Origin: Companilactobacillus heilongjiangensis
Lineage (GTDB): Bacteria > Bacillota > Bacilli > Lactobacillales > Lactobacillaceae
Length of the DNA stretch: 64,000 bases
Reading direction: 5' to 3'
Assembly: GCF_000831645.3 (NCBI RefSeq)
Contig: NZ_CP012559.1
Coordinates: forward strand, 2,294,001 to 2,358,000
The notes under the pieces are model-generated. The model saw nothing but the letters and a program-made list of their open reading frames with translations, was not told the DNA's origin and ran no database searches. The stretch's first letter is position 1; each line of letters begins with the position of its first letter. Position numbers and translations under genes: made by a program. Of the stretch, positions 1-64,000 are shown in pieces.

Positions 1-399
1 TTCTGGTTCATAGAAAACTTGAGTTGGTGGGCAATGTAATAGCACATTATCTAGCGCATCAACATCTAAATTCTTTAGACAATCTTCAACGAAGCCACGA
101 AGATTCTTTTCATTGTAACCTTCAGCGACATGGGAATCTAAACGACGTCCAATTTTAGTTGAAACAAAAACCTTGTCTTCTTTTCCTTTGATAAATTTAG
201 CAATAGCACGTTGACTTTCACCATCTTGATAGACATCAGCTGTATCAAAGAAATTTACGCCTTGGTCATAAGCCTCTTCCAAAGTGGCAATCGCATCCTT
301 TTCTGAGAATGGATCACCCCATTTTGAACCAAGTTGCCAAGTACCCAATGAAACTTCACTAGCATTAAAGCCAGTATTTCCAAATCTACGATATTTCAT
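1..399 (-). CDS. aldo/keto reductase, 3' part cut by window edge
   Basis: The 133 N-terminal residues are visible, starting MKYRRFGNTGFNASEVSLG and continuing to a Gly-Val-Asn-Phe-Phe-Asp-Thr-Ala-Asp-Val-Tyr segment that carries the catalytic Asp and Tyr of the aldo/keto reductase fold. The family reduces aldehydes or ketones with NADPH in the cytosol; the substrate cannot be told from sequence. The start is fixed by AGGAGG seven bases upstream. The gene follows the MFS exporter gene on the same strand but has its own MerR-type promoter, which suggests induction by a stress or electrophile signal (inference). Confidence 0.9.
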   Translation of the reverse strand, partial: MKYRRFGNTGFNASEVSLGTWQLGSKWGDPFSEKDAIATLEEAYDQGVNFFDTADVYQDGESQRAIAKFIKGKEDKVFVSTKIGRRLDSHVAEGYNEKNLRGFVEDCLKNLDVDALDNVLLHCPPTQVFYEPE

Positions 400-430
400 G
401 AATATTCCTCCTGAACGTTTACTCAATTTG

Positions 431-461
431 ATAGTAGCACTTAGCCTATACTCTAAGGCAA
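431..461 (-). promoter_or_regulatory. MerR-type promoter of the aldo/keto reductase gene
   Basis: On the minus strand, -35 TTGCCT (456-461) and -10 TACTAT (431-436) are separated by 19 bp. The spacer region holds the dyad CTTAG-N8-CTAAG (440-457). An over-long spacer with a dyad between the boxes is the hallmark of MerR-family activated promoters. The same arrangement occurs at 47551-47581 before a second aldo/keto reductase. No MerR gene is in the window. Confidence 0.65.
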
Positions 462-485
462 TCACTTTTCAAAAAAATCTGAGAT

Positions 486-1904
486 TTACTTTCTCAACAA
501 ACGTACTCCAGTAATAACCGTAGCCACCAAGCAAATGGCTAATGAAACCATGAATGCCACGTGCATACCGGAAATGAATAACTCTGGTTGAGCTGGTACG
601 TATGAAGTGACCGTGTGACCTGCTGTGTGGCTCATTGATGAGAACAAGACAGTTGTCGCTACGGAAATACCGATAATCATTCCCAACTCACGAGCTAAAG
701 CATTGACCCCACCGGCAATTCCGAGATCTTTGACCTCAACTGAATTCATAACGATTGAGTTATTTGGTGCTTGGAAAACACCGTTACCAAATCCAACTAA
801 TCCAACAAAGAACATGAAAATCCACAATGGCGTGGATAAGCCGACGAAAATGTAGCCAACTTGACTGATTGAAATTAAAATCAAGCCGATGAATGTTAAC
901 AATTCGGGACCAATTTTATCAGAAATAGCTCCGGCAATCGGTGCCACAACAACCTGCACAATTGGAAATGTCATCAAAGCATAACCAGCGTAATTAGCTG
1001 CCAATCCTCGCGCATTTTCAAGATAGAATGGCGAAATAACATTGAAGAAAAAGTTTGCCACAAAAATTAGAAAGGCACAGAAAATACTGATAGTGAAATT
1101 AGCGTTACGGAAAATTCTTAAATCTAGCACCGGAATTTCAACACGCAATTCGGTCCTAATAAACCAAATGAACGCCAATAGAGCCACCGCAAATAATGTC
1201 AAAATACTTGGATGGACAAAGCCGACTTCTTGCCCTAAGAATACTCCCGCAAACAATGTTACCATCACCAAAGCAAAGAGTGCGGAACCAGTTTTATCAA
1301 TCCTTTGATTCGACAAAGTAATATCTTTTGGCAAAATTTTCATACCTAACAAAATTGCAATGATACCAACGGGTACATTGATCAAGAAAATGTAACCCCA
1401 GTGCAAATGCGCCAAAATCAAACCACCGACACCGGGTCCAGCAATACTTCCCAATGCCACGAATGACCCGATTGTTCCCAAAGCTCGACCACGTTCGCTA
1501 AATGGAAATACTTCAGTAATAATTCCGTTATTCGTACTCATCGTCATCGCTGCACCAACGGCCTGCAAAGCACGAGCAGCAAGTAAAAATGTTAAGCCTG
1601 AATTGAATCCACAAAGTAATGAACCAACTGTAAAGAGAATTGAACCAAGTTTGAAAATCCGAATTTTACCATAGGCATCCCCAAGTTTTCCAAATAATAA
1701 TAATAGTGCACAAATAACAATTAAATAAATTGAAACGACCCATTCCGCTTGATTCATCGGAATTTTTAAATCTCTACTCATCACTGGCAAAGCAATATTG
1801 ACGATACTTCCGTCCAAAGTCGACATGAACGTAAACATACATACCGCGATTAAAATTAACCAGCGATGCTTTTGAATCTCCGGATTTTTAGCAAAGCTAT
1901 CCAT
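486..1904 (-). CDS. MFS drug exporter, DHA2 (EmrB/QacA) family
   Basis: A 472-residue protein with about 14 hydrophobic segments, the usual size and topology of DHA2 proton-coupled multidrug antiporters in the plasma membrane. The N-terminal STLDGSIVNIALP stretch in helix 1 and the motif-C-like GPGVGG around residue 155 are typical. It lies 4 bp behind the padR-type gene, so the two form a regulator-exporter operon. Export of toxic compounds sensed by the PadR protein is the likely role; the substrates are unknown. Confidence 0.93.
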   Translation of the reverse strand: MDSFAKNPEIQKHRWLILIAVCMFTFMSTLDGSIVNIALPVMSRDLKIPMNQAEWVVSIYLIVICALLLLFGKLGDAYGKIRIFKLGSILFTVGSLLCGFNSGLTFLLAARALQAVGAAMTMSTNNGIITEVFPFSERGRALGTIGSFVALGSIAGPGVGGLILAHLHWGYIFLINVPVGIIAILLGMKILPKDITLSNQRIDKTGSALFALVMVTLFAGVFLGQEVGFVHPSILTLFAVALLAFIWFIRTELRVEIPVLDLRIFRNANFTISIFCAFLIFVANFFFNVISPFYLENARGLAANYAGYALMTFPIVQVVVAPIAGAISDKIGPELLTFIGLILISISQVGYIFVGLSTPLWIFMFFVGLVGFGNGVFQAPNNSIVMNSVEVKDLGIAGGVNALARELGMIIGISVATTVLFSSMSHTAGHTVTSYVPAQPELFISGMHVAFMVSLAICLVATVITGVRLLRK

Positions 1905-1908
1905 AAGT

Positions 1909-2445
1909 TTAAGCTCCTTTTCTTTCTTTTAGAAGTTGTGCGACCCAGTCTATCTGAACTTGAGCACGTAAAATTTGTAACTGTTTAACTAATAAGGCAT
2001 CATCTATATCCGCCTGAATCATGTTGTCATTGATTTCCAATCCCATTTTCAGACTTTGAAGATGTTGTAGTTTAGCCTCAGAAAAAGCCTGAAAATCTTC
2101 CAAAACAAAGACCTGTTGTTCTCGATTCAATAAATGTAAAAAATGTATCTTCATCAAAAAAGTCAATTGAGTTTGTTTATTGACGGGTGTTTTAACAGTC
2201 GCTAACTCATAAAAGCGTTTTTTTCCACTTTCAGTTATCGCTGCTAGTTTTTGAATACGGTCATTGTCAGTTGTTTCAAATTTATGATTTATCATCTTTG
2301 ACCGTTCCAACTTATCCATTAATGGATACAAAGTACCGAAACTAATGGCCTGGTCATTTCCAGCAATCGTGATGAAAGCCTTTCTCAAAGAATAACCAGT
2401 CATTGGATGATCCATCAACTGTCCCAAAATAAATAATTCGTACAT
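1909..2445 (-). CDS. PadR-family transcriptional regulator
   Basis: About 178 residues. The N-terminal winged helix starts MYELFILGQLMDHPMTGY, the classic PadR opening, and is followed by a C-terminal helical dimerisation region (roughly residues 95-175). A GTG 9 bases upstream (2454) could also start the ORF. The ATG at 2445 is preferred because AGGTG sits six bases before it and family members begin at this Met. PadR proteins repress adjacent transporter genes and release DNA when bound to aromatic or cationic ligands. Here it precedes the MFS exporter by 4 bp, and its promoter carries a perfect dyad. Confidence 0.9.
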   Translation of the reverse strand: MYELFILGQLMDHPMTGYSLRKAFITIAGNDQAISFGTLYPLMDKLERSKMINHKFETTDNDRIQKLAAITESGKKRFYELATVKTPVNKQTQLTFLMKIHFLHLLNREQQVFVLEDFQAFSEAKLQHLQSLKMGLEINDNMIQADIDDALLVKQLQILRAQVQIDWVAQLLKERKGA

Positions 2446-2472
2446 CCTTAACACCTATCTTTCTCGTTTCTA

Positions 2473-2501
2473 AGCATATATCGCTTCGATATATTGTACA
2501 A
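2473..2501 (-). promoter_or_regulatory. padR-exporter promoter with dyad operator
   Basis: Minus-strand -35 TTGTAC (2496-2501), 17-bp spacer, -10 TATGCT (2473-2478). A perfect dyad, ATATATCG-CTT-CGATATAT (2476-2494), fills the spacer, the expected place for an autorepressor to exclude RNA polymerase. Confidence 0.6.
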
Positions 2502-2513
2502 GCTATTTTTTGC

Positions 2514-2559
2514 AGAAAAAAAAGACATAATTTCAGTAAAATCAAAATTATGTCTTTAA
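2514..2559 (-). terminator. terminator of the Fur-family gene
   Basis: Thirteen-base perfect stem AAAGACATAATTT / AAATTATGTCTTT followed by a T-run on the minus strand, directly after the regulator's stop codon. Confidence 0.85.
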
Positions 2560-2564
2560 CAAGT

Positions 2565-2987
2565 TTAAGCATTTAATTTTTTTGTACAGTCAGCGCAAAG
2601 TCCATAAACCTCAATCGCGTGACCTTCAATCGTATATCCAGGTAATTGATCAGCGAAGAATTCCATTGGACAAGCCTTGAGTTCCGTAACTTTTCCACAA
2701 TTCTTACAGACAAAATGGTGATGATGACGATGTGTAAAATCACATTGATACTTCACCAAAGTCTTATCTTTTTCCTGATATTCAACTAATCCAATATCGG
2801 CAAATTCTTTCAAGTTCCGATAAATCGTATTATTACTCATCCCCGGATAAAGTGAACGCATATAGTTAGCAATATCGTTGATTGATACGTATTGAACTGT
2901 AAATTTGCCCAAGAAATCGATTAGGTCAGTTCGTTGTTTAGTTATTTTATAATTATTTTGTTTAAGAATCTCAATTGCTTTTTCCAT
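2565..2987 (-). CDS. Fur-family metalloregulator (Fur/Zur/PerR type)
   Basis: 140 residues, the usual Fur size. The N-terminal winged helix (about 1-80) contains the SNNTIYRNLKEF recognition region. It is followed by the metal-binding stretch HRHHHHFVC (86-94) and two CxxC pairs, C94/C97 and C131/C134, that hold the structural zinc. The family represses metal-uptake or peroxide genes when loaded with Fe, Zn or Mn. Which metal cannot be decided here and no metal transporter adjoins it. A family A repeat begins only about 25 bp upstream of the start codon, so it either lies in the mRNA leader or separates the gene from its promoter. Confidence 0.93.
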   Translation of the reverse strand: MEKAIEILKQNNYKITKQRTDLIDFLGKFTVQYVSINDIANYMRSLYPGMSNNTIYRNLKEFADIGLVEYQEKDKTLVKYQCDFTHRHHHHFVCKNCGKVTELKACPMEFFADQLPGYTIEGHAIEVYGLCADCTKKLNA

Positions 2988-3011
2988 CGGGTATCACCTT
3001 CCACTGTTCAC

Positions 3012-3191
3012 TGCCGTCTCCGATTGTGGGGAATTTCGCCTGCTGTGAGACCGGTGCGAGCCAAGGTCTCGCGCCTCGCTTTTGAGCTTCGCAAAGTGCG
3101 CGAATCTCAAAAGACGTCTGTGCTGTAAGAGCAGAAAATCACTGCTCTAACACCACTTTCACTGCTGGTGAATTCCCCACAATCGGAGACT
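3012..3191 (-). repeat. family A structured repeat, copy A1
   Basis: Oriented opposite to copy A2. Outer arms GATTGTGGGGAATTTCGCC / GGTGAATTCCCCACAATC. The variable apical stem is AGAGCAG / CTGCTCT. The conserved core with GGTCTCG and GGTGCGAGCC is present. It lies just upstream of the Fur-family start codon. Confidence 0.85.
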
Positions 3192-3490
3192 AATCTCTCA
3201 ATATATCTTCAAACATATTTATATATATCATCGATTTGAATTATTAAAACCTTGCAAATCAATATAATAATTTAGCACTAAGTTATCTTCAAGTTGACTA
3301 TTCTATTAACGTTTTCGCTACTTAGTAGTATAGCATAATTAGTAATCTTTACGCTTTAGTTTGTTTTTTAGTTAGTCTTAAGGTCTATTTACTATTATAA
3401 TAACTAAAAAGATTTTAATTAAATAACATGTTGTGCAAGTTAAATATTCCATATCTATGAAGAATGAAATTAATGAGAATTAATTATATT
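3192..3490. other. AT-rich gene-free stretch
   Basis: No ORF of note. A TATAAT at about 3396 could be a -10 for the downstream two-component genes, but no convincing -35 accompanies it. Confidence 0.4.
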
Positions 3491-3512
3491 TCTCAGCTTC
3501 GCAGACGGCATC
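3491..3512 (+). repeat. solo right end of a family A repeat
   Basis: The sequence around 3492-3512 (CTCAGCT, then AGACGGCAT) matches the right terminus of full copies such as A2 and A13. No left part is present, so this looks like a remnant. Confidence 0.5.
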
Positions 3513-3542
3513 CCACAAAATAAACCATTGGGAGATTTGTTA

Positions 3543-4235
3543 ATGAAAAATACGATTTTAATTGTTGAAGATGAACGTAGTCTTTCCAGTTACGTCAGTA
3601 AAGAACTACAATTTGAGGATTTCGATGTCATCATTGCTAACGATGGCGTTGAATCTATGGAACTTTATGAAAAACATCAGAATGAATTGCTATTGATTTT
3701 GCTTGATTGGATGTTGCCTAAGTTGGATGGTATGGAAGTGCTCCGTCGCATTCGTAAACATGATCAAGTTCCTGTTATCGTTATGACTGCTCGTGATTAT
3801 ATTGGTGATAAAGTTGCTGGACTCGATAACGGTGCTGACGACTATATTACGAAGCCTTTTGAAATTGAAGAGCTTTTGGCACGTGTTCGGGTTATTCAAA
3901 GACGGGCCGAACATTTATCTGAACCGGACCAAACTTATCAAATTGCTGACCTAATTTTGAATACTAAGTCACACCAAGTTACTCGTAATGATGAAAATGT
4001 TCAGTTGACGAGACGTGAATATGATCTACTGTTATTCTTCCTGCAACATGTTGGACAAGTTTTTACACGTGATGAATTACTCGACAATGTTTGGGGTGAA
4101 GATTTCCTCGGACAACAAAATGTAGTCGATGTTTACGTTGGTTATCTGCGAAACAAGGTTGATGGCAAAAATAATCAAGCTTTGATTCAGACTATTCGTG
4201 GAGTTGGCTATTCAATCGAGGATGTGGCAGAATGA
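3543..4235 (+). CDS. OmpR/PhoB-type response regulator
   Basis: 230 residues. The receiver domain (about 1-120) carries acidic residues E9/D10, phospho-acceptor D55, T82 and K104. The C-terminal winged helix (about 130-230) ends in VVDVYVGYLRNKVD and IRGVGYSIE, typical of the OmpR class. An in-frame TTG at 3528 is possible, but the ATG at 3543 has GGGAG eight bases upstream and begins the canonical MKNTILIVEDE. The stop overlaps the histidine kinase start by four bases (ATGA), so the pair is translationally coupled. It resembles ArlR/CsrR-type regulators; targets are unknown. Confidence 0.95.
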   Translation: MKNTILIVEDERSLSSYVSKELQFEDFDVIIANDGVESMELYEKHQNELLLILLDWMLPKLDGMEVLRRIRKHDQVPVIVMTARDYIGDKVAGLDNGADDYITKPFEIEELLARVRVIQRRAEHLSEPDQTYQIADLILNTKSHQVTRNDENVQLTRREYDLLLFFLQHVGQVFTRDELLDNVWGEDFLGQQNVVDVYVGYLRNKVDGKNNQALIQTIRGVGYSIEDVAE

Positions 4236-5614
4236 CAGACACTCAAAAGTCGCCTTCCTATCAAGAGTTAATCAACAGCGCAATTCGCAAACTCGTTATT
4301 ATCATTACTTTATCAATTAGCGCAATAATTTTGGTTGTTGTCGGGATTCAGCAATATTCGCAAACTGTTCACGAAGCCAATGGTCAAATGATGAGTCTTT
4401 ATCGTTCCAATATTGATGACATTCCCGGTTTTATTCAATGGAGCAATCAGAATAATCGTCATACTAAACAGAACACGGTCATTCGTGTAAAAACCAATAA
4501 ATCGTCAATTACTGCCGCTTCCAACCGAGCCGGTCAAGAAATCATGACGACTTCTGCCTCTAAAAAATTTATCAATCAGCGAAAAGTTTTAATTTTGCCT
4601 GGTCAACATATCGTCTACGTTCAAGGTTACGGCTTCTTCCTCTTTTATACGAGAAAAGATGCCGATACGACCTATCAACTGTGGACTAGTTTGAGCCGCT
4701 TGATTAACAGTCTTCTATTATTATTGATAATTATCAGTATTATCGTCTTTGTCACCCTAGGATTCGGAACTTGGTGGGCTCAACAACTGGCTGCCAAATT
4801 GAGTGCTCCAACTATTGCCTTGGTTAAAGAAACCCGTAGTACCATCCCAGATACCGATCAACCAAGTTTGACAGTGCCTGACAGTCCCCAAGAAATTAAG
4901 GAACTGGGAGATGCCTTCAACGAATTACTAGAGGCCCAAAATCAACGATTGCAACGTGAGAAAGACTTTGTTTCCAACGCTTCCCACGAATTGAAAACAC
5001 CAATTGCAGCTATCCGTGGCAATATCAACTTAATTAAACGCCATGGTGACAAGCATCCCGATGTTATTCCTGAATCGCTGGGATTTATCGACGAAGAGTC
5101 CCTCCGCATGCAAAATCTGATTACCAACCTCTTACACTTGTCTCGAGCTGACCGAGCCGAATTAGTTTTGGAAAAAGTTAATTTATCTGAAATTGCCGAA
5201 CAAATTGGTAATCAATATCAAAAAGCTTTGGCACATGAACTGAAATTATCAATTACCCCTGGTCTGAATATTTCAGGTAATACCGACACATTGAAGCAAA
5301 TCATTGTCGCATTATTGGACAATGCTAATAAATATTCACCTGAGGACACGCCAATCACACTAGCTTTGGAGAAGAAAGCTGGCAAAATTAGATTATCAGT
5401 TAAAGATTTAGGCATGGGTATTCCTGATGATCAGAAGAAGCTGATTTTCCAACGTTTTTATCGAGTTGACACATCCCACTCTACCGAAATCAAGGGTAGT
5501 GGCTTGGGATTATCGATTGTTTCTCAGCTAGTTAAAATCAACAATGGCTCAATTGTAGTTTTAGACAATCAACCAAAAGGTTCTATTTTTGAAGTTAATT
5601 TTGATGAAGTCTAA
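4232..5614 (+). CDS. sensor histidine kinase, partner of the preceding regulator
   Basis: 460 residues. Membrane helices at about 19-41 and 157-180 enclose a ~115-residue extracellular sensor. A HAMP-like linker follows, then the HisKA domain with SNASHELKTP (His252). The ATPase domain shows the N box around DNANKYSPED (363-372), G1 DLGMGIPDD (392-400) and G2 GSGLGL (422-427). The protein should autophosphorylate at H252 and pass phosphate to D55 of the regulator. The signal is not recognisable from the sensor sequence. ArlS-like by overall layout. Confidence 0.95.
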   Translation: MTDTQKSPSYQELINSAIRKLVIIITLSISAIILVVVGIQQYSQTVHEANGQMMSLYRSNIDDIPGFIQWSNQNNRHTKQNTVIRVKTNKSSITAASNRAGQEIMTTSASKKFINQRKVLILPGQHIVYVQGYGFFLFYTRKDADTTYQLWTSLSRLINSLLLLLIIISIIVFVTLGFGTWWAQQLAAKLSAPTIALVKETRSTIPDTDQPSLTVPDSPQEIKELGDAFNELLEAQNQRLQREKDFVSNASHELKTPIAAIRGNINLIKRHGDKHPDVIPESLGFIDEESLRMQNLITNLLHLSRADRAELVLEKVNLSEIAEQIGNQYQKALAHELKLSITPGLNISGNTDTLKQIIVALLDNANKYSPEDTPITLALEKKAGKIRLSVKDLGMGIPDDQKKLIFQRFYRVDTSHSTEIKGSGLGLSIVSQLVKINNGSIVVLDNQPKGSIFEVNFDEV

Positions 5615-5631
5615 TTATTAAATTTATATGC

Positions 5632-5687
5632 AAAGAGGAACCCTATCATACTTGAGATAATCAGATATGGTAAGGTTCCTCTTTTTT
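5632..5687. terminator. bidirectional terminator between sensor kinase and fbp
   Basis: Stem AAAGAGGAACC / GGTTCCTCTTT with a T-run on the plus strand. The convergent fbp gene ends two bases away, so it probably serves both genes. Confidence 0.85.
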
Positions 5688-5688
5688 A

Positions 5689-7569
5689 TTACTTACTATT
5701 TAACTCCAAAATTAGTTCATCCATTTGTTGCTTAATCTTTTGACCAATATCAGTTTCGGCAACTAACTTTCGTTTAACTGACTGTTCAATCACACGCTTG
5801 GTTGAAACAACATCCTTCATTTCTTCAATCGCCTTGGCACGTGTCGTAAATGGTTCGTGAGTTACCAACTGCAATCCGTAAGAATTAGACAATAATGTAT
5901 AACCACCGATTCCTGTCGTCTTGTGATAAGGTTTCGACATGCCACCATCAATGACAAAAATCTTTCCATTGGCTTTAATTGGCGAAGTTCCAGCTTTGAC
6001 TGGCGTATGCCCGTTAATTATGTGACCTTCGTTGATATCCAATCCAAATTCTTGCAACAGTTGATCCGCAAACCATTCTTCTTTTCGTAATGAGTAATAT
6101 GGATTCAACTTTTCGATGTGCAATGCATCATCATTGATAAAATACCGTTCAAAAGTTGTCATCTTATCTTTTCCGAATAATGGTGACATTTTTCCGGTCC
6201 ATAAATACCAGATAATATCGGTATTGAAAGAGTCTTCCACAGCTGGATGTTGTAAAGCTTTTCGAATCATTTGGTCAAAATAGTCGAATAGTTGCTTACC
6301 AGCGTATGCTTTACCATTAATGACCAAGCCTTGTAATTGTCCGTTTTCATCAACCGGAATACAGCCATGCAACAATAAATTGCCATTATATTTGAGATAC
6401 ATTGAACCATTATCAACTAAATATTTTATATGCTTATTTAATTTCTGAGAATTAATAAATTGTTGAATCAAGTCATCGATTACAGCAGATTCTTCTGGAG
6501 TCAATGCATATGGATTTTCCATATCCACCAGTTGAAAACAGCCATCTTGTAATGGGTATGATTTTCCATGCAAAATAATCGACTTTTTATCTGAAGTCAG
6601 TTTATCCAGCAACAAACGATTCTCCATTTGAAAATCTGGATTACGTTTGATAGCAGCCCCTTCCAACTTGAATTGCATAATGGTTGCTGCCTGTTGAACA
6701 CAATTATCCTGAACTTTATTCGCAGTGGAAATGACTTCTCCAGTATCTGATTTAGGATTGAATGCCTCCAAAGGTTGATAATACTTAGTCGCCAATGCAA
6801 TTACCGAGGTCAAATCAATCCCATAGGAATCTTGCAGAATGGATAAATTATCGTAGCGCGCGCAAATTCGCAGTAAATTTAGCATGCACAATTTGGAGCC
6901 AGCAACGCTTCCCATCCATAAAATATCGTGATTACCCCACTGGAAATCAAAGTTTTGCCAATGATGCGCCAGATGTTCAATGATGTAATCCGGATGTGGC
7001 CCACGGTCATAAATATCACCAATTATATGAACGTGATCGACCACCAAACGTTGAATCGAATGACATGTGGCAATGATAAAATCATCAGCTTCGTGCAAAC
7101 TGACAATGCTCGTCATAATATCTTGATAATAATATTGCTTAGTTTCAGTATTCAAGTCCGCATAGAGCAGTTCTTCCGTAATATAAACAAACTCTGGAGA
7201 AATAGATTTCCTAACTTTTGAGCGAGTATATTTGTTGGCTGTATAACGTAAAACTTCAATTAAATTGTTGAAAATATCCATATACCATTGATTCAATTCA
7301 TCAGAATCATGCATCCGTGATTTGGTCTTAGTCAGAATTTCTGACGGATAATAAATTAAAAACGCCAACTTTTTCTGACTGGCAGGAGTTAATCGACCAG
7401 TGAATAATTCAGCTATTTTTTGCTTCGTATTACCTGATCCATTCCGCATGATGTGAGCAAATTCATCATATTCACCATGAACATCACTGACGAAAGCTTC
7501 AGTACCTTTGGGCAAACTCAAGATTGCGGATAAATTGATGATTTCTGACTTAATTTTATTTTGGTTCAT
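5689..7569 (-). CDS. fbp: fructose-1,6-bisphosphatase, class III
   Basis: About 626 residues, the usual size of the firmicute-type (class III) enzyme, which removes the 1-phosphate of fructose-1,6-bisphosphate in gluconeogenesis. Metallophosphatase motifs are visible: SDVHGEYDEF near the N-terminus, GDIYDRGPHPD and WGNHD in the middle, and GHTPVK near the C-terminus. An ATG at 7584 extends the ORF by five codons. The one at 7569 has GGGGAAG upstream and is preferred. The promoter overlaps a cre-like box, consistent with CcpA repression when glucose is present (inference). Confidence 0.95.
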   Translation of the reverse strand: MNQNKIKSEIINLSAILSLPKGTEAFVSDVHGEYDEFAHIMRNGSGNTKQKIAELFTGRLTPASQKKLAFLIYYPSEILTKTKSRMHDSDELNQWYMDIFNNLIEVLRYTANKYTRSKVRKSISPEFVYITEELLYADLNTETKQYYYQDIMTSIVSLHEADDFIIATCHSIQRLVVDHVHIIGDIYDRGPHPDYIIEHLAHHWQNFDFQWGNHDILWMGSVAGSKLCMLNLLRICARYDNLSILQDSYGIDLTSVIALATKYYQPLEAFNPKSDTGEVISTANKVQDNCVQQAATIMQFKLEGAAIKRNPDFQMENRLLLDKLTSDKKSIILHGKSYPLQDGCFQLVDMENPYALTPEESAVIDDLIQQFINSQKLNKHIKYLVDNGSMYLKYNGNLLLHGCIPVDENGQLQGLVINGKAYAGKQLFDYFDQMIRKALQHPAVEDSFNTDIIWYLWTGKMSPLFGKDKMTTFERYFINDDALHIEKLNPYYSLRKEEWFADQLLQEFGLDINEGHIINGHTPVKAGTSPIKANGKIFVIDGGMSKPYHKTTGIGGYTLLSNSYGLQLVTHEPFTTRAKAIEEMKDVVSTKRVIEQSVKRKLVAETDIGQKIKQQMDELILELNSK

Positions 7570-7647
7570 GAATTTCTTCCCCATTTCGGTGTATAGACCT
7601 TTCTTTATAAATGATGTTTATAGGCTAATTACTAGCACATGGTTAGA

Positions 7648-7684
7648 ACTATACCATTTAGAAAGCTCCGTGTAAACGGTACCA
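7648..7684 (-). promoter_or_regulatory. fbp promoter overlapped by a cre box
   Basis: Minus-strand -35 TTTACA (7671-7676), 17-bp spacer, -10 TATAGT (7648-7653). The 14-mer TGTAAACGGTACCA (7671-7684) matches the CcpA site consensus TGWNANCGNTNWCA at all but one position and covers the -35 box. Confidence 0.6.
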
Positions 7685-7756
7685 ATGGCATCGATGCGCT
7701 TGTGATATACTTATCCCAGTTTATAAATTACGTTTAAGTCATTTGGGGGACTAAAA

Positions 7757-7951
7757 ATGTTGCATGGATCAGTCATTTCAACATATAACGGTATGATTGC
7801 GTTTATTATTTTTATTATTATCAATATATTCATTACCATAGCCTATTGGTTAGCATTCCGTCATATCGAAAAATCAGCAGCTAGAGTAAGAAAAAATAAT
7901 AGTCAATTAAAACTAATCAAATATAAATTAACTAACGGAGGTAAGCAATAA
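7757..7951 (+). CDS. small single-helix membrane protein
   Basis: 64 residues: one long hydrophobic helix at about 14-36, then a basic, probably cytosolic tail ending KLIKYKLTNGGKQ. GGGGGA sits well placed before the ATG. No family is recognised. The stop overlaps the next small gene by one base. A frameshifted relative lies at 8202-8347, recognisable by the shared tail pattern KNN-x-LKLI-x-YKL. Size and topology would suit a holin-like protein, a type I toxin or a membrane-protein modulator, but nothing here decides between these. Confidence 0.75.
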   Translation: MLHGSVISTYNGMIAFIIFIIINIFITIAYWLAFRHIEKSAARVRKNNSQLKLIKYKLTNGGKQ

Positions 7952-8124
7952 TGTTGTTAGAAGTACTCGTAGTCATAACATTTATAATCACAGCATTTAT
8001 TGCTCTCGCCACGATACTGATAACTGTAATCTATACAATAACTAAACGTCCCCAAGTCAATAAAATAGCACGTGAAAACAAGAAGTTGGAATCGGAAATT
8101 TTGGATGAACTATCCGACAAATGA
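7951..8124 (+). CDS. small single-helix membrane protein, second of the pair
   Basis: 57 residues starting MLLEVLVVITF, with one transmembrane helix at about 4-30 and a charged tail (RENKKLESEILDELSDK) likely to be helical. The ATG overlaps the preceding TAA (TAATG), and GGAGG lies just upstream, so the two are translationally coupled. No family is recognised. Its position and design are mirrored by the third small gene at 8350-8520. Confidence 0.7.
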   Translation: MLLEVLVVITFIITAFIALATILITVIYTITKRPQVNKIARENKKLESEILDELSDK

Positions 8125-8201
8125 TTTTAAGACTATATATGACAATTACCGGTGTCACTTTTTAGAGTCCGTGGATCATAAAATAAATGGAGGAGCCCAA
8201 G

Positions 8202-8347
8202 ATGATTACTCTTATTTTTATTAATATATTGCTTATCATAGCCCTGCTTATACTGAACCGGACTTACAATAAGAGTTGGATGAGGCAAAAGAGAAAAATA
8301 ATCGATTAAAACTCATAGAATATAAACTTAACAAGAGCTGGTGGTAA
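8202..8347 (+). pseudogene. frameshifted copy of the first small membrane protein gene
   Basis: A good ribosome site (GGAGGAG) precedes an ATG that opens MITLIFINILLIIALLILNR and stops after 35 codons at 8309. A different frame from about 8276 to 8347 reads LDEAKEKNNRLKLIEYKLNK, matching the tail of the 64-residue protein at 7757. One frameshift near 8275 therefore probably broke an older duplicate. The 35-residue remnant could still be made as a bare membrane helix. Confidence 0.65.
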
Positions 8348-8349
8348 CG

Positions 8350-8520
8350 TTGCAAGAAAATTTGATATCTTCAATTTATTCACTTTCATCAATTACAGTT
8401 GGTATTGTTTTAGTTCTTTCTTCAATAAACTTTTTTATTAAATTTAAACAAATAAACAAACTAATTAAAGACAACGATAAAATATTAACGAGAATTATCA
8501 ACAAAATGTATGATAAATAG
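8350..8520 (+). CDS. small single-helix membrane protein with TTG start
   Basis: About 56 residues reading QENLISSIYSLSSITVGIV after a TTG start, with one membrane helix (about 12-31) and a Lys/Asn-rich tail. It lies 2 bp after the end of the frameshifted copy, as 7951-8124 follows 7757-7951, so the unit (long partner, short partner) appears duplicated. Upstream GGTGG could serve as the ribosome site. A terminator follows at 8599. Confidence 0.55.
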   Translation: MQENLISSIYSLSSITVGIVLVLSSINFFIKFKQINKLIKDNDKILTRIINKMYDK

Positions 8521-8598
8521 TTATCTGATTAACTTCTCTATTTGCTTTTTAAACCGTTAATAATAAAAATTCTTAATTATTATGTTTCCATACTTTAA

Positions 8599-8637
8599 GG
8601 TCTTCAATCATTAAATGTAATGATTGGAGGCTTTTTG
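8599..8637 (+). terminator. terminator of the small-membrane-protein cluster
   Basis: Stem CTTCAATCATTA / TAATGATTGGAG with loop AATG, followed by CTTTTT. Confidence 0.8.
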
Positions 8638-8649
8638 CTTTCCATAAAT

Positions 8650-8907
8650 TCATGTCCTATCTTTAGTAGATTTGTATGTATCAAACAAAATACAAAACGA
8701 GAAAATAAATATCCACAGGTAATAAAATATATGAGCCATGATAATCGAAAAGAAAATCCCAATATATATTATTACAATCAAGATTATATTTCTAAAATTA
8801 TTCCGCAAACGTGATTTTAAATGACGCATTGTTGGAGATACATTGAAAGTTGCCAATACAATCAACGATAGAAGATTTAGTAAGAGCTCATCTAAAGCAC
8901 TGTTCAT
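8650..8907 (-). CDS. hypothetical small membrane protein
   Basis: 85 residues with hydrophobic segments at about 7-21 and 40-75 and a basic linker between them. GAGG lies about 12 bases before the ATG, rather far. No family is recognised. It is convergent with the small-membrane-protein cluster and may be a chance ORF in AT-rich DNA; two-helix composition and a possible ribosome site are the only support. Confidence 0.35.
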   Translation of the reverse strand: MNSALDELLLNLLSLIVLATFNVSPTMRHLKSRLRNNFRNIILIVIIYIGIFFSIIMAHIFYYLWIFIFSFCILFDTYKSTKDRT

Positions 8908-9030
8908 AATTTTTATTGACCTCGTCTACTATTTAATAAATCTAATAATATCAACCTTATGTAAAGAAGCTGTAAATAGTAAGTAAAACATTGGTTAACA
9001 TCTTAGTTATCAAATTTGAAACCCACCTTT

Positions 9031-9218
9031 CATATATGCAGTGGCTCTAAAACGAGCTACACAAGGGCAACTCCTTCCGCTTTTCATGATTTTGTAAATC
9101 GCCCGCAAAAGCAGCGGGCAACTCACAAAACCACGAAAATGCTCGGGAGCTGGACGCCCTGTCTCCGATCTCTGATATGCTCTCTAAGAATTTCTTATAT
9201 AAACCTTATCAAACCTAG
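9031..9218 (+). repeat. family B structured repeat, copy B1
   Basis: Begins with the short hairpin GGCTCTAAAACGAGC, then AGGGC...GCCCT outer pairing and a GCTTTTC / GAAAATGC stem. The central arms (TTTTGTAAATCGCCCGC / GCGGGCAACTCACAAAA) are particular to this copy. The tail, CTCTCTAAGAATTTCTTATAT and following, is shared with B2. It fills the gap before the first acid ligase gene. Confidence 0.8.
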
Positions 9219-9323
9219 GTAGTTGCATAACCTCTTCCCTTGTAAACTATGGTTATTCAATCGAAAGGACATCGATTTAAGTAATAATCCTCCCCATGAT
9301 TCCACTTAAATCTGGTAAAACTT

Positions 9324-10826
9324 ATGTCAGAACTTACTGAAAGATTACAACAACAATTAATTGCTGGTGCTACTCGTCCTTTGATGCAAGACGCTAATCA
9401 ACACTGGTACACCGGCAGTGAACTTAACTTAGAAGAAAATGTTTGGAAAAATTATTGGCAAAACAAAGGTATCGGTCACAACGATATCGTGCTTGTCAGC
9501 TTAACTAACTCGGTTACTTATACCTTAGCAATTCAAAGTTTGTGGGAAGTTGGCGCAATTGTTCAACCTATCAACCCCGCAACTAATGAAATTCAAATTA
9601 GTGAACTTGAAGATCAATACCATTATTCCGCAATTATTTTAGATACAAATACAACTGAATTGGAAGTTTTAAATGACCTCTTTACTAATCATCCACGTTT
9701 GACGACCCTCCACGAACCAGAGGTTCAAATCTTTATTTGCAATAAACATCAGGCACATCCCTTAGAAATACCCAACGATGAACAGCTTGCTTTAATCATG
9801 CATACTTCAGGAACCACTGGTAAACCTAAACGTGTTGGACTAACACATCATCAACTATTGGCTGAGGCTTTTAACGTCATCGACAGCGAAGAATTGACTG
9901 AAAAAGATAGCACTTTAATCCTGATGCCAATGTTCCACATCAATGCGATGGTGATTTCTAACTTGGCAACACGACTATCTCACGGTCAATTACTATTCAG
10001 ACCAAAATTCAGTGCTCACCTTTTCTGGAAAGAAGTCAGTAGTGAAATGGTAACTTGGGTTTCATTGACACCAGCTATCGTTGCCATTTTATTGCAGCGT
10101 GACGAACAGCCAAGAGAAAATAGGCTTCGGTTTCTCCGGACTGCTTCAGCCCCTCTCCTACCAAGTATTCACCAACAATTTAGCCAGCGTTTCAGCATCC
10201 CATTAATCGAAAGTTATGGTATGACCGAGGCTGCTAGTCAAATTGCTCAGAATCCTTTGGAAAAGCCGGTTCAAAACACTGTCGGTATCATCAAAGGTAC
10301 TCAGATTAGAATTTTAGATGGCAATCATCAAGAACTCGGGCCTAACGAAATTGGTGAAATTGCTTTGAAAGGTGAGCATATCATCACACATTATCTTGAC
10401 CCACAACCTGAAGCGTTCCATGACGGCTGGCTGTTGACTGGTGACCTCGGTTCCTTAGATGAACAAGGTTATCTGCACATGGCCGGTCGTATCAAGGAAA
10501 TGATTATCCGTGGCGGTGAAAATATTAATCCCTTAGCTGTCGAAGATTGTCTGAATGATTTGAAATTTATCCGTGAAATGGCTGTTGTTGGTACACCTGA
10601 TTTGATTTATGGTGAGACTGTTACGGCCGTTATCGTTCCTAAAAAGCTTAGCCAAGATCATCGCCACCAATTAGCGTTGTTGAACGAATTAGCCAATGAG
10701 CAATTATTACCTGTTGAACGTCCCACTAAGTATATTTTCAGTACGCAATTACCGAAAAATGCGACCGGGAAAATTCAACGCACACTTCTAGCTCAGGAAG
10801 TGACTCAACAACTCAAGGAGGCCTAA
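9324..10826 (+). CDS. AMP-forming acyl-CoA synthetase/acid ligase
   Basis: 500 residues of the ANL superfamily, which adenylates a carboxylic acid and usually transfers it to CoA. Visible motifs: P-loop MHTSGTTGKPKRVGLTH, ESYGMTEAASQ, LLTGDLGSLDEQGYLHMAGR, the hinge, and the C-terminal Lys motif NATGKIQRTLL. It resembles the oxalate/medium-chain ligase branch, but the substrate is not determined. It opens an operon with ABC permease and ATPase genes 3 bp and further downstream. A paralogue lies at 16708-18222 beside the matching binding-protein gene. No strong ribosome site precedes the ATG. Confidence 0.9.
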   Translation: MSELTERLQQQLIAGATRPLMQDANQHWYTGSELNLEENVWKNYWQNKGIGHNDIVLVSLTNSVTYTLAIQSLWEVGAIVQPINPATNEIQISELEDQYHYSAIILDTNTTELEVLNDLFTNHPRLTTLHEPEVQIFICNKHQAHPLEIPNDEQLALIMHTSGTTGKPKRVGLTHHQLLAEAFNVIDSEELTEKDSTLILMPMFHINAMVISNLATRLSHGQLLFRPKFSAHLFWKEVSSEMVTWVSLTPAIVAILLQRDEQPRENRLRFLRTASAPLLPSIHQQFSQRFSIPLIESYGMTEAASQIAQNPLEKPVQNTVGIIKGTQIRILDGNHQELGPNEIGEIALKGEHIITHYLDPQPEAFHDGWLLTGDLGSLDEQGYLHMAGRIKEMIIRGGENINPLAVEDCLNDLKFIREMAVVGTPDLIYGETVTAVIVPKKLSQDHRHQLALLNELANEQLLPVERPTKYIFSTQLPKNATGKIQRTLLAQEVTQQLKEA

Positions 10827-10829
10827 TCT

Positions 10830-11642
10830 ATGGAAAAGCCAGTTGCACTTACAACGACCAAACGGAAGAAATTCACTATCCCAGTCGATAAATTTTTGCC
10901 ATTCTTAATTCCAATTATCGTAATTTTATTATGGCAAGTTAGTAGTTCCTTAGGCTGGCTCTCAAGTTCCGTTTTACCCTCGCCAATTGCAGTATTCCAG
11001 GACGGAGTTGAATTGACAGTATCTGGAGAATTGCCCAAGAACCTCAGTATCAGTCTTTACCGGGCAACTGTTGGTCTGTTGATTGGTGGTGGAATTGGTT
11101 TTCTGCTGGGATTTATCAACGGCATGTCCAACACGAGTCGATTACTGTTCGATTCATCAATTCAGATGTTTCGGAATATCCCTCATTTAGCTCTTATTCC
11201 CCTAATCATTTTGTGGTTAGGAATTAACGAATCCGCCAAGATTTCTTTGGTAGCTATTGGGACAATGTTCCCCGTTTATATCAACACTTTCCACGGAATT
11301 CGTTCCGTTGATCCTGATTTGATCGAAATGGGTAAATCTTACGAATTAACTAGAAAGCAAATGTTTTTCAAAATAATTTTTCCAGCCACTTTACCACAAA
11401 TTTTAGTCGGTATTCGCTACGCACTGGGCGTTATGTGGACTACTTTAATCGTTGCCGAAACAATTTCAGCTAGTTCAGGTATCGGTTATATGGCAAACAA
11501 CGCCGAAGATTTCGTCGATATGGAAACCGTCATCTTATGTATCGTCGTCTATGCCGTCCTTGGAAAAATTTCTGATTTAATCGCGAAGAGTTTTGAAAGT
11601 CTCTTACTCGATTGGCAAAATACTGGAAGGAGCAATATTTAA
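10830..11642 (+). CDS. ABC transporter permease, SsuC/TauC type
   Basis: 270 residues with about six membrane helices of the binding-protein-dependent permease family. The EAA loop region reads EMGKSYELTRKQMFFKIIFP. The family moves aliphatic sulfonates, taurine, nitrate or thiamine precursors across the plasma membrane. AAGGAGG overlaps the end of the ligase gene, and the stop overlaps the ATPase start (TAATG). The matching binding protein is at 15728-16711 in a separate operon. Confidence 0.92.
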   Translation: MEKPVALTTTKRKKFTIPVDKFLPFLIPIIVILLWQVSSSLGWLSSSVLPSPIAVFQDGVELTVSGELPKNLSISLYRATVGLLIGGGIGFLLGFINGMSNTSRLLFDSSIQMFRNIPHLALIPLIILWLGINESAKISLVAIGTMFPVYINTFHGIRSVDPDLIEMGKSYELTRKQMFFKIIFPATLPQILVGIRYALGVMWTTLIVAETISASSGIGYMANNAEDFVDMETVILCIVVYAVLGKISDLIAKSFESLLLDWQNTGRSNI

Positions 11643-12373
11643 TGAAGAAAATAAATAACACAATGATTTCAATTAAAAATGTTAATAAAATATATGATAA
11701 TTTAACCGCACTCCATGATGTAAATCTCGATATTAATCAAGGCGAGTTTATCGCTTTGGTCGGAATGAGTGGTGGTGGTAAAAGTACCCTACTACGTTTG
11801 ATTGCCGGATTGGAACAGCCAACCGCAGGATCTGTTACCATTGACCAGACCAACTCCAAAACGTTAATGCGCGTAATGTTTCAAGAAGATCGACTACTCC
11901 CCTGGATGTCTGTTTTAGACAATTTATCATTTGGTTCAAAAAATAAAAATACTAAAGCGCACGCTCAGGAGTTACTCGAATTAGTCGAACTCAGCGATTA
12001 TGCCGACCACTATCCAACCCAATTATCAGGTGGACAAAAACAACGTGTTGCCTTGGCTCGAGCACTTATGAGCCACCCTAAGATTCTATTATTAGACGAA
12101 CCTCTCGGGGCTTTGGATGCTCTAACAAGACGAAAGATGCAGGATTTAATCCTCGATATTTGTCAGAAACAAAATCTAACAACTATCCTCGTTACCCACG
12201 ACGTTGAAGAAGCTGCCAGAATGGCGGACCGAATTATCGTTATGAAAGATTCCACTAATTCATACGAAGAAGATTGCCCTAAGAACCGTAATGCCGGTCA
12301 AATTGGCATTGTGGCAGATCGAGTTCTCGGTGAAATTCTAGAAGAACCTAATTTGGAAAAGCAAACTGCATAA
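11642..12373 (+). CDS. ABC transporter ATPase, SsuB/TauB type
   Basis: 243 residues with Walker A GMSGGGKST, signature LSGGQKQR, Walker B ILLLDEPLGALD and the switch VTHDVEEA. The C-terminal tail beyond about residue 200 is typical of the SsuB group. An upstream ATG at 11612 would overlap the permease by 31 bases. The ATG at 11642 has AGGAGC eight bases before it and is chosen. It powers the permease encoded just upstream; a terminator follows. Confidence 0.92.
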   Translation: MKKINNTMISIKNVNKIYDNLTALHDVNLDINQGEFIALVGMSGGGKSTLLRLIAGLEQPTAGSVTIDQTNSKTLMRVMFQEDRLLPWMSVLDNLSFGSKNKNTKAHAQELLELVELSDYADHYPTQLSGGQKQRVALARALMSHPKILLLDEPLGALDALTRRKMQDLILDICQKQNLTTILVTHDVEEAARMADRIIVMKDSTNSYEEDCPKNRNAGQIGIVADRVLGEILEEPNLEKQTA

Positions 12374-12374
12374 C

Positions 12375-12414
12375 AAAAAATTGTCTCCCAATAAATTTGG
12401 AAGACAATTTTTTA
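12375..12414. terminator. bidirectional terminator
   Basis: AAAAAATTGTCT / AGACAATTTTTT hairpin with T-runs on both strands. It ends the ligase-ABC operon on + and, beyond repeat A2, the Crp/Fnr gene on -. Confidence 0.85.
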
Positions 12415-12460
12415 ATTTATATTCTATTAAAATTTAATATTTATTAAAGCCAGTAAACCT

Positions 12461-12640
12461 AGTCGGAAGAGATGAGAGTATTCACCCGCTATGAAAGTGG
12501 CGTTATGGCTTTAGCCATTACACCACCGGGCGTGTTGAAGCCTTGCCTGTCTTGCAAGGCTTCAACCGAGGTTCGAGACCGCACTTTGGCTCGGGCCGTT
12601 CCGCATAGTGGGCGAAATACTCTCATCTCTGGAGACGGCA
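12461..12640 (+). repeat. family A structured repeat, copy A2 (reference orientation)
   Basis: Left end AGTCGGA, right end GGAGACGGCA. Outer arms AGAGATGAGAGTATT / ATACTCTCATCTCT. Hairpin 1 has apical stem ATGGC/GCCAT inside GTGGCGTT...TTACACCAC. Hairpin 2 is a perfect 12-bp stem GTTGAAGCCTTG / CAAGGCTTCAAC. Hairpin 3 is GGTTCGAG / CTCGGGCC. Its right end abuts the stop codon of the Crp/Fnr gene. Confidence 0.9.
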
Positions 12641-13285
12641 TTAAAGAATAGTAAACTCACGTCGATCCAATTTAATTTTATCTTCCGCGACTAATTGTTT
12701 TAACTGACGGCTGAGTGTTTCTGGGGTAATTCCTAAATACTGAGCCAACTCTTTCTTAGTAACTGGCAACTTATACGTTTGATTGCCGAATTGGCTTCGT
12801 AACTCCAACAAATAATTATATAAACGTTCCCTTGACGTCAACAAAGTATCGGTCACATCCCGTTGCTCCAACGAAGTCAACCGTTCACCCAGCACATCGA
12901 CTAGTGACAAAGCCATTTCTGGATATTCTTTCAGCACATCTTTGAACGCGCTCTGTTTCAAGTAACATATCTCAGTTGGTTCGGCGGCTTGAGCAAAATT
13001 GTGATGCTCGTGGTTGGTAAATAAGGCTCCTGTTAAATCCACTTCTCGCGACCGCAACATGTAAAGTGTCCGTTCACGGTCATCATCAGCGTAACTATAA
13101 ACTCGTACTCTACCAGAATCGACTATCATCAAGCGGTCATTGGGTTCTCCCGCCGAATAAATCATCTGCCCAGCCACAATCTTTTTCTGATGAACTGAAA
13201 CACGTGCCAATGCTTCAATCACACTCTTTGGAGCACCTTTGAAGATAGAAACTTGTTCCACGCATTTAATCGGATCGTGTGCCAT
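12641..13285 (-). CDS. Crp/Fnr-family regulator, Flp-like
   Basis: 214 residues: cyclic-nucleotide-binding-like beta-barrel (about 10-125), dimer helix (about 125-150), and HTH with ELAQYLGITPETLSRQLKQL near 175-195. Only two cysteines occur, C8 and C107. This recalls the redox regulator Flp of Lactobacillus casei, where an intramolecular disulfide controls DNA binding (known of that protein, inferred here). A perfect palindrome, TTGACATATGTCAA, lies 18 bp upstream of the start, between this gene and the divergent 13389 gene. The stop codon touches repeat A2, and the probable terminator lies beyond the repeat. Confidence 0.9.
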   Translation of the reverse strand: MAHDPIKCVEQVSIFKGAPKSVIEALARVSVHQKKIVAGQMIYSAGEPNDRLMIVDSGRVRVYSYADDDRERTLYMLRSREVDLTGALFTNHEHHNFAQAAEPTEICYLKQSAFKDVLKEYPEMALSLVDVLGERLTSLEQRDVTDTLLTSRERLYNYLLELRSQFGNQTYKLPVTKKELAQYLGITPETLSRQLKQLVAEDKIKLDRREFTIL

Positions 13286-13303
13286 AAAATTATTTTCCCT
13301 TTC

Positions 13304-13317
13304 TTGACATATGTCAA
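13304..13317. promoter_or_regulatory. Crp/Fnr-type operator palindrome
   Basis: TTGACATATGTCAA is a perfect 14-bp dyad, close to Fnr/Flp half-sites (TTGAT-N4-ATCAA). It is centred about 40 bp before the expected start of transcription from the TATACA box at 13338-13343, where the -35 match is poor. That is a class II activator position for the 13389 gene. For the divergent regulator gene it would sit near +1 (autorepression). The sequence is seen; the roles are inferred. Confidence 0.65.
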
Positions 13318-13388
13318 TTCTATTTATTCAGATTCAGTATACAATTACTTTCGTAATCAAAAAAGAAATAACTGGAGGAACTACTACC

Positions 13389-13946
13389 ATGACTGAAAAG
13401 TATAGTGCAAAAATTGTTCCATTAAATGAAGAAAAAATTGGTACGGCAGCACACGGAACTGCCACTTTTGAAATTGAGAATGATGTAATGAAGATTCACA
13501 TTTCAATGCAAGATACACCTAAAAATACTCAACATTGGGAACATTTCCACGGCTTTCCAGATGGTAAAGATGCTCAAATCGCTACTAAAGCCCAAGATGC
13601 TAATGGTGACGGATTCGTAGATTTGCCTGAGACTGAACCAGTTTCTGGTACAACTATGGTCCCATTCGATGCCGCCCCACATGACATGAACGTTCCTAAC
13701 GATACATACCCAGTTTCAGACGCTAACGGAAGTTTCGAATACGAAAAAGAAGTTCCACTAAACAAGTTACAAGCTAAATTTAAAGAAGTTTTCGGGACAG
13801 ACGATTTGGACTTAGATAAACGTGTTATTTATGTTCACGGTGTTCCTGAAGATTTGGATTTGCCAGATACAATTGCCGGTGCCGTTGGACACTACGATCA
13901 ACACGTAACCCTACCTATCGCTGTGGGTAAAATTGTTAAAGATTAA
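13389..13946 (+). CDS. His-rich cytosolic protein, possibly CHRD/superoxide-dismutase-like fold
   Basis: 185 residues. GGAGG lies ten bases before the ATG at 13389; an ORF start at 13311 would run through the promoter and operator. No signal peptide or membrane helix. Features are HGTATFEIENDVMKIHI, a His cluster HWEHFHGFPDG, an EF-hand-like DANGDGFVD loop, and later YVHGVPEDLDLPD and VGHYDQHV. The beta-rich pattern with HxHG resembles CHRD or Cu/Zn-SOD-like domains, but the match is weak. Likely controlled by the divergent Flp-like regulator, so a redox or metal role is plausible but unproven. Confidence 0.85.
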   Translation: MTEKYSAKIVPLNEEKIGTAAHGTATFEIENDVMKIHISMQDTPKNTQHWEHFHGFPDGKDAQIATKAQDANGDGFVDLPETEPVSGTTMVPFDAAPHDMNVPNDTYPVSDANGSFEYEKEVPLNKLQAKFKEVFGTDDLDLDKRVIYVHGVPEDLDLPDTIAGAVGHYDQHVTLPIAVGKIVKD

Positions 13947-13960
13947 GAAAATTAGCTATT

Positions 13961-13994
13961 AAAAGAGACCTCCATTGGGAGCCTCTTTTTTTTT
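13961..13994 (+). terminator. terminator of the His-rich protein gene
   Basis: AAAGAGACCTCC / GGGAGCCTCTTT imperfect hairpin followed by nine T. Confidence 0.75.
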
Positions 13995-14000
13995 GAAATT

Positions 14001-14240
14001 TTAGACCCAGATACCGCATAAATCAGTCGCAGTACTTGGATAAGTTAAGAATAAATCATGTAATCTTTTTACAGATATATTTTGTTGAATCAAAATTGCC
14101 AAGTAGTTGACCAAGTCATCAGCCGTATAACTGTAAGCTTCAGCTCCGACAACTTGTTGACTTTGACGATTAATGCTCAACTTTAAACGTGCTTGTTCGT
14201 CATGTTCTCGCTGATAATTTAACCAATGCGCTGATGACAT
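14001..14240 (-). pseudogene. C-terminal remnant of a glutathione-reductase-like flavoenzyme
   Basis: 79 codons matching the dimerisation domain of pyridine-nucleotide-disulfide oxidoreductases: QQVVGAEAYSYTADDLVNYL, then ISVKRLHDLFLTYPSTATDL. A full enzyme has about 440 residues and FAD and NAD domains, which are absent. The frame continues upstream for some 18 codons to a TGA, further suggesting decay. No ribosome site of note. It could be expressed as a fragment, but remnant is the better reading. Confidence 0.7.
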
Positions 14241-14337
14241 ACTTTTAACCTGATATTTATGGCAAACAAACCTATCTAAAAAGCTGTTTTTTCTTCAGCA
14301 TAATGATAAGCTGATAGAAAATAGCTGGAGCCCAATT

Positions 14338-14760
14338 ATGAATACACCGAACAAGTATTTAGAATTTGAAAATCCTACTGTTCTAAAATTCGATTTTCAA
14401 GTTAATGATGATTTTGATTTTGATGACACAATTGACGATACTGATATCAGCACACTTGTGGAAATGCCAACTGAAGATGAGATTGACTTTAATGAAGCAA
14501 TTCCCGTTTATTTAACCATTTTTATCAACTACGAAAACGATAATTCACCGTATAAAATCACGGCTCGTATCCTGTCACTATTTAAAGTCTCCAACTTGTT
14601 GCCACAAGAAGATGCACTTCAAATATTGCAGGATGAAGGAGCTTCAATTCTGTTGTCATATTTACGGCCAATGGTTTCAATGATGACATCAGCCAGTGGC
14701 TTTTCAGCTATGACATTGCCAATGCTTGATTTTTCAGATGATGATGACGAAGAAGATTAA
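14338..14760 (+). CDS. SecB-like chaperone-fold protein
   Basis: 140 residues, acidic. GGAG precedes the ATG. The order resembles SecB: an early hydrophobic beta-strand (VLKFDFQVNDDFDFDD), a central strand IPVYLTIFINYE, then EGASILLSYLRPMVSMMTSASGF, like the conserved 'EG...L.PYLR' helix, and LPMLDF near the end, with a very acidic tail DDDDEED. SecB-fold proteins bind unfolded clients or serve as toxin-antitoxin chaperones; Gram-positives usually lack classical SecB. No toxin gene adjoins it. A single-gene unit with its own terminator. Confidence 0.75.
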   Translation: MNTPNKYLEFENPTVLKFDFQVNDDFDFDDTIDDTDISTLVEMPTEDEIDFNEAIPVYLTIFINYENDNSPYKITARILSLFKVSNLLPQEDALQILQDEGASILLSYLRPMVSMMTSASGFSAMTLPMLDFSDDDDEED

Positions 14761-14792
14761 AAAAAATAAGCCCAAATAGGCTTATTTTTTTT
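14761..14792. terminator. bidirectional terminator
   Basis: AATAAGCC / AGGCTTATT hairpin with A-run before and T-run after, between two convergent genes. Confidence 0.85.
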
Positions 14793-14793
14793 A

Positions 14794-15321
14794 TCAATAA
14801 TTACTACCTTCCCTGATACCTTCTAAAATATCAGGAACCTCATGCATAATATACGGAACAACAATTACGACCAACAATAAAATTCCAAAAAACACTGCTT
14901 TTTTATTAAGACTTTTATTAAATACACTCCATTTGATATTGGCAGCAAAACCTATGAAAAAGATGATTCCTAGGCCGGGCAGCCAATAATCTACACTGGT
15001 AACGGTAATACCTTGGCTATATATAAAAATCAAACTGGTAATAACCAAAATGAAACCTACTGTAAAAATAGTTTCAATTTTACTCAAACCAATTTTATCG
15101 TCTTCAAATTTATTCATTAAATCCACGTCCCCTTTAATCAGTTCATCAAGAGAAATATCGAATAGTTCACTAATCGCAATCACATTACTAAAACTAGGCA
15201 ACGAAGCACCATTTTCCCATTTAGAAATTGATTGCCGAGAAATCTTCAGCTTATCAGCCAATTCGTTTTGCGACATATTCCGTAATTTACGTTGTTGTTG
15301 TAATTGTTCTCCAATTCTCAT
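14794..15321 (-). CDS. XRE-type regulator with membrane anchor
   Basis: About 175 residues from ATG 15321, preceded by GGGGGA; a longer ORF to 15393 has no ribosome site. The HTH domain opens MRIGEQLQQQRKLRNMSQNE and includes KISRQSISKWENG. After residue ~75, about three hydrophobic helices follow, ending HEVPDILEGIREGSNY. Membrane-tethered XRE proteins are common in lactobacilli and are thought to respond to envelope or membrane conditions. No partner gene adjoins it. Confidence 0.88.
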   Translation of the reverse strand: MRIGEQLQQQRKLRNMSQNELADKLKISRQSISKWENGASLPSFSNVIAISELFDISLDELIKGDVDLMNKFEDDKIGLSKIETIFTVGFILVITSLIFIYSQGITVTSVDYWLPGLGIIFFIGFAANIKWSVFNKSLNKKAVFFGILLLVVIVVPYIMHEVPDILEGIREGSNY

Positions 15322-15505
15322 ATCAATATCCCCCTTGATTGACTCCAATTCTATTCGACAAAGCTGTATTTGCCGAGAACGTGACAGTTGCACTTACTTT
15401 GTAAGGTAAATTATACCGTTATGATATCGTTATAAAATATGATACAGAATAAGACATCGCTTTTAAATAGCTATTTTCTATAAGTCTGTTATAACCAACT
15501 AAACT

Positions 15506-15680
15506 AGCCGGAGGTCGCAAGAGAATTCACCCGCAGTGAAAGTGGAGTTGGGGCTTTAGCCCTTACTCCACAGGACGACTTTTGAGACGCGGTTTTCGGC
15601 TCAAAAGCGAGATTCGAGACCGCTCCCTGGCTCGGACCGGTCCCACAGCAGGCGAAATTCTTTTGCGACCTCCGGCGGCA
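15506..15680 (+). repeat. family A structured repeat, copy A3
   Basis: Outer arms GGTCGCAAGAGAATT / AATTCTTTTGCGACC. Apical stem GGGC/GCCC inside GTGGAGTT...TTACTCCAC, here fully paired. Hairpin 2 CTTTTGAG / CTCAAAAG differs from A2 but is complementary. Right end GGCGGCA. Confidence 0.9.
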
Positions 15681-15686
15681 TCCTAA

Positions 15687-15716
15687 ACAAAAAAGCCAAC
15701 TCGTTGAGTTGACCTT
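15687..15716 (-). terminator. terminator of the binding-protein operon
   Basis: Minus strand GGTCAACTC-AAC-GAGTTGGC then six T, just after the binding-protein stop codon. Confidence 0.8.
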
Positions 15717-15727
15717 CATCTTTAATT

Positions 15728-16711
15728 TTATTCATTTTTATAATCTCCTGAATCACTAATTGTGACTTTATTTTCAATTAAACCTTCTGAATAGAATAAA
15801 TCAGCAATTTGCTGTTCTTCTTTGGCGTAAGTACTGTTCATCGCGCTAATACCATAAGTCCTGCGTTCAACCATCTTCTTAACCACTTTCTTTGACACTT
15901 TCAATGACTTACTCATCATCGTTATCAATTCACTGTGATGGTTATTGGCCCACTGCATATCTTCTTCAAGATACTTAATTAGGTACTTGGAAACCTCAGT
16001 ATTATCTTTTGCATAACTTTGCATGGCTAAAACGTAATCACGATTATTCGTAATTCCGACACCATTGGTCAAAAGTTTGGCATTTTGTGTAATTTCAGCT
16101 TGAGAAGTATATGGATCCCATGTCGCCCACGCATCAACTTTACCCTTGGAGAAAGCAACGCTGGCACTGGATTGGTCCATATTGACCCAAGTAATGTCAC
16201 TGGCACTAAGTCCAGCATTTTTCAGAGCAGCTAATAGCATGTACTGTGAGCTAGTTCCCTTGGTATAAGCGACTTTCTTACCTTTCAAATCTTTGATTGA
16301 TGAAATACTTGAACTATTTTTAACCAGAATTCCTGAACCCTTGGCTTTTGAGGAACCTGCTGCAACATAGGTTAACTTCGTTCCAGTCGAGAGTGCAGAA
16401 ACAGGCGGTGTATCACCAGTTCTTGCGTAATTGATACTGCCTGCCTTCAATGCTTGCATCAAAGAATTTCCATCTTGAAATTCTTTCCAGACAACTTTGT
16501 ATCCTTTAGTCTTCATCTTTTTAACGAATTTGCCACGTTCTTTGGCAATATCGAAAGGATCACCCTTTTGATAACCAATCGTCACAGTCTGTAAGTCTGA
16601 ACTAGCAGCTCCGGCGTCAGTCTGTTTGAATCCATAAATGGCAATGGCTGCCCAGAAAACTAACACCACACTGATGATTAACTTTTTAAATTTTTTCTGT
16701 TTTTTACTCAT
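15728..16711 (-). CDS. ABC substrate-binding protein, SsuA/TauA type
   Basis: 327 residues. An N-terminal basic stretch plus one hydrophobic helix (about 12-27) has no Cys, so this is not a lipoprotein; it is probably held by an uncleaved helix, or released. The binding domain starts VTIGYQKGDPFDIAKERG and contains ARTGDTPPVSAL, typical of aliphatic-sulfonate or taurine binders. It overlaps the upstream acid ligase gene by four bases. Its permease and ATPase are in the convergent operon at 10830-12373. Substrate unknown: perhaps a sulfonate or an acid the ligases activate. Confidence 0.9.
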   Translation of the reverse strand: MSKKQKKFKKLIISVVLVFWAAIAIYGFKQTDAGAASSDLQTVTIGYQKGDPFDIAKERGKFVKKMKTKGYKVVWKEFQDGNSLMQALKAGSINYARTGDTPPVSALSTGTKLTYVAAGSSKAKGSGILVKNSSSISSIKDLKGKKVAYTKGTSSQYMLLAALKNAGLSASDITWVNMDQSSASVAFSKGKVDAWATWDPYTSQAEITQNAKLLTNGVGITNNRDYVLAMQSYAKDNTEVSKYLIKYLEEDMQWANNHHSELITMMSKSLKVSKKVVKKMVERRTYGISAMNSTYAKEEQQIADLFYSEGLIENKVTISDSGDYKNE

Positions 16712-18222
16712 CCGACGCTCCCTACTAATGACAATACTTGTTCACGTAATTTCAAACGAATCACTTTACCCGTAGCGTTACGAGGATAATCTTTCACAAA
16801 ATAAATTCGTGTCGGCTGTTCATAATTAGCCAATGTTTCTCTGGCATGAGCTAGAATCTTTTGGCGCTCTAGGGATTCTTCTTGCATACCTTGGCTGATA
16901 ACTACTGCCGTGACCGCCTCACCATAGAGTGCATCCGGGGTCCCAATCACTGACACTTCTTTGACAAAATTCAACTGACTGAGTGAATTCTCGACCTGTG
17001 CTGGAGCAACTTTTTCGCCACCATGATTGATAATATCTTTCTTACGACCTTTGACAAACAGGTAACCATCTTCGTCCAAATATCCAAGATCACCAGTCAA
17101 AAACCAACCATCTTTGAAAGAATTTGGATGTGATTCGAGATAATCGCTAATTACATGATCGCCACGAACAACGATTTCACCAATTTGATTAGCGACCGTC
17201 ATAATCTTTCCATCATTCATAATTTGAACGTCAGTTTTAAACGCCTTACCGGCAGAACCCACTTTGGGAGCGTCGAATGGATTGATCGTACATTGGCTGG
17301 CTGTTTCAGTCATGCCGTAGCCTTCCAAAATTCTAGTATGGAAACGAGTTTGGAACGCAGTTAGTTTATCAAGTGGTAAAGCAAATGATGAACATCTGGC
17401 GAAACGTAATCTGATGTCATCGCTGTAATTTTCGTTAGCCTTTTGGTTGATCAACAAGATGTTGACGATAGTTGGTACTACTGAAACCCATGTAACGCCG
17501 TTATCTCGGACTTGATTCCAAAATTTAGAAGCACTGAATTTGTCAGCAATCACAATCTTGCCACCAGACAATCTAGTCGAAAGAATTGAAACTGCCTGCG
17601 CATTGATATGAAACATTGGCATGACAACCATCGTCGTATCAGCGGCAGTCATTTGATGACTTTCAATATCATGCTCAACTCCGTTCAACAAAATTCGATG
17701 TGTTAAACCAACACGCTTAGGCTTTCCAGTCGTTCCAGAGGTGTTCATAATCAATGCTAAATCGTCTTCCTCAGGAATACCGGCATCATTACCCATCAAC
17801 TTACGGTCACGGATAATGTGCAATAAAGGATACGTCTGCAAATGTAACGCCGTTACAATCGCCAATCTGTCATCTAAAGCAGCATCCACTAATTCTTGAC
17901 CAACAATCGAAGCTACATATTCATGTTCAGCAAGTTCTTGTTGTAACTCGAGTTCTGGAGTCGTTGCTGCAATTGGATGCATAACCGCACCAACTTCCCA
18001 CAATGCCTGCGTAATAACCGGATAAGCGGCCGTATTTGGTAAGCAAACTAGTACTGCATCGCCACGACCAATGTGTAAATCCAGAAATACATCACGCAAT
18101 GAACGTACATCATCTGCTATTTCATAACCATGAAACCAACGGTTCATTTTTTCGTCTTTAATGACTTTTTCACTCATATTATTCTCTAATTGCTTGTTTA
18201 ATTGATTCGTTATTTTTGACAT
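16708..18222 (-). CDS. AMP-forming acyl-CoA synthetase/acid ligase, paralogue
   Basis: 504 residues with ANL motifs MNTSGTTGKPKRVGLTH, EGYGMTETASQ, FLTGDLGYLDEDGYLFVKGR and the C-terminal Lys motif NATGKVIRLKL. It aligns end to end with the 9324 ligase, including the N-terminus (MSKITNQLNKQLENN against MSELTERLQQQL). This supports the start at 18222, which has AGGAG nine bases upstream and lies inside the end of the acyltransferase gene (44-base overlap). It is followed by the binding-protein gene with a four-base overlap. Probably activates an acid imported or exported by this system; substrate unknown. Confidence 0.9.
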   Translation of the reverse strand: MSKITNQLNKQLENNMSEKVIKDEKMNRWFHGYEIADDVRSLRDVFLDLHIGRGDAVLVCLPNTAAYPVITQALWEVGAVMHPIAATTPELELQQELAEHEYVASIVGQELVDAALDDRLAIVTALHLQTYPLLHIIRDRKLMGNDAGIPEEDDLALIMNTSGTTGKPKRVGLTHRILLNGVEHDIESHQMTAADTTMVVMPMFHINAQAVSILSTRLSGGKIVIADKFSASKFWNQVRDNGVTWVSVVPTIVNILLINQKANENYSDDIRLRFARCSSFALPLDKLTAFQTRFHTRILEGYGMTETASQCTINPFDAPKVGSAGKAFKTDVQIMNDGKIMTVANQIGEIVVRGDHVISDYLESHPNSFKDGWFLTGDLGYLDEDGYLFVKGRKKDIINHGGEKVAPAQVENSLSQLNFVKEVSVIGTPDALYGEAVTAVVISQGMQEESLERQKILAHARETLANYEQPTRIYFVKDYPRNATGKVIRLKLREQVLSLVGSVG

Positions 18223-19402
18223 TTTCTTTTACTCCTTTAGCTTCTTTTCTAGCTTTACTAAGGTGCCATTGGGGACGTCCAATCAAAACTCCAAATGGTG
18301 GGACTTTGTAGCAGAACCACGAAATTAAGAACGCTCCGCCTAAAACGAATGCATACCCAAACGGCAATAATAACAACATAACGACTGATGGAACTTTGAT
18401 AACACTGAGAATGCCGTACAACAATGTTATAGGAATCGTCTGTGTCAAATAAATCCCGAAGGATACTTTGGACATATTTTTAATAATTCGGTCGATCCAT
18501 TGTGGTAATCCCTTTTCTCGAGCATGCGCGTATTGCCGCCCAATCCAGAAAACAAAGGCAATCATAAAGACGTCATAAATAAAAATATATGGTTGATGAA
18601 TTGATTCAGTCGCACTCATACTCAGCTTCAAAATTTTTAGATTACCGAAGAATAAGGCAACGGTTCCCAAAGCGAGAACCAATGTAGACCAGCCAATGAC
18701 TCGGTGATTTTTTTCAATAAAACGGTCAACTTCATCGTAATGGATGGCAACGAATGCTCCAGCGATAAAGTAGAATTGATAAACTAAAATATTCATTCCG
18801 TAAGCTCTAAATAAATACCACCAGCTGCTCCGATCAACACCAGGCAACCAATACTTGATTCCAATTACCAGCAACAACTGAATCAAAGCACTACCTACCA
18901 AAATGGCAATATGATGATTTTTCAACTTCTTAAACATGTAAACCAACAGTGGAAAAATCAAATACAACTGAAACGTCACTAAAATGTAGTACATATAATA
19001 TTTATTTCCGTGAATGATTGCATCAAATAAATTTTTAAAGTAATTCGGCCAATTCAATGCGACACCAGCCGTAATCGTTGCGAACCACATCATAATGGCA
19101 TTCCAGCCAACATAAGGAATCCCAACGCTGATATAACGTTTCTTCCAAAAATTGAACCAATGCGGTTCTTTATTGTAATAATTAAGTACCAAAACGAGCC
19201 CAGTCATAAACATAAAACCCATTCTAGTAAAATGAAGTGCCAAATGAGTTGCTTCAAGAAGAAGCTCACTGCCAGATCCGCTACCAACGTTATTTTTAAA
19301 GGCAGTTGTCGTATGATTCAACAACACACCACCGATAAAAATCACACGCATCAGATCAACTTCATGGAGATATCTTTTCTTCTTTACTCTTCCTTGCGTC
19401 AA
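18179..19402 (-). CDS. membrane acyltransferase, acyltransferase-3 family
   Basis: About 407 residues with around ten membrane helices. The N-terminal KRYLHEVDLMRVIFIGGVLLNH carries the family's Asp and His. Members acylate sugars, peptidoglycan or exported small molecules at the membrane. An ORF extension to a GTG at 19438 would begin inside a repeat remnant. TTG 19402 is preferred because AGAGGTG sits six bases before it. First gene of the operon with the acid ligase and binding protein, so an acyl group activated by the ligase might be its donor (inference). Confidence 0.85.
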   Translation of the reverse strand: MTQGRVKKKRYLHEVDLMRVIFIGGVLLNHTTTAFKNNVGSGSGSELLLEATHLALHFTRMGFMFMTGLVLVLNYYNKEPHWFNFWKKRYISVGIPYVGWNAIMMWFATITAGVALNWPNYFKNLFDAIIHGNKYYMYYILVTFQLYLIFPLLVYMFKKLKNHHIAILVGSALIQLLLVIGIKYWLPGVDRSSWWYLFRAYGMNILVYQFYFIAGAFVAIHYDEVDRFIEKNHRVIGWSTLVLALGTVALFFGNLKILKLSMSATESIHQPYIFIYDVFMIAFVFWIGRQYAHAREKGLPQWIDRIIKNMSKVSFGIYLTQTIPITLLYGILSVIKVPSVVMLLLLPFGYAFVLGGAFLISWFCYKVPPFGVLIGRPQWHLSKARKEAKGVKENVKNNESIKQAIRE

Positions 19403-19424
19403 AAGTTCACCTCTGTTTGTTAAA

Positions 19425-19469
19425 TATGCCGCCTCCACAGCGGGTGGAATTTTCTCGCACTCGGAGACT
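19425..19469 (-). repeat. family A remnant, copy A4 (internal deletion)
   Basis: Both termini are present (GGAGGCGGCAT on one side, CCGAGTGCGAG on the other) with a short left arm AAAATTCCACCCGC, but the hairpin core is gone. It overlaps the possible GTG start of the acyltransferase ORF. Confidence 0.55.
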
Positions 19470-19578
19470 TGTTTGACTAGATTTTTTGATTCATATAATT
19501 AATGAAACTAAGCATTTTTTTATTTCGTTCAAAAGCATATATAAGTTATAGCACCCCGTTGGTATTAGGGTCTTGATG

Positions 19579-19749
19579 ATTGAATAAGGTTAATATAAGA
19601 AAATCTTAGAGAGCGAAACAAGGGCGGTCAGCTCCCGAGCATTTTTGTAGATAAGTAAATCGCACGCAAAATCGGCATGCAATTTACTTATCTACAAAAA
19701 GCGGAAGAAGTTGCCCTTGTGTAGCTCGTTTTAGAGCCACTGCCTATAT
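19579..19749 (-). repeat. family B structured repeat, copy B2
   Basis: Reverse orientation of B1. Central arms GTAGATAAGTAAATCGCACG / GCATGCAATTTACTTATCTAC are complementary but unlike B1. The shared flanks GCTCGTTTTAGAGCC, GCTCCCGAGCATTTTT and the CTTATATTAACCTTATT tail are present. Confidence 0.8.
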
Positions 19750-19765
19750 AACTCTCAGATACTTA

Positions 19766-19816
19766 AAAACAAAAAAATAGATGAATCCTCCCAACCAATC
19801 AGGAAAAATTCATCCA
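19766..19816 (-). terminator. second terminator-like hairpin downstream of argGH
   Basis: GATGAAT / ATTCATC outer stem with inner TCC/GGGA pairing and a T-rich run on the minus strand. It lies beyond repeat A5, and would stop any read-through of the argGH terminator before B2. Confidence 0.6.
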
Positions 19817-19890
19817 ATAATCAAATACCATCAAACCAAATCAACTAAATATTTTTAAAGTCCAAATGACCCGATTTTATATAAAAACCC

Positions 19891-20080
19891 AGCCTCCGGG
19901 TGACAGTGATGGAGCCAGCAGTGGAAAGTGTCGTTAGAACGAGCGAACTTCTCGTTCTTACAACACTAGGACGACTTTTGAGACGTGGGCTTCGGCTCAA
20001 AATCGAGGCCCGAGACCGCCTTTCGGCTCGGACCGGTCCCAACTTGCAGGCTGCAATCACTGTCACCCGGAGGCGGCATA
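19891..20080 (+). repeat. family A structured repeat, copy A5
   Basis: Outer arms CTCCGGGTGACAGTGAT / ATCACTGTCACCCGGAG (perfect). Apical stem AGAACGAG/CTCGTTCT. Core GGCCCGAGACC / GGCTCGGACC. Same arm type as A10. Confidence 0.9.
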
Positions 20081-20089
20081 TTTCAATAC

Positions 20090-20124
20090 AAAAAATGGAG
20101 TCCCATAAAAGAGGACTCCAAAAT
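20090..20124 (-). terminator. argGH terminator
   Basis: Minus strand GGAGTCC / GGGACTCC hairpin and six T, starting right after the argH stop codon. Confidence 0.85.
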
Positions 20125-20126
20125 CA

Positions 20127-21509
20127 TTATTCAGCTAATTCAGTTCGAGCCCGGTCAATCTGGGCTAAAACTTGTTGGAAGCCTGTCCCGCCAAAAGAAT
20201 TTCTTCTCTCGACAGCAACTTCCGGCTTCAAAACATCATAGACATCTTCTTCAATCAAAGGTGATATCTGTTTAAATTCTTCCATTGAAATATCTTGCAA
20301 ATTCTTACCAGTCTGGAGGCCTTTCAAGACTAATTCACCCACGATGCCATGAGCTTGTCTGAAAGGAATTCCCTTCGTAGCCAAATAATCTGCTAATTCA
20401 GTGGCGTTTGAAAAATCGTGAGTCGTTGCCTTGTACATGTTCTCTTTTTTAACCTTCACAGTTGAAAGCATCCCGTTGAAAACTCTCAAAGCTGGCAGAA
20501 TAGTTTTGACAGTATCAAAAACGCCCTCTTTATCCTCTTGTAAGTCTTTGTTATAAGCCAAAGGCAAGGATTTCATTGTTGAAAGTAAACCTAAGAGATG
20601 TCCAAAGACACGTCCACTTTTACCACGGATCAACTCAGCCATATCAGGATTCTTTTTCTGAGGCATGATTGAGCTTCCCGTTGTATATTTGTCACTCAAT
20701 TCCAAATAATTGAACTCGTAACTGACCCACATACTCAATTCTTCGCAAAAACGTGATAGATGCATCATTAGAATTGACGAATTGCTGAGAAATTCCAATG
20801 CAAAATCACGGTCTGACACGGCGTCCAACGAATTATTATAGACTTCAGAGAAGCCTAATTCGTCAGCCGTAAATTGACGATCAATTGGAAAAGTAGTTCC
20901 AGCCAACGCTGCGGCTCCAAGTGGTGAAATATCAGTGTGTTTTTGATTGAATTCAAAACGTTCGACATCTCGCTTGAGCATTGAGTAGTAAGCCATCAAA
21001 TAATGACCATAAGAGATTGGTTGGGCGTGCTGTAAATGCGTATAACCAGGCATAATCGTCTCGACATTATCAGCCGCCAAGTTAACCAAAGTCTTTTGTA
21101 TCGTCTTAATTTCTTCGATAATCTGTGGCAAACGTTTCTTAACATATAAGTGAAAATCCGTTGCTACTTGATCATTTCGGGAACGACCAGTATGTAATTT
21201 ACCCGCTACTGGTCCAATACGGTCAGTTAAAATACTTTCAATATTCATATGAATATCTTCGTTTTCAACTGTAAAATGTAATTTATTTTGGTGCAGGTCA
21301 GCTTGAATGCTTTCCAAACCAGCGACAATCTGTTGCACATCTTCAGGGCTTAAAATGCCCGTCTTCTGCAACATTTTCACGTGAGCCAAAGAGCCTTCGA
21401 TATCTTCATCGGCCATCAACTGATCGAAACTGATTGAGGCACCAAACTCGTCTACCCATGAGTCGGCTTGAGCGGAAAATCTTCCACCCCAAAGTTTGGC
21501 TGTGCTCAT
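20127..21509 (-). CDS. argH: argininosuccinate lyase
   Basis: 460 residues, full length for the fumarase/aspartase superfamily enzyme that splits argininosuccinate into arginine and fumarate. The signature loop [16 protein letters not shown] and the active-site [16 protein letters not shown] and [10 protein letters not shown] segments are intact. The start overlaps the end of argG by four bases, so the two are coupled. Cytosolic last step of arginine synthesis. Confidence 0.97.
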
Positions 21510-22747
21510 TGGTTAACTCCGTCTTTATGTGCTTCAGCTTGTTTTGCCTCAGCTTTAGCAGCAACTTGAGCGGAAACCTGTGTTGGTAGTCCCCAAAGTT
21601 TGATAAATCCTTGGGCAGCCTCTTGATCGAAGGAATCGGCTGAAGTATAAGTAGCCAAATCTTTATCATAAAGTGAATTTGGTGACTTACGTCCTTGAAC
21701 CCAAACTGTACCCTTAAATAGCTTTAATTTAACAGTTCCGTTAACCATCTTTTGACTTTCATGCAAGAATGCCAACAATGAATCCATCAATGGTGAGAAC
21801 CACAAGCCATTGTAAATTGTGTCGCTTAATTCTTTTTCAATATATGGCTTGAAATGCGCTAAATCACGTTCCAAAGTCAAATCTTCCAACTCTTTGTGAG
21901 CCTTCAATAATACTGCTGCGGCGGGTGTTTCGTAAACCTCACGAGACTTGATACCAACCAAACGGTTTTCAATGTGATCAATTCTACCGATACCATTTTC
22001 ACCAGCAACGATGTTCAATTCCTGAATCATATCAGAGAATTTCATCTTTTCGCCGTCTAATGTAACGGGAACGCCATGTTCAAATTCAATTTCAATACTT
22101 GTTGGTTCGTCAGGTGTCTTTTCGATTGGAGTCGTAATATCAAAAGCATCTTCAGGAGCCTCATTCCAAGGGTCTTCTAGAACGCCACATTCATTAGCAC
22201 GACCCCAAATATTGGCGTCGATTGAGTATGGTGAGTCCAAATCGATTGGAATAGGAATATTGTTTTCCTTGGCAAATTCAATTTCTTCCTCACGTGACCA
22301 GTGCCAATCACGGACAGGACCAAGCACTGTCATTTCTGGAGCCAAAGCGTGGATGGCAACTTCAAAACGAACTTGATCGTTACCTTTTCCGGTACAGCCA
22401 TGGGCAATGGCAACTGCATCATTTTCTTTGGCAATTTCTACTAATTTTTTACTAATAAGAGGTCGGGAAAGAGCAGAGAGAAGCGGATAGATACCTTCAT
22501 AGAGGGTATGTCCTTGTAAAGCCACGAGGGCGTAATCATCGGCGAATTCATCCAAAGCGTCAATGGCGATAGCATCAACTGCACCAGCATCAATCGCCTT
22601 GTTCTTGATAAACTCAAGATCTTTTCCTTCACCAACGTTAATACAACATGCAATCACATCGTATCCTTTATTCTTTAACCACGGAATGGCCACTGATGTG
22701 TCCAATCCACCGGAATATGCTAAAACTACTTTATTTGTCTCTGTCAT
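21506..22747 (-). CDS. argG: argininosuccinate synthase
   Basis: 413 residues. Opens with the ATP-pyrophosphatase loop [17 protein letters not shown] and contains [15 protein letters not shown]. It condenses citrulline and aspartate with ATP. AGAGGAGAG lies before the ATG. No other arg genes occur in the window, so citrulline must come from elsewhere. A promoter is visible upstream; no clear ARG box was seen. Confidence 0.97.
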
Positions 22748-22794
22748 AATATTGTCTCTCCTCTTTATTAGAAAAAAATTAATTTATGAAAAAG

Positions 22795-22823
22795 ATACTA
22801 TCATCTTCCAAAGTGTTTTACAA
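22795..22823 (-). promoter_or_regulatory. argGH promoter
   Basis: Minus strand -35 TTGTAA (22818-22823), 17-bp spacer, -10 TAGTAT (22795-22800). Confidence 0.55.
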
Positions 22824-22840
22824 CAGTTAAATTAGAGAAA

Positions 22841-22859
22841 GATTAAATAATTTAATCTC
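22841..22859 (-). terminator. weak terminator-like hairpin after the first GH65 gene
   Basis: AGATTAAA / TTTAATCT with a three-base loop, followed by only a mixed T/C tract. It lies between the phosphorylase stop and the argG promoter; efficiency is doubtful. Confidence 0.35.
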
Positions 22860-22880
22860 TTCTAATCTGTGAAAAATATC

Positions 22881-25187
22881 TCAAATCTCTATCAGCACAC
22901 GTTCTTGGGGCTCTACATGATAAATGTGGTCATGATAGATAAATTTAATTTTCCCATCAGAAATTACGGAAAAGTAAGTTTGTGTGACCAAAACATCGAC
23001 TTTATTTCCACGCCAAATCAATGAAAACTTCAAATGTTTCCAAGTACTGGGAATATGTGGTTGAATTCGTAAGCCATCTTTGACAGCACGGATGCCGCCG
23101 AAACCTTCAATGACGATTTTCCACGTCCCAGCTAGTCCGGCCATATGAACTCCCTTCACAGAGGAACCCATGTTGGTACCTAAATCAATCTGACAATTCT
23201 TTTCAAAATAGTCAAACGCCCGGTCGTAAAGACCGATATCATTGGCCAAAATTGCATGGGTTGAAAACGATAATGAAGAGTCATGAATCGTCTTCGGTTC
23301 ATAGTAATCCCAGTTTTGCTTGATAATATTTTTTGGAAGTTCATCTTCGAATAGTAATAGCAACAGTAAAACATCAGCCTGCTTGGTAACTTGGAGCTTG
23401 TCCAATTGTTTTAGATCAAAATCTTTGAAAATTTCGGAGATGTTATCAGAGGTTCGATATTTATTAACATTAATTTTTTTATATGATAAATAATTGTCAT
23501 CTTGAGCAATAATTCCATTTTCATTGGGAGCTGGCAAATAGAGCATCGATGATTTCTCAATTAACTCTTTGACTAATTTCTTCATATCAAATTTTTTATT
23601 CAATCGACTATACGTTATCAAATCATTTTGACGTAAATCAGTAATAATCTCAGCACCCTTACGCATACACCAGTGAACCATGTAATTTGTGAAAGCATTA
23701 TTGTTGGCATGTTCCTTGTACTCATCTGGTCCAATCACATCGGTGATCTCAAAATGATTGATTTCACTGTTCCAAGTAACACGACTGGCCCAAAATTGGG
23801 CACACTGCAAAATAATTTCATAACCCATTCGTTTAGCAAAGCTGTAGTCACCCGTATTTTTAATGTATTGATACACGCCAAAAGCCACGTCCGCTGTCAC
23901 ATGTATTTCAGTCGAGCCAGACAAAATTTTCATCGGTTCACCGGTTATAATATCGGCACTTCCCCACAATGGAGCTGATTCAGCATCTTCTGGCATAGCA
24001 GCTTCCCACGGATATTGCGCACCTTGATAACCACCTTGGCGAGCTTTTTTTTGAGCACCAATTAAATTCAAATAACGATAAATCAACAGATTATGAGCAT
24101 AGGACGGAATATTTAACATGAAAAACGGCAACATAAAAATTTCGGTATCCCAAAAAGCATGACCTTTGTAACCTTCACCAGTCATCCCTTTGGCACCAAT
24201 ATTTTTACTGTAATCACAAGGCGCATTGGCAAACAGTTGATACCGCGCATAATTGACGGCAATTTGGGGCTTATTATTATGTGAAGCTATCTCCACAAAA
24301 CTATCCTGCCAAATTTTTTCTTCCCAAACATGCGACGAAGCCTCCAATAATTTCTGATACGATTCTCGTCCTACATGCTTCAACTGACACAAGCAATCCA
24401 TCGAAACATTGTCTTTTAAATCCTGGTCATTGCTGGCAAAAACATTGGCATACTTAACGAAAGTCAAACATTGATCCTTTTCAACATCAATCGAATAGTT
24501 GGCAAAAATCTGACGTCGCTCTATTTGTAACCGAGGATTCAGCGTCAATTCGGTCGCATTCAAAAAGAGTCGATGGTATTCAGTTAAGGCAAATTTCACT
24601 AAAGAATTCTGCGTCTGTGTCTGCATTTGTACGAACCGAGCATTGAATAATCGCTTAGTCCCTTCGACAAAATGTTGCGTTCCACCATTAGTCTGTTGCC
24701 CATCGATTCCAGATTTTATCTGTAACCTGACATTGTCAGACAGCGGCGTAACTTTAACTTCCGACACAAATAAATGACAATTATCCATCGAGACAAAACG
24801 TCTAAATTCAAAATGAAGTTTATCTTTTCCATTCAGCCAATCAAATGAACGAACAATTTCACCATTGTGGAGATTTAATCCTCGCTGATAGTTGGTGGTT
24901 TCGCCATGGTTCAAACTCAATAACTTCCCATTTACCATGATTTCAATATTAACGATATCAGGTAAATTGGGGAGTTCAGTCGCTTCATTCTTAAATTTAT
25001 CAAAGGTTCCTAAAACGAACATATCTCGTTTTTCATTTAAATAATGTTCTTCCAAAGAACCTCGGATTCCTAAATAACCATTGCCTTGGAACATCAGAGA
25101 TTCATATTTACTCAGATGTGGCGTATCCGGATTAGTAACTCCAATCCACCAATCATCATCTTTTTTTGTCGCAATTCCAAATAGCAT
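22881..25187 (-). CDS. GH65 disaccharide phosphorylase (maltose phosphorylase-like)
   Basis: 768 residues, the normal GH65 size. The family cleaves alpha-glucosides such as maltose, trehalose or kojibiose with phosphate to give beta-glucose-1-phosphate and glucose. The catalytic acid lies in DVIGPDEYKEH at about residue 485. The phosphate pocket motifs TIHDSSLS and GVHMAGLAGTWK are present, as is FWDTEIF. Maltose is the most likely substrate in lactobacilli but specificity cannot be read off. A paralogue is at 31294-33621. No beta-phosphoglucomutase gene is in the window. Confidence 0.9.
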   Translation of the reverse strand: MLFGIATKKDDDWWIGVTNPDTPHLSKYESLMFQGNGYLGIRGSLEEHYLNEKRDMFVLGTFDKFKNEATELPNLPDIVNIEIMVNGKLLSLNHGETTNYQRGLNLHNGEIVRSFDWLNGKDKLHFEFRRFVSMDNCHLFVSEVKVTPLSDNVRLQIKSGIDGQQTNGGTQHFVEGTKRLFNARFVQMQTQTQNSLVKFALTEYHRLFLNATELTLNPRLQIERRQIFANYSIDVEKDQCLTFVKYANVFASNDQDLKDNVSMDCLCQLKHVGRESYQKLLEASSHVWEEKIWQDSFVEIASHNNKPQIAVNYARYQLFANAPCDYSKNIGAKGMTGEGYKGHAFWDTEIFMLPFFMLNIPSYAHNLLIYRYLNLIGAQKKARQGGYQGAQYPWEAAMPEDAESAPLWGSADIITGEPMKILSGSTEIHVTADVAFGVYQYIKNTGDYSFAKRMGYEIILQCAQFWASRVTWNSEINHFEITDVIGPDEYKEHANNNAFTNYMVHWCMRKGAEIITDLRQNDLITYSRLNKKFDMKKLVKELIEKSSMLYLPAPNENGIIAQDDNYLSYKKINVNKYRTSDNISEIFKDFDLKQLDKLQVTKQADVLLLLLLFEDELPKNIIKQNWDYYEPKTIHDSSLSFSTHAILANDIGLYDRAFDYFEKNCQIDLGTNMGSSVKGVHMAGLAGTWKIVIEGFGGIRAVKDGLRIQPHIPSTWKHLKFSLIWRGNKVDVLVTQTYFSVISDGKIKFIYHDHIYHVEPQERVLIEI

Positions 25188-25233
25188 TGAAACCGCCTCT
25201 TTTGTTGTTTAAATATATAAGGTTTGTCTATCG

Positions 25234-25250
25234 TGCCGTCTCCAGAGTCT
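25234..25250 (-). repeat. solo end of a family A repeat
   Basis: TGCCGTCTCCAGAG matches the terminus of full copies in reverse orientation; the rest of the element is missing. Confidence 0.45.
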
Positions 25251-25311
25251 AAAACACAAATTATTTTCTGCCTTACAGTAATAATTAAACACAATATAAT
25301 GACTAGACTAA

Positions 25312-25363
25312 AAAAAGACAATCAAAACGACGTGAATTTCTCACATGCATTCTGATTGTCTTA
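25312..25363 (-). terminator. terminator of the beta-glucoside operon
   Basis: Minus strand AAGACAATCA / TGATTGTCTT stem enclosing an inner GTGAGAAATTCAC hairpin, followed by seven T, after the ROK kinase gene. Confidence 0.85.
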
Positions 25364-25372
25364 TTTATACTT

Positions 25373-26272
25373 CTAAGCATTAATTAGTTGATAAACGGCA
25401 CCTATCATTCCTGCATCATTCTTCAACTTTGCAGCTTTGACAAGTGGTAAATCTAAATTTTTAATACTATTATGTGTTTTTTTAATTTCTTCAATGGTCT
25501 TATTCAGTGTATCTATAAACTCAGTATTAGCACTGATACCACCGCCAATAATCACTGTGGCTGGATCAAAGGAAACCTCTAAATTAATAATTCCTTTAGC
25601 CAAACTGTGATAATAACTCTTCAAGATACTCTTGGCCAATACTTCTCCGGCATCTGCACGCTGGAAAATAACTCGGGCGTCATCAACTGGTTGGTCACTA
25701 TACTGATTGTATCTTCTGATTAGTCCAATTACAGTTGCTCCACGGAAGTTAAGACTCCCCATTTCAACATCAATATCATCATCTTCAACAATCATCCAAC
25801 CAAACTCACCCGAACGAGCGTGAGCTCCACGATAAATTTGATCATTGATCACTAATGCTCCACCAACGCCGGTCCCCAAAACTAAACTTAAATAATCATG
25901 AACTCCTTGAGCAGAGCCAAGCCACTTTTCGGCAATGGCTGCTGCGTTAGCGTCATTTTCAATCTTAACGGGCAAACCGGTCTTATCTTCTAATATGTCT
26001 TTGAGATTGATTTCATAAAAGCACTTCACTGCGCCGGCCGTCGTTAAATATCCATCTGCCTGAACAACACCTGGCATACTGACACCAATACCTGCTAAAT
26101 TTGAGTCAATTGCCTTCATATTGTCAACTGCATCAAGCAAATCAGACAATAATTCGGCTTTATCTTCAGCTTTAGTTTTAAAACTATTTTTATTCGAAAC
26201 AACACCATTTTCATCGACTAGACCATATTTAACAGATGTACCGCCAATATCGATTCCAATATATTTTGTCAT
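25373..26272 (-). CDS. ROK-family sugar kinase without the zinc motif
   Basis: 299 residues. ATP-binding DIGGTSVKYGL at 8-18, catalytic Asp in IENDANAAA (D107), and VLGTGVGGALV. In most ROK proteins a GH...CxCGxxGCxE zinc motif follows; here the stretch reads GEFGWMIVEDDDIDVEMGS, with Trp for His and no cysteines. Last gene of the operon with IIC and 6-phospho-beta-glucosidase, so it may phosphorylate glucose released by hydrolysis, or the beta-glucoside itself (BglK-like). Gap to the GH1 gene 8 bp. Confidence 0.85.
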   Translation of the reverse strand: MTKYIGIDIGGTSVKYGLVDENGVVSNKNSFKTKAEDKAELLSDLLDAVDNMKAIDSNLAGIGVSMPGVVQADGYLTTAGAVKCFYEINLKDILEDKTGLPVKIENDANAAAIAEKWLGSAQGVHDYLSLVLGTGVGGALVINDQIYRGAHARSGEFGWMIVEDDDIDVEMGSLNFRGATVIGLIRRYNQYSDQPVDDARVIFQRADAGEVLAKSILKSYYHSLAKGIINLEVSFDPATVIIGGGISANTEFIDTLNKTIEEIKKTHNSIKNLDLPLVKAAKLKNDAGMIGAVYQLINA

Positions 26273-26280
26273 ATTATTGC

Positions 26281-27723
<1,443 letters not shown>

Positions 27724-27741
27724 TTATCCTCCATCAATTGC

Positions 27742-29136
27742 TTAGGCACCAGCTACTTCAGTACCAGTAGTTTCTTTTTTAGCGTCTTTTTCAATTTCTG
27801 CTTTCTTATCTTTTTTTGAATCTTCATCAGCTGGTGCAGCCATTCTGTTAGCTGCCAAAACGAATGGGAAGTACATCATTACAGATACAGCTAAACAAAC
27901 AACACCCATGACTAGTCCTATTAAATTACCACCAGTACCTAAGAACGGCATCAAAGGCCCTGGAGTGGTCCACGACATACCTATCGCGGGCGTCGGCATC
28001 CAATTAAAGACAACAGTTACCATGTAACCAATCAAGATATTAACAACAGGTGTTAAGACGAATGGTACAGCCATAATTGGATTCAAAACAATTGGCAAAC
28101 CAAACATCAAAGGTTCATTGATATTGAATAGTCCGGGTACCAAAGCCATTTTAGCGATAGTACGGTAATCCTTTCTTCTTGAAACAAGGAAGATAGCAAT
28201 GATTAGACCAAGTGTCATACCACTACCACCCATATTAGCGAAAACATCATTTAGAACACCCCATGTAACACGATGTGGAACTCCCCAAACGGTACCATGA
28301 GCATTGATAAATGTTTGGTTACTTAAATCTGCTTCAGTAAAAATAATTGATCTCAAAGCGTTCAAAGTATTTGGACCATGAATACCAACTAACCATAGTA
28401 AGTTTTGAACGATAGCAATAATAATAACACCGTAGATGTTTACACCAATGTGAGTTAATGGTGTTTGAATTGTATTGTAAATAACATCATTAATACCTTG
28501 TGGTGAAACCATTTGAATAAAGTAATTCAAAACAGAAGCTAACATAATGACAATAACGATTGGAATCAAGCCATTAAATGAACGAGCAACAGCAGGTGGA
28601 ACCATATCTGGCATCTTAATTTGTAACTTCTTAATTCTTGTTAACTTTGGTAAAAATTCACCAACTAAGCCACCACAGATCATGGCAACGAACAAACCTT
28701 GTGCGCCCATGTATGTAGTAGGTAGATATGTAACTCCACCCTTCATAATTGATGGTGAGTATAAAATCATGAAAACCGCGATACCTGTCATACCAACTAA
28801 CATATCGTCAGCATGGAAGTATTTGGCCAAGTTTCTGGCAACTAGGTACGCAATAAAAATCGACATGATATTCATTGTCCCATTAGTTACGGAAGTCAAA
28901 AGTTTCTGAGCTTCCTCTAAGTGTGGGAAAAATTTCGGTAAGAATAAAATCTGTGCAATAAAACCTTGCTTTGAAAAAATAAGATTATTAATCAAAATAA
29001 CGATTGAAGCCGCCATAGTGATTGGAAATGTATACATGAAAGCATCACGAATCGCAGCAACATGACGTTGTTCATTTAACTTAGTCGCAAACGGTACGAT
29101 GTGTTTTTCCATGAAGGCATTAAAACTATTCATCAT
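27742..29136 (-). CDS. PTS IIC permease, lactose/cellobiose family
   Basis: 464 residues with about ten hydrophobic segments, a full-length EIIC of the Lac family. The N-terminal FMEKHIVPFATKLNEQRHVAAIRDAF is typical. The C-terminus carries an unusual Lys/Glu-rich tail (DEDSKKDKKAEIEKDAKKE). It imports and phosphorylates a beta-glucoside such as cellobiose, but no IIA or IIB gene is in the cluster, so those must come from another locus. Two cre boxes lie upstream. Confidence 0.92.
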   Translation of the reverse strand: MMNSFNAFMEKHIVPFATKLNEQRHVAAIRDAFMYTFPITMAASIVILINNLIFSKQGFIAQILFLPKFFPHLEEAQKLLTSVTNGTMNIMSIFIAYLVARNLAKYFHADDMLVGMTGIAVFMILYSPSIMKGGVTYLPTTYMGAQGLFVAMICGGLVGEFLPKLTRIKKLQIKMPDMVPPAVARSFNGLIPIVIVIMLASVLNYFIQMVSPQGINDVIYNTIQTPLTHIGVNIYGVIIIAIVQNLLWLVGIHGPNTLNALRSIIFTEADLSNQTFINAHGTVWGVPHRVTWGVLNDVFANMGGSGMTLGLIIAIFLVSRRKDYRTIAKMALVPGLFNINEPLMFGLPIVLNPIMAVPFVLTPVVNILIGYMVTVVFNWMPTPAIGMSWTTPGPLMPFLGTGGNLIGLVMGVVCLAVSVMMYFPFVLAANRMAAPADEDSKKDKKAEIEKDAKKETTGTEVAGA

Positions 29137-29169
29137 AATATTGTGTCCCCCTAATCAATTTACTCATCA

Positions 29170-29217
29170 AGTATAAAAAAGCGCTTACAAAATGTGAATA
29201 CTTTGCAAGCGTTCTGA
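29170..29217 (-). promoter_or_regulatory. promoter of the beta-glucoside operon with two cre boxes
   Basis: Minus strand -35 TTCACA (29193-29198), 17-bp spacer, -10 TATACT (29170-29175). A cre box, TGTAAGCGCTTTTT, lies in the spacer (within 29175-29190), and a second, TGCAAGCGTTCTGA, at about 29204-29217 upstream of the -35. CcpA bound here should block transcription when glucose is present. Confidence 0.75.
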
Positions 29218-29271
29218 TTATTCGTACCTGTGATATGACTGATTTTCCAAGTTAGGAACACTGTGTACCGG

Positions 29272-30018
29272 TTAATTTATTCGTCGAGCAACGTCTTGAT
29301 TGTGCAGTTCTTTCAACAGTCCATCCACTAAATACACTGCTGGGACTTGACTTGTTAAGTCATAATACTTATGAATTCTTGTTTCCTCCACATTGTATGA
29401 CAACGCATAGCGCCCAATCCTTGCAATCGGGCTCTCAATATTACCAGTAATACTTGTTAATACAGTATCTGCGGAATTAACAAAATTGTTTAACATCTCA
29501 ACCAATTCTATTGTCTTTCCTGACACCGATAACGTAACTAAAACATTGTTTGAAGTGTTATGTAGTTGCTGAACCAATGGATAATATGGATCTTTCATGG
29601 CATAGCAATTAAAACCTAACGATGCCGCCTGACGTGATGCATATTCAGCAATCGCACCTGATGCACCCATGCCAATAAAAATAATATTGTCAGCGTCCAA
29701 CATCAAATGAGCAACTAATTTAATCGTTTTTTCAATATCATTGGGAAAAGCATCCCTCGTAAACATTGTTAGAATATCATCATTTGAATTTTTTAAATCT
29801 TGATTTTCAGTTTGAAATGACACTTTAAATTCGGGAAAACTGCTATACCCTATTTTATGAATGAAGCGCATTACTGAAGAGTTCGACGCATGAGCCCCCG
29901 TAGCTAAATCTCTCACTCTCATGTATGGAACTTGTTCATCATGGTCGACAATATAGCGATAAATTGCCATATCCACCTCTGAAAGTTTATCTATATCTTT
30001 AAAACCAAAAAAAGCCAT
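29272..30018 (-). CDS. RpiR/MurR-family sugar-phosphate regulator
   Basis: 248 residues: N-terminal HTH_6 domain (about 1-80, with GAHASNSSVMRFIHKIGYSSF) and a C-terminal SIS domain (about 100-230; IFIGMGASGAIAEYASRQ and TLSVSGKTIELVEML). SIS domains bind phospho-sugars. It is encoded just upstream of the IIC operon on the same strand, so it is the likely specific regulator. It starts 13 bp after the SDR gene ends, so those two may be cotranscribed. Confidence 0.9.
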   Translation of the reverse strand: MAFFGFKDIDKLSEVDMAIYRYIVDHDEQVPYMRVRDLATGAHASNSSVMRFIHKIGYSSFPEFKVSFQTENQDLKNSNDDILTMFTRDAFPNDIEKTIKLVAHLMLDADNIIFIGMGASGAIAEYASRQAASLGFNCYAMKDPYYPLVQQLHNTSNNVLVTLSVSGKTIELVEMLNNFVNSADTVLTSITGNIESPIARIGRYALSYNVEETRIHKYYDLTSQVPAVYLVDGLLKELHNQDVARRIN

Positions 30019-30031
30019 CTTATTTCCCCTA

Positions 30032-30841
30032 TTATTTCATCAATAAATTCAAAGCAACTCGATATGTATTAGGCATCGTTCTAGCAACCATGACCATCCC
30101 GTGATCCATTATCGAATTGTAGTAACGACGTTTTGGACGAACATCTGTAGCGGCGCGATAAAATACTTTTGCCAAATCTTCCGATGTAGCGCCTTTACCA
30201 AGTTCCCCGAAGAGGTTCCCCAATTTATCAACTAACTCTTCATACGGAGAATCATCCAACAAATTCTTCCGAGCATTTTCGAAAGCAATCTTACTCCACT
30301 CTGATTTAGTCAAACCGGGTTGCACAATGACTGAACGGATTCCAAATCGGCGCACTTCAGTATCTAAAACATCACTCCACATATTTAATCCTGCTTTAGT
30401 TGCGTGATACCAACCGCCTAATGGACTGTAAACATTGGCCGCAATGGATGAAATATTAACGATTCGACCCGAACCTTGGTGTCTCATAAATGGCAAGACT
30501 AGTTGTGTTATTTGATCCACGCCAAACAAATTAACATCAAATTGCTTCTTAGCATTCTCAACTGGAACTTCTTCCAAAGGACCATATTCACCGTAACCAG
30601 CATTATTAATCAAAACGTCAACGTGCCCTTCTTCACTGATGACATGATCAACCAATCCACGAACAGACAACTTATCAGTTACATCCAAAGCTTGTGTGTG
30701 AATGCCTTGTTCCTGCAAATCGACTAATCTTTCCACTCGACGGGCTCCACCGTAGACCTCGAAGCCTTGTTTTTGAAAATACAAAGCTGCTGCTCTGCCC
30801 ATGCCTGATGAAATCCCAGTAATGATAACCACTTTTGCCAT
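30032..30841 (-). CDS. short-chain dehydrogenase/reductase
   Basis: 269 residues from ATG 30841, which has GGAGG eight bases upstream; an in-frame TTG at 30856 lies inside that ribosome site. Classical SDR with TGISSGMGRA (cofactor loop), NNAGYG, and YHATK catalytic Tyr/Lys. It oxidises or reduces an unknown alcohol/ketone with NAD(P). A family A repeat (A7) starts about 50 bp upstream of the start codon. Confidence 0.93.
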   Translation of the reverse strand: MAKVVIITGISSGMGRAAALYFQKQGFEVYGGARRVERLVDLQEQGIHTQALDVTDKLSVRGLVDHVISEEGHVDVLINNAGYGEYGPLEEVPVENAKKQFDVNLFGVDQITQLVLPFMRHQGSGRIVNISSIAANVYSPLGGWYHATKAGLNMWSDVLDTEVRRFGIRSVIVQPGLTKSEWSKIAFENARKNLLDDSPYEELVDKLGNLFGELGKGATSEDLAKVFYRAATDVRPKRRYYNSIMDHGMVMVARTMPNTYRVALNLLMK

Positions 30842-30888
30842 TGCGTATTCCTCCAAATCGTATTTACTTTCATTCTAAACTATTTGAT

Positions 30889-31064
30889 GACTCCGGTCGC
30901 CAGAAATATAGTCCTACAGTGAGGACCGAGCCGAGCCAAGGTCTCGTCTCTCGCTTTGAAGCCTTGCCACAGTCCGGCAAGTCTCCAAAGTCGCCCTGTG
31001 GTGTAACGGCTGAAGCCGTAACGCCACCTCCACTGTATGACTATATTTCTGGTGACCTCCGACT
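30889..31064 (-). repeat. family A structured repeat, copy A7
   Basis: Outer arms GTCGCCAGAAATATAGTC / GACTATATTTCTGGTGAC. Apical stem ACGGC/GCCGT. Conserved GAGCCAAGGTCTCG core. Reverse orientation, in the region upstream of the SDR gene. Confidence 0.9.
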
Positions 31065-31139
31065 AATGTATTTTTTTATTTATAAAAATTAATATTTGAA
31101 TATAAACTTATTCGATTCGGTTTTGTTAAAATTATAGAC

Positions 31140-31184
31140 AAAAAAATCAAGCAAGCCACTAACTGCGGAATTGCTTGATTTTTA
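31140..31184. terminator. terminator of the second GH65 gene
   Basis: AAAAATCAAGCAA / TTGCTTGATTTTT perfect stem, T-runs on both strands. Confidence 0.85.
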
Positions 31185-31293
31185 ATCTCTTCTTTATTTT
31201 GAAACCCCAATAATAACTTTTTCTACTACATCTTATTAATTACAACAAATTAAACCAAACTAAAACCCATACATTAAACGAAATTATGAAACT

Positions 31294-33621
31294 TTATACA
31301 AATTCTTCAACAGATGTTTCAACTGCCACGTTAGAATTAGCAGCAACTTGATATGTCTGTCCATGATTGATAAATTCAACGCCTTTTCCGACTGCTTCGA
31401 CAACAAGATTTTCATTATCAACACTAACTTTAACTGTGCTGCCTTGCCATTGAATTTGATATTTTAAACTCTTCCAATTATCTGGTAGATGTGGCTCAAT
31501 CTTTAGTCTGCCGTTATCAATTCTCATGCCACCAAAGCCTTGAACGGTCATATTCCAAACTCCACCGCAGGCTGCCATGTGCAATCCTTGAGCGGCTTTA
31601 CCAACGTGAACACCCAGGTCGGTTTCGCAGGACATTTCATATAACTTGTAAGCTTCATCAGCTAAGCCAAGGTCACTGGCCAAAATTGAGTGAATTGATA
31701 GTGATAATGATGAGTCATGTGTCGTCTTTGGCTCGTAATAATTCCAATTGCTCATCTTCACTTTATCTGTAAACATATCTTCAAATAAATATATTAATAA
31801 CAAAACATCAGCTTGCTTCGTTATTTGCATATCGTTGATTTGTGACAAATTATAATATTTGAACACATTACTGATCTGATCATTAACTTTAAACTTAGAA
31901 ACATCGATTATCTTCTTTGACAAGTATTGGTCATCTTCAGCAATCACACCATCGGCGTTAGGTTGTGGCACATAGATCTTATTAACTTGCTTAATCCAAT
32001 CGCCATACGTCTTCTTCAAGTTCAACTTATCATTCAAATCTACGTAAAGAGCTGGATTGTCTTCCTTGATAAGATTGTAAACTTTAATAGCCTTTTGAAT
32101 GCACCAACGCGCTGTAAAGTTCGTGTAAGCATTGTTATTAACGTGTTCCTTGTACTCATCTGGACCAATAACATCGTTAATTTCATAAATATCTTGAGCT
32201 TGATTATATTCCAAACGGCTACTCCAGAACTTGGCGGCATCTAAAATAATTTCAAAGCCCATCTTTTCTGCAAAATCATGGTCACCGGTCGCATTCATGT
32301 AGTCCATCAAAGCAATCACAATATCACTCGTAATATGTTGTTCGATAAAACCAGACCAAATTTTCATTGGCTTACCAGTAACAATATCGGCTGAACCCCA
32401 AAGTGGCGTTGTCTCTCCATCAGCTGGATGTGCTGCCTCCCAAGGGAATTGGGCACCTTTGTAATTATTAGCCAAAGCCTTCTTATGTGCACCTTCAAGT
32501 CCTAAATAACGATATGTCAAAAGATTTCTAGCAACTTCTGGCATGGTGAAAGTATAGTATGGCAGCATGAAAGTTTCAGTATCCCAGAAACTGTGTCCCT
32601 TATAACCTTCACCAGTAATTCCTTTAGCACCAATATTCTTACGTGGGTCATGTGGCGTATTGGCGGCCAATTGATAGCGCGCAAAGTTAATGGAAACTTG
32701 TGGCATTACGTCATCAGATTCAATTTGAACGAAACTCTTTTTCCAAATATTTTGATTCCAAACACGGGCTGATTTTTGTAACAATTCTTTATAGTTACTC
32801 AAACTAGCAAATTTCAAATCATCAACCGATGATTCGGCCATTTTATCCGCATTGTGGTGCTCATCCATACTCGTGTAAACATTGGCATATTTCACCAAAG
32901 TAAATTTTTGGTTTGCCTTCATATCAACATCGTAATTGCCAAAAATCTGACGACGTCCCATCTTCATGTAAGGCTTATTCCCCATCAAAACCTCGTCAAC
33001 ATACAGTTTATGTCTAACATTAAAGACAAATTTAATATGTGATTGTTGCGTTTCGGATTTCATCTGAATAAATTTGCCATCATAAAGACGCTTGTCGCCT
33101 TCCATCATATGTTGAGTCTCACTATTAGATTGCTGCCCGTCAATCCCCGATTGAACCTTAACATTGATGTCCTTATCAGACGTAATTTCTACCTTTGAAA
33201 CGAAAAGATGCTTATCTTTCATGGAAACAAAACGGCTATATTTAAAATTAACGCGTTTATCATTGATGATCCAATCAAAATTACGTGTTAATTCACCGTT
33301 CTTCAAATTTAAACTCTTCTGATAATTTTCAACTCGACCTGTACTCAAAGACAAAGGCATGTCATCAATTTGAATTTCCATATTCAAAATATCAGGCAAG
33401 TTTGGTAATTCAGTAACTTCACTTGGAAAGGCATCGAAAGTCCCCGAAACAAACATATTGCGTCGTTCATTCAATTGCCGTTCCTCAGAAACTGCCCGCA
33501 TCCCCATGTAGCCATTGCCTTGAAACATCAACGTTTCAAGCTTGTTAATCATCTTCGGATCATAGTTATTAACTCCGATATACCAACTGTTTTTCTTATC
33601 AGTATTCACGCAAAATTTCAT
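31294..33621 (-). CDS. GH65 disaccharide phosphorylase, paralogue
   Basis: About 775 residues from ATG 33621 (GGAAG nine bases upstream; an in-frame start at 33636 is less likely). Same plan as the 22881 enzyme: LMFQGNGYMGMR near the N-terminus, FWDTETF, catalytic acid in DVIGPDEYKEH near residue 485, phosphate site TTHDSSLS and GLHMAACGGVW. The two are clearly paralogous but diverged, so they may differ in the alpha-linkage they cleave (maltose, trehalose, kojibiose or nigerose). Monocistronic, with its own terminator. Confidence 0.9.
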   Translation of the reverse strand: MKFCVNTDKKNSWYIGVNNYDPKMINKLETLMFQGNGYMGMRAVSEERQLNERRNMFVSGTFDAFPSEVTELPNLPDILNMEIQIDDMPLSLSTGRVENYQKSLNLKNGELTRNFDWIINDKRVNFKYSRFVSMKDKHLFVSKVEITSDKDINVKVQSGIDGQQSNSETQHMMEGDKRLYDGKFIQMKSETQQSHIKFVFNVRHKLYVDEVLMGNKPYMKMGRRQIFGNYDVDMKANQKFTLVKYANVYTSMDEHHNADKMAESSVDDLKFASLSNYKELLQKSARVWNQNIWKKSFVQIESDDVMPQVSINFARYQLAANTPHDPRKNIGAKGITGEGYKGHSFWDTETFMLPYYTFTMPEVARNLLTYRYLGLEGAHKKALANNYKGAQFPWEAAHPADGETTPLWGSADIVTGKPMKIWSGFIEQHITSDIVIALMDYMNATGDHDFAEKMGFEIILDAAKFWSSRLEYNQAQDIYEINDVIGPDEYKEHVNNNAYTNFTARWCIQKAIKVYNLIKEDNPALYVDLNDKLNLKKTYGDWIKQVNKIYVPQPNADGVIAEDDQYLSKKIIDVSKFKVNDQISNVFKYYNLSQINDMQITKQADVLLLIYLFEDMFTDKVKMSNWNYYEPKTTHDSSLSLSIHSILASDLGLADEAYKLYEMSCETDLGVHVGKAAQGLHMAACGGVWNMTVQGFGGMRIDNGRLKIEPHLPDNWKSLKYQIQWQGSTVKVSVDNENLVVEAVGKGVEFINHGQTYQVAANSNVAVETSVEEFV

Positions 33622-33760
33622 TTTATCATCTTCCAATCAAAAAGAATATTTTGACACAAATACTGGTAATGTCGTTAACATGTTTAAACTTCCTCAAAAC
33701 TATTATAAACGATTTTATTATAAATATGAAAAAATTCACATTCTATATATAAATAAATGT

Positions 33761-33944
33761 TGTCCGTCTCCAGGGATAAGAATATTCACCTGCTATGCAG
33801 ACCGATTCGAGCCACAGTACGGTCTCGAATCTCGGTTTGAAGCCTTACCAAAACCCGGTAAGTCTCCAAACACGCCCGGTGGTGTAACGGCTAAAGCCGT
33901 AACGCCACACCCACAGCTGGTGAATATTCTTATCCCTTCCGACT
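33761..33944 (-). repeat. family A structured repeat, copy A8
   Basis: Perfect 18-bp outer arms GGGATAAGAATATTCACC / GGTGAATATTCTTATCCC. Apical stem ACGGC/GCCGT. Hairpin 2 around GAAGCCTTACC / GGTAAG. First of three full copies within 0.9 kb. Confidence 0.9.
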
Positions 33945-34062
33945 CATTTAAATGATTTCGTGGTTACTCAGACTGAATAAGCCTTAAATAAAACTTTTGT
34001 ATCAAAACGGCTGAGTACAAAAACATTTGAATACTTCCACATTCAATTAATATCGATTATCT

Positions 34063-34257
34063 AGTCGGAAGAGCTGGGAAATATTTGTGTGCCGTGGTAG
34101 TGGTATAAGTATGGGAGGTATCTCCCATGCTTATACCACCGGACGTGTTTGGAGCCTTGACGAACTGTGTCAAGGCTTCAAACCGAGGTTCGAGACCGTA
34201 CTTTGGCTCGGACCGTTCCGCACAGCTTGAGAATATTTTCCAGCTCTGGAGACGGAA
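34063..34257 (+). repeat. family A structured repeat, copy A9
   Basis: Outer arms AGAGCTGGGAAATATT / AATATTTTCCAGCTCT. The apical hairpin is extended: GTGGTATAAG, then ATGGGA / TCCCAT, then CTTATACCAC. Hairpin 2 CCTTGAC / GTCAAGG. Core GGTTCGAGACC / GGCTCGGACC. Confidence 0.9.
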
Positions 34258-34271
34258 TACTTAACTTACAA

Positions 34272-34306
34272 CAAAAAAAGCACACCACCAAGTTAAGTGA
34301 TGTGCT
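34272..34306 (-). terminator. terminator downstream of repeat A10
   Basis: GCACACCAC / GTGATGTGC hairpin; seven T follow on the minus strand. It is the first terminator after the small XRE gene, with A10 in between. Confidence 0.7.
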
Positions 34307-34446
34307 CCATTAAATTACTTATTCTGTTTTAAAAAGATAAAAAAATCCTCAATTATTTAATTTACTCATCACCAAACTAAGCCTACTTGACTAAAAATAA
34401 AATTCATTTCATCAGCCAGTAATACTCAACAAAAGACAAATAACCT

Positions 34447-34640
34447 AGCCTTCGGGTGACAGTGATGGAGCCAGCAGTGGGAAGTGTCGTTAGGACGAGC
34501 GAATTTCCCGTTCTTACAACACTAGGACGGCTTTTGAGACTTGCTGGTTTTGCAAGGCTCAAAATCGAGGCCCGAGACCGCACTTCGGCTCGGACCGGTC
34601 CCCACAGCAGGCTGCTATCATTGTCACCCGAAGGCGGAAT
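34447..34640 (+). repeat. family A structured repeat, copy A10
   Basis: Outer arms CTTCGGGTGACAGTGAT / ATCATTGTCACCCGAAG. Apical stem AGGACG/CGTTCT with one G-U pair. Core GGCCCGAGACC / GGCTCGGACC. Closest relative of A5. Confidence 0.9.
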
Positions 34641-34660
34641 ATTAAAAAAAACAAAAATTT

Positions 34661-34915
34661 TTATCTTCTGTTATTGTTAGTCTTCAAATTATTCAAAATC
34701 AATTCTTGAAGTTCTTTCAAATCGACTCCATATAAATCTGATAATACAAATAACAATTCACCATCAATGATCTTGTTTTTGTCAGTTTCAATAGCACTCA
34801 AAACTGAAGTTGATGTTGAGAAGTTGTAATCACTTTTTACAGTATCAACTACCTGTTGCAAGGTTAGTTCTTTAAAAAATCTCTTAGTACGTAAATATCT
34901 TCCAATCGTCATCAT
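34661..34915 (-). CDS. small HTH (XRE-like) regulator
   Basis: 84 residues covering one helix-turn-helix domain: TIGRYLRTKRFFKELTLQQV, then STSTSVLSAIETDK and LFVLSDLYGVDLKEL, the XRE pattern. No effector domain. A second ATG directly follows the first, and no strong ribosome site is visible. It lies alone between family A repeats; targets unknown. Confidence 0.75.
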   Translation of the reverse strand: MMTIGRYLRTKRFFKELTLQQVVDTVKSDYNFSTSTSVLSAIETDKNKIIDGELLFVLSDLYGVDLKELQELILNNLKTNNNRR

Positions 34916-35156
34916 ACGTTAAATACTACCTATACCTTTCATATTATGAAATATTAGTTTAAAATACGACTTTTTCCAAAAATATTCTTGGAAATTTTGT
35001 AATTATAGCTATTTATAAGGATACCAATAATTCCTTAGAGAAACCTTAAAATAGAAAAAATAATCAAAATATTCTTGGATTAAATGCATTTATTATTATA
35101 GTCTTTTAGTAGTCCAACACTCCAGAATTTAATACTAATATTGTTTAATTTAAACA

Positions 35157-35195
35157 AAAATAACGTTAACTTCGATGAATTAACGTTATTTTTGT
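35157..35195 (-). terminator. terminator of the anchored hypothetical gene
   Basis: AATAACGTTAA / TTAACGTTATT stem with T-run; the stem includes the gene's stop codon. Confidence 0.8.
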
Positions 35196-35680
35196 TGATT
35201 AATATCCTGTTGTAACTGATTCAACTGACCATTGCTCGAAAGCTTCTGATACTGCTGATACGCTTGATACCAGTTACCAGAGCTAATGGCCGAACGTAAA
35301 CCTGAATAGGCATCATTTGAGAAAATCTCTTGAGCGGCTGTTTGTGATTGAGTTTTTGACAATGACGACGAATTCTCAATTAAATTAGCAGCCTGTTCCT
35401 GATTGCTGGCAGCTGACATAATTTGCGACATTTTTTTCTTACCCAAGACCGATGCAGCTCGGTCGATCTTTTTGTCTTTACTTGGATCACCAGTTTTCTT
35501 AGATTTGACTTTTTTAACAAGCTCCGACTTAACAACCTTATCGCTAGCCGTGTCATTGCCCGTAGCATTACGGATCATATTATTCAATGGAAAGAAAAAT
35601 ATCACGCACAATGCCAAAATTACTACAATCGAAACCAGTGTAATAATTAACGGTTTCTTACTACCTTTACGATGACGCAT
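35186..35680 (-). CDS. membrane-anchored extracellular hypothetical protein
   Basis: 164 residues. A basic N-terminus and one hydrophobic helix (about 10-31) are followed by a hydrophilic outside domain rich in Lys, Ser, Gln and Asn. Two segments, KKMSQIMSAASNQEQAANLI and AISSGNWYQAYQQYQKLSS, look helical; the latter is TPR-like. No cysteine lipobox. No family is recognised with certainty. Single gene with its own terminator. Confidence 0.8.
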   Translation of the reverse strand: MRHRKGSKKPLIITLVSIVVILALCVIFFFPLNNMIRNATGNDTASDKVVKSELVKKVKSKKTGDPSKDKKIDRAASVLGKKKMSQIMSAASNQEQAANLIENSSSLSKTQSQTAAQEIFSNDAYSGLRSAISSGNWYQAYQQYQKLSSNGQLNQLQQDINQQK

Positions 35681-35804
35681 ATAATCACCCTTCTTCTATC
35701 GATATCTTACCACTCTATTAAATTAACCAATTCAAATATAAAAGTTGCTGTAACAATTTCTTCTATATAGATTAGGATTAGTTTGAATTTTTTAATGCAC
35801 AACA

Positions 35805-35987
35805 AATCGGAAGAGCTGAGAATATTCACCAGCTGTGGTTGTGGCGTTATTGCTTTAACAATTACACCACCGGGCGAGTTTGGATACTTGCCGAACTGTG
35901 GCAAGGATTCAAACCGAGGTTCGAGACCGCACTACGGCTCGAACCGGTCCGCATAGCAGGTGAATATTCTCAGCTCTGGAGATGGAA
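35805..35987 (+). repeat. family A structured repeat, copy A11
   Basis: Perfect 19-bp outer arms AGAGCTGAGAATATTCACC / GGTGAATATTCTCAGCTCT. Apical stem ATTG/CAAT. Core GGTTCGAGACC / GGCTCGAACC, where the second strand has changed to match. Confidence 0.9.
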
Positions 35988-36304
35988 CAAAAACCAATAT
36001 TTCAATAGTATGTCTGAACAATAATTTTAGTGCAATTGTTTTAACCAACTAAGTTTTTGTAAAATATATAAATTTTAATTTTTATTAATATAAGAGAGGT
36101 ATCTGAAGCCATATTTCATGATATTTCCCTTTTTTTGACTCCAATTTAACCTGACCAAGGGACAATTATTAGAAAAAAATATCCCTTAAAACGGCAATGG
36201 TACCCCTTTCAACCCCCTCTAGCCATTTATTTCAAGCCAAAAGGCCTAAAATAAGACAAATTGTATTTTTATTAATCTTTTTAATATTTCTTTAATAATC
36301 AGGG
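35988..36304. other. gene-free AT-rich region before the opp promoter
   Basis: No credible ORF and no strong hairpin seen. It may hold operators for opp control, but I see no clear CodY or cre match. Confidence 0.4.
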
Positions 36305-36333
36305 TTGTAAATTAGATTTAAATTAATTATAAT
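36305..36333 (+). promoter_or_regulatory. opp operon promoter
   Basis: -35 TTGTAA (36305-36310), 17-bp spacer, -10 TATAAT (36328-36333). It is followed by a ~100-base leader with the small hairpin ACCACT-GAAA-AGTGGT (36376-36393). Confidence 0.75.
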
Positions 36334-36433
36334 CAAAATCAATTATTACATCTCAATTCAAACGACTGTGTGTAGACCACTGAAAAGTGGTTAGGGAGAA
36401 TAAGAGATAAATTAAAAACCGGGAGGGGATTTC

Positions 36434-37450
36434 TTGGGGTCTAATTCAGAATTTTTAAATATTAAAGACGTCAGCACTGCTTTTAAGATTAAAGGAAAAT
36501 ATTACGATGCTATTTCCCATATTAATTTGGAAGTACACCATGATGAAATTCTTGCCATTGTCGGTGAGTCAGGTTGTGGTAAAAGTACTTTAGCTACGAC
36601 CATCATGGGACTGCACGATCCGTCAGAAACAAAAATCACTGGGAAAGTTGATTTTGAAGGTACCGACCTATTACAACTTGACGAAAATGGCTACAACCAA
36701 TTCCGTGGCGCTAAAATCGGTATGATTTTCCAAGATCCACTTTCTGCATTGAATCCATTAAAAAGAATTGAAGATCAAATCAGTGAAGTTATGAATTATC
36801 ATACTAAATTCACTGCTGAACAAAAGCATCAAAGAGTTTTGGAATTGTTGGACCAAGTTGGTATCGTCAATCCTAAACGGACGGCTCATCAATTTCCACA
36901 TGAGTTATCTGGTGGTATGAGACAACGTGTTATCATCGCCATTGCCATCGCCTGCAAGCCAGATTTAATCATCGCTGACGAACCAACCACTGCTTTGGAC
37001 GTAACTATCCAAGCTCAGATTCTAGATGTTCTCCGTGATATTCAAAAAGAAAATCACGCCGGAATCATCTTAATCACCCACGATTTAGGAGTTGTTGCTG
37101 AAACGGCTGACCGTGTTGCTGTTATGTACGCCGGTCAAATCGTTGAAGAAGGCTCAGCCGAACAAATCTTCGACCAACCAAAACATCCCTACACTCGTTC
37201 ACTATTAAGATCAATGCCTCAACTTGATAAAGAAAATGATGACTTATACGTCATTAAAGGTAATGTTCCTTCATTACAAAAGATGCCTACTGATGGTGAT
37301 CGTTTTGCACCAAGAATTCCTTGGTTGCCAGATGATGCTCACGAAGCTGAACCAAGTATGCATGAAGTTGACGACGGTCATATCGTTCGTTGTACATGTT
37401 ACAAATCGTTCACCTTTCCTGATGAACAACAAGGGGGTGCAACAGCATGA
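36434..37450 (+). CDS. oppD: oligopeptide ABC transporter ATPase
   Basis: 338 residues. Walker [10 protein letters not shown], signature LSGGMRQR, Walker [14 protein letters not shown], and the C-terminal oligopeptide/dipeptide domain with [12 protein letters not shown] and a Cys pair (RCTCYK). The start is TTG behind GGGAGGGG, an uncommon codon choice for a first gene. The stop overlaps oppF by four bases. With OppF it drives peptide import through OppBC. Confidence 0.95.
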
Positions 37451-38418
37451 GTTTAGTTGAAATTAAAGACTTAAAAGTTCACTACCCCATCCGCTCTGGC
37501 TTCTGGAATCGTATTACTGATTCAGTTAAAGCCGTCGACGGTATCAGTTTCAACATTGAAGCTGGTGAAACATATGGTCTAGTTGGTGAATCTGGTTCTG
37601 GTAAATCAACCACTGGTAAATCAGTCGTTGGTCTCGAAAAGGTCACTAGCGGATCAGTTATGTATAAAGGAAAAGATATTACTAAAAAGTCTAATCGTAA
37701 GAGTCTTGATTACAATCACGACGTTCAAATGATTTTCCAAGATTCACTTTCCAGTTTAAATCCTCGAAAGAGAATTGAAGATATCATCGCTGAACCACTT
37801 CGTAATTTCGAACACCTAAGTAAAGATGAAGAAAAATTACGTGTTTTACAATTACTCGATATCGTTGGACTTGATGCTGATGCTTTATATAAGTATCCTC
37901 ACCAATTCTCCGGTGGTCAAAGACAACGTATCGGTGTTGCTAGAGCCGTTGCCACTAATCCAAAATTGATTATCGCTGACGAACCTGTTTCCGCTTTGGA
38001 CTTATCAGTTCAAGCACAAGTTCTTAACTTTATGAAAAAGATTCAACGTGAATTTGGTATTTCTTACCTATTTATTTCTCACGATTTGGGTGTTGTCAGA
38101 CATATGTGTAACAACATCGCCATCATGAACCGTGGACGTTTAGTTGAAATTGGTACTAGAGATGATATTTATAATCACCCAATGCACATTTATACTAAAC
38201 GACTTTTAGCCGCTATTCCTGAAACAAACGTTAGTCAACGTGCTGAACATCGTGCTCAACGTTTGGCAGTCGAAGAAGTTTATCGTGAACAACAAGATAA
38301 ATATTATGACAAAGATGGTCAAGCTTATCCACTAGTTCAAATTACACCAACTCATTCAGTCGCATTACCTGAGGATTTGGTTGAACAACTCAAGCATGAA
38401 GGCGAGGTGCAAGCATAA
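37447..38418 (+). CDS. oppF: oligopeptide ABC transporter ATPase
   Basis: 323 residues. Walker A GESGSGKST, signature FSGGQRQR, Walker B LIIADEPVSALD, C-terminal peptide-transporter extension with HPMHIYTKRLLAAIP. The start overlaps oppD and the last base overlaps oppB (TAATG). Cytosolic partner of OppD. Confidence 0.95.
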   Translation: MSLVEIKDLKVHYPIRSGFWNRITDSVKAVDGISFNIEAGETYGLVGESGSGKSTTGKSVVGLEKVTSGSVMYKGKDITKKSNRKSLDYNHDVQMIFQDSLSSLNPRKRIEDIIAEPLRNFEHLSKDEEKLRVLQLLDIVGLDADALYKYPHQFSGGQRQRIGVARAVATNPKLIIADEPVSALDLSVQAQVLNFMKKIQREFGISYLFISHDLGVVRHMCNNIAIMNRGRLVEIGTRDDIYNHPMHIYTKRLLAAIPETNVSQRAEHRAQRLAVEEVYREQQDKYYDKDGQAYPLVQITPTHSVALPEDLVEQLKHEGEVQA

Positions 38419-39377
38419 TGTGGAAAACAATTCTCCGTCGTATCTTAATTATGATTCCTGAAGTTATTATTCTTAGTATTTTAGTTTTCCTATTAGCTAA
38501 AGCGATGCCTGGTGATCCGTTCACAGGTTCCATCAACCCTAGATCTGACCCAGCTCAAATCCATCACTTGATGAAACTCAACGGTCTATATGATCCTTGG
38601 TATCAACAATATTGGAACTGGGTTGTTCACTTGTTCCATGGAAACTTAGGAAATAGTTATCAATATCAAGAACCTGTAACTCGTTTGATTGGTAGCCGTG
38701 CTGTTAATACTCTTTGGTTAGCATTATTCACAACTATTTTGACATATTGCTTTGCTTTACCAATGGGTATGTTCGCTGCTAAGCATGAAGGTAAATTACC
38801 TGATTCAATTATCAGAGTTTACACATACGTTACTTACTGTATTCCATTCTTCGTTATCTTAGTTATCGGTGTTTGGATTTTCGGTTACGTGCTTGGCTGG
38901 TTCCCAACAACTGGTTCAATTTCATCAACGGCAAATCCGGGAATACAAACAATTGGATCCCGTTTCTACCATATTCTATTACCTGGTATCTTGGGTGCAT
39001 TATTCGGAACCGTCAACGTCGTTCAATACCTTCGTTCAGAAGTTATCGATGCTAAACGTTCTGACTATGTTAGAACAGCTCGTTCAAAAGGTGTTCCTTC
39101 AAAAGATATCTACAGACATCATATTTTTAGAAATTCACTCTTACCAATTGCAGCCTTTGCAGGTTACTCAATTACCGGATTGTTAAACGGTTCCCTATTT
39201 ACCGAAACCGTCTTCTCATATCCAGGTATGGGACTACTCTTCATTAACTCAATTAGTTACCGTGATTACACTGTTATCACCGCATTAGTTTTAATTTACG
39301 GAATTTTGAATCTACTAGGTACCTTACTTTCAGATATCATCCTAAGTATCGTCGATCCTAGAATTCGTATTCAATAA
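38418..39377 (+). CDS. oppB: oligopeptide ABC transporter permease
   Basis: 319 residues with six membrane helices. N-terminal WKTILRRILIMIPEVIILSI with the AMPGDPF motif, and the EAA loop around YVRTARSKGVPSKDIYRHHI. Forms the membrane channel with OppC. Confidence 0.95.
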   Translation: MWKTILRRILIMIPEVIILSILVFLLAKAMPGDPFTGSINPRSDPAQIHHLMKLNGLYDPWYQQYWNWVVHLFHGNLGNSYQYQEPVTRLIGSRAVNTLWLALFTTILTYCFALPMGMFAAKHEGKLPDSIIRVYTYVTYCIPFFVILVIGVWIFGYVLGWFPTTGSISSTANPGIQTIGSRFYHILLPGILGALFGTVNVVQYLRSEVIDAKRSDYVRTARSKGVPSKDIYRHHIFRNSLLPIAAFAGYSITGLLNGSLFTETVFSYPGMGLLFINSISYRDYTVITALVLIYGILNLLGTLLSDIILSIVDPRIRIQ

Positions 39378-39392
39378 GGGGGCCGTTAAATT

Positions 39393-40343
39393 ATGGAAGA
39401 AAATTTAAACAGACATTCACGTATTTCAGCGGCTGATCTTGAGAGGCTTTCTAAAGAAGCCCAACAAGAAGCAACTCCAAGTTCTGCCAAAATTATTTGG
39501 AGCGAATTCAAGGCCGACAAGCCAGCTATGGTTGCGCTAGTTATCGTTGTAGCTTTCATCTTATTCGTTATGATTGCTTCACTATTTATCGACACACCGA
39601 AGATGATGGAAACAAACATCATGAATTACAATACTGCACCTGGTACTAATGGTTTCATACTTGGAGCTGATACTGGTGGACGTTCGATTGCACAACAATT
39701 GATCGTTGGTTCTAGAAATTCAATTGGTATTGCCATTGGATTGACAATTATTTCATCAACTTTTGGTATTTGCTGGGGACTCGTCTCCGGTTACTTCAAC
39801 GGTTACATCGACTGGGGTATGCAACGTGTGTATGACTTCATGATGATGCTACCTATGACTATGATGATCATCGTTTTAGTTACAATCATCAGAAATTACA
39901 ACGCTGTTACTTTAACCTTAATTTTTTCAATCTTTTACTGGGAAGGTACTTCACGTTTGATTCGTTCTCGTACCCTTTCTGAATCAGAAAAAGATTACGT
40001 TGCTGCTGCCAAAACTTCTGGTACTAGCAATTTCAAGATTATCTTTAAAGAAATCATGCCTAACATTTCATCCCTAATTATCGTTGATACAACATTATCT
40101 TTCGCCGAAAATATCGGGGTTGAAACGGGTCTTTCATACTTGGGATTTGGACTTCCAATTCATACACCATCACTTGGTACTTTGATTGCTAACGCCAATG
40201 ATCCTAACAACATCACCCAATACTGGTGGACATGGTTGCCAGCCGCGCTCTTAATCATCATTTTATGTTTATCAATCAGTTACATCGGACAAGTTGTTCG
40301 TCGTTCTGCTGATGCTTCTCAACGTCAAGGCGCCGAAGCTTAA
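39393..40343 (+). CDS. oppC: oligopeptide ABC transporter permease
   Basis: 316 residues. N-terminal cytosolic segment, helix at about 48-68, then GADTGGRSIAQQLIVGSRNS (the D..GRD-like loop of OppC proteins), EAA loop YVAAAKTSGTSNFKIIFKEI, and GLSYLGFGL. GGGGG lies before the start, 15 bp after oppB. Confidence 0.95.
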   Translation: MEENLNRHSRISAADLERLSKEAQQEATPSSAKIIWSEFKADKPAMVALVIVVAFILFVMIASLFIDTPKMMETNIMNYNTAPGTNGFILGADTGGRSIAQQLIVGSRNSIGIAIGLTIISSTFGICWGLVSGYFNGYIDWGMQRVYDFMMMLPMTMMIIVLVTIIRNYNAVTLTLIFSIFYWEGTSRLIRSRTLSESEKDYVAAAKTSGTSNFKIIFKEIMPNISSLIIVDTTLSFAENIGVETGLSYLGFGLPIHTPSLGTLIANANDPNNITQYWWTWLPAALLIIILCLSISYIGQVVRRSADASQRQGAEA

Positions 40344-40369
40344 TATTTGTAAAATCATACCTAACAATT

Positions 40370-40419
40370 GAAAGAAGTGATGCCTACATCATTACAAAAG
40401 CATCTTCCAGTTCTCTTTC
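40370..40419 (+). other. intercistronic hairpin between oppC and oppA
   Basis: GAAAGA / TCTTTC enclosing GATGC / GCATC. There is no T-run, so it is more likely an mRNA-processing or stability element giving extra oppA mRNA than a terminator (inference). Confidence 0.4.
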
Positions 40420-40505
40420 TTTATTACACAACCAAATCATCTTTCAACAAGTGGTTTTGGTAAAAAATATTTAGGGTTTAAAAAATTTCCAAGGGGGAAA
40501 TATAT

Positions 40506-42317
40506 ATGGTTAAAACAAAAACAAAGCTAGCCTCAGTTGCAATCACTTTTCTAGCAGCCCTCACACTAGCTGGATGTTCTAACAATAGCAGCTCAGAAAG
40601 CTCCGATGCAGCTGTTAAACTTTCAACAGCCTATAACAACAAAGCTGCTACAAATAAAAATGCTACTAAGAACGGTACTTTGAAGTTAGCTATCGTTAAT
40701 AACGCTCCATTCCAAGGTATCACCGATCCTATTCTTGCTTCTAACGCTGAAGATGCTGAGGCCTTTGCACCCGGTGGTCAAAACAATTTGTTCAACGTTG
40801 ACAAGAACTACAAGATCATCGATGGTGGACTTGCTAATCAAAAACTTGACCGTAAAGCTAAAACTGCCACAATTACAATCCGTAAGGATGCTAAGTGGTC
40901 AAACGGCTCACCTGTTACTGCTAAAGACGTTGAATACGCTTATGAAGTTTTAGGTAACAAAGAAACTACCTCACAACAATATTCATCTGACTTCGAAGAT
41001 ATCGAAGGTATGACTGAATATCACAAGGGTAAGGCTGATACTATCTCAGGTATCACATTCCCAGACGGTGAAACTGGTAAAGTTGCTGTCATCCACTTCA
41101 AGCAAATGGCTCCAAGTATGAAGTTCTCTGGTAACTCATACATCTGGGGTTCAATTGAACCTTACGAATACATCAAAGATGTTCCTATCGCTAAATTGGC
41201 TTCTTCAGAACAAATCCGTAAGAACCCTATCTTTGTCGGACCTTACAAGTTGGATAAAGTCGTTGAAGGTGAATCAACATCATGGTCACCAAACAAGTTC
41301 TACTACGGAAAGAAAGCCCAAATCGGTCACATTACTTTGAACGTTGTTTCAATGAATAATATCGACAAAGCTCTTCAATCTAAGAAGTACGATACAGTTG
41401 CTCCATCAGTTGCTGGTGCACTTGGTGGTACTGACTACAAGAACTTGAAGAACCTTAAAGGATACTCAAAAGTTGGACAACCTGCTTTAGGTTACAGTTA
41501 CTTTGCCTTTAACTTAGGTCACTACGATACTAAGACTGGTAAGAACGTTGCTGATCCAAACAAGAAGATGGCTAACAAGAGTCTTCGTCAAGCTATGATG
41601 TATGCTCTAAACGTTGACCAAGTTTCAAAGAAATTTGGTAATGGTATCAAGTGGCGTGCTAATACTTTGCTCCCACCAGTATTTAACAAGTACTACGACA
41701 AGTCTGCTAAGGGTTACCCACTAAACATCAAGAAAGCTAACAAGTTACTTGATGATGCTGGTTACAAGAAACGTAACGGTAGCAAGTGGCGTTCAGATCC
41801 AAAGGGTAAGAAACTCGTTATCTACTTCGGTGCTATGACAAGTAGTGCTACTACAGAAGCTACATACCAAGATTATCTACAACAATGGCACAAGGTTGGT
41901 TTGGACGTTAAATACACTAGCGGCAAGCCAGTTGAAATGAACAGTTTCTACGATACTCTTCAAAAGCCAGAACAAAACAAGATGGATATCTGGTTAGGTG
42001 CATGGTCATTATCATCAGAACCATCACAATCACAATTGTACGGTGATACTGCTGCATTCAACATGGGTCACTTTACAACTGCTAAGAATACTAAGTTGAT
42101 CAACCAAATGAATGATAATGGTGCTTGGAACGATAAGACACGTGCTAAGACATTCAAAGAATGGCAAGAATACATGAACAACCAAGCTGGTGTTGTCGGT
42201 GAACAATTTAACTACGCATGGCAACCAGTTAACAACCGTGTTAAAGGATTCGATCTTAGCCCTGCTAACGATGAATTCTACAGTAACCTTACATTGACTT
42301 CTTCGAAGTTGAAGTAG
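40506..42317 (+). CDS. oppA: oligopeptide-binding lipoprotein
   Basis: 603 residues. Signal peptide with lipobox LAGC (Cys24), anchoring the protein to the outer face of the membrane. SBP_bac_5 domain features: ITIRKDAKWSNGSPVTAKDVEYAYEVL and LRQAMMYALNVDQV. It captures peptides for OppBCDF. AAGGGGG precedes the ATG. The 163-base gap before it sets it apart from the tightly packed oppDFBC. Codon use is strongly biased (AAG, TAC, GAC, AAC), as expected for a highly expressed gene. Confidence 0.95.
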   Translation: MVKTKTKLASVAITFLAALTLAGCSNNSSSESSDAAVKLSTAYNNKAATNKNATKNGTLKLAIVNNAPFQGITDPILASNAEDAEAFAPGGQNNLFNVDKNYKIIDGGLANQKLDRKAKTATITIRKDAKWSNGSPVTAKDVEYAYEVLGNKETTSQQYSSDFEDIEGMTEYHKGKADTISGITFPDGETGKVAVIHFKQMAPSMKFSGNSYIWGSIEPYEYIKDVPIAKLASSEQIRKNPIFVGPYKLDKVVEGESTSWSPNKFYYGKKAQIGHITLNVVSMNNIDKALQSKKYDTVAPSVAGALGGTDYKNLKNLKGYSKVGQPALGYSYFAFNLGHYDTKTGKNVADPNKKMANKSLRQAMMYALNVDQVSKKFGNGIKWRANTLLPPVFNKYYDKSAKGYPLNIKKANKLLDDAGYKKRNGSKWRSDPKGKKLVIYFGAMTSSATTEATYQDYLQQWHKVGLDVKYTSGKPVEMNSFYDTLQKPEQNKMDIWLGAWSLSSEPSQSQLYGDTAAFNMGHFTTAKNTKLINQMNDNGAWNDKTRAKTFKEWQEYMNNQAGVVGEQFNYAWQPVNNRVKGFDLSPANDEFYSNLTLTSSKLK

Positions 42318-42408
42318 TCAATGGGCTCCGTTATTCATAATCAATTGGCTGTTCTCCCATATTACACACACATAAAAAAATAGCTAATTGGTTGTTTTAA
42401 AACCTCAG

Positions 42409-42463
42409 AAAAAGCTGAAACACTTGGATAATTCCCGATCCAAGCTGCTTCAGCTTTTTTGTT
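42409..42463. terminator. opp operon terminator, usable on both strands
   Basis: AAAAAGCTGAA / TTCAGCTTTTTT with inner TTGGAT / ATCCAA stem. On the minus strand it would also end the flavodoxin transcript beyond repeat A12. Confidence 0.85.
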
Positions 42464-42491
42464 GTTTTTATAATTTGAATTCTTTAGTTCC

Positions 42492-42664
42492 TGCCGCCGG
42501 AAGGTGCAAGATAGTCCCCTGCTGTGTGACCGGTGCGAGCCAAGGTCTCGCGCCTCGATTTTGAGCTTCGCATAGACCGCGAATCTCAAAATACGTCAGT
42601 GGAGTAAGGACTAGAGTCCTAACACCACTTGCACTGCTGGTGGACTATCTTGCACCTTCCGGCT
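42492..42664 (-). repeat. family A structured repeat, copy A12
   Basis: Outer arms GGAAGGTGCAAGATAGTCC / GGACTATCTTGCACCTTCC (perfect 19 bp). Apical stem AGGAC/GTCCT. Core GGTGCGAGCCAAGGTCTCGCG. Lies between the flavodoxin stop codon and the terminator. Confidence 0.9.
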
Positions 42665-42710
42665 CTTGTATTCAATTATTGTTTGTTTTGTGTATTATTA
42701 CTTACCATTA

Positions 42711-43163
42711 CTATTTATCGCTTAAAAAGGCCTTTAATTGGGTATCATTATTATCATACCTAAAGCCCTCAGTCACCTTACTATTAGCCGCTACCTTTCT
42801 TACATCTGGCATCGATTCGGCAACTGATGAACTGCCACTTGTTATGAATGGAACAACTGTCTTTTCACTGAAATCATACTTCTCAAATAATGTATGGAAT
42901 AGCATTGGCATCTTGCCGTTCCATGTTGGATAGCCTAGATAAATCGTGTCATAATTTGCCAAATCTGGAATCTCAGTTTTTAAAGCTGGATGAATTTGGT
43001 CTTCGAATTCCTTTTGGGCAACCGGAACGTAATTGCTGTACCCTTCTGGATATGATGTAACTGGTTGTAAACGAACGATGTCTGCGTCGGTGATTTCTTG
43101 AATCTTTTCAGCAGCTTTTTTTGTATTATTTGATAGTGAAAAATAGATGATTAATTTCTTCAT
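42711..43163 (-). CDS. flavodoxin-like protein
   Basis: 150 residues. N-terminal KKLIIYFSLSNNTKKAAEKI is the FMN phosphate loop of flavodoxins, followed by YLGYPTWNGKMPMLF and FITSGSSSVAES, the isoalloxazine-contact loops of the 'flavodoxin_4' group. A small electron carrier or quinone/NAD(P)H-linked reductase; its partner is unknown. Confidence 0.9.
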   Translation of the reverse strand: MKKLIIYFSLSNNTKKAAEKIQEITDADIVRLQPVTSYPEGYSNYVPVAQKEFEDQIHPALKTEIPDLANYDTIYLGYPTWNGKMPMLFHTLFEKYDFSEKTVVPFITSGSSSVAESMPDVRKVAANSKVTEGFRYDNNDTQLKAFLSDK

Positions 43164-43314
43164 AGATGTACTCTCCTCATTTTGATACTTAACAATTTAA
43201 AACCCGTTTCCATATTATTGAACAGCAACAAATTATCTAATGATTAAAAGATATCGTCGCTGAGAACATACCCAGTTAATTTGATTAGTTATCTAATTAT
43301 TATAAAGATAATTT

Positions 43315-43495
43315 AGTTGGAAGAGCTGAGAGTATTCATCCGCAGCGAAAGTGGCGTTAGAGCTTTAGCTCTTACACCACCGGGCGTGTTGGAGACTTAC
43401 CGGGTTTTGGTAAGGCTTCAACCGAGGTCCGAGACCGCTCTTTGGCTCGGACCGTTCCGCGCAGCAGATGAATGCTCTCAGCTCTGGAAACGGCA
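43315..43495 (+). repeat. family A structured repeat, copy A13
   Basis: Outer arms AGAGCTGAGAGTATTCATC / GATGAATGCTCTCAGCTCT. Apical stem AGAGC/GCTCT. Core GGTCCGAGACC / GGCTCGGACC (perfect). Nearly identical to A14. Confidence 0.92.
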
Positions 43496-43601
43496 TTCTA
43501 TATACCCCAAAGTTTAGACCTTAAAGTACACTTCAAAGCAAGCATTTTGTCGTTGTGCTATCCTTAATATATGTCTATTTTGAGGAGAGATTAATTTAAA
43601 A

Positions 43602-44171
43602 ATGAATATTGAAGAAGATTCATCGTACCAGCAAATGATCAATGGGGAGTTATACCTAGAGTCAAAGGACTTAGCTGCCTTACGTGATGACGTTCGTGTT
43701 AAATTGATGGACTACAATCGTATTGCCAACAATGACGAACGTAACAGCAAGATCAAGAGTTTGATGAAATCGGTCGGCGATAGATTCTTTGTTGAACCAA
43801 CGATTTACTTTAGCTACGGAGTTAACATTACGATTGGTAACCATTTCTACGCTAACCACGATGTAATGCTCTGTGACGAAGGTAAAATCACTATCGGTAA
43901 TGATGTTAAGTTTGGACCTAAAGTCGGTCTCTACACTCCACAGCACCCATTGGACCCATCGGTTCGTCGGACTGAAGCTGAAAGAGTTTCACCTATTACT
44001 ATCGGTAATGACGTTTGGGTCGGCGGTGGCGCAAGCATCTTACCAGGTGTCACTTTGGGAAATAATGTCATCGTTGGTGCCGGATCTGTCATTACACATT
44101 CATTCCCTGACAACGTTATTGTTGTTGGAAATCCTGCTCGTATTCTTAGAGAAAATAAACCCGAAAAATAA
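43602..44171 (+). CDS. maltose/galactoside O-acetyltransferase-like hexapeptide transferase
   Basis: 189 residues: N-terminal Mac domain (about 1-55, YQQMINGELYLESKDLAALRD), then left-handed beta-helix hexapeptide repeats (ITIGNHFYANHDVMLCD, ITIGNDVWVGGGASILPGVTLGNNVIVGAGS). The acetyl-CoA site is near the C-terminus, VVGNPARIL. Acetylates the 6-OH of sugars, possibly to detoxify non-metabolised ones. Confidence 0.9.
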   Translation: MNIEEDSSYQQMINGELYLESKDLAALRDDVRVKLMDYNRIANNDERNSKIKSLMKSVGDRFFVEPTIYFSYGVNITIGNHFYANHDVMLCDEGKITIGNDVKFGPKVGLYTPQHPLDPSVRRTEAERVSPITIGNDVWVGGGASILPGVTLGNNVIVGAGSVITHSFPDNVIVVGNPARILRENKPEK

Positions 44172-44180
44172 AGTTAATAC

Positions 44181-44222
44181 AAAAATGGAGCTACTAATTA
44201 TGATTAGCAACTCCATTTTTTT
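44181..44222. terminator. bidirectional terminator
   Basis: AAAAATGGAG / CTCCATTTTT stem with inner CTAAT / ATTAG, between convergent genes. Confidence 0.85.
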
Positions 44223-44231
44223 GTAGAATTT

Positions 44232-44840
44232 TTATGCCTTACGACTAATAGCTAAACTATCGTGTGAACCTAGCTTTCCGTTATGTGCTAGGCGAACTAC
44301 AAGGTCAGCTACACTGCTGCTGGCAACTGTATCTGTTTTAGACAAACCACCTTTGCGGACGATTTCATAATTATCGACATCTTGTCCATTATCTAACCAA
44401 GTTGGGCGAACGACCGTGTAATTTAAATCTGAAGCAGCAATTGCGTAAACTACTTGTTGATATGGTGCCAAAATTTCACCATCGTTCAAATTACCTGACG
44501 CACCGTTTGTAGTTGGTACTTCATTGTAAAGTCCCATTGATGTTAAGAATATGAAGCGTCTGACTCCCTCTTTGTCCATTGCATCAATAATCTTTTGAAT
44601 CAACAGCTCTTCATTGCTATCGAGTGATACTAATACCACGTCAACGCCTTTCATAGCGCTATCCAAAATTTCTTCATCAATAATGTCTCCTTGAAATACA
44701 CGTTCACGTTTTTCATCGATTGTTAAAAGTCCTGTGTAGCGTGCCATCAAAGTAATATTATCATCAGTTTTGTCCAAGAAAAATTTCGTCGCTTTTTGCC
44801 CCATTAAGCTTGTTGCGCCAATAATTAATACATTTGCCAT
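44232..44840 (-). CDS. NAD(P)-binding atypical SDR (NmrA/YwnB-like)
   Basis: 202 residues. N-terminal Rossmann loop VLIIGATSLMGQKATKFF, FLTSMGLYNEVP in the middle and YTVVRPTWLDNG later, with no classical YxxxK. This group includes redox sensors and epimerase-like proteins; the function is unknown. A quinone or thiol stress link is common for relatives but is inference here. Confidence 0.88.
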   Translation of the reverse strand: MANVLIIGATSLMGQKATKFFLDKTDDNITLMARYTGLLTIDEKRERVFQGDIIDEEILDSAMKGVDVVLVSLDSNEELLIQKIIDAMDKEGVRRFIFLTSMGLYNEVPTTNGASGNLNDGEILAPYQQVVYAIAASDLNYTVVRPTWLDNGQDVDNYEIVRKGGLSKTDTVASSSVADLVVRLAHNGKLGSHDSLAISRKA

Positions 44841-44920
44841 TTACTCTACCTCCGATTGTTTTACCTCTCTGTTACACGTCTATCCTAAACCTTTCTTGGA
44901 AATCTTGCTGGAATCAACAA

Positions 44921-44958
44921 AATAAGCCGATAATCTTTTTTTCGATTATCGGCTTATT
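44921..44958 (-). terminator. long perfect hairpin, probable terminator of the baeRF gene
   Basis: Fifteen-base perfect stem AATAAGCCGATAATC / GATTATCGGCTTATT with an eight-base loop; TTTTG follows on the minus strand. It lies beyond repeat B3 from the baeRF stop codon. Confidence 0.6.
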
Positions 44959-45013
44959 TGTGGTTGTATGGTTGCACTACTTGGTTGGAAAATTTGATGA
45001 ATGGTTTTGGTTC

Positions 45014-45196
45014 TATACTGCTGTGGCTCTAAAACGAGCTATACAGGCTCGCTCTGCTCTCTACCTTGAAACGAGCTACGACAGGGCAACTCCTTCCGCT
45101 TTTCACAACTAAGCAAATCGCCCGCTAAGTTCGGCGTGCAATTCACTTAGTTATGAAAATGCTCGGGAGCTGACCGCCCTGTCTCCGCTCTCTCTA
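45014..45196 (+). repeat. family B structured repeat, copy B3
   Basis: Central arms AACTAAGCAAATCGCCCGC / GCGTGCAATTCACTTAGTT are unlike B1 and B2 but complementary. The left part contains an internal duplication of the AAACGAGCTA segment. The right end CTCTCTAA supplies the stop codon of the baeRF gene. Confidence 0.8.
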
Positions 45197-46258
45197 ATAC
45201 AATATAGCATTCATACTAGGATAACTATTGTCGCCTGGTGTATATAGAACTCGACAATTGATTTTATTGATCAAGGATTTAATCAGTAATTTATTATGCT
45301 CTACTGAATATGAACTTCCATCGTTAAACGAAACTAATGATTTAACATCCCGATTGTTTAAAGCAAGGTCAATAATACTCAAGTCATTGATAACTCTATT
45401 CTTTTCCCCGGCGGCTTTGACATTATTCTTTACTTGTTCCACTTCAGCAATTCTTTCAAAAGCGAAGTAATCATTTACTCTTTCGGCTAACTCTGCACGG
45501 GACAGATTCATGACTGATCCATGCATGATTCCACCGATATAAGGACTATTCTTGTACGACTTCAAATATACATCTAATGTTTCTGACAAACCTGCTAACA
45601 CAAATGTATAGCCTTTTGTCCGGTTTAAATTCGTTAACTCTTTATCTAAATATTGGTAATAGATACTTTGATCTTTTTGTTGCTCTTCAGATTTAGTACG
45701 GTGTCCGTGATACGTTGCTGTCAGACCTCCATATGAACCAGAATTCACATTGGAATTAGCGTCAAAGTCTGAATAGTAGTCGGAAAATCTCGTGTGCAGG
45801 TCAGGTAATTCGACTTCTTTCAAACTATTAATATCAATAACGTTAACGCGGTCACGACTGATATTTAGCAAGTAATCTGGTCTCTTAACATTCTCTTCGG
45901 GTAGCAAGAGATCTTGAATCAAGAAAGTATTTCCAACATGTTCTTTGGCTAAAACTGTATGTTCCATGGCTCTGATTTCCATGTTATCATTGTTGGCAAA
46001 AATCAATAAGGCTCTTTTATCTGAGTTCCATAATTTTCTATCAAGGATCAGGGATTCGAGATTTTTTACTGCGTTATTCCATTCCCGACGTGGATAATTT
46101 AGTTCTAGGTCTTTTTTGACATCCTTCAAAAGATTTTTGTAGGCAAGTAAGTTAGTTTCTGCCTGAGGAGTTTCCGGATGAATCGGTAAGATAATGCTGA
46201 TTTTTGGTTCGTTATCGGATGTTAAAAGCTTCATTAGGTTATCGTTTTTTAATTTCAT
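45194..46258 (-). CDS. baeRF-family-like protein (bacterial archaeo-eukaryotic release-factor fold)
   Basis: 354 residues. The N-terminal ISIILPIHPETPQAETNLLAYKNLLKD, a middle YHGHRTKSEEQQKDQSIYYQ, and the C-terminal GLSETLDVYLKSYKNSPY, RVNDYFAFERIAEVEQ and CRVLYTPGDNSYP resemble bacterial proteins with eRF1/Pelota-like domains. Their role is unclear; ribosome rescue or stress hibernation has been proposed. Single gene; the stop codon lies in repeat B3. Confidence 0.65.
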   Translation of the reverse strand: MKLKNDNLMKLLTSDNEPKISIILPIHPETPQAETNLLAYKNLLKDVKKDLELNYPRREWNNAVKNLESLILDRKLWNSDKRALLIFANNDNMEIRAMEHTVLAKEHVGNTFLIQDLLLPEENVKRPDYLLNISRDRVNVIDINSLKEVELPDLHTRFSDYYSDFDANSNVNSGSYGGLTATYHGHRTKSEEQQKDQSIYYQYLDKELTNLNRTKGYTFVLAGLSETLDVYLKSYKNSPYIGGIMHGSVMNLSRAELAERVNDYFAFERIAEVEQVKNNVKAAGEKNRVINDLSIIDLALNNRDVKSLVSFNDGSSYSVEHNKLLIKSLINKINCRVLYTPGDNSYPSMNAILY

Positions 46259-46359
46259 AGTTCATCTCCTTATCTAAAATCTTATCGTTATCATTAGTAT
46301 ATTGTAATATTATCATGATGTAGTCAATTTGTCTAACATTTTAATAATTATTTTGATAA

Positions 46360-46392
46360 AAAAATACGATAGTCTTTTTAAGACTACCGTAA
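46360..46392 (-). terminator. terminator of the second aldo/keto reductase, beyond repeat A14
   Basis: Minus strand ACGGTAGTCTT / AAGACTATCGT hairpin followed by ATTTTTTT. It is the first terminator after the 46680 gene, with A14 in between. Confidence 0.65.
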
Positions 46393-46484
46393 CTACTACT
46401 CTTCTATTTGATTACAAAGGTCACTTATGATTGATCCATCAAATAGTAAAAGTGGATTCATATAGAACATACAAAAAATAAATT

Positions 46485-46664
46485 AGTTGGAAGAGCTGAG
46501 AGTATTTATCCGCAGCGAAAGTGGTGTTATGGCTTTAGCCATTACACCACCGGACGTGTTGGAGACTTTCCGGTTTTTGGAAAGGCTTCAACCGAGGTCC
46601 GAGACCGCCTTTTGGCTCGGGCCGTTCCGCGCAGCAGATGAATACTCTCAGCTCTGGAAACGGC
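46485..46664 (+). repeat. family A structured repeat, copy A14
   Basis: Outer arms AGAGCTGAGAGTATTTATC / GATGAATACTCTCAGCTCT. Apical stem ATGGC/GCCAT. Core GGTCCGAGACC / GGCTCGGGCC. Compared with A13, the arm and apical-stem changes are largely compensatory. Confidence 0.92.
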
Positions 46665-46679
46665 TCACTTACTTAAATT

Positions 46680-47525
46680 TTACCCTTGTGTAGAATTGTG
46701 AGAATGCTCTGGAGCAGTATCAGGCATTGCGTTCAATGTCTTCATGTCATCAGCACTAATCTCAAAGTCCAACTTAGTATTAGCAACAATATGTTCCTTG
46801 TGAACAGCCTTTGGTAATGGCAAAACATCATTTTGGATAACAAATTGAATAGCTAGTTGAGGAACGCTGACATGATACTTTTCAGCAATCTTCAAGACAT
46901 CTTCGTTGTGGATCAAGCCACCTGTAGCAAGTGGTGAGTATGCCTCAACCAAAATATCATTCTTTTTAGCAAATGAAGTAATCTTTGGTTCTGTATAACC
47001 AATGTAGTATTGAATTTGGTCAACCATTGGCTTAACAGTTGCTGTCTTCATTACATTTTCCAAATCATGTACGTTAAAGTTTGAAACACCAATAGCCTTA
47101 ACACGGCCAGATTTGTAAATTTCTTCCATAGCGCGCCATACATCAAGATTTTGCTTGTCATAATTAGCACCAATTTCACTCCAAGGCCATGGAGCGTGAA
47201 CCAAATAAAGATCCAAATAATCTAAATCAAGATTTTTCATAGTTGTTTCAAAGTCAGCTAGAGCACCGTCATAAGACTTTGTTTGAGCAGGTAGTTTAGA
47301 AGTAATGAACAAGTCCTCACGTTTAACACCAGAGTCCTTAATACCTTGTCCAACTTCTTTTTCATTGCCATAAACAAGTGCAGTATCAACATGTCTGTAA
47401 CCTGTTTCGATAGCGTCAGAAACAGCTTGTCTTGCTTGGTTAGCGGGAATTTGCCATGTACCAAATGCTACCTTGGGAATCTTAACACCATTATAAATAT
47501 CAAATGTATCAGTTAATTTTGTCAT
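46680..47525 (-). CDS. aldo/keto reductase (2,5-diketogluconate reductase type)
   Basis: 281 residues from ATG 47525, with GGGAGC six bases upstream; the longer ORF to 47585 would start before the promoter. Contains FGTWQIPANQARQAV, GYRHVDTALVYGNEKEVG (catalytic Asp and Tyr), LDYLDLYLVHAPWPW and AIGVSNF. NADPH-dependent reduction of aldehydes or keto-sugars. Its promoter is of the MerR type and matches the one before the first aldo/keto reductase in the window. Confidence 0.93.
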   Translation of the reverse strand: MTKLTDTFDIYNGVKIPKVAFGTWQIPANQARQAVSDAIETGYRHVDTALVYGNEKEVGQGIKDSGVKREDLFITSKLPAQTKSYDGALADFETTMKNLDLDYLDLYLVHAPWPWSEIGANYDKQNLDVWRAMEEIYKSGRVKAIGVSNFNVHDLENVMKTATVKPMVDQIQYYIGYTEPKITSFAKKNDILVEAYSPLATGGLIHNEDVLKIAEKYHVSVPQLAIQFVIQNDVLPLPKAVHKEHIVANTKLDFEISADDMKTLNAMPDTAPEHSHNSTQG

Positions 47526-47550
47526 ATAAATGCTCCCTTCATCATTAAGA

Positions 47551-47581
47551 ATGATACTCCTTAGAGTTAACTCTAGGTCAA
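47551..47581 (-). promoter_or_regulatory. MerR-type promoter of the second aldo/keto reductase
   Basis: Minus strand -35 TTGACC (47576-47581), 19-bp spacer, -10 TATCAT (47551-47556). The spacer carries the perfect 14-bp palindrome TAGAGTTAACTCTA (47562-47575). This is textbook MerR-family geometry. Confidence 0.75.
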
Positions 47582-47585
47582 ACAT

Positions 47586-48128
47586 TTAATCCAATTTATT
47601 AAAAGAAATTACTTTTTCCATTTTTTCTAAACGTGGATTTAATGTTTTCTGCATCCAGACAATATCGAGCCACCGATTAAACTTGAAACCAACCTTTTTA
47701 AAGGTTCCGACTTTCTCATAACCACATTTCTCATGAAATTTAACACTATTCGTATTTTCCTCAGTAATGCATGCCATCAAGTTGACGACACCCTGTCTTT
47801 TTAAAGTATTTTCCAAATATTGATACAATGTTGTCCCCACACCATGACCCTCATATTCACGTTCTACGTAGATACTAGTTTCAACCGTCCAAGCATATGC
47901 GGCACGAGGTTTATAGGCGTGAGCGTAAGCATATCCACGAATTTTGTTATTATCATCAACTGCTACTAAATAAGGAAAGTTTTCTAAAATATTATGAATC
48001 CGTTTCTTGAAATCTTCTACAGTTGGAATAACATCTTCAAAAGTAATTGTCGTATTAAGAATGTATGGCGCATAAATATCTAACAATTCTTGCACATCAT
48101 TTTCGGTTGCCTGTCTAATCTTAATCAT
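47586..48128 (-). CDS. GNAT acetyltransferase, phosphinothricin-acetyltransferase-like
   Basis: 180 residues. IRQATENDVQELLDIYAPYI at the N-terminus, YAYAHAYKPRAAYAWTVETSIYV in the middle, acetyl-CoA loop EYEGHGVGTTLYQYLE, then NSVKFHEKCGYEKVGTFKKVGFKFNRWLDI: the PAT/Bar pattern. Acetylates an amino group of a small molecule such as methionine sulfone or a phosphinothricin-like compound; the true substrate is unknown. Confidence 0.92.
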   Translation of the reverse strand: MIKIRQATENDVQELLDIYAPYILNTTITFEDVIPTVEDFKKRIHNILENFPYLVAVDDNNKIRGYAYAHAYKPRAAYAWTVETSIYVEREYEGHGVGTTLYQYLENTLKRQGVVNLMACITEENTNSVKFHEKCGYEKVGTFKKVGFKFNRWLDIVWMQKTLNPRLEKMEKVISFNKLD

Positions 48129-48194
48129 TCTTGATTCCCTCTTGGTAAAAGATTTAATAACTGAATATTATAGGCTTTTTGGTAATTTTTGGCA

Positions 48195-48239
48195 CAAAAA
48201 ATACCGTTTATGATCCCGAAGGGAGATAAACGGTATTTC
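48195..48239 (-). terminator. second rRNA operon terminator
   Basis: AAATACCGTTTAT / ATAAACGGTATTT perfect stem with T-run on the minus strand. Confidence 0.8.
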
Positions 48240-48257
48240 TAAGTATTCGAAGATACG

Positions 48258-48288
48258 AAAAAAGGAACTGACCTAAGTCAATTCCTTT
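48258..48288 (-). terminator. first rRNA operon terminator
   Basis: AAAGGAATTGAC / GTCAGTTCCTTT stem with T-run, directly after the 5S gene. Confidence 0.85.
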
Positions 48289-48294
48289 ATATTA

Positions 48295-48412
48295 GCGTGG
48301 CAGCTCCCTATCCTCGCGGGTAGTTTCCCACCAACTACTTTCGGCGCGGAGAAGCTTAACTTCTGTGTTCGGCATGGGAACAGGTGTATCCTTCTCACTA
48401 TCGCCACCACAC
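48295..48412 (-). rRNA. rrf: 5S ribosomal RNA
   Basis: About 118 bases. Contains the conserved GAACACAGAAGTTAAGC and CCCATGCCGAACAC segments and pairs GTGGTGGCGATA with its 3' end. Last gene of the rRNA operon. Confidence 0.95.
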
Positions 48413-48497
48413 TATTTTCGCTCGTACCCTGAAAACTAGATATTAAGAACAATGAATTAAATCATGAATCACTTCGAACTGCTGTAAACTCTTACTC

Positions 48498-51414
<2,917 letters not shown>

Positions 51415-51523
51415 TGACAAAATATGAAATTAATCATTTTTATCGCGCAGTTTTCGGTGTTTCTTTAATTCATTATTTCTTAATATCCAGTTTTCAAGGT
51501 ACGAACATTGGCATTTCTGCCAA

Positions 51524-51596
51524 TGGAGGCTAACGGGATCGAACCGATGACCTCCTGCTTGCAAAGCAGGTGCTCTCCCAGCTGAGCTAAGCCCCC
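51524..51596 (-). tRNA. tRNA-Ala (anticodon TGC)
   Basis: 73 bases; cloverleaf with D arm AGCTCAGCTGGGAGAGC, anticodon loop TTTGCAA and T arm GGTTCGATCC. Lies in the 16S-23S spacer. Confidence 0.97.
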
Positions 51597-51620
51597 ATAT
51601 GGTACTTATTAATATGAGAA

Positions 51621-51695
<75 letters not shown>

Positions 51696-51767
51696 GAAAA
51701 ACGCCCGGTAGGCCTCTCAAAACTAAACAAAGTTTTAACAATTGTGTATTTCCGTTGATGCTTACGC

Positions 51768-53350
<1,583 letters not shown>

Positions 53351-53507
53351 GTTTGTGACTCAATAAAAATATTAAATACTAGCGAATTGACTTCGTTGTA
53401 AATCCAACAAATAAATGTTGGCCTACACAATTTTAGTGTTAAAACTTTGTTCAGTTTTCAAAGGTCTACCAGCTGATTAAGCGCTTACGCTCATCAGCGA
53501 CTTAATT

Positions 53508-53536
53508 ATTTTATCAAGCTGACAAATGAATGTCAA
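53508..53536 (-). promoter_or_regulatory. rRNA promoter, proximal
   Basis: TTGACA (53531-53536), 17-bp spacer, TAAAAT (53508-53513), minus strand. Confidence 0.8.
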
Positions 53537-53616
53537 GAGCTTTTTAAAATAATTTTTCTAACAATCTATCAAGCAAATGATAAATTGTTAGGAGTTATCT
53601 AACAGACAACTTAATT

Positions 53617-53645
53617 ATCATATCGAAGTTACAAGACCAAGTCAA
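53617..53645 (-). promoter_or_regulatory. rRNA promoter, middle
   Basis: TTGACT (53640-53645), 17-bp spacer, TATGAT (53617-53622), minus strand. Confidence 0.75.
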
Positions 53646-53736
53646 GAACTTTTTTAAAATAATTAAAGGCGAATGAGATAAGCAATTAAGCTTGAATCCG
53701 TTGACGCCGTTGTCATCTGTCGCAACAACAAGATAT

Positions 53737-53765
53737 ATATTACCGTTAAAGATAAACCGATGCAA
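53737..53765 (-). promoter_or_regulatory. rRNA promoter, distal
   Basis: TTGCAT (53760-53765), 17-bp spacer, TAATAT (53737-53742), minus strand. Weaker match than the other two. Confidence 0.5.
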
Positions 53766-53948
53766 GTACTTTTTATGATTTTTTTCAATTTATTTTACAC
53801 AATTGAATCATAAACAAGTTTCTTCCTATTAAGTAGCTAAAAACAAATCACTTATAAATATCCGGTTCAACTTTATTGACTAATACTATATCACGTTTTT
53901 TCAGCAATGGAAGTCCGAATTGTACAAGTTTGATCAGAATTTAGGTAA

Positions 53949-53994
53949 CAAAAAAAGACTAGCTTGAGGTTAACATCCCTCTTATCTAGTCTTT
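53949..53994 (-). terminator. terminator of the cyclophilin gene
   Basis: AAAGACTAG / CTAGTCTTT stem with inner GAGG / CCTC pairing and seven T on the minus strand. Confidence 0.8.
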
Positions 53995-54000
53995 ATATAC

Positions 54001-54585
54001 TTAATCTGTGATTTCAACACTTTCCATAACGATATCTTCTTTAGGCTTATCATTTCCATCACGTTTAGCACGAGCAATTTCACGGACAACATCCATTCCA
54101 TCAATTACTTGGCCAAAGACAGTGTGTCTGTGATCCAACCATGGAGTTCCACCATTCTTATAAGCTGCAATGATTTCTTGAGGATAACCAGCTCCGGCCA
54201 TTTCCTTAATCATACGCTTAGGCACATTTTGGTTAGATACGATGAAGAATTGACTACCATTAGTATTAGGACCAGCGTTAGCCATTGATAGTGCACCGTC
54301 CAAGTTGAACAATTGATCAGTAAACTCATCTTCAAAGCTATCGCCGTAAATACTTTCACCAGCCATACCAGTACCAGTTGGATCGCCACCTTGAATCATG
54401 AAATCAGGGATTACACGATGGAAGATAATTCCGTTGTAATAACCTTTCTTAGCTAATTCAACAAAGTTCTTAACTGTCTTAGGTACTAGTTCATCAAACA
54501 ATTGAATCTTAATTATTCCATGATTAGTATTGATTGTTGCCACACTACCTGTAGCATTTTCTAAATCTAATTGTGGGTATGTCAT
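54001..54585 (-). CDS. cyclophilin-type peptidyl-prolyl isomerase
   Basis: 194 residues. Active-site FHRVIPDFMIQGGDPTGTG, GSQFFI and HTVFGQV are present. A ~25-residue insertion (VPKRMIKEMAGAGYPQE) before the last motif is typical of lactobacillar cytosolic cyclophilins. No signal peptide. Catalyses cis-trans proline isomerisation in folding. It lies 37 bp after the GNAT gene, probably cotranscribed. Confidence 0.95.
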   Translation of the reverse strand: MTYPQLDLENATGSVATINTNHGIIKIQLFDELVPKTVKNFVELAKKGYYNGIIFHRVIPDFMIQGGDPTGTGMAGESIYGDSFEDEFTDQLFNLDGALSMANAGPNTNGSQFFIVSNQNVPKRMIKEMAGAGYPQEIIAAYKNGGTPWLDHRHTVFGQVIDGMDVVREIARAKRDGNDKPKEDIVMESVEITD

Positions 54586-54622
54586 TTTTAGTTTCCCTTC
54601 TATATGTACAATTAACGTTAAA

Positions 54623-55147
54623 CTACTTTACCATACTTAATTCATAAGCCAAACGTTTACCATCGATTGCATCTGGAACATAAATAATTCCAGTATATTC
54701 AAAACCGAATTCTTGAGCTAAATGTTGCATGCGTTTATTGAGTTTATGTGTATCAATTCGCATGTGACGAATGCCTTGGGCATATGTATCACTGATTAAA
54801 TTAGAGAAAAAGAATTTGCTCAACTTCATACCACGATATTTAGCAGAAATAGCAATTCGATGAATTGTAGCATATTGATCAGTTGTATCTTGCCAAGCTC
54901 CTTCAATTTTACTGTAGTTAGGGTCATCCGTTGTCATCAAAGTAGCAGTTCCGGCAACATCTCCATCAACTATTAAAACTCTAGCAAATCCTTTGGCAAT
55001 ATCATCAAGCAATAAATCTCTATCCGGATGTCCATCTTGCCATTGTGTACTACCATCAGCTTTTAAAAGTGCTTTAGCCTCGTTAATCACTTCCATAATT
55101 GCATCAATATCGGAAGCTTCGGCTTTTCTCATATAAACTAGTGCCAT
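54623..55147 (-). CDS. GNAT-family N-acetyltransferase
   Basis: 174 residues: YMRKAEASDIDAIMEVINEA, TATLMTTDDPNYSKIEGAW, acetyl-CoA region IHRIAISAKYRGMKLSKFFF and the late MRIDTHKLNKRMQHLAQEFGF. Substrate unknown. Confidence 0.9.
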   Translation of the reverse strand: MALVYMRKAEASDIDAIMEVINEAKALLKADGSTQWQDGHPDRDLLLDDIAKGFARVLIVDGDVAGTATLMTTDDPNYSKIEGAWQDTTDQYATIHRIAISAKYRGMKLSKFFFSNLISDTYAQGIRHMRIDTHKLNKRMQHLAQEFGFEYTGIIYVPDAIDGKRLAYELSMVK

Positions 55148-55211
55148 TAATTAACCTTCTTTACTTTGCTTTTTCTCTAAGATACACCTATTTTAAAATA
55201 ATTTGGATAAT

Positions 55212-55394
55212 TTATTTGGCAAATTTGCGCTGATACCAGTGAATTAGACCACTGACGAATCCTATTATGATAAATAAGCAGCCAAATGGTATTAAGAAAA
55301 ATGGTTCATGTAAAATTCCATTACTGTCAACGGTTGATCCAATCATTTCAAACAATACAAAACATCCAATGCTCAAAACTAATGAAATAAACAT
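55212..55394 (-). CDS. small membrane protein, DUF3955-like
   Basis: 60 residues with two membrane helices (about 4-22 and 32-52) and the loop GSTVDSNGILHEPFFLIPFG, which I recognise as the DUF3955 pattern. Function unknown. Confidence 0.75.
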   Translation of the reverse strand: MFISLVLSIGCFVLFEMIGSTVDSNGILHEPFFLIPFGCLFIIIGFVSGLIHWYQRKFAK

Positions 55395-55553
55395 AACATT
55401 CCTCGGTACACCGGCTTTTGTTATCTGTCTTCACCTCATTATCATTTACCATCAATATATCAGGTTTATCTGAGTTTACAATCCGTACAATAGTATTGTT
55501 ATCCCTTGAAAAATGTTGTATTTTATTGCTCCAGAGGATTTGAGGGAGAAAAA

Positions 55554-55808
55554 ATGTTAATAACAGAAAACATTCAAGAATATACTTTAGGTCAAGATAG
55601 ACCTACTTTAGACATCACTATTACCGGCAACAGTGATATCGATTATTCACACGATGATTTAAAAATTGCCGCTGCTATCAAATTGATTGAATCATGCGAC
55701 AACTTGAATTTCACTCTATTAACCGGTGAACACGAACTTTACAAAGATTTATCCGACCGCCTATATGTGGCCGTTGAGGATTTCGTACCGGGAAGTTATA
55801 TGAAATAG
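55554..55808 (+). CDS. hypothetical acidic protein
   Basis: 84 residues from ATG 55554, with GGGAG five bases upstream; a longer frame from 55506 has no ribosome site. Reads ITENIQEYTLGQDRPTLDIT and ends VAVEDFVPGSYMK. No family is recognised; soluble, acidic. A hairpin follows. Confidence 0.7.
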   Translation: MLITENIQEYTLGQDRPTLDITITGNSDIDYSHDDLKIAAAIKLIESCDNLNFTLLTGEHELYKDLSDRLYVAVEDFVPGSYMK

Positions 55809-55843
55809 TTTAGTATTGCTGCACAAACTTTCCACTTAAAACG

Positions 55844-55884
55844 AATAGGCCTAGTAATCTGATTTTAGATTATTAGGCCTATTT
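55844..55884. terminator. hairpin, probable terminator
   Basis: AATAGGCCTAGTAATCT / AGATTATTAGGCCTATT, one mismatch, without a long T-run. Confidence 0.55.
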
Positions 55885-55979
55885 GCATTAATACTTGAAA
55901 AGTTGACCATGTTTTGTCCCACTCTGGCTTTTTCTTTTTGCTATACTATATTTACAGCTTTTTGAAAGGAACAATCATC

Positions 55980-56822
55980 TTGAAATCATCCCTTAACTTA
56001 AATTCTCTAATTAAAAACATGTTTCTCAAAGTCGACTGGGAATCGGTCTTGCAACATATCGCTGGTGTTTTATTCCAGCTAATCCTATTAACAATCGTCC
56101 TATTATTAATCAATTGGATTGGTAAAAAAATTATTCGCCATATCTTCAAAACTGGATTACGTGGCACTAAAGCATCCATTTCACCCAAGAAACTCGACAC
56201 AATTTACACATTAGTCCTTAATATTTTCAAATATATCCTGATATTCTTCTGGATTTACGCTATTCTTTCAGCCATTGGGATTCCTGTTGGGACATTGATT
56301 GCTGGTGCCGGAATCTTCAGTTTGGCAATTGGACTTGGTGCGCAAGGTTTCGTTTCCGATATGGTCAACGGATTTTTCATCCTATTAGAACAACAAATCA
56401 GTGTTGGCGATACGATTAAAATCAATAGTATTGAAGGTCGTGTTACATACGTTGGTATTCGGACTACGCAAATTCAAAGTATCGACGGAACTCTCAACTA
56501 CATCCCCAACCGTAATATCACCGTTGTCAGCAATAAATCCCGTAACAATATGCAGGCTCTAATGGAAATTCCTATCTTCAACGACTCCCCTTTTAACGAA
56601 ATTACGAAGATTATTGAAGATATTAATCAAAATTTGAATTTAACTGAACTAAATATCACCAAACGTCCTGCTATTATTGGTTTTGCCAATCAAAACGACG
56701 GTACATTGACCATTCAAGTTGCAGCCTACACTAAACCAGGTGCTCAATTTGAAGCTAGAAATGTCTTGTTAAAAACATATTTGTCAGCCATTAAAGATGC
56801 TAACATCGATTTACCTAAATAA
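55980..56822 (+). CDS. small-conductance mechanosensitive channel (MscS family)
   Basis: About 280 residues from a TTG at 55980 behind AAAGGA; the longer ORF to 55914 crosses the promoter area. Three membrane helices, the pore helix with Gly/Ala pattern (AGAGIFSLAIGLGAQGFVSDMVNGFFILLEQQ), then the beta domain with VGDTIKINSIEGRV and YIPNRNI. Opens under membrane tension to release solutes on osmotic downshift. Confidence 0.93.
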   Translation: MKSSLNLNSLIKNMFLKVDWESVLQHIAGVLFQLILLTIVLLLINWIGKKIIRHIFKTGLRGTKASISPKKLDTIYTLVLNIFKYILIFFWIYAILSAIGIPVGTLIAGAGIFSLAIGLGAQGFVSDMVNGFFILLEQQISVGDTIKINSIEGRVTYVGIRTTQIQSIDGTLNYIPNRNITVVSNKSRNNMQALMEIPIFNDSPFNEITKIIEDINQNLNLTELNITKRPAIIGFANQNDGTLTIQVAAYTKPGAQFEARNVLLKTYLSAIKDANIDLPK

Positions 56823-56830
56823 AATATGGC

Positions 56831-56877
56831 AAAAGGCCTTGAGCTTGGAAATGAATCCACAGTTCAGGGCCTTTTTA
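56831..56877. terminator. bidirectional terminator
   Basis: AAAAGGCC / GGCCTTTTT stem between the convergent mscS-type and tex genes. Confidence 0.8.
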
Positions 56878-56886
56878 TGACTAAAT

Positions 56887-59088
56887 TTAATTATTAACTT
56901 TATCTTTACGCATCGTCAATTGAATACGATTGCGATTCTCGTCGACACTTAGTACCCAAACAGTCACAATATCGCCAATCGTTACTATCGTACTAGGATC
57001 ACTAACAAATCGGTCAGCTAACTGTGAAATATGCACTAATCCATCTTGTTTAACCCCGATATCAACAAACACACCGAAATCAATCACATTTCTAACTGTA
57101 CCTTGAAGTTCCATCCCTGGTTTAAGATCAGCCATAGTTAAAACATCTTGTCGGAGCAATGGTGCTGGCATATTGTCACGCAAATCTCTACCTGGCTTAC
57201 TCAATCCGTCAATAATATCAGTTAGAGTTTCCTCACCAATATCCAACTTTTGAGCCCACTCGTGTTTATTTAATTCCACTAATTTTTGGTGAAGCTCAGT
57301 GGTACCAACTGATTCAATAGACATATCAATTTCTTTCAACAATTTCCGTGTGGCAGCATAGCTTTCCGGATGAATATCAGTGTTGTCCAGCGGATCATCT
57401 CCAGAAATAATTCTTAGAAAGCCGACTGACTGTTGATAGGCTTTAGGTCCCAATCGAGGAACTTTCTTTAATACTTCACGTTTATTGAAGGTACCATTTT
57501 CATTTCGAAACTTTACGATATTTTTAGCTGTCGTTGCAGTCAAACCAGAAATATGAGTCAAAAGTTCGGGACTTGCTGTATTAACATTAACTCCCACTTG
57601 GTTTACAGCTGTTTCTACAACTCGGTCTAACTGTTCATCTAAATCTTTTTCAGGAACATCATGTTGATATTGACCTACACCGATTGCTTTTGGATCAACT
57701 TTTATCAATTCCGCCAATGGATCCTGCAAACGACGACCAATACTGATTGCTGAGCGCTCTTCAACGTGCAGATCACCAAATTCTGAACGGGCATTTGCAC
57801 TCGCCGAATAAACTGAAGCACCTGCTTCATTAACAATTACGTAATAAACCGGACGTTTTAGAGTTTTTAAAATTTCACTTACAAACTCTTCAGATTCTCG
57901 ACTGGCAGTTCCGTTCCCAATAGCAATCATTTCAACTTGATAATCTTCTAGTAACTTCTTAAATTCAGTTTTAGCTGCATCCCGTTTTTCTTTGTTAGCC
58001 GGCTTGTGAGGATAAATTACTTGTTTGGTCAAAAATCTTCCGTTAGCATCGACAATTGCTAATTTACAGCCCGTTCGATAGGCTGGATCGAAGCCCATAA
58101 CAACTTTGCCTTTCAATGGTGATGCCATCAAAAGATGATACAAATTATTTCCAAAGACTTTAATGGCATGTTCATTTGCTTGGTCAGATAGCTTGCGACG
58201 AAGTTCTCTGGCAATAGCTGGTCCCAAAAATCGTTTGTATGCATCCGCAAAGGCATTCTGGACTTTTTCGACAGCTGGTCCTTGATGACGACCAATTATT
58301 CGAGAATTTCCAAAATTCATAATTTTATCGGTATCAATGGAAATACCAACGGTCAATATTTTTTCACGTTCTCCACGGTTAATGGCTAAGGTCCGGTATG
58401 GAGGGATTTGTTTCAATGATTGTTGAAAATCGTAATATGTTTCGTAAGTTTGTCCCTCATCCTTTTCCTTAGCACCACGTTTAACCTTGCTAGTCAATTC
58501 ACCATTTTGCCAAGTATATCCTCGTATCCATTCACGGAAACTAGCATTTTCACTGAATTGTTCGGCCAAAATTTCGTTGACTCCAGCCCAAACGTCCTCT
58601 AAATTAGCTAACTTTTTACTAGCATTAATAAATGAACTCGCTTTGTTATTTAAACCGCCTGATGGAAAACTTAATAGCCAATTTGCTAGTGGTTCTAGCC
58701 CAGCTTCTCGAGCAATACTAGCTTTGGTCTGCTTCTTTTGTTTATATGGAAGATATAAGTCCTCCACTTGTTGTAATACCGTTGCTTCTTCAAGCTGCTT
58801 CTTTAATTTCGGCGTTAACTTGCCCTGTTCCTGAATCAAATTAATGACATCTTCACGTCGTTGATTTAACTTCATTAATCGATGTGCTTCATCTTCAATA
58901 TCACGAATGGCAACTTCATCCAAAGTCCCAGTCCGTTCCTTACGATAACGGGCAATAAATGGCACAGTATTCCCTTCATCCAACAACTCTAGAACTGCTT
59001 TGATTTGTTGAGATTTGTACTTATTCATTTGTTTATGGACTGATTGAGTCAAATCAACCATATTATCTTCTGACTTACTTGCTGCCAT
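56887..59088 (-). CDS. tex: RNA-binding transcription accessory protein Tex
   Basis: 733 residues, full length. Tex N-terminal helical region (AVLELLDEGNTVPFIARYRKE), YqgF/RNase H-like domain (VMGFDPAYRTGCKLAIVD, AIGNGTASRESE), HhH motifs (VNTASPELLTHISG), and a C-terminal S1 domain (ELQGTVRNVIDFGVFVDIGV). Binds nucleic acid and aids transcription; the Spt6 relative in bacteria. GGAGG precedes the ATG. Confidence 0.96.
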   Translation of the reverse strand: MAASKSEDNMVDLTQSVHKQMNKYKSQQIKAVLELLDEGNTVPFIARYRKERTGTLDEVAIRDIEDEAHRLMKLNQRREDVINLIQEQGKLTPKLKKQLEEATVLQQVEDLYLPYKQKKQTKASIAREAGLEPLANWLLSFPSGGLNNKASSFINASKKLANLEDVWAGVNEILAEQFSENASFREWIRGYTWQNGELTSKVKRGAKEKDEGQTYETYYDFQQSLKQIPPYRTLAINRGEREKILTVGISIDTDKIMNFGNSRIIGRHQGPAVEKVQNAFADAYKRFLGPAIARELRRKLSDQANEHAIKVFGNNLYHLLMASPLKGKVVMGFDPAYRTGCKLAIVDANGRFLTKQVIYPHKPANKEKRDAAKTEFKKLLEDYQVEMIAIGNGTASRESEEFVSEILKTLKRPVYYVIVNEAGASVYSASANARSEFGDLHVEERSAISIGRRLQDPLAELIKVDPKAIGVGQYQHDVPEKDLDEQLDRVVETAVNQVGVNVNTASPELLTHISGLTATTAKNIVKFRNENGTFNKREVLKKVPRLGPKAYQQSVGFLRIISGDDPLDNTDIHPESYAATRKLLKEIDMSIESVGTTELHQKLVELNKHEWAQKLDIGEETLTDIIDGLSKPGRDLRDNMPAPLLRQDVLTMADLKPGMELQGTVRNVIDFGVFVDIGVKQDGLVHISQLADRFVSDPSTIVTIGDIVTVWVLSVDENRNRIQLTMRKDKVNN

Positions 59089-59258
59089 GTGTACCTCCAG
59101 TTTTAATCAAACCGCTTATTTATGCTTGGACAAAAATGACCAATTATCACATTGCTTTTATAAGTATACTATCAAAAAGACGATCCTCCAGTTCTAAAAG
59201 AACAAGAAAATCGTCATATTTGCTATACATCATCTGATAAGAACAATTTATCACTAAT

Positions 59259-59287
59259 TTGTCTAACCATATTAGAAAAGTTATAAT
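59259..59287 (+). promoter_or_regulatory. promoter of the dipeptidase gene
   Basis: TTGTCT (59259-59264), 17-bp spacer, TATAAT (59282-59287). Confidence 0.7.
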
Positions 59288-59324
59288 TAAACAATAGAAA
59301 CCATAAAAGGGAGCTAATTATATA

Positions 59325-60734
59325 ATGGAAAAACGCATTAAAGGTTCATGTACATCAATTTTAGTCGGTAAAAAGGCTTCAATCGATGGCTCAACAATTA
59401 TTTCTCGAAACGATGATGGTCACGAAGCACTAGATCCTCAACGTTTTGTAGTTGTAAACCCTGAGGACCAACCAAAAACTTACACTTCAGTTATTAGTAA
59501 AGTTAACGTTGATCTTCCTGACAACCCACTCCGTTACACATCAATGCCTAACTCAATTTTGACAAATGGTATCTGGCCAGCCGCCGGTATTAATAGTAAA
59601 AACGTTGCTATGTCAGCAACTGAAACAATTACTACTAATTCACGTGTCTTAGGACTAGATCCATTCGTTGAAGGTGGACTTGGTGAAGAAGACCTTGTTA
59701 CCGTAGTTCTTCCATACGCCAACAGTGCCCGTGAAGGTGTTAAACGTCTTGGTTCATTGTTAGAAAAATATGGTACTTACGAACCAAACGGTATCTCATT
59801 TGCTGACAAAGAAGAAGTTTGGTGGCTTGAAACTATCGGTGGACACCACTTTGCTGCCGTTCGTATTCCTGACGATGCCTATGTTGTCGCTCCTAACCGT
59901 ATGAATATCGACGATTTCGACTTCGATTCTGATGACACAATTTGTTCAGACGATTTGAAGGAAATGATTGATAACAATAATTTGAATCCTGATTTTGACA
60001 AATATAATTTGAGACATATTTTTGGTAGCTCATCTATTAAAGATACTGTTTACAACAACCCACGTACTTGGTATGGTCAAAGATTCTTCAGTCCCGACGA
60101 CACACCAGATGATCCAATGGACCAAGATTTGCCATTCATTTGTCACGCCAACCGTAAAATTTCTATTGAAGATGTAAAATTTGTCTTGAGTTCCCATTTC
60201 GAAAATACTAAATATGATGTTTACGGAAATGGTACTGATGCTGAAAAGAAACTCTTCCGTCCAATCGGAATTAACAGAAACCACAACGTTCACATTCTCC
60301 AAATTAGAAATAATGTTCCCACTGAAATTGCTGGTATCCACTGGTTAGCTTACGGTGCCAACACATTCAACACAGTTGTTCCTTTCTACGCTAACGTCAA
60401 CGACACACCTGCACCATACAAAAATGCTACTGGCAAATTCGACCTTAATAACATGTATTGGTTGAGTTGTACAACAGCTTTACTTGGTGATACTGATTAT
60501 GACTTCTACGTTGACATGCGAAACGATTACGAACTCGATGCTATGAGTGCTTATCGTAAAATCCAAAACGATACTGATACCGATATTAAAGATGCCAAAA
60601 ATGTTGAAAAATATTTGGAATCAGCTAACGAAAAATTGGCTACAACTGCTTTTGAATTACAAACTAAATTGCTCGGAGACATGGTAACAATGGGTTCTGA
60701 GAATATGAAGCTCCGTTACAATTTAAACGATTAA
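59325..60734 (+). CDS. pepD: C69-family dipeptidase
   Basis: 469 residues, normal for the lactobacillar PepD group. N-terminal [19 protein letters not shown], with Cys9 as the expected N-terminal nucleophile after removal of the short leader, then [11 protein letters not shown]. Cytosolic; splits dipeptides, fitting with the Opp system as the final step of peptide use. Own promoter and terminator. Confidence 0.93.
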
Positions 60735-60742
60735 TACTTTTG

Positions 60743-60772
60743 AAGACGATAATTAATTTATCGTCTTTTTTT
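60743..60772 (+). terminator. pepD terminator
   Basis: AAGACGATAA / TTATCGTCTT hairpin and T-run. Confidence 0.85.
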
Positions 60773-60782
60773 GACATTTTAG

Positions 60783-60812
60783 CGAACATATGTTCTTAGA
60801 AGATGATATACT
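60783..60812 (+). promoter_or_regulatory. LexA box and extended -10 promoter of sbcDC
   Basis: CGAACATATGTTCT (60783-60796) matches the Gram-positive LexA/DinR consensus CGAAC-N4-GTTYG except at the last base. It lies over the -35 position of an extended -10, TGATATACT (60804-60812). Confidence 0.7.
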
Positions 60813-60865
60813 TTTCCTTGTAGAAAGATAACTTTGATACAATGAACTCAATGGAGGAATTGCCG

Positions 60866-62056
60866 ATGAAACTTTTACATACAGCTGACTGGCATATTGG
60901 TCGAACATTAAATGCACTGTCTCTTTTGGACGAACAAAAGCATGCCTTTGAGCAAATATTACAAATTGCTAAAGATGAACACGTTGATGGCGTTGTTATT
61001 GCGGGTGATATTTATGACCGCGCCATCCCTAATCCCGAGGCCGTAACTGCCTTAGATAAAATGCTTCGTGAAATAAATTTGGAAAACAACATCCCTATTT
61101 ATGCTATTTCTGGTAATCACGACAGCGCCAAGCGGCTCAACTATGGTCGTGAATGGATGGAACACACTAATTTTCACCTAAATACCCTTCTAAAAGAAGC
61201 CTTTACACCAGTTGAGACTGACGAGGCTCAACTTTTTCTATTGCCATTTTTTGATCCAATCGATGCCCGTGTTTACTACAAAGAGCAAGGACTCCCCGAT
61301 GAAGAAGTTAAAAGTATTACAACAATCAGTGATGCCATGAATTTAGTCGTCAGCGATATGGTGAAATTATTCGACAAAAATAAGAAACATATCTTGATAA
61401 CCCACTTTGCTGTCACTCCTCATAAAGATGAAGAGATTGACCTTACTAGTGAAACTACGTCTAAAGTCGGTGGTTTAGCCACATTAACCGCTGATCAATT
61501 CCAAGCTTTCGATTATGTAATGCTTGGTCATATTCATACCCGTTTTGCCTCCCCAAGTGAGACTATCCGTTATTCTGGTAGTCCTGTTAAGTTCAATATC
61601 AAAGAAGCACGTCTCAAAAATAAAGCTAAAGGTGTCGATATCGTTACCATTGACGATTCTGGTATTACACGTGAATTCAAACCTTTAACACCAAAAACTG
61701 ATTTAATTGTCCTCGAAGAGAATTGGCAAACTCTCTGTGATGCTGACTTTTACAAACAACAACCAGTTAATAAAGATTGGTTTGCGATAACTATTAAAGA
61801 TTTTGACCGTAGTGAACACATTCAGACTAATATCCGTGCTGAGTTGCAAAAACGTTATGGAACAATTGTCGAATTAGATTATCAAGTCAATCAAGACAAA
61901 AATGATTTACAGCACGTTGCAGTCAATATCAATGAAATCAGCCCTGAAGAAACGGTCGACAAATTTTTTCAAACTATTACCGGCAAGGACTTATCAACTA
62001 AACAAAAGAACATTGTTGAGACTATCTTCAATGAAGTAGAAAGAGAGCACAAATGA
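60866..62056 (+). CDS. sbcD: nuclease subunit SbcD
   Basis: 396 residues from ATG 60866, preceded by GGAGG; the ORF start at 60842 has none. Metallophosphatase motifs LLHTADWHIGRTLN, VIAGDIYDRAIP, AISGNHDSAKR and VMLGHIHTRF. With SbcC it forms the Mre11/Rad50-type complex that opens DNA hairpins and blocked ends. The stop overlaps the sbcC start by four bases. Confidence 0.96.
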   Translation: MKLLHTADWHIGRTLNALSLLDEQKHAFEQILQIAKDEHVDGVVIAGDIYDRAIPNPEAVTALDKMLREINLENNIPIYAISGNHDSAKRLNYGREWMEHTNFHLNTLLKEAFTPVETDEAQLFLLPFFDPIDARVYYKEQGLPDEEVKSITTISDAMNLVVSDMVKLFDKNKKHILITHFAVTPHKDEEIDLTSETTSKVGGLATLTADQFQAFDYVMLGHIHTRFASPSETIRYSGSPVKFNIKEARLKNKAKGVDIVTIDDSGITREFKPLTPKTDLIVLEENWQTLCDADFYKQQPVNKDWFAITIKDFDRSEHIQTNIRAELQKRYGTIVELDYQVNQDKNDLQHVAVNINEISPEETVDKFFQTITGKDLSTKQKNIVETIFNEVEREHK

Positions 62057-64000
62057 AACCAATTTACTTAGAAATCAATAATTTTGGACCTCATGCACAC
62101 TCAGTTATCGACTTTCGAAAACTTGATGAATCACCAATTTTCTTAATTGGTGGCGATACTGGTGCTGGAAAATCGACTATCTTTGATGCTATGACTTATG
62201 CTCTCTTCAACACTACAACTAGTGATCGTGATGCTAGAGAAATGCGCAGCCAGTTTGCTGGTCCCAAAGATATTACAAAAGTCATTTTCTACTTTGAACA
62301 AAGTGGCAAAATTTATAAAATCGAACGTACACCACTCCAAGTACTAGCCAAAGAACGCGGTACCGGTAATACCACCCGAAATCCCACAGCCAATTTATCA
62401 GTTGTCGAAGATGTCGGTGGTATTGAAGTTGAAAGTATTGCATCAAAACCAGCCGATGTCGGAATCTCTATTACTGAAATTCTCAACTTAAACGCTGATC
62501 AATTTAAGAAGATTATTCTGCTACCACAAAATGATTTCTCAGAATTTTTGAAATCTAACACCAACGACAAAGAAAAAATTCTCAAAAAAATCTTCGGTAC
62601 TCAATTATTCACCGACTTTACAACTAAATTGAAAGACCATTTTGATGCAGCTAATGCTAAATCAACTGATTTTAATAACGAATTAAAGTCGCAAACTGAA
62701 TCTCCTGTTTGGTCTGATGAAGAACAGACAGAATTATCGAAGACTACCAACGACCAATTGACCGTTGTCCTGAAAGGATACCTAGACCAACGTCAAACTA
62801 ATTTAGTTAACGCTCAAGCAGCCGAAAAGAAAATTGATGCTGAATATGAAACTGCCGACAACAAATACCGTGCAGCCGAAACCATCAAAAACAACTTTGA
62901 AAGTTTAGCTGAATCCGAACAGGAATATAAAACTAAAATCATCGACCAAACTCAAGATATCAAGTTAAAACAAACTCATATTGACGAATTAACCTGGGCC
63001 CAACCACTCCGTGAGACTGTTCGTGACCTTGATAAAATTACAACTGAACAAAAAGAAACTGCTAAAGATGAGCAAACATTCACTCAAAAATTAACAGCTT
63101 CTCAAAATGAATTGGATCAATCAAAAAAATCATTTACTAAGCTCAATTCTCAAACTAAAGAATTTGATAGCAAAAACGAGCAAGTTCAAAAGTTAAGCGT
63201 GGTTATATCAAAAGTCCAAGATATTGAAAATATTAAAAAGGCACTAGCTAAACTCAAACCCCAATTGGAACAAGCTCAACTTAACCTAACCTCTCAAACT
63301 GAGGCCGTTGAAAAAATCAAGCAGGAGATTGAAACCAAGAAACAAAGTGCCACTGATTCAGAATCCTTAAATAACCAAAAAGATAAATTAAATAACGAGA
63401 AGAACAATATCAGCGACACGCTCACTCCCTTGGCTAACAAACGTGACACAACCATTGCTGAAGCTCAACGACTTCAAGAACGACTTAAGAAATTAACCGC
63501 TGAAGCCGAGACCAAAAAATTGACACTTGCTAAAGCTAAGGCAGTCTATCAAGAAAAGATTAAAACCAGACAGACATTAATGATTGCCCAATTACGTCAA
63601 GAACTTGAAAATGGCCAACCCTGTGCTGTCTGTGGATCCACCGACCACCCTTATGCTGAACATGTAGTTACTGCTGATGAGGCCGGACTACGAAAGTCTA
63701 TGGATGAAGTTGATGACTCTCAAAAAGCCTATGCTGCAGCTGACAATGCCGTTAAAGAAATCAATCAAACATTAGATGACCTATCCGCTGAATTCAGTCA
63801 AAAGCAACTTGAATCAGTCGAGGCACTAAGAAATCTTTCATCTAAATATAATGAATTACTTGAAACGGTAAGTATCGACTTACCAGCTGAATTTGATATG
63901 GAAAAGATTCGTGACCAATTCCAAATTACACTTGATGAAATAAACAAAGAACTAAAAGCTGCTCAAAAATTAAAGCAAGAAATTCAAGCTTTGGAACAAC
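62053..64000 (+). CDS. sbcC: nuclease ATPase subunit SbcC, 3' part cut by window edge
   Basis: 649 codons are visible of an expected ~1040. Starts MKPIYLEINNFGPHAHSVID, Walker A GGDTGAGKST, Q-loop LLPQNDFSEFLKS, then long coiled coil. The zinc-hook motif CAVCGS is encoded near 63620. The frame stays open to the window edge. Rad50-like ATPase of the SbcCD complex. Hairpin-cutting activity is of interest here because the region contains many long inverted repeats. Confidence 0.95.
   Translation, partial: MKPIYLEINNFGPHAHSVIDFRKLDESPIFLIGGDTGAGKSTIFDAMTYALFNTTTSDRDAREMRSQFAGPKDITKVIFYFEQSGKIYKIERTPLQVLAKERGTGNTTRNPTANLSVVEDVGGIEVESIASKPADVGISITEILNLNADQFKKIILLPQNDFSEFLKSNTNDKEKILKKIFGTQLFTDFTTKLKDHFDAANAKSTDFNNELKSQTESPVWSDEEQTELSKTTNDQLTVVLKGYLDQRQTNLVNAQAAEKKIDAEYETADNKYRAAETIKNNFESLAESEQEYKTKIIDQTQDIKLKQTHIDELTWAQPLRETVRDLDKITTEQKETAKDEQTFTQKLTASQNELDQSKKSFTKLNSQTKEFDSKNEQVQKLSVVISKVQDIENIKKALAKLKPQLEQAQLNLTSQTEAVEKIKQEIETKKQSATDSESLNNQKDKLNNEKNNISDTLTPLANKRDTTIAEAQRLQERLKKLTAEAETKKLTLAKAKAVYQEKIKTRQTLMIAQLRQELENGQPCAVCGSTDHPYAEHVVTADEAGLRKSMDEVDDSQKAYAAADNAVKEINQTLDDLSAEFSQKQLESVEALRNLSSKYNELLETVSIDLPAEFDMEKIRDQFQITLDEINKELKAAQKLKQEIQALEQ

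What the first reader, a model, noticed from the sequence alone, without database searches (positions are those of the whole stretch)
3012..46664. Family A: a dispersed ~180-bp multi-hairpin element, at least 12 full copies in 44 kb
Copies A1-A3, A5 and A7-A14 share termini (TAGYYGGA on the left, GGAGACGGCAT or close on the right) and a layout of outer stem, variable hairpin, second hairpin, and a GGTCCGAGACC...GGCTCGGACC core hairpin. They lie only between genes, in both orientations, at about one per 3.6 kb. They are much more GC-rich than their surroundings. I do not recognise the family; the design recalls BOX, REP or MITE elements but the sequences differ.
Basis: seen in the sequence. Interest (0 to 1): 0.88.

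Follow-up and report, generated by a model that had tools for sequence, protein, structure and literature searches.

The report
Mobile folded-RNA repeat in food bacteria
The window holds twelve copies of a jumping DNA repeat, present hundreds of times in this lactic-acid bacterium, whose body folds into an elaborate RNA shape that stays intact although its letters change; it rides on the ends of a known type of transposon, and I found no earlier description of it.

Summary
Confirmed: 12 full copies (175-197 nt), no Rfam match. The genome (2.79 Mb; genus Companilactobacillus) holds roughly 600 (86 hits in 400 kb of evenly spaced samples). On a sequence-only alignment of 75 copies, 74 of them not used to derive the fold, 96.5% of paired cells pair (slid control at most 41%) and 42 of 65 pairs change on both sides. 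G-U is tolerated over A-C (162:47), pointing to an RNA read from TAG to GGCAT; a second genus gave the opposite ratio in a small set. In close relatives the fold is the body of 310-350-bp units with terminal inverted repeats CTRAAGGTTGAAAG and 7-9-bp target duplications (15 of 25 units; 0.7 expected). IS4-family transposases carry the same ends, so it is a MITE of an IS4-type element, of which no copy was found in the window's genome. Shared copies stay conserved beside decaying TAG-side DNA. Copies under 500 nt apart are mirror pairs (37 of 38), as in another genus, where the whole pair is the repeated unit. Mobility is well supported; what the RNA does is inferred: most likely a structural barrier at gene borders. 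New variant of a known kind.

The parts
3011..3192 (-). full copy of the structured core
   Evidence: R1 155.5 bits
12460..12641 (+). full copy of the structured core; its last base is also the last base of the stop codon of the ORF 12641-13285(-)
   Evidence: R1 178.7 bits; ORF list
15505..15681 (+). full copy; beyond the GGCAT end a terminator-like hairpin with its T-tract facing the element (by eye)
   Evidence: R1 164.4 bits; flank
19890..20079 (+). full copy; terminator-like hairpin with T-tract facing the GGCAT end (by eye)
   Evidence: R1 137.8 bits; flank
30884..31065 (-). full copy with a short loop in hairpin 3
   Evidence: R1 167.5 bits; alignment
33761..33945 (-). full copy, left member of a mirror (-)(+) pair
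   Evidence: R1 196.8 bits; pair list
33946..34061 (.). 116-nt AT-rich spacer of the mirror pair; a second composite copy with a longer, diverged spacer lies near 368.5-369.1 kb of the same genome
34062..34258 (+). full copy, right member of the mirror pair; 195-197-nt subfamily with a long first hairpin and a conserved upstream stretch
   Evidence: R1 167.7 bits
34446..34640 (+). full copy, 187 nt from the previous one in the same orientation (the one ++ neighbour)
   Evidence: R1 159.4 bits
35804..35988 (+). full copy
   Evidence: R1 193.1 bits
42491..42665 (-). full copy
   Evidence: R1 164.1 bits
43314..43496 (+). full copy, reference for the structure numbering
   Evidence: R1 197.9 bits
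46484..46666 (+). full copy, 92% identical to 43314-43496 with unlike flanks
   Evidence: R1 193.0 bits

Best explanation
Family A is the body of a non-autonomous DNA transposon (a MITE). SHOWN: complete units of about 310-350 bp in close relatives have terminal inverted repeats CTRAAGGTTGAAAG, 7-9-bp target duplications, an AT-rich left arm and the 180-nt core; IS4-family elements with the same ends sit in the relative that has most such ends of the three tested. INFERRED: an IS4-type transposase acting in trans, of which no copy was found in the window's genome, spread them. SHOWN: the core keeps one RNA fold (an outer stem of about 20 bp, hairpin 1, and a short helix that carries hairpins 2 and 3) by changes on both sides of pairs; in this genome G-U is tolerated over A-C on the TAG-to-GGCAT strand; copies shared by two species stay conserved while the TAG-side DNA next to them decays; close copies stand as mirror pairs with GGCAT ends outward. 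INFERRED: the part that matters is the RNA made from transcription that leaves the spacer towards a neighbouring gene. Each core then works as a folded barrier at a gene border that stalls, cleaves or silences transcripts entering from the intergenic side, so that insertions are tolerated and kept. No spacer promoter was detected, so the transcripts would be read-through or pervasive ones.
For: MITE: TIR hits in G010 (C. huachuanensis) 539 against 15 for the reversed pattern, G006 39:14, G002 28:9. Of 25 distinct TIR-bounded units from these three genomes 15 have exact 7-9-bp direct repeats at their ends; shuffled flanks give 0.7. Transposase pieces that match NF049925 (IS4 family, 268 and 290 bits, cut-off 250) lie between such TIRs in G010 (1442 and 1451 bp), and another between perfect TIRs in G020; a related Loigolactobacillus backii plasmid element with a complete annotated CDS has ends CTGAAACTTGAAAG. 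Filled and empty sites between G000 and G010. RNA: on 75 copies, 74 not used to derive the 61 model pairs, 42 of 65 pairs with changes on both sides, 96.5% cells paired, covariation 0.452 against 0.168 +/- 0.005 shuffled and at most 0.085 slid. Strand: 107 non-window copies GU 162, AC 47; pairs supported on both strands GU 84, AC 30; nearest-neighbour changes 99 to GU, 25 to AC, 294 double. Constraint: six shared copies, core identity 0.78-0.97 against 0.50-0.79 on the TAG side. Pairs: 37 of 38 are (-)(+).
Against: No transcript was seen; no RNA data were at hand. In a second genus (G193) the strand test runs the other way (GU 17, AC 35; 32 copies, few lineages). Mutation biases in unpaired columns: C>T 4 of 317, G>A 22 of 956, T>C 61 of 943, A>G 26 of 1170, which does not favour G-U; between nearest neighbours C>T 94, G>A 61, a mild bias in its favour. 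Outward promoters are not enriched in the TAG-side flank (score >= 10.5: outward 73, inward 71 of 120). No bias to gene starts or stops (GGCAT end faces a start 59 times, a stop 54). Block exchange between copies may keep cores alike without selection on each. One of the six shared copies has unlike DNA on both sides (0.50, 0.32) and may be two independent insertions; two further candidates (core 0.73 and 0.57) were set aside, and a ninth was listed but not aligned. The IS4 copies seen in the genus are split over two frames, cut short or fragments. Most old G000 copies keep no recognisable TIR.
Confidence: 0.45

Rival explanations
1. Purely selfish MITE: the fold is needed only for mobility or for the safety of the donor copy, and individual inserted copies have no function. 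Shared structure reflects descent from a few active masters, and exchange between copies homogenises them.
Against: Cores outlast their TAG-side flank after species divergence; paired columns diverge less than unpaired ones between nearest neighbours (0.092 against 0.157).
Confidence: 0.3
2. The mirror pair is the real mobile unit and the core is a transposition RNA (bridge or omega-like) read outward into flanking DNA, which guides insertion next to terminators.
For: In G193 the pair with its spacer is repeated as a unit: type A 7 copies, about 81-93% identical where aligned, two lacking part of the spacer, with 6 of 7 left ends 2-4 nt after a T-tract (by eye; two of the six have near-identical flanks and may be one event). 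In G000 terminators point at the GGCAT end within 40 nt in 18 of 122 copies, away from it in 3.
Against: No associated protein was found; the Companilactobacillus units carry one core and show ordinary TIRs and TSDs, and coreless units also moved.
Confidence: 0.1
3. A DNA-level cause: palindromes kept complementary by hairpin-templated repair or cruciform selection, with no RNA role.
For: 294 double changes between nearest neighbours against 200 changes to a non-Watson-Crick state; long outer stems; G193 strand counts do not favour the same RNA strand.
Against: It should treat G-T and A-C alike, but G-U exceeds A-C 162:47, 84:30 and 99:25 in G000.
Confidence: 0.15

Closest known systems
Bacterial MITEs of IS elements (review PMC10969869; passages seen)
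   Same: TIRs, 7-9-bp direct repeats, no gene, mobilised by an IS with the same ends, intergenic, able to fold.
   Different: A multi-branched core with strong covariation and, in this genome, a strand preference; about 600 copies; mirror pairs; relatives of the core in other genera whose ends look different by eye.
BOX, RUP and SPRITE of Streptococcus pneumoniae (PMC3049150; passages seen)
   Same: Dispersed intergenic folded repeats in a Firmicute; BOX and RUP fold with their TIRs paired; enriched between convergent genes.
   Different: Sequences differ as recalled; not aligned here. The passage's table lists tens of each in the contexts counted.
bcr1-bcr18 of Bacillus cereus (PMC3446304, PMC2267715; passages seen)
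   Same: Intergenic repeats, some MITE-like and some with conserved folds, partly transcribed in UTRs.
   Different: bcr1 is listed at 12 to 31 copies; other taxon; no mirror pairing in the passages seen.
EFAR repeats of Enterococcus faecalis (recalled; one search listed no paper about them)
   Same: Recalled as about 170-bp folded intergenic repeats of a lactic-acid relative, acting as terminators.
   Different: Not compared; rests on memory.
REP/BIME/REPIN with RAYT (PMC2817692, PMC3116915, PMC3733652; search listings only)
   Same: High-copy intergenic palindromes, in BIMEs in alternating orientation.
   Different: REPs are 20-40 bp; their transposase does not track this family.

Membership tests
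MITE of an IS4-family element | terminal inverted repeats | tested here: met
   CTRAAGGTTGAAAGTT 539 hits against 15 control in G010; 25 distinct bounded units. Not recognisable at most old copies of the window's genome.
MITE of an IS4-family element | target-site duplication | tested here: met
   15 of 25 units with exact 7-9 bp, 0.7 expected from shuffled flanks
MITE of an IS4-family element | partner transposase gene with the same ends | tested here: met
   IS4_4 transposase pieces between TIRs in G010, a homologue in G020; none found in the window's genome
MITE of an IS4-family element | movement by that transposase | not testable with these tools
   needs a transposition assay
REP/REPIN | associated Y1 (RAYT) transposase | tested here: not met
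   PF01797 in 16 of 31 genus genomes, not in G002 and G006 with many copies
any Rfam family | match to its covariance model | tested here: not met
   window: only rRNA and tRNA at gathering scores; 1-48000 up to E 5, no match at any copy; distant members: matches lie outside the element or below the gathering score
BOX (S. pneumoniae) | boxA-boxB-boxC sequence modules | not tested
   no BOX model used
IS256-driven element | IS256 transposase present | tested here: not met
   PF00872 in 0 of 4 genomes

The most novel reading that the evidence does not exclude
A previously undescribed structured RNA class of Lactobacillales, older than the IS4 MITE that now carries it: mirror pairs of the RNA stand at gene borders in at least three genera, each inserted copy is kept by selection on its RNA, and about 4% of a genome has been recruited as two-way RNA borders between genes.
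Probability: 0.25. Interest if true: 0.85.

Novelty: new variant of a known kind. Interest (0 to 1): 0.62.

Why it matters
A non-coding mobile element makes up about 4% of a food bacterium's genome (600 x 185 nt, estimate) and gives a very clean within-genome covariation signal. It makes testable whether MITE bodies are functional RNAs after insertion or only baggage, and whether bacteria use such repeats as borders between genes. The complete unit and its IS4 partner are now defined, so the movement can be tested directly.

Tried and rejected
RAYT/IS200 driver: presence of PF01797 does not follow copy number. IS256 driver: not found. A 3275-bp TIR pair in G006 around a DinG-like helicase ORF (name by eye, no family search) was first thought autonomous; its flanks show no duplication. 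Orientation relative to genes: no bias in sampled copies, so a leader or riboswitch role was dropped. Promoters in the spacer: not enriched. Pairs as recent inverted duplications: members are no more alike than random copies (median 0.69 against 0.71, none above 0.77; 32 pairs with both members full length). A terminator role of the reverse strand (core followed by TAATTTATTTTTT; the stretch before TAG is conserved) fits the T-tract but not the G-U preference; left open. The first terminal-repeat search in G000 gave weak signal. The all-against-all of left flanks was confounded by partner cores and its output was cut, so it was not used for counts. Spacer similarity in G000 links only spacers beside 195-197-nt or 106-nt copies.

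Rows dropped: of 105 matches, 19 opposite-strand echoes were removed, leaving 86 (some of them 106-nt short forms or cut by a stretch end). One sampled 20-kb stretch without a hit (L076) is left out of the 564 kb and of the gene-context counts; with it the sample is 584 kb. The G193 tally leaves out two hits under 90 nt (L240:6656, L242:4618). Strand counts use pairs at least 70% or 60% Watson-Crick. One search uses the 94 copies with a neighbour at 80% identity or more.

Full report
OBSERVATION. A MAFFT alignment of 12 window copies folds to 61 pairs, 39 of them with at least one sequence changed on both sides. The model R1 finds the same 12 copies and no other full copy in the window. Rfam gives only rRNA and tRNA at gathering scores and no match at a copy up to E = 5 (bases 1-48000). 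In the window's own genome (one contig, 2,790,548 bases) the search reported 150 matches, the number it scored, at 164.6-199.7 bits. Twenty evenly spaced 20-kb stretches hold 86 non-redundant hits in 400 kb (19 echoes removed), which scales to about 600, about 4% of the genome.

WHO CARRIES IT. Of 41 genomes (own, 24 of the genus, 16 of other genera of the order) 23 have hits: 22 of 25 of the genus, and one weak hit outside. A protein of the window finds 15 loci, 14 of them titled Companilactobacillus; equal contig lengths make G010 C. huachuanensis and G006 C. nantensis. An order-wide search (198 genomes) found hits in 8: the own genome, three genomes of two other genera of the family (best 83, 65 and 47 bits) and four genomes of other families (27-41 bits). 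Their folds show the same plan: long outer stem with hairpins inside, often with the GAGAC...GGCTC motif (by eye). A 106-nt short form lies on a Limosilactobacillus reuteri plasmid.

THE FOLD IS REAL AND IS KEPT. The structure from the 12 window copies plus one extra helix was tested on a sequence-only alignment of one window copy and 74 sampled copies. The extra helix (four pairs) was itself chosen on non-window copies, so its counts are not independent. Of the cells 96.5% form standard pairs (shuffled 80.7%; slid by 1-3 columns 36.8-41.0%); 42 of 65 pairs have changes on both sides; covariation score 0.452 (shuffled 0.168, slid at most 0.085); 0 of 500 shuffles reach any of the five observed values.

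WHICH STRAND. In 107 non-window copies, over 56 pairs, G-U 162 and A-C 47. With pairs supported by folding on both strands: 84 and 30. Between nearest neighbours: 99 and 25, with 294 double changes. A DNA palindrome would give equal numbers. Unpaired columns show no bias that favours G-U (C>T 4 of 317, G>A 22 of 956; T>C 61 of 943, A>G 26 of 1170) and a mild one (C>T 94, G>A 61). Against: in G193 the ratio is reversed, 17 and 35, in 32 copies that fall into few lineages.

IT MOVES. G010 contig C7 is colinear with 490-630 kb of the window's genome in blocks at 79-95% identity. The G000 block has 45 hits, C7 has 20. Several sites are filled in one and empty in the other, and the inserts exceed the core. 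In G010 many carry terminal repeats: CTRAAGGTTGAAAGTT has 539 matches in G010 against 15 for the reversed pattern. Among 25 distinct TIR-bounded units from G010, G006 and G002, 15 have exact 7-9-bp duplications, 0.7 expected. By my motif test 15 contain the core (316-347 bp). Of the other ten, six are 116-196 bp; four are 310-349 bp, at least one of them with a core by the model (G010:C7). IS4-family transposase pieces lie between the same ends in G010 (1442 and 1451 bp), a homologue lies between them in G020, and a related L. backii element has a complete annotated CDS and similar ends. In the genus the transposase was found in 5 of 36 genomes, split, cut or fragmentary, and not in the window's. 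So the window's copies look like an old expansion, and C. huachuanensis shows a younger one (inference).

AFTER INSERTION. Eight of nine listed candidate shared copies were aligned. Two were judged doubtful (core identity 0.73 and 0.57). In the other six the core is 0.78-0.97 identical, the 150 nt on the TAG side 0.50-0.79, the 60 nt on the GGCAT side 0.83-0.95 in five and 0.32 in one, which may be two independent insertions. Inside shared copies whole stems change on both sides, for example in hairpin 3 of 92188/98076. This shows constraint or exchange; it does not tell them apart.

MIRROR PAIRS AND TARGETS. Among 132 hits in 564 kb, neighbours less than 500 nt apart are (-)(+) in 37 of 38 cases; intergenic regions with two copies are (-)(+) in 37 of 38. 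Singles have the GGCAT end nearer a gene in 31 of 37, in 24 after allowing 75 nt for the left arm. In G193 I count 14 (-)(+) among 17 close neighbours (2 ++, 1 --), and there the pair with its spacer is itself the repeated unit. G200 has one such pair. Terminators pointing at the GGCAT end within 40 nt: 18 of 122; pointing away: 3; on the TAG side 2 and 0. At 41-100 nt the TAG side has 11 and 13, which fits unit ends there. Six of seven G193 type A left ends follow a T-tract (by eye; two of the six share near-identical flanks).

HOW IT MIGHT WORK. Shown: mobility by classical ends in relatives, a kept fold, a strand preference in one genus, constraint beside decaying flank, mirror pairs. Inferred: the RNA is made when transcription leaves the spacer towards a gene, and the fold acts as a border. 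No spacer promoter supports directed transcription. A selfish MITE without later function remains a serious rival.

LITERATURE. Searches in the held library listed no paper that describes this family; subscription papers are mostly missing from it. I saw passages of PMC10969869, PMC2267715, PMC3446304, PMC3049150 and PMC2864571, and search listings of the rest. The EFAR comparison rests on memory.

Noticed in passing
window 9032-9183, 19598-19749 (inverted), 45069-45193: A second dispersed repeat family of about 150 bp (AAACGAGCTAC...GGGCAACTCC...CTCGGGAGCTG...CCCTGTCTCC), three copies, 75-83% alike.
   Followed up: no
G000 stretches, e.g. L068:3977-4082, L068:16511-16616, L075:14541-14646, L064:5424-5529: A 106-nt short form (44-52 bits) that seems to keep the outer stem and one hairpin; a similar form lies on an L. 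reuteri plasmid (L224:98-203).
   Followed up: partly
L249:4072-4237 and L250:4716-4881 (G153, another family): Two distant members with the same flanks, which hold further inverted repeats (GGGACTGGGAAATAA / TTATTCCCAGCTCC), possibly carried by a different transposon.
   Followed up: no
L229:1760-1828 (G153): Rfam Bacillus-plasmid RNA (RF01691) above its gathering score, next to a distant member but outside it.
   Followed up: no
L235-L242 (G193), type A spacers: The spacer holds its own inverted repeat (CACGACAAATTTAAAAATAGGCGC...GCGCCTATTTTAAAATTTGTCGTG), so the whole element is a large imperfect palindrome (by eye).
   Followed up: no
G006: L194-L197: TIR-bounded units of 116-184 bp that lack the core motif, three of the four with exact 7-9-bp duplications: the core seems not needed for movement.
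   Followed up: partly
window 12641: The last base of the copy 12460-12641 is also the last base of the stop codon of the neighbouring ORF, so insertion may have set that gene's end.
   Followed up: no
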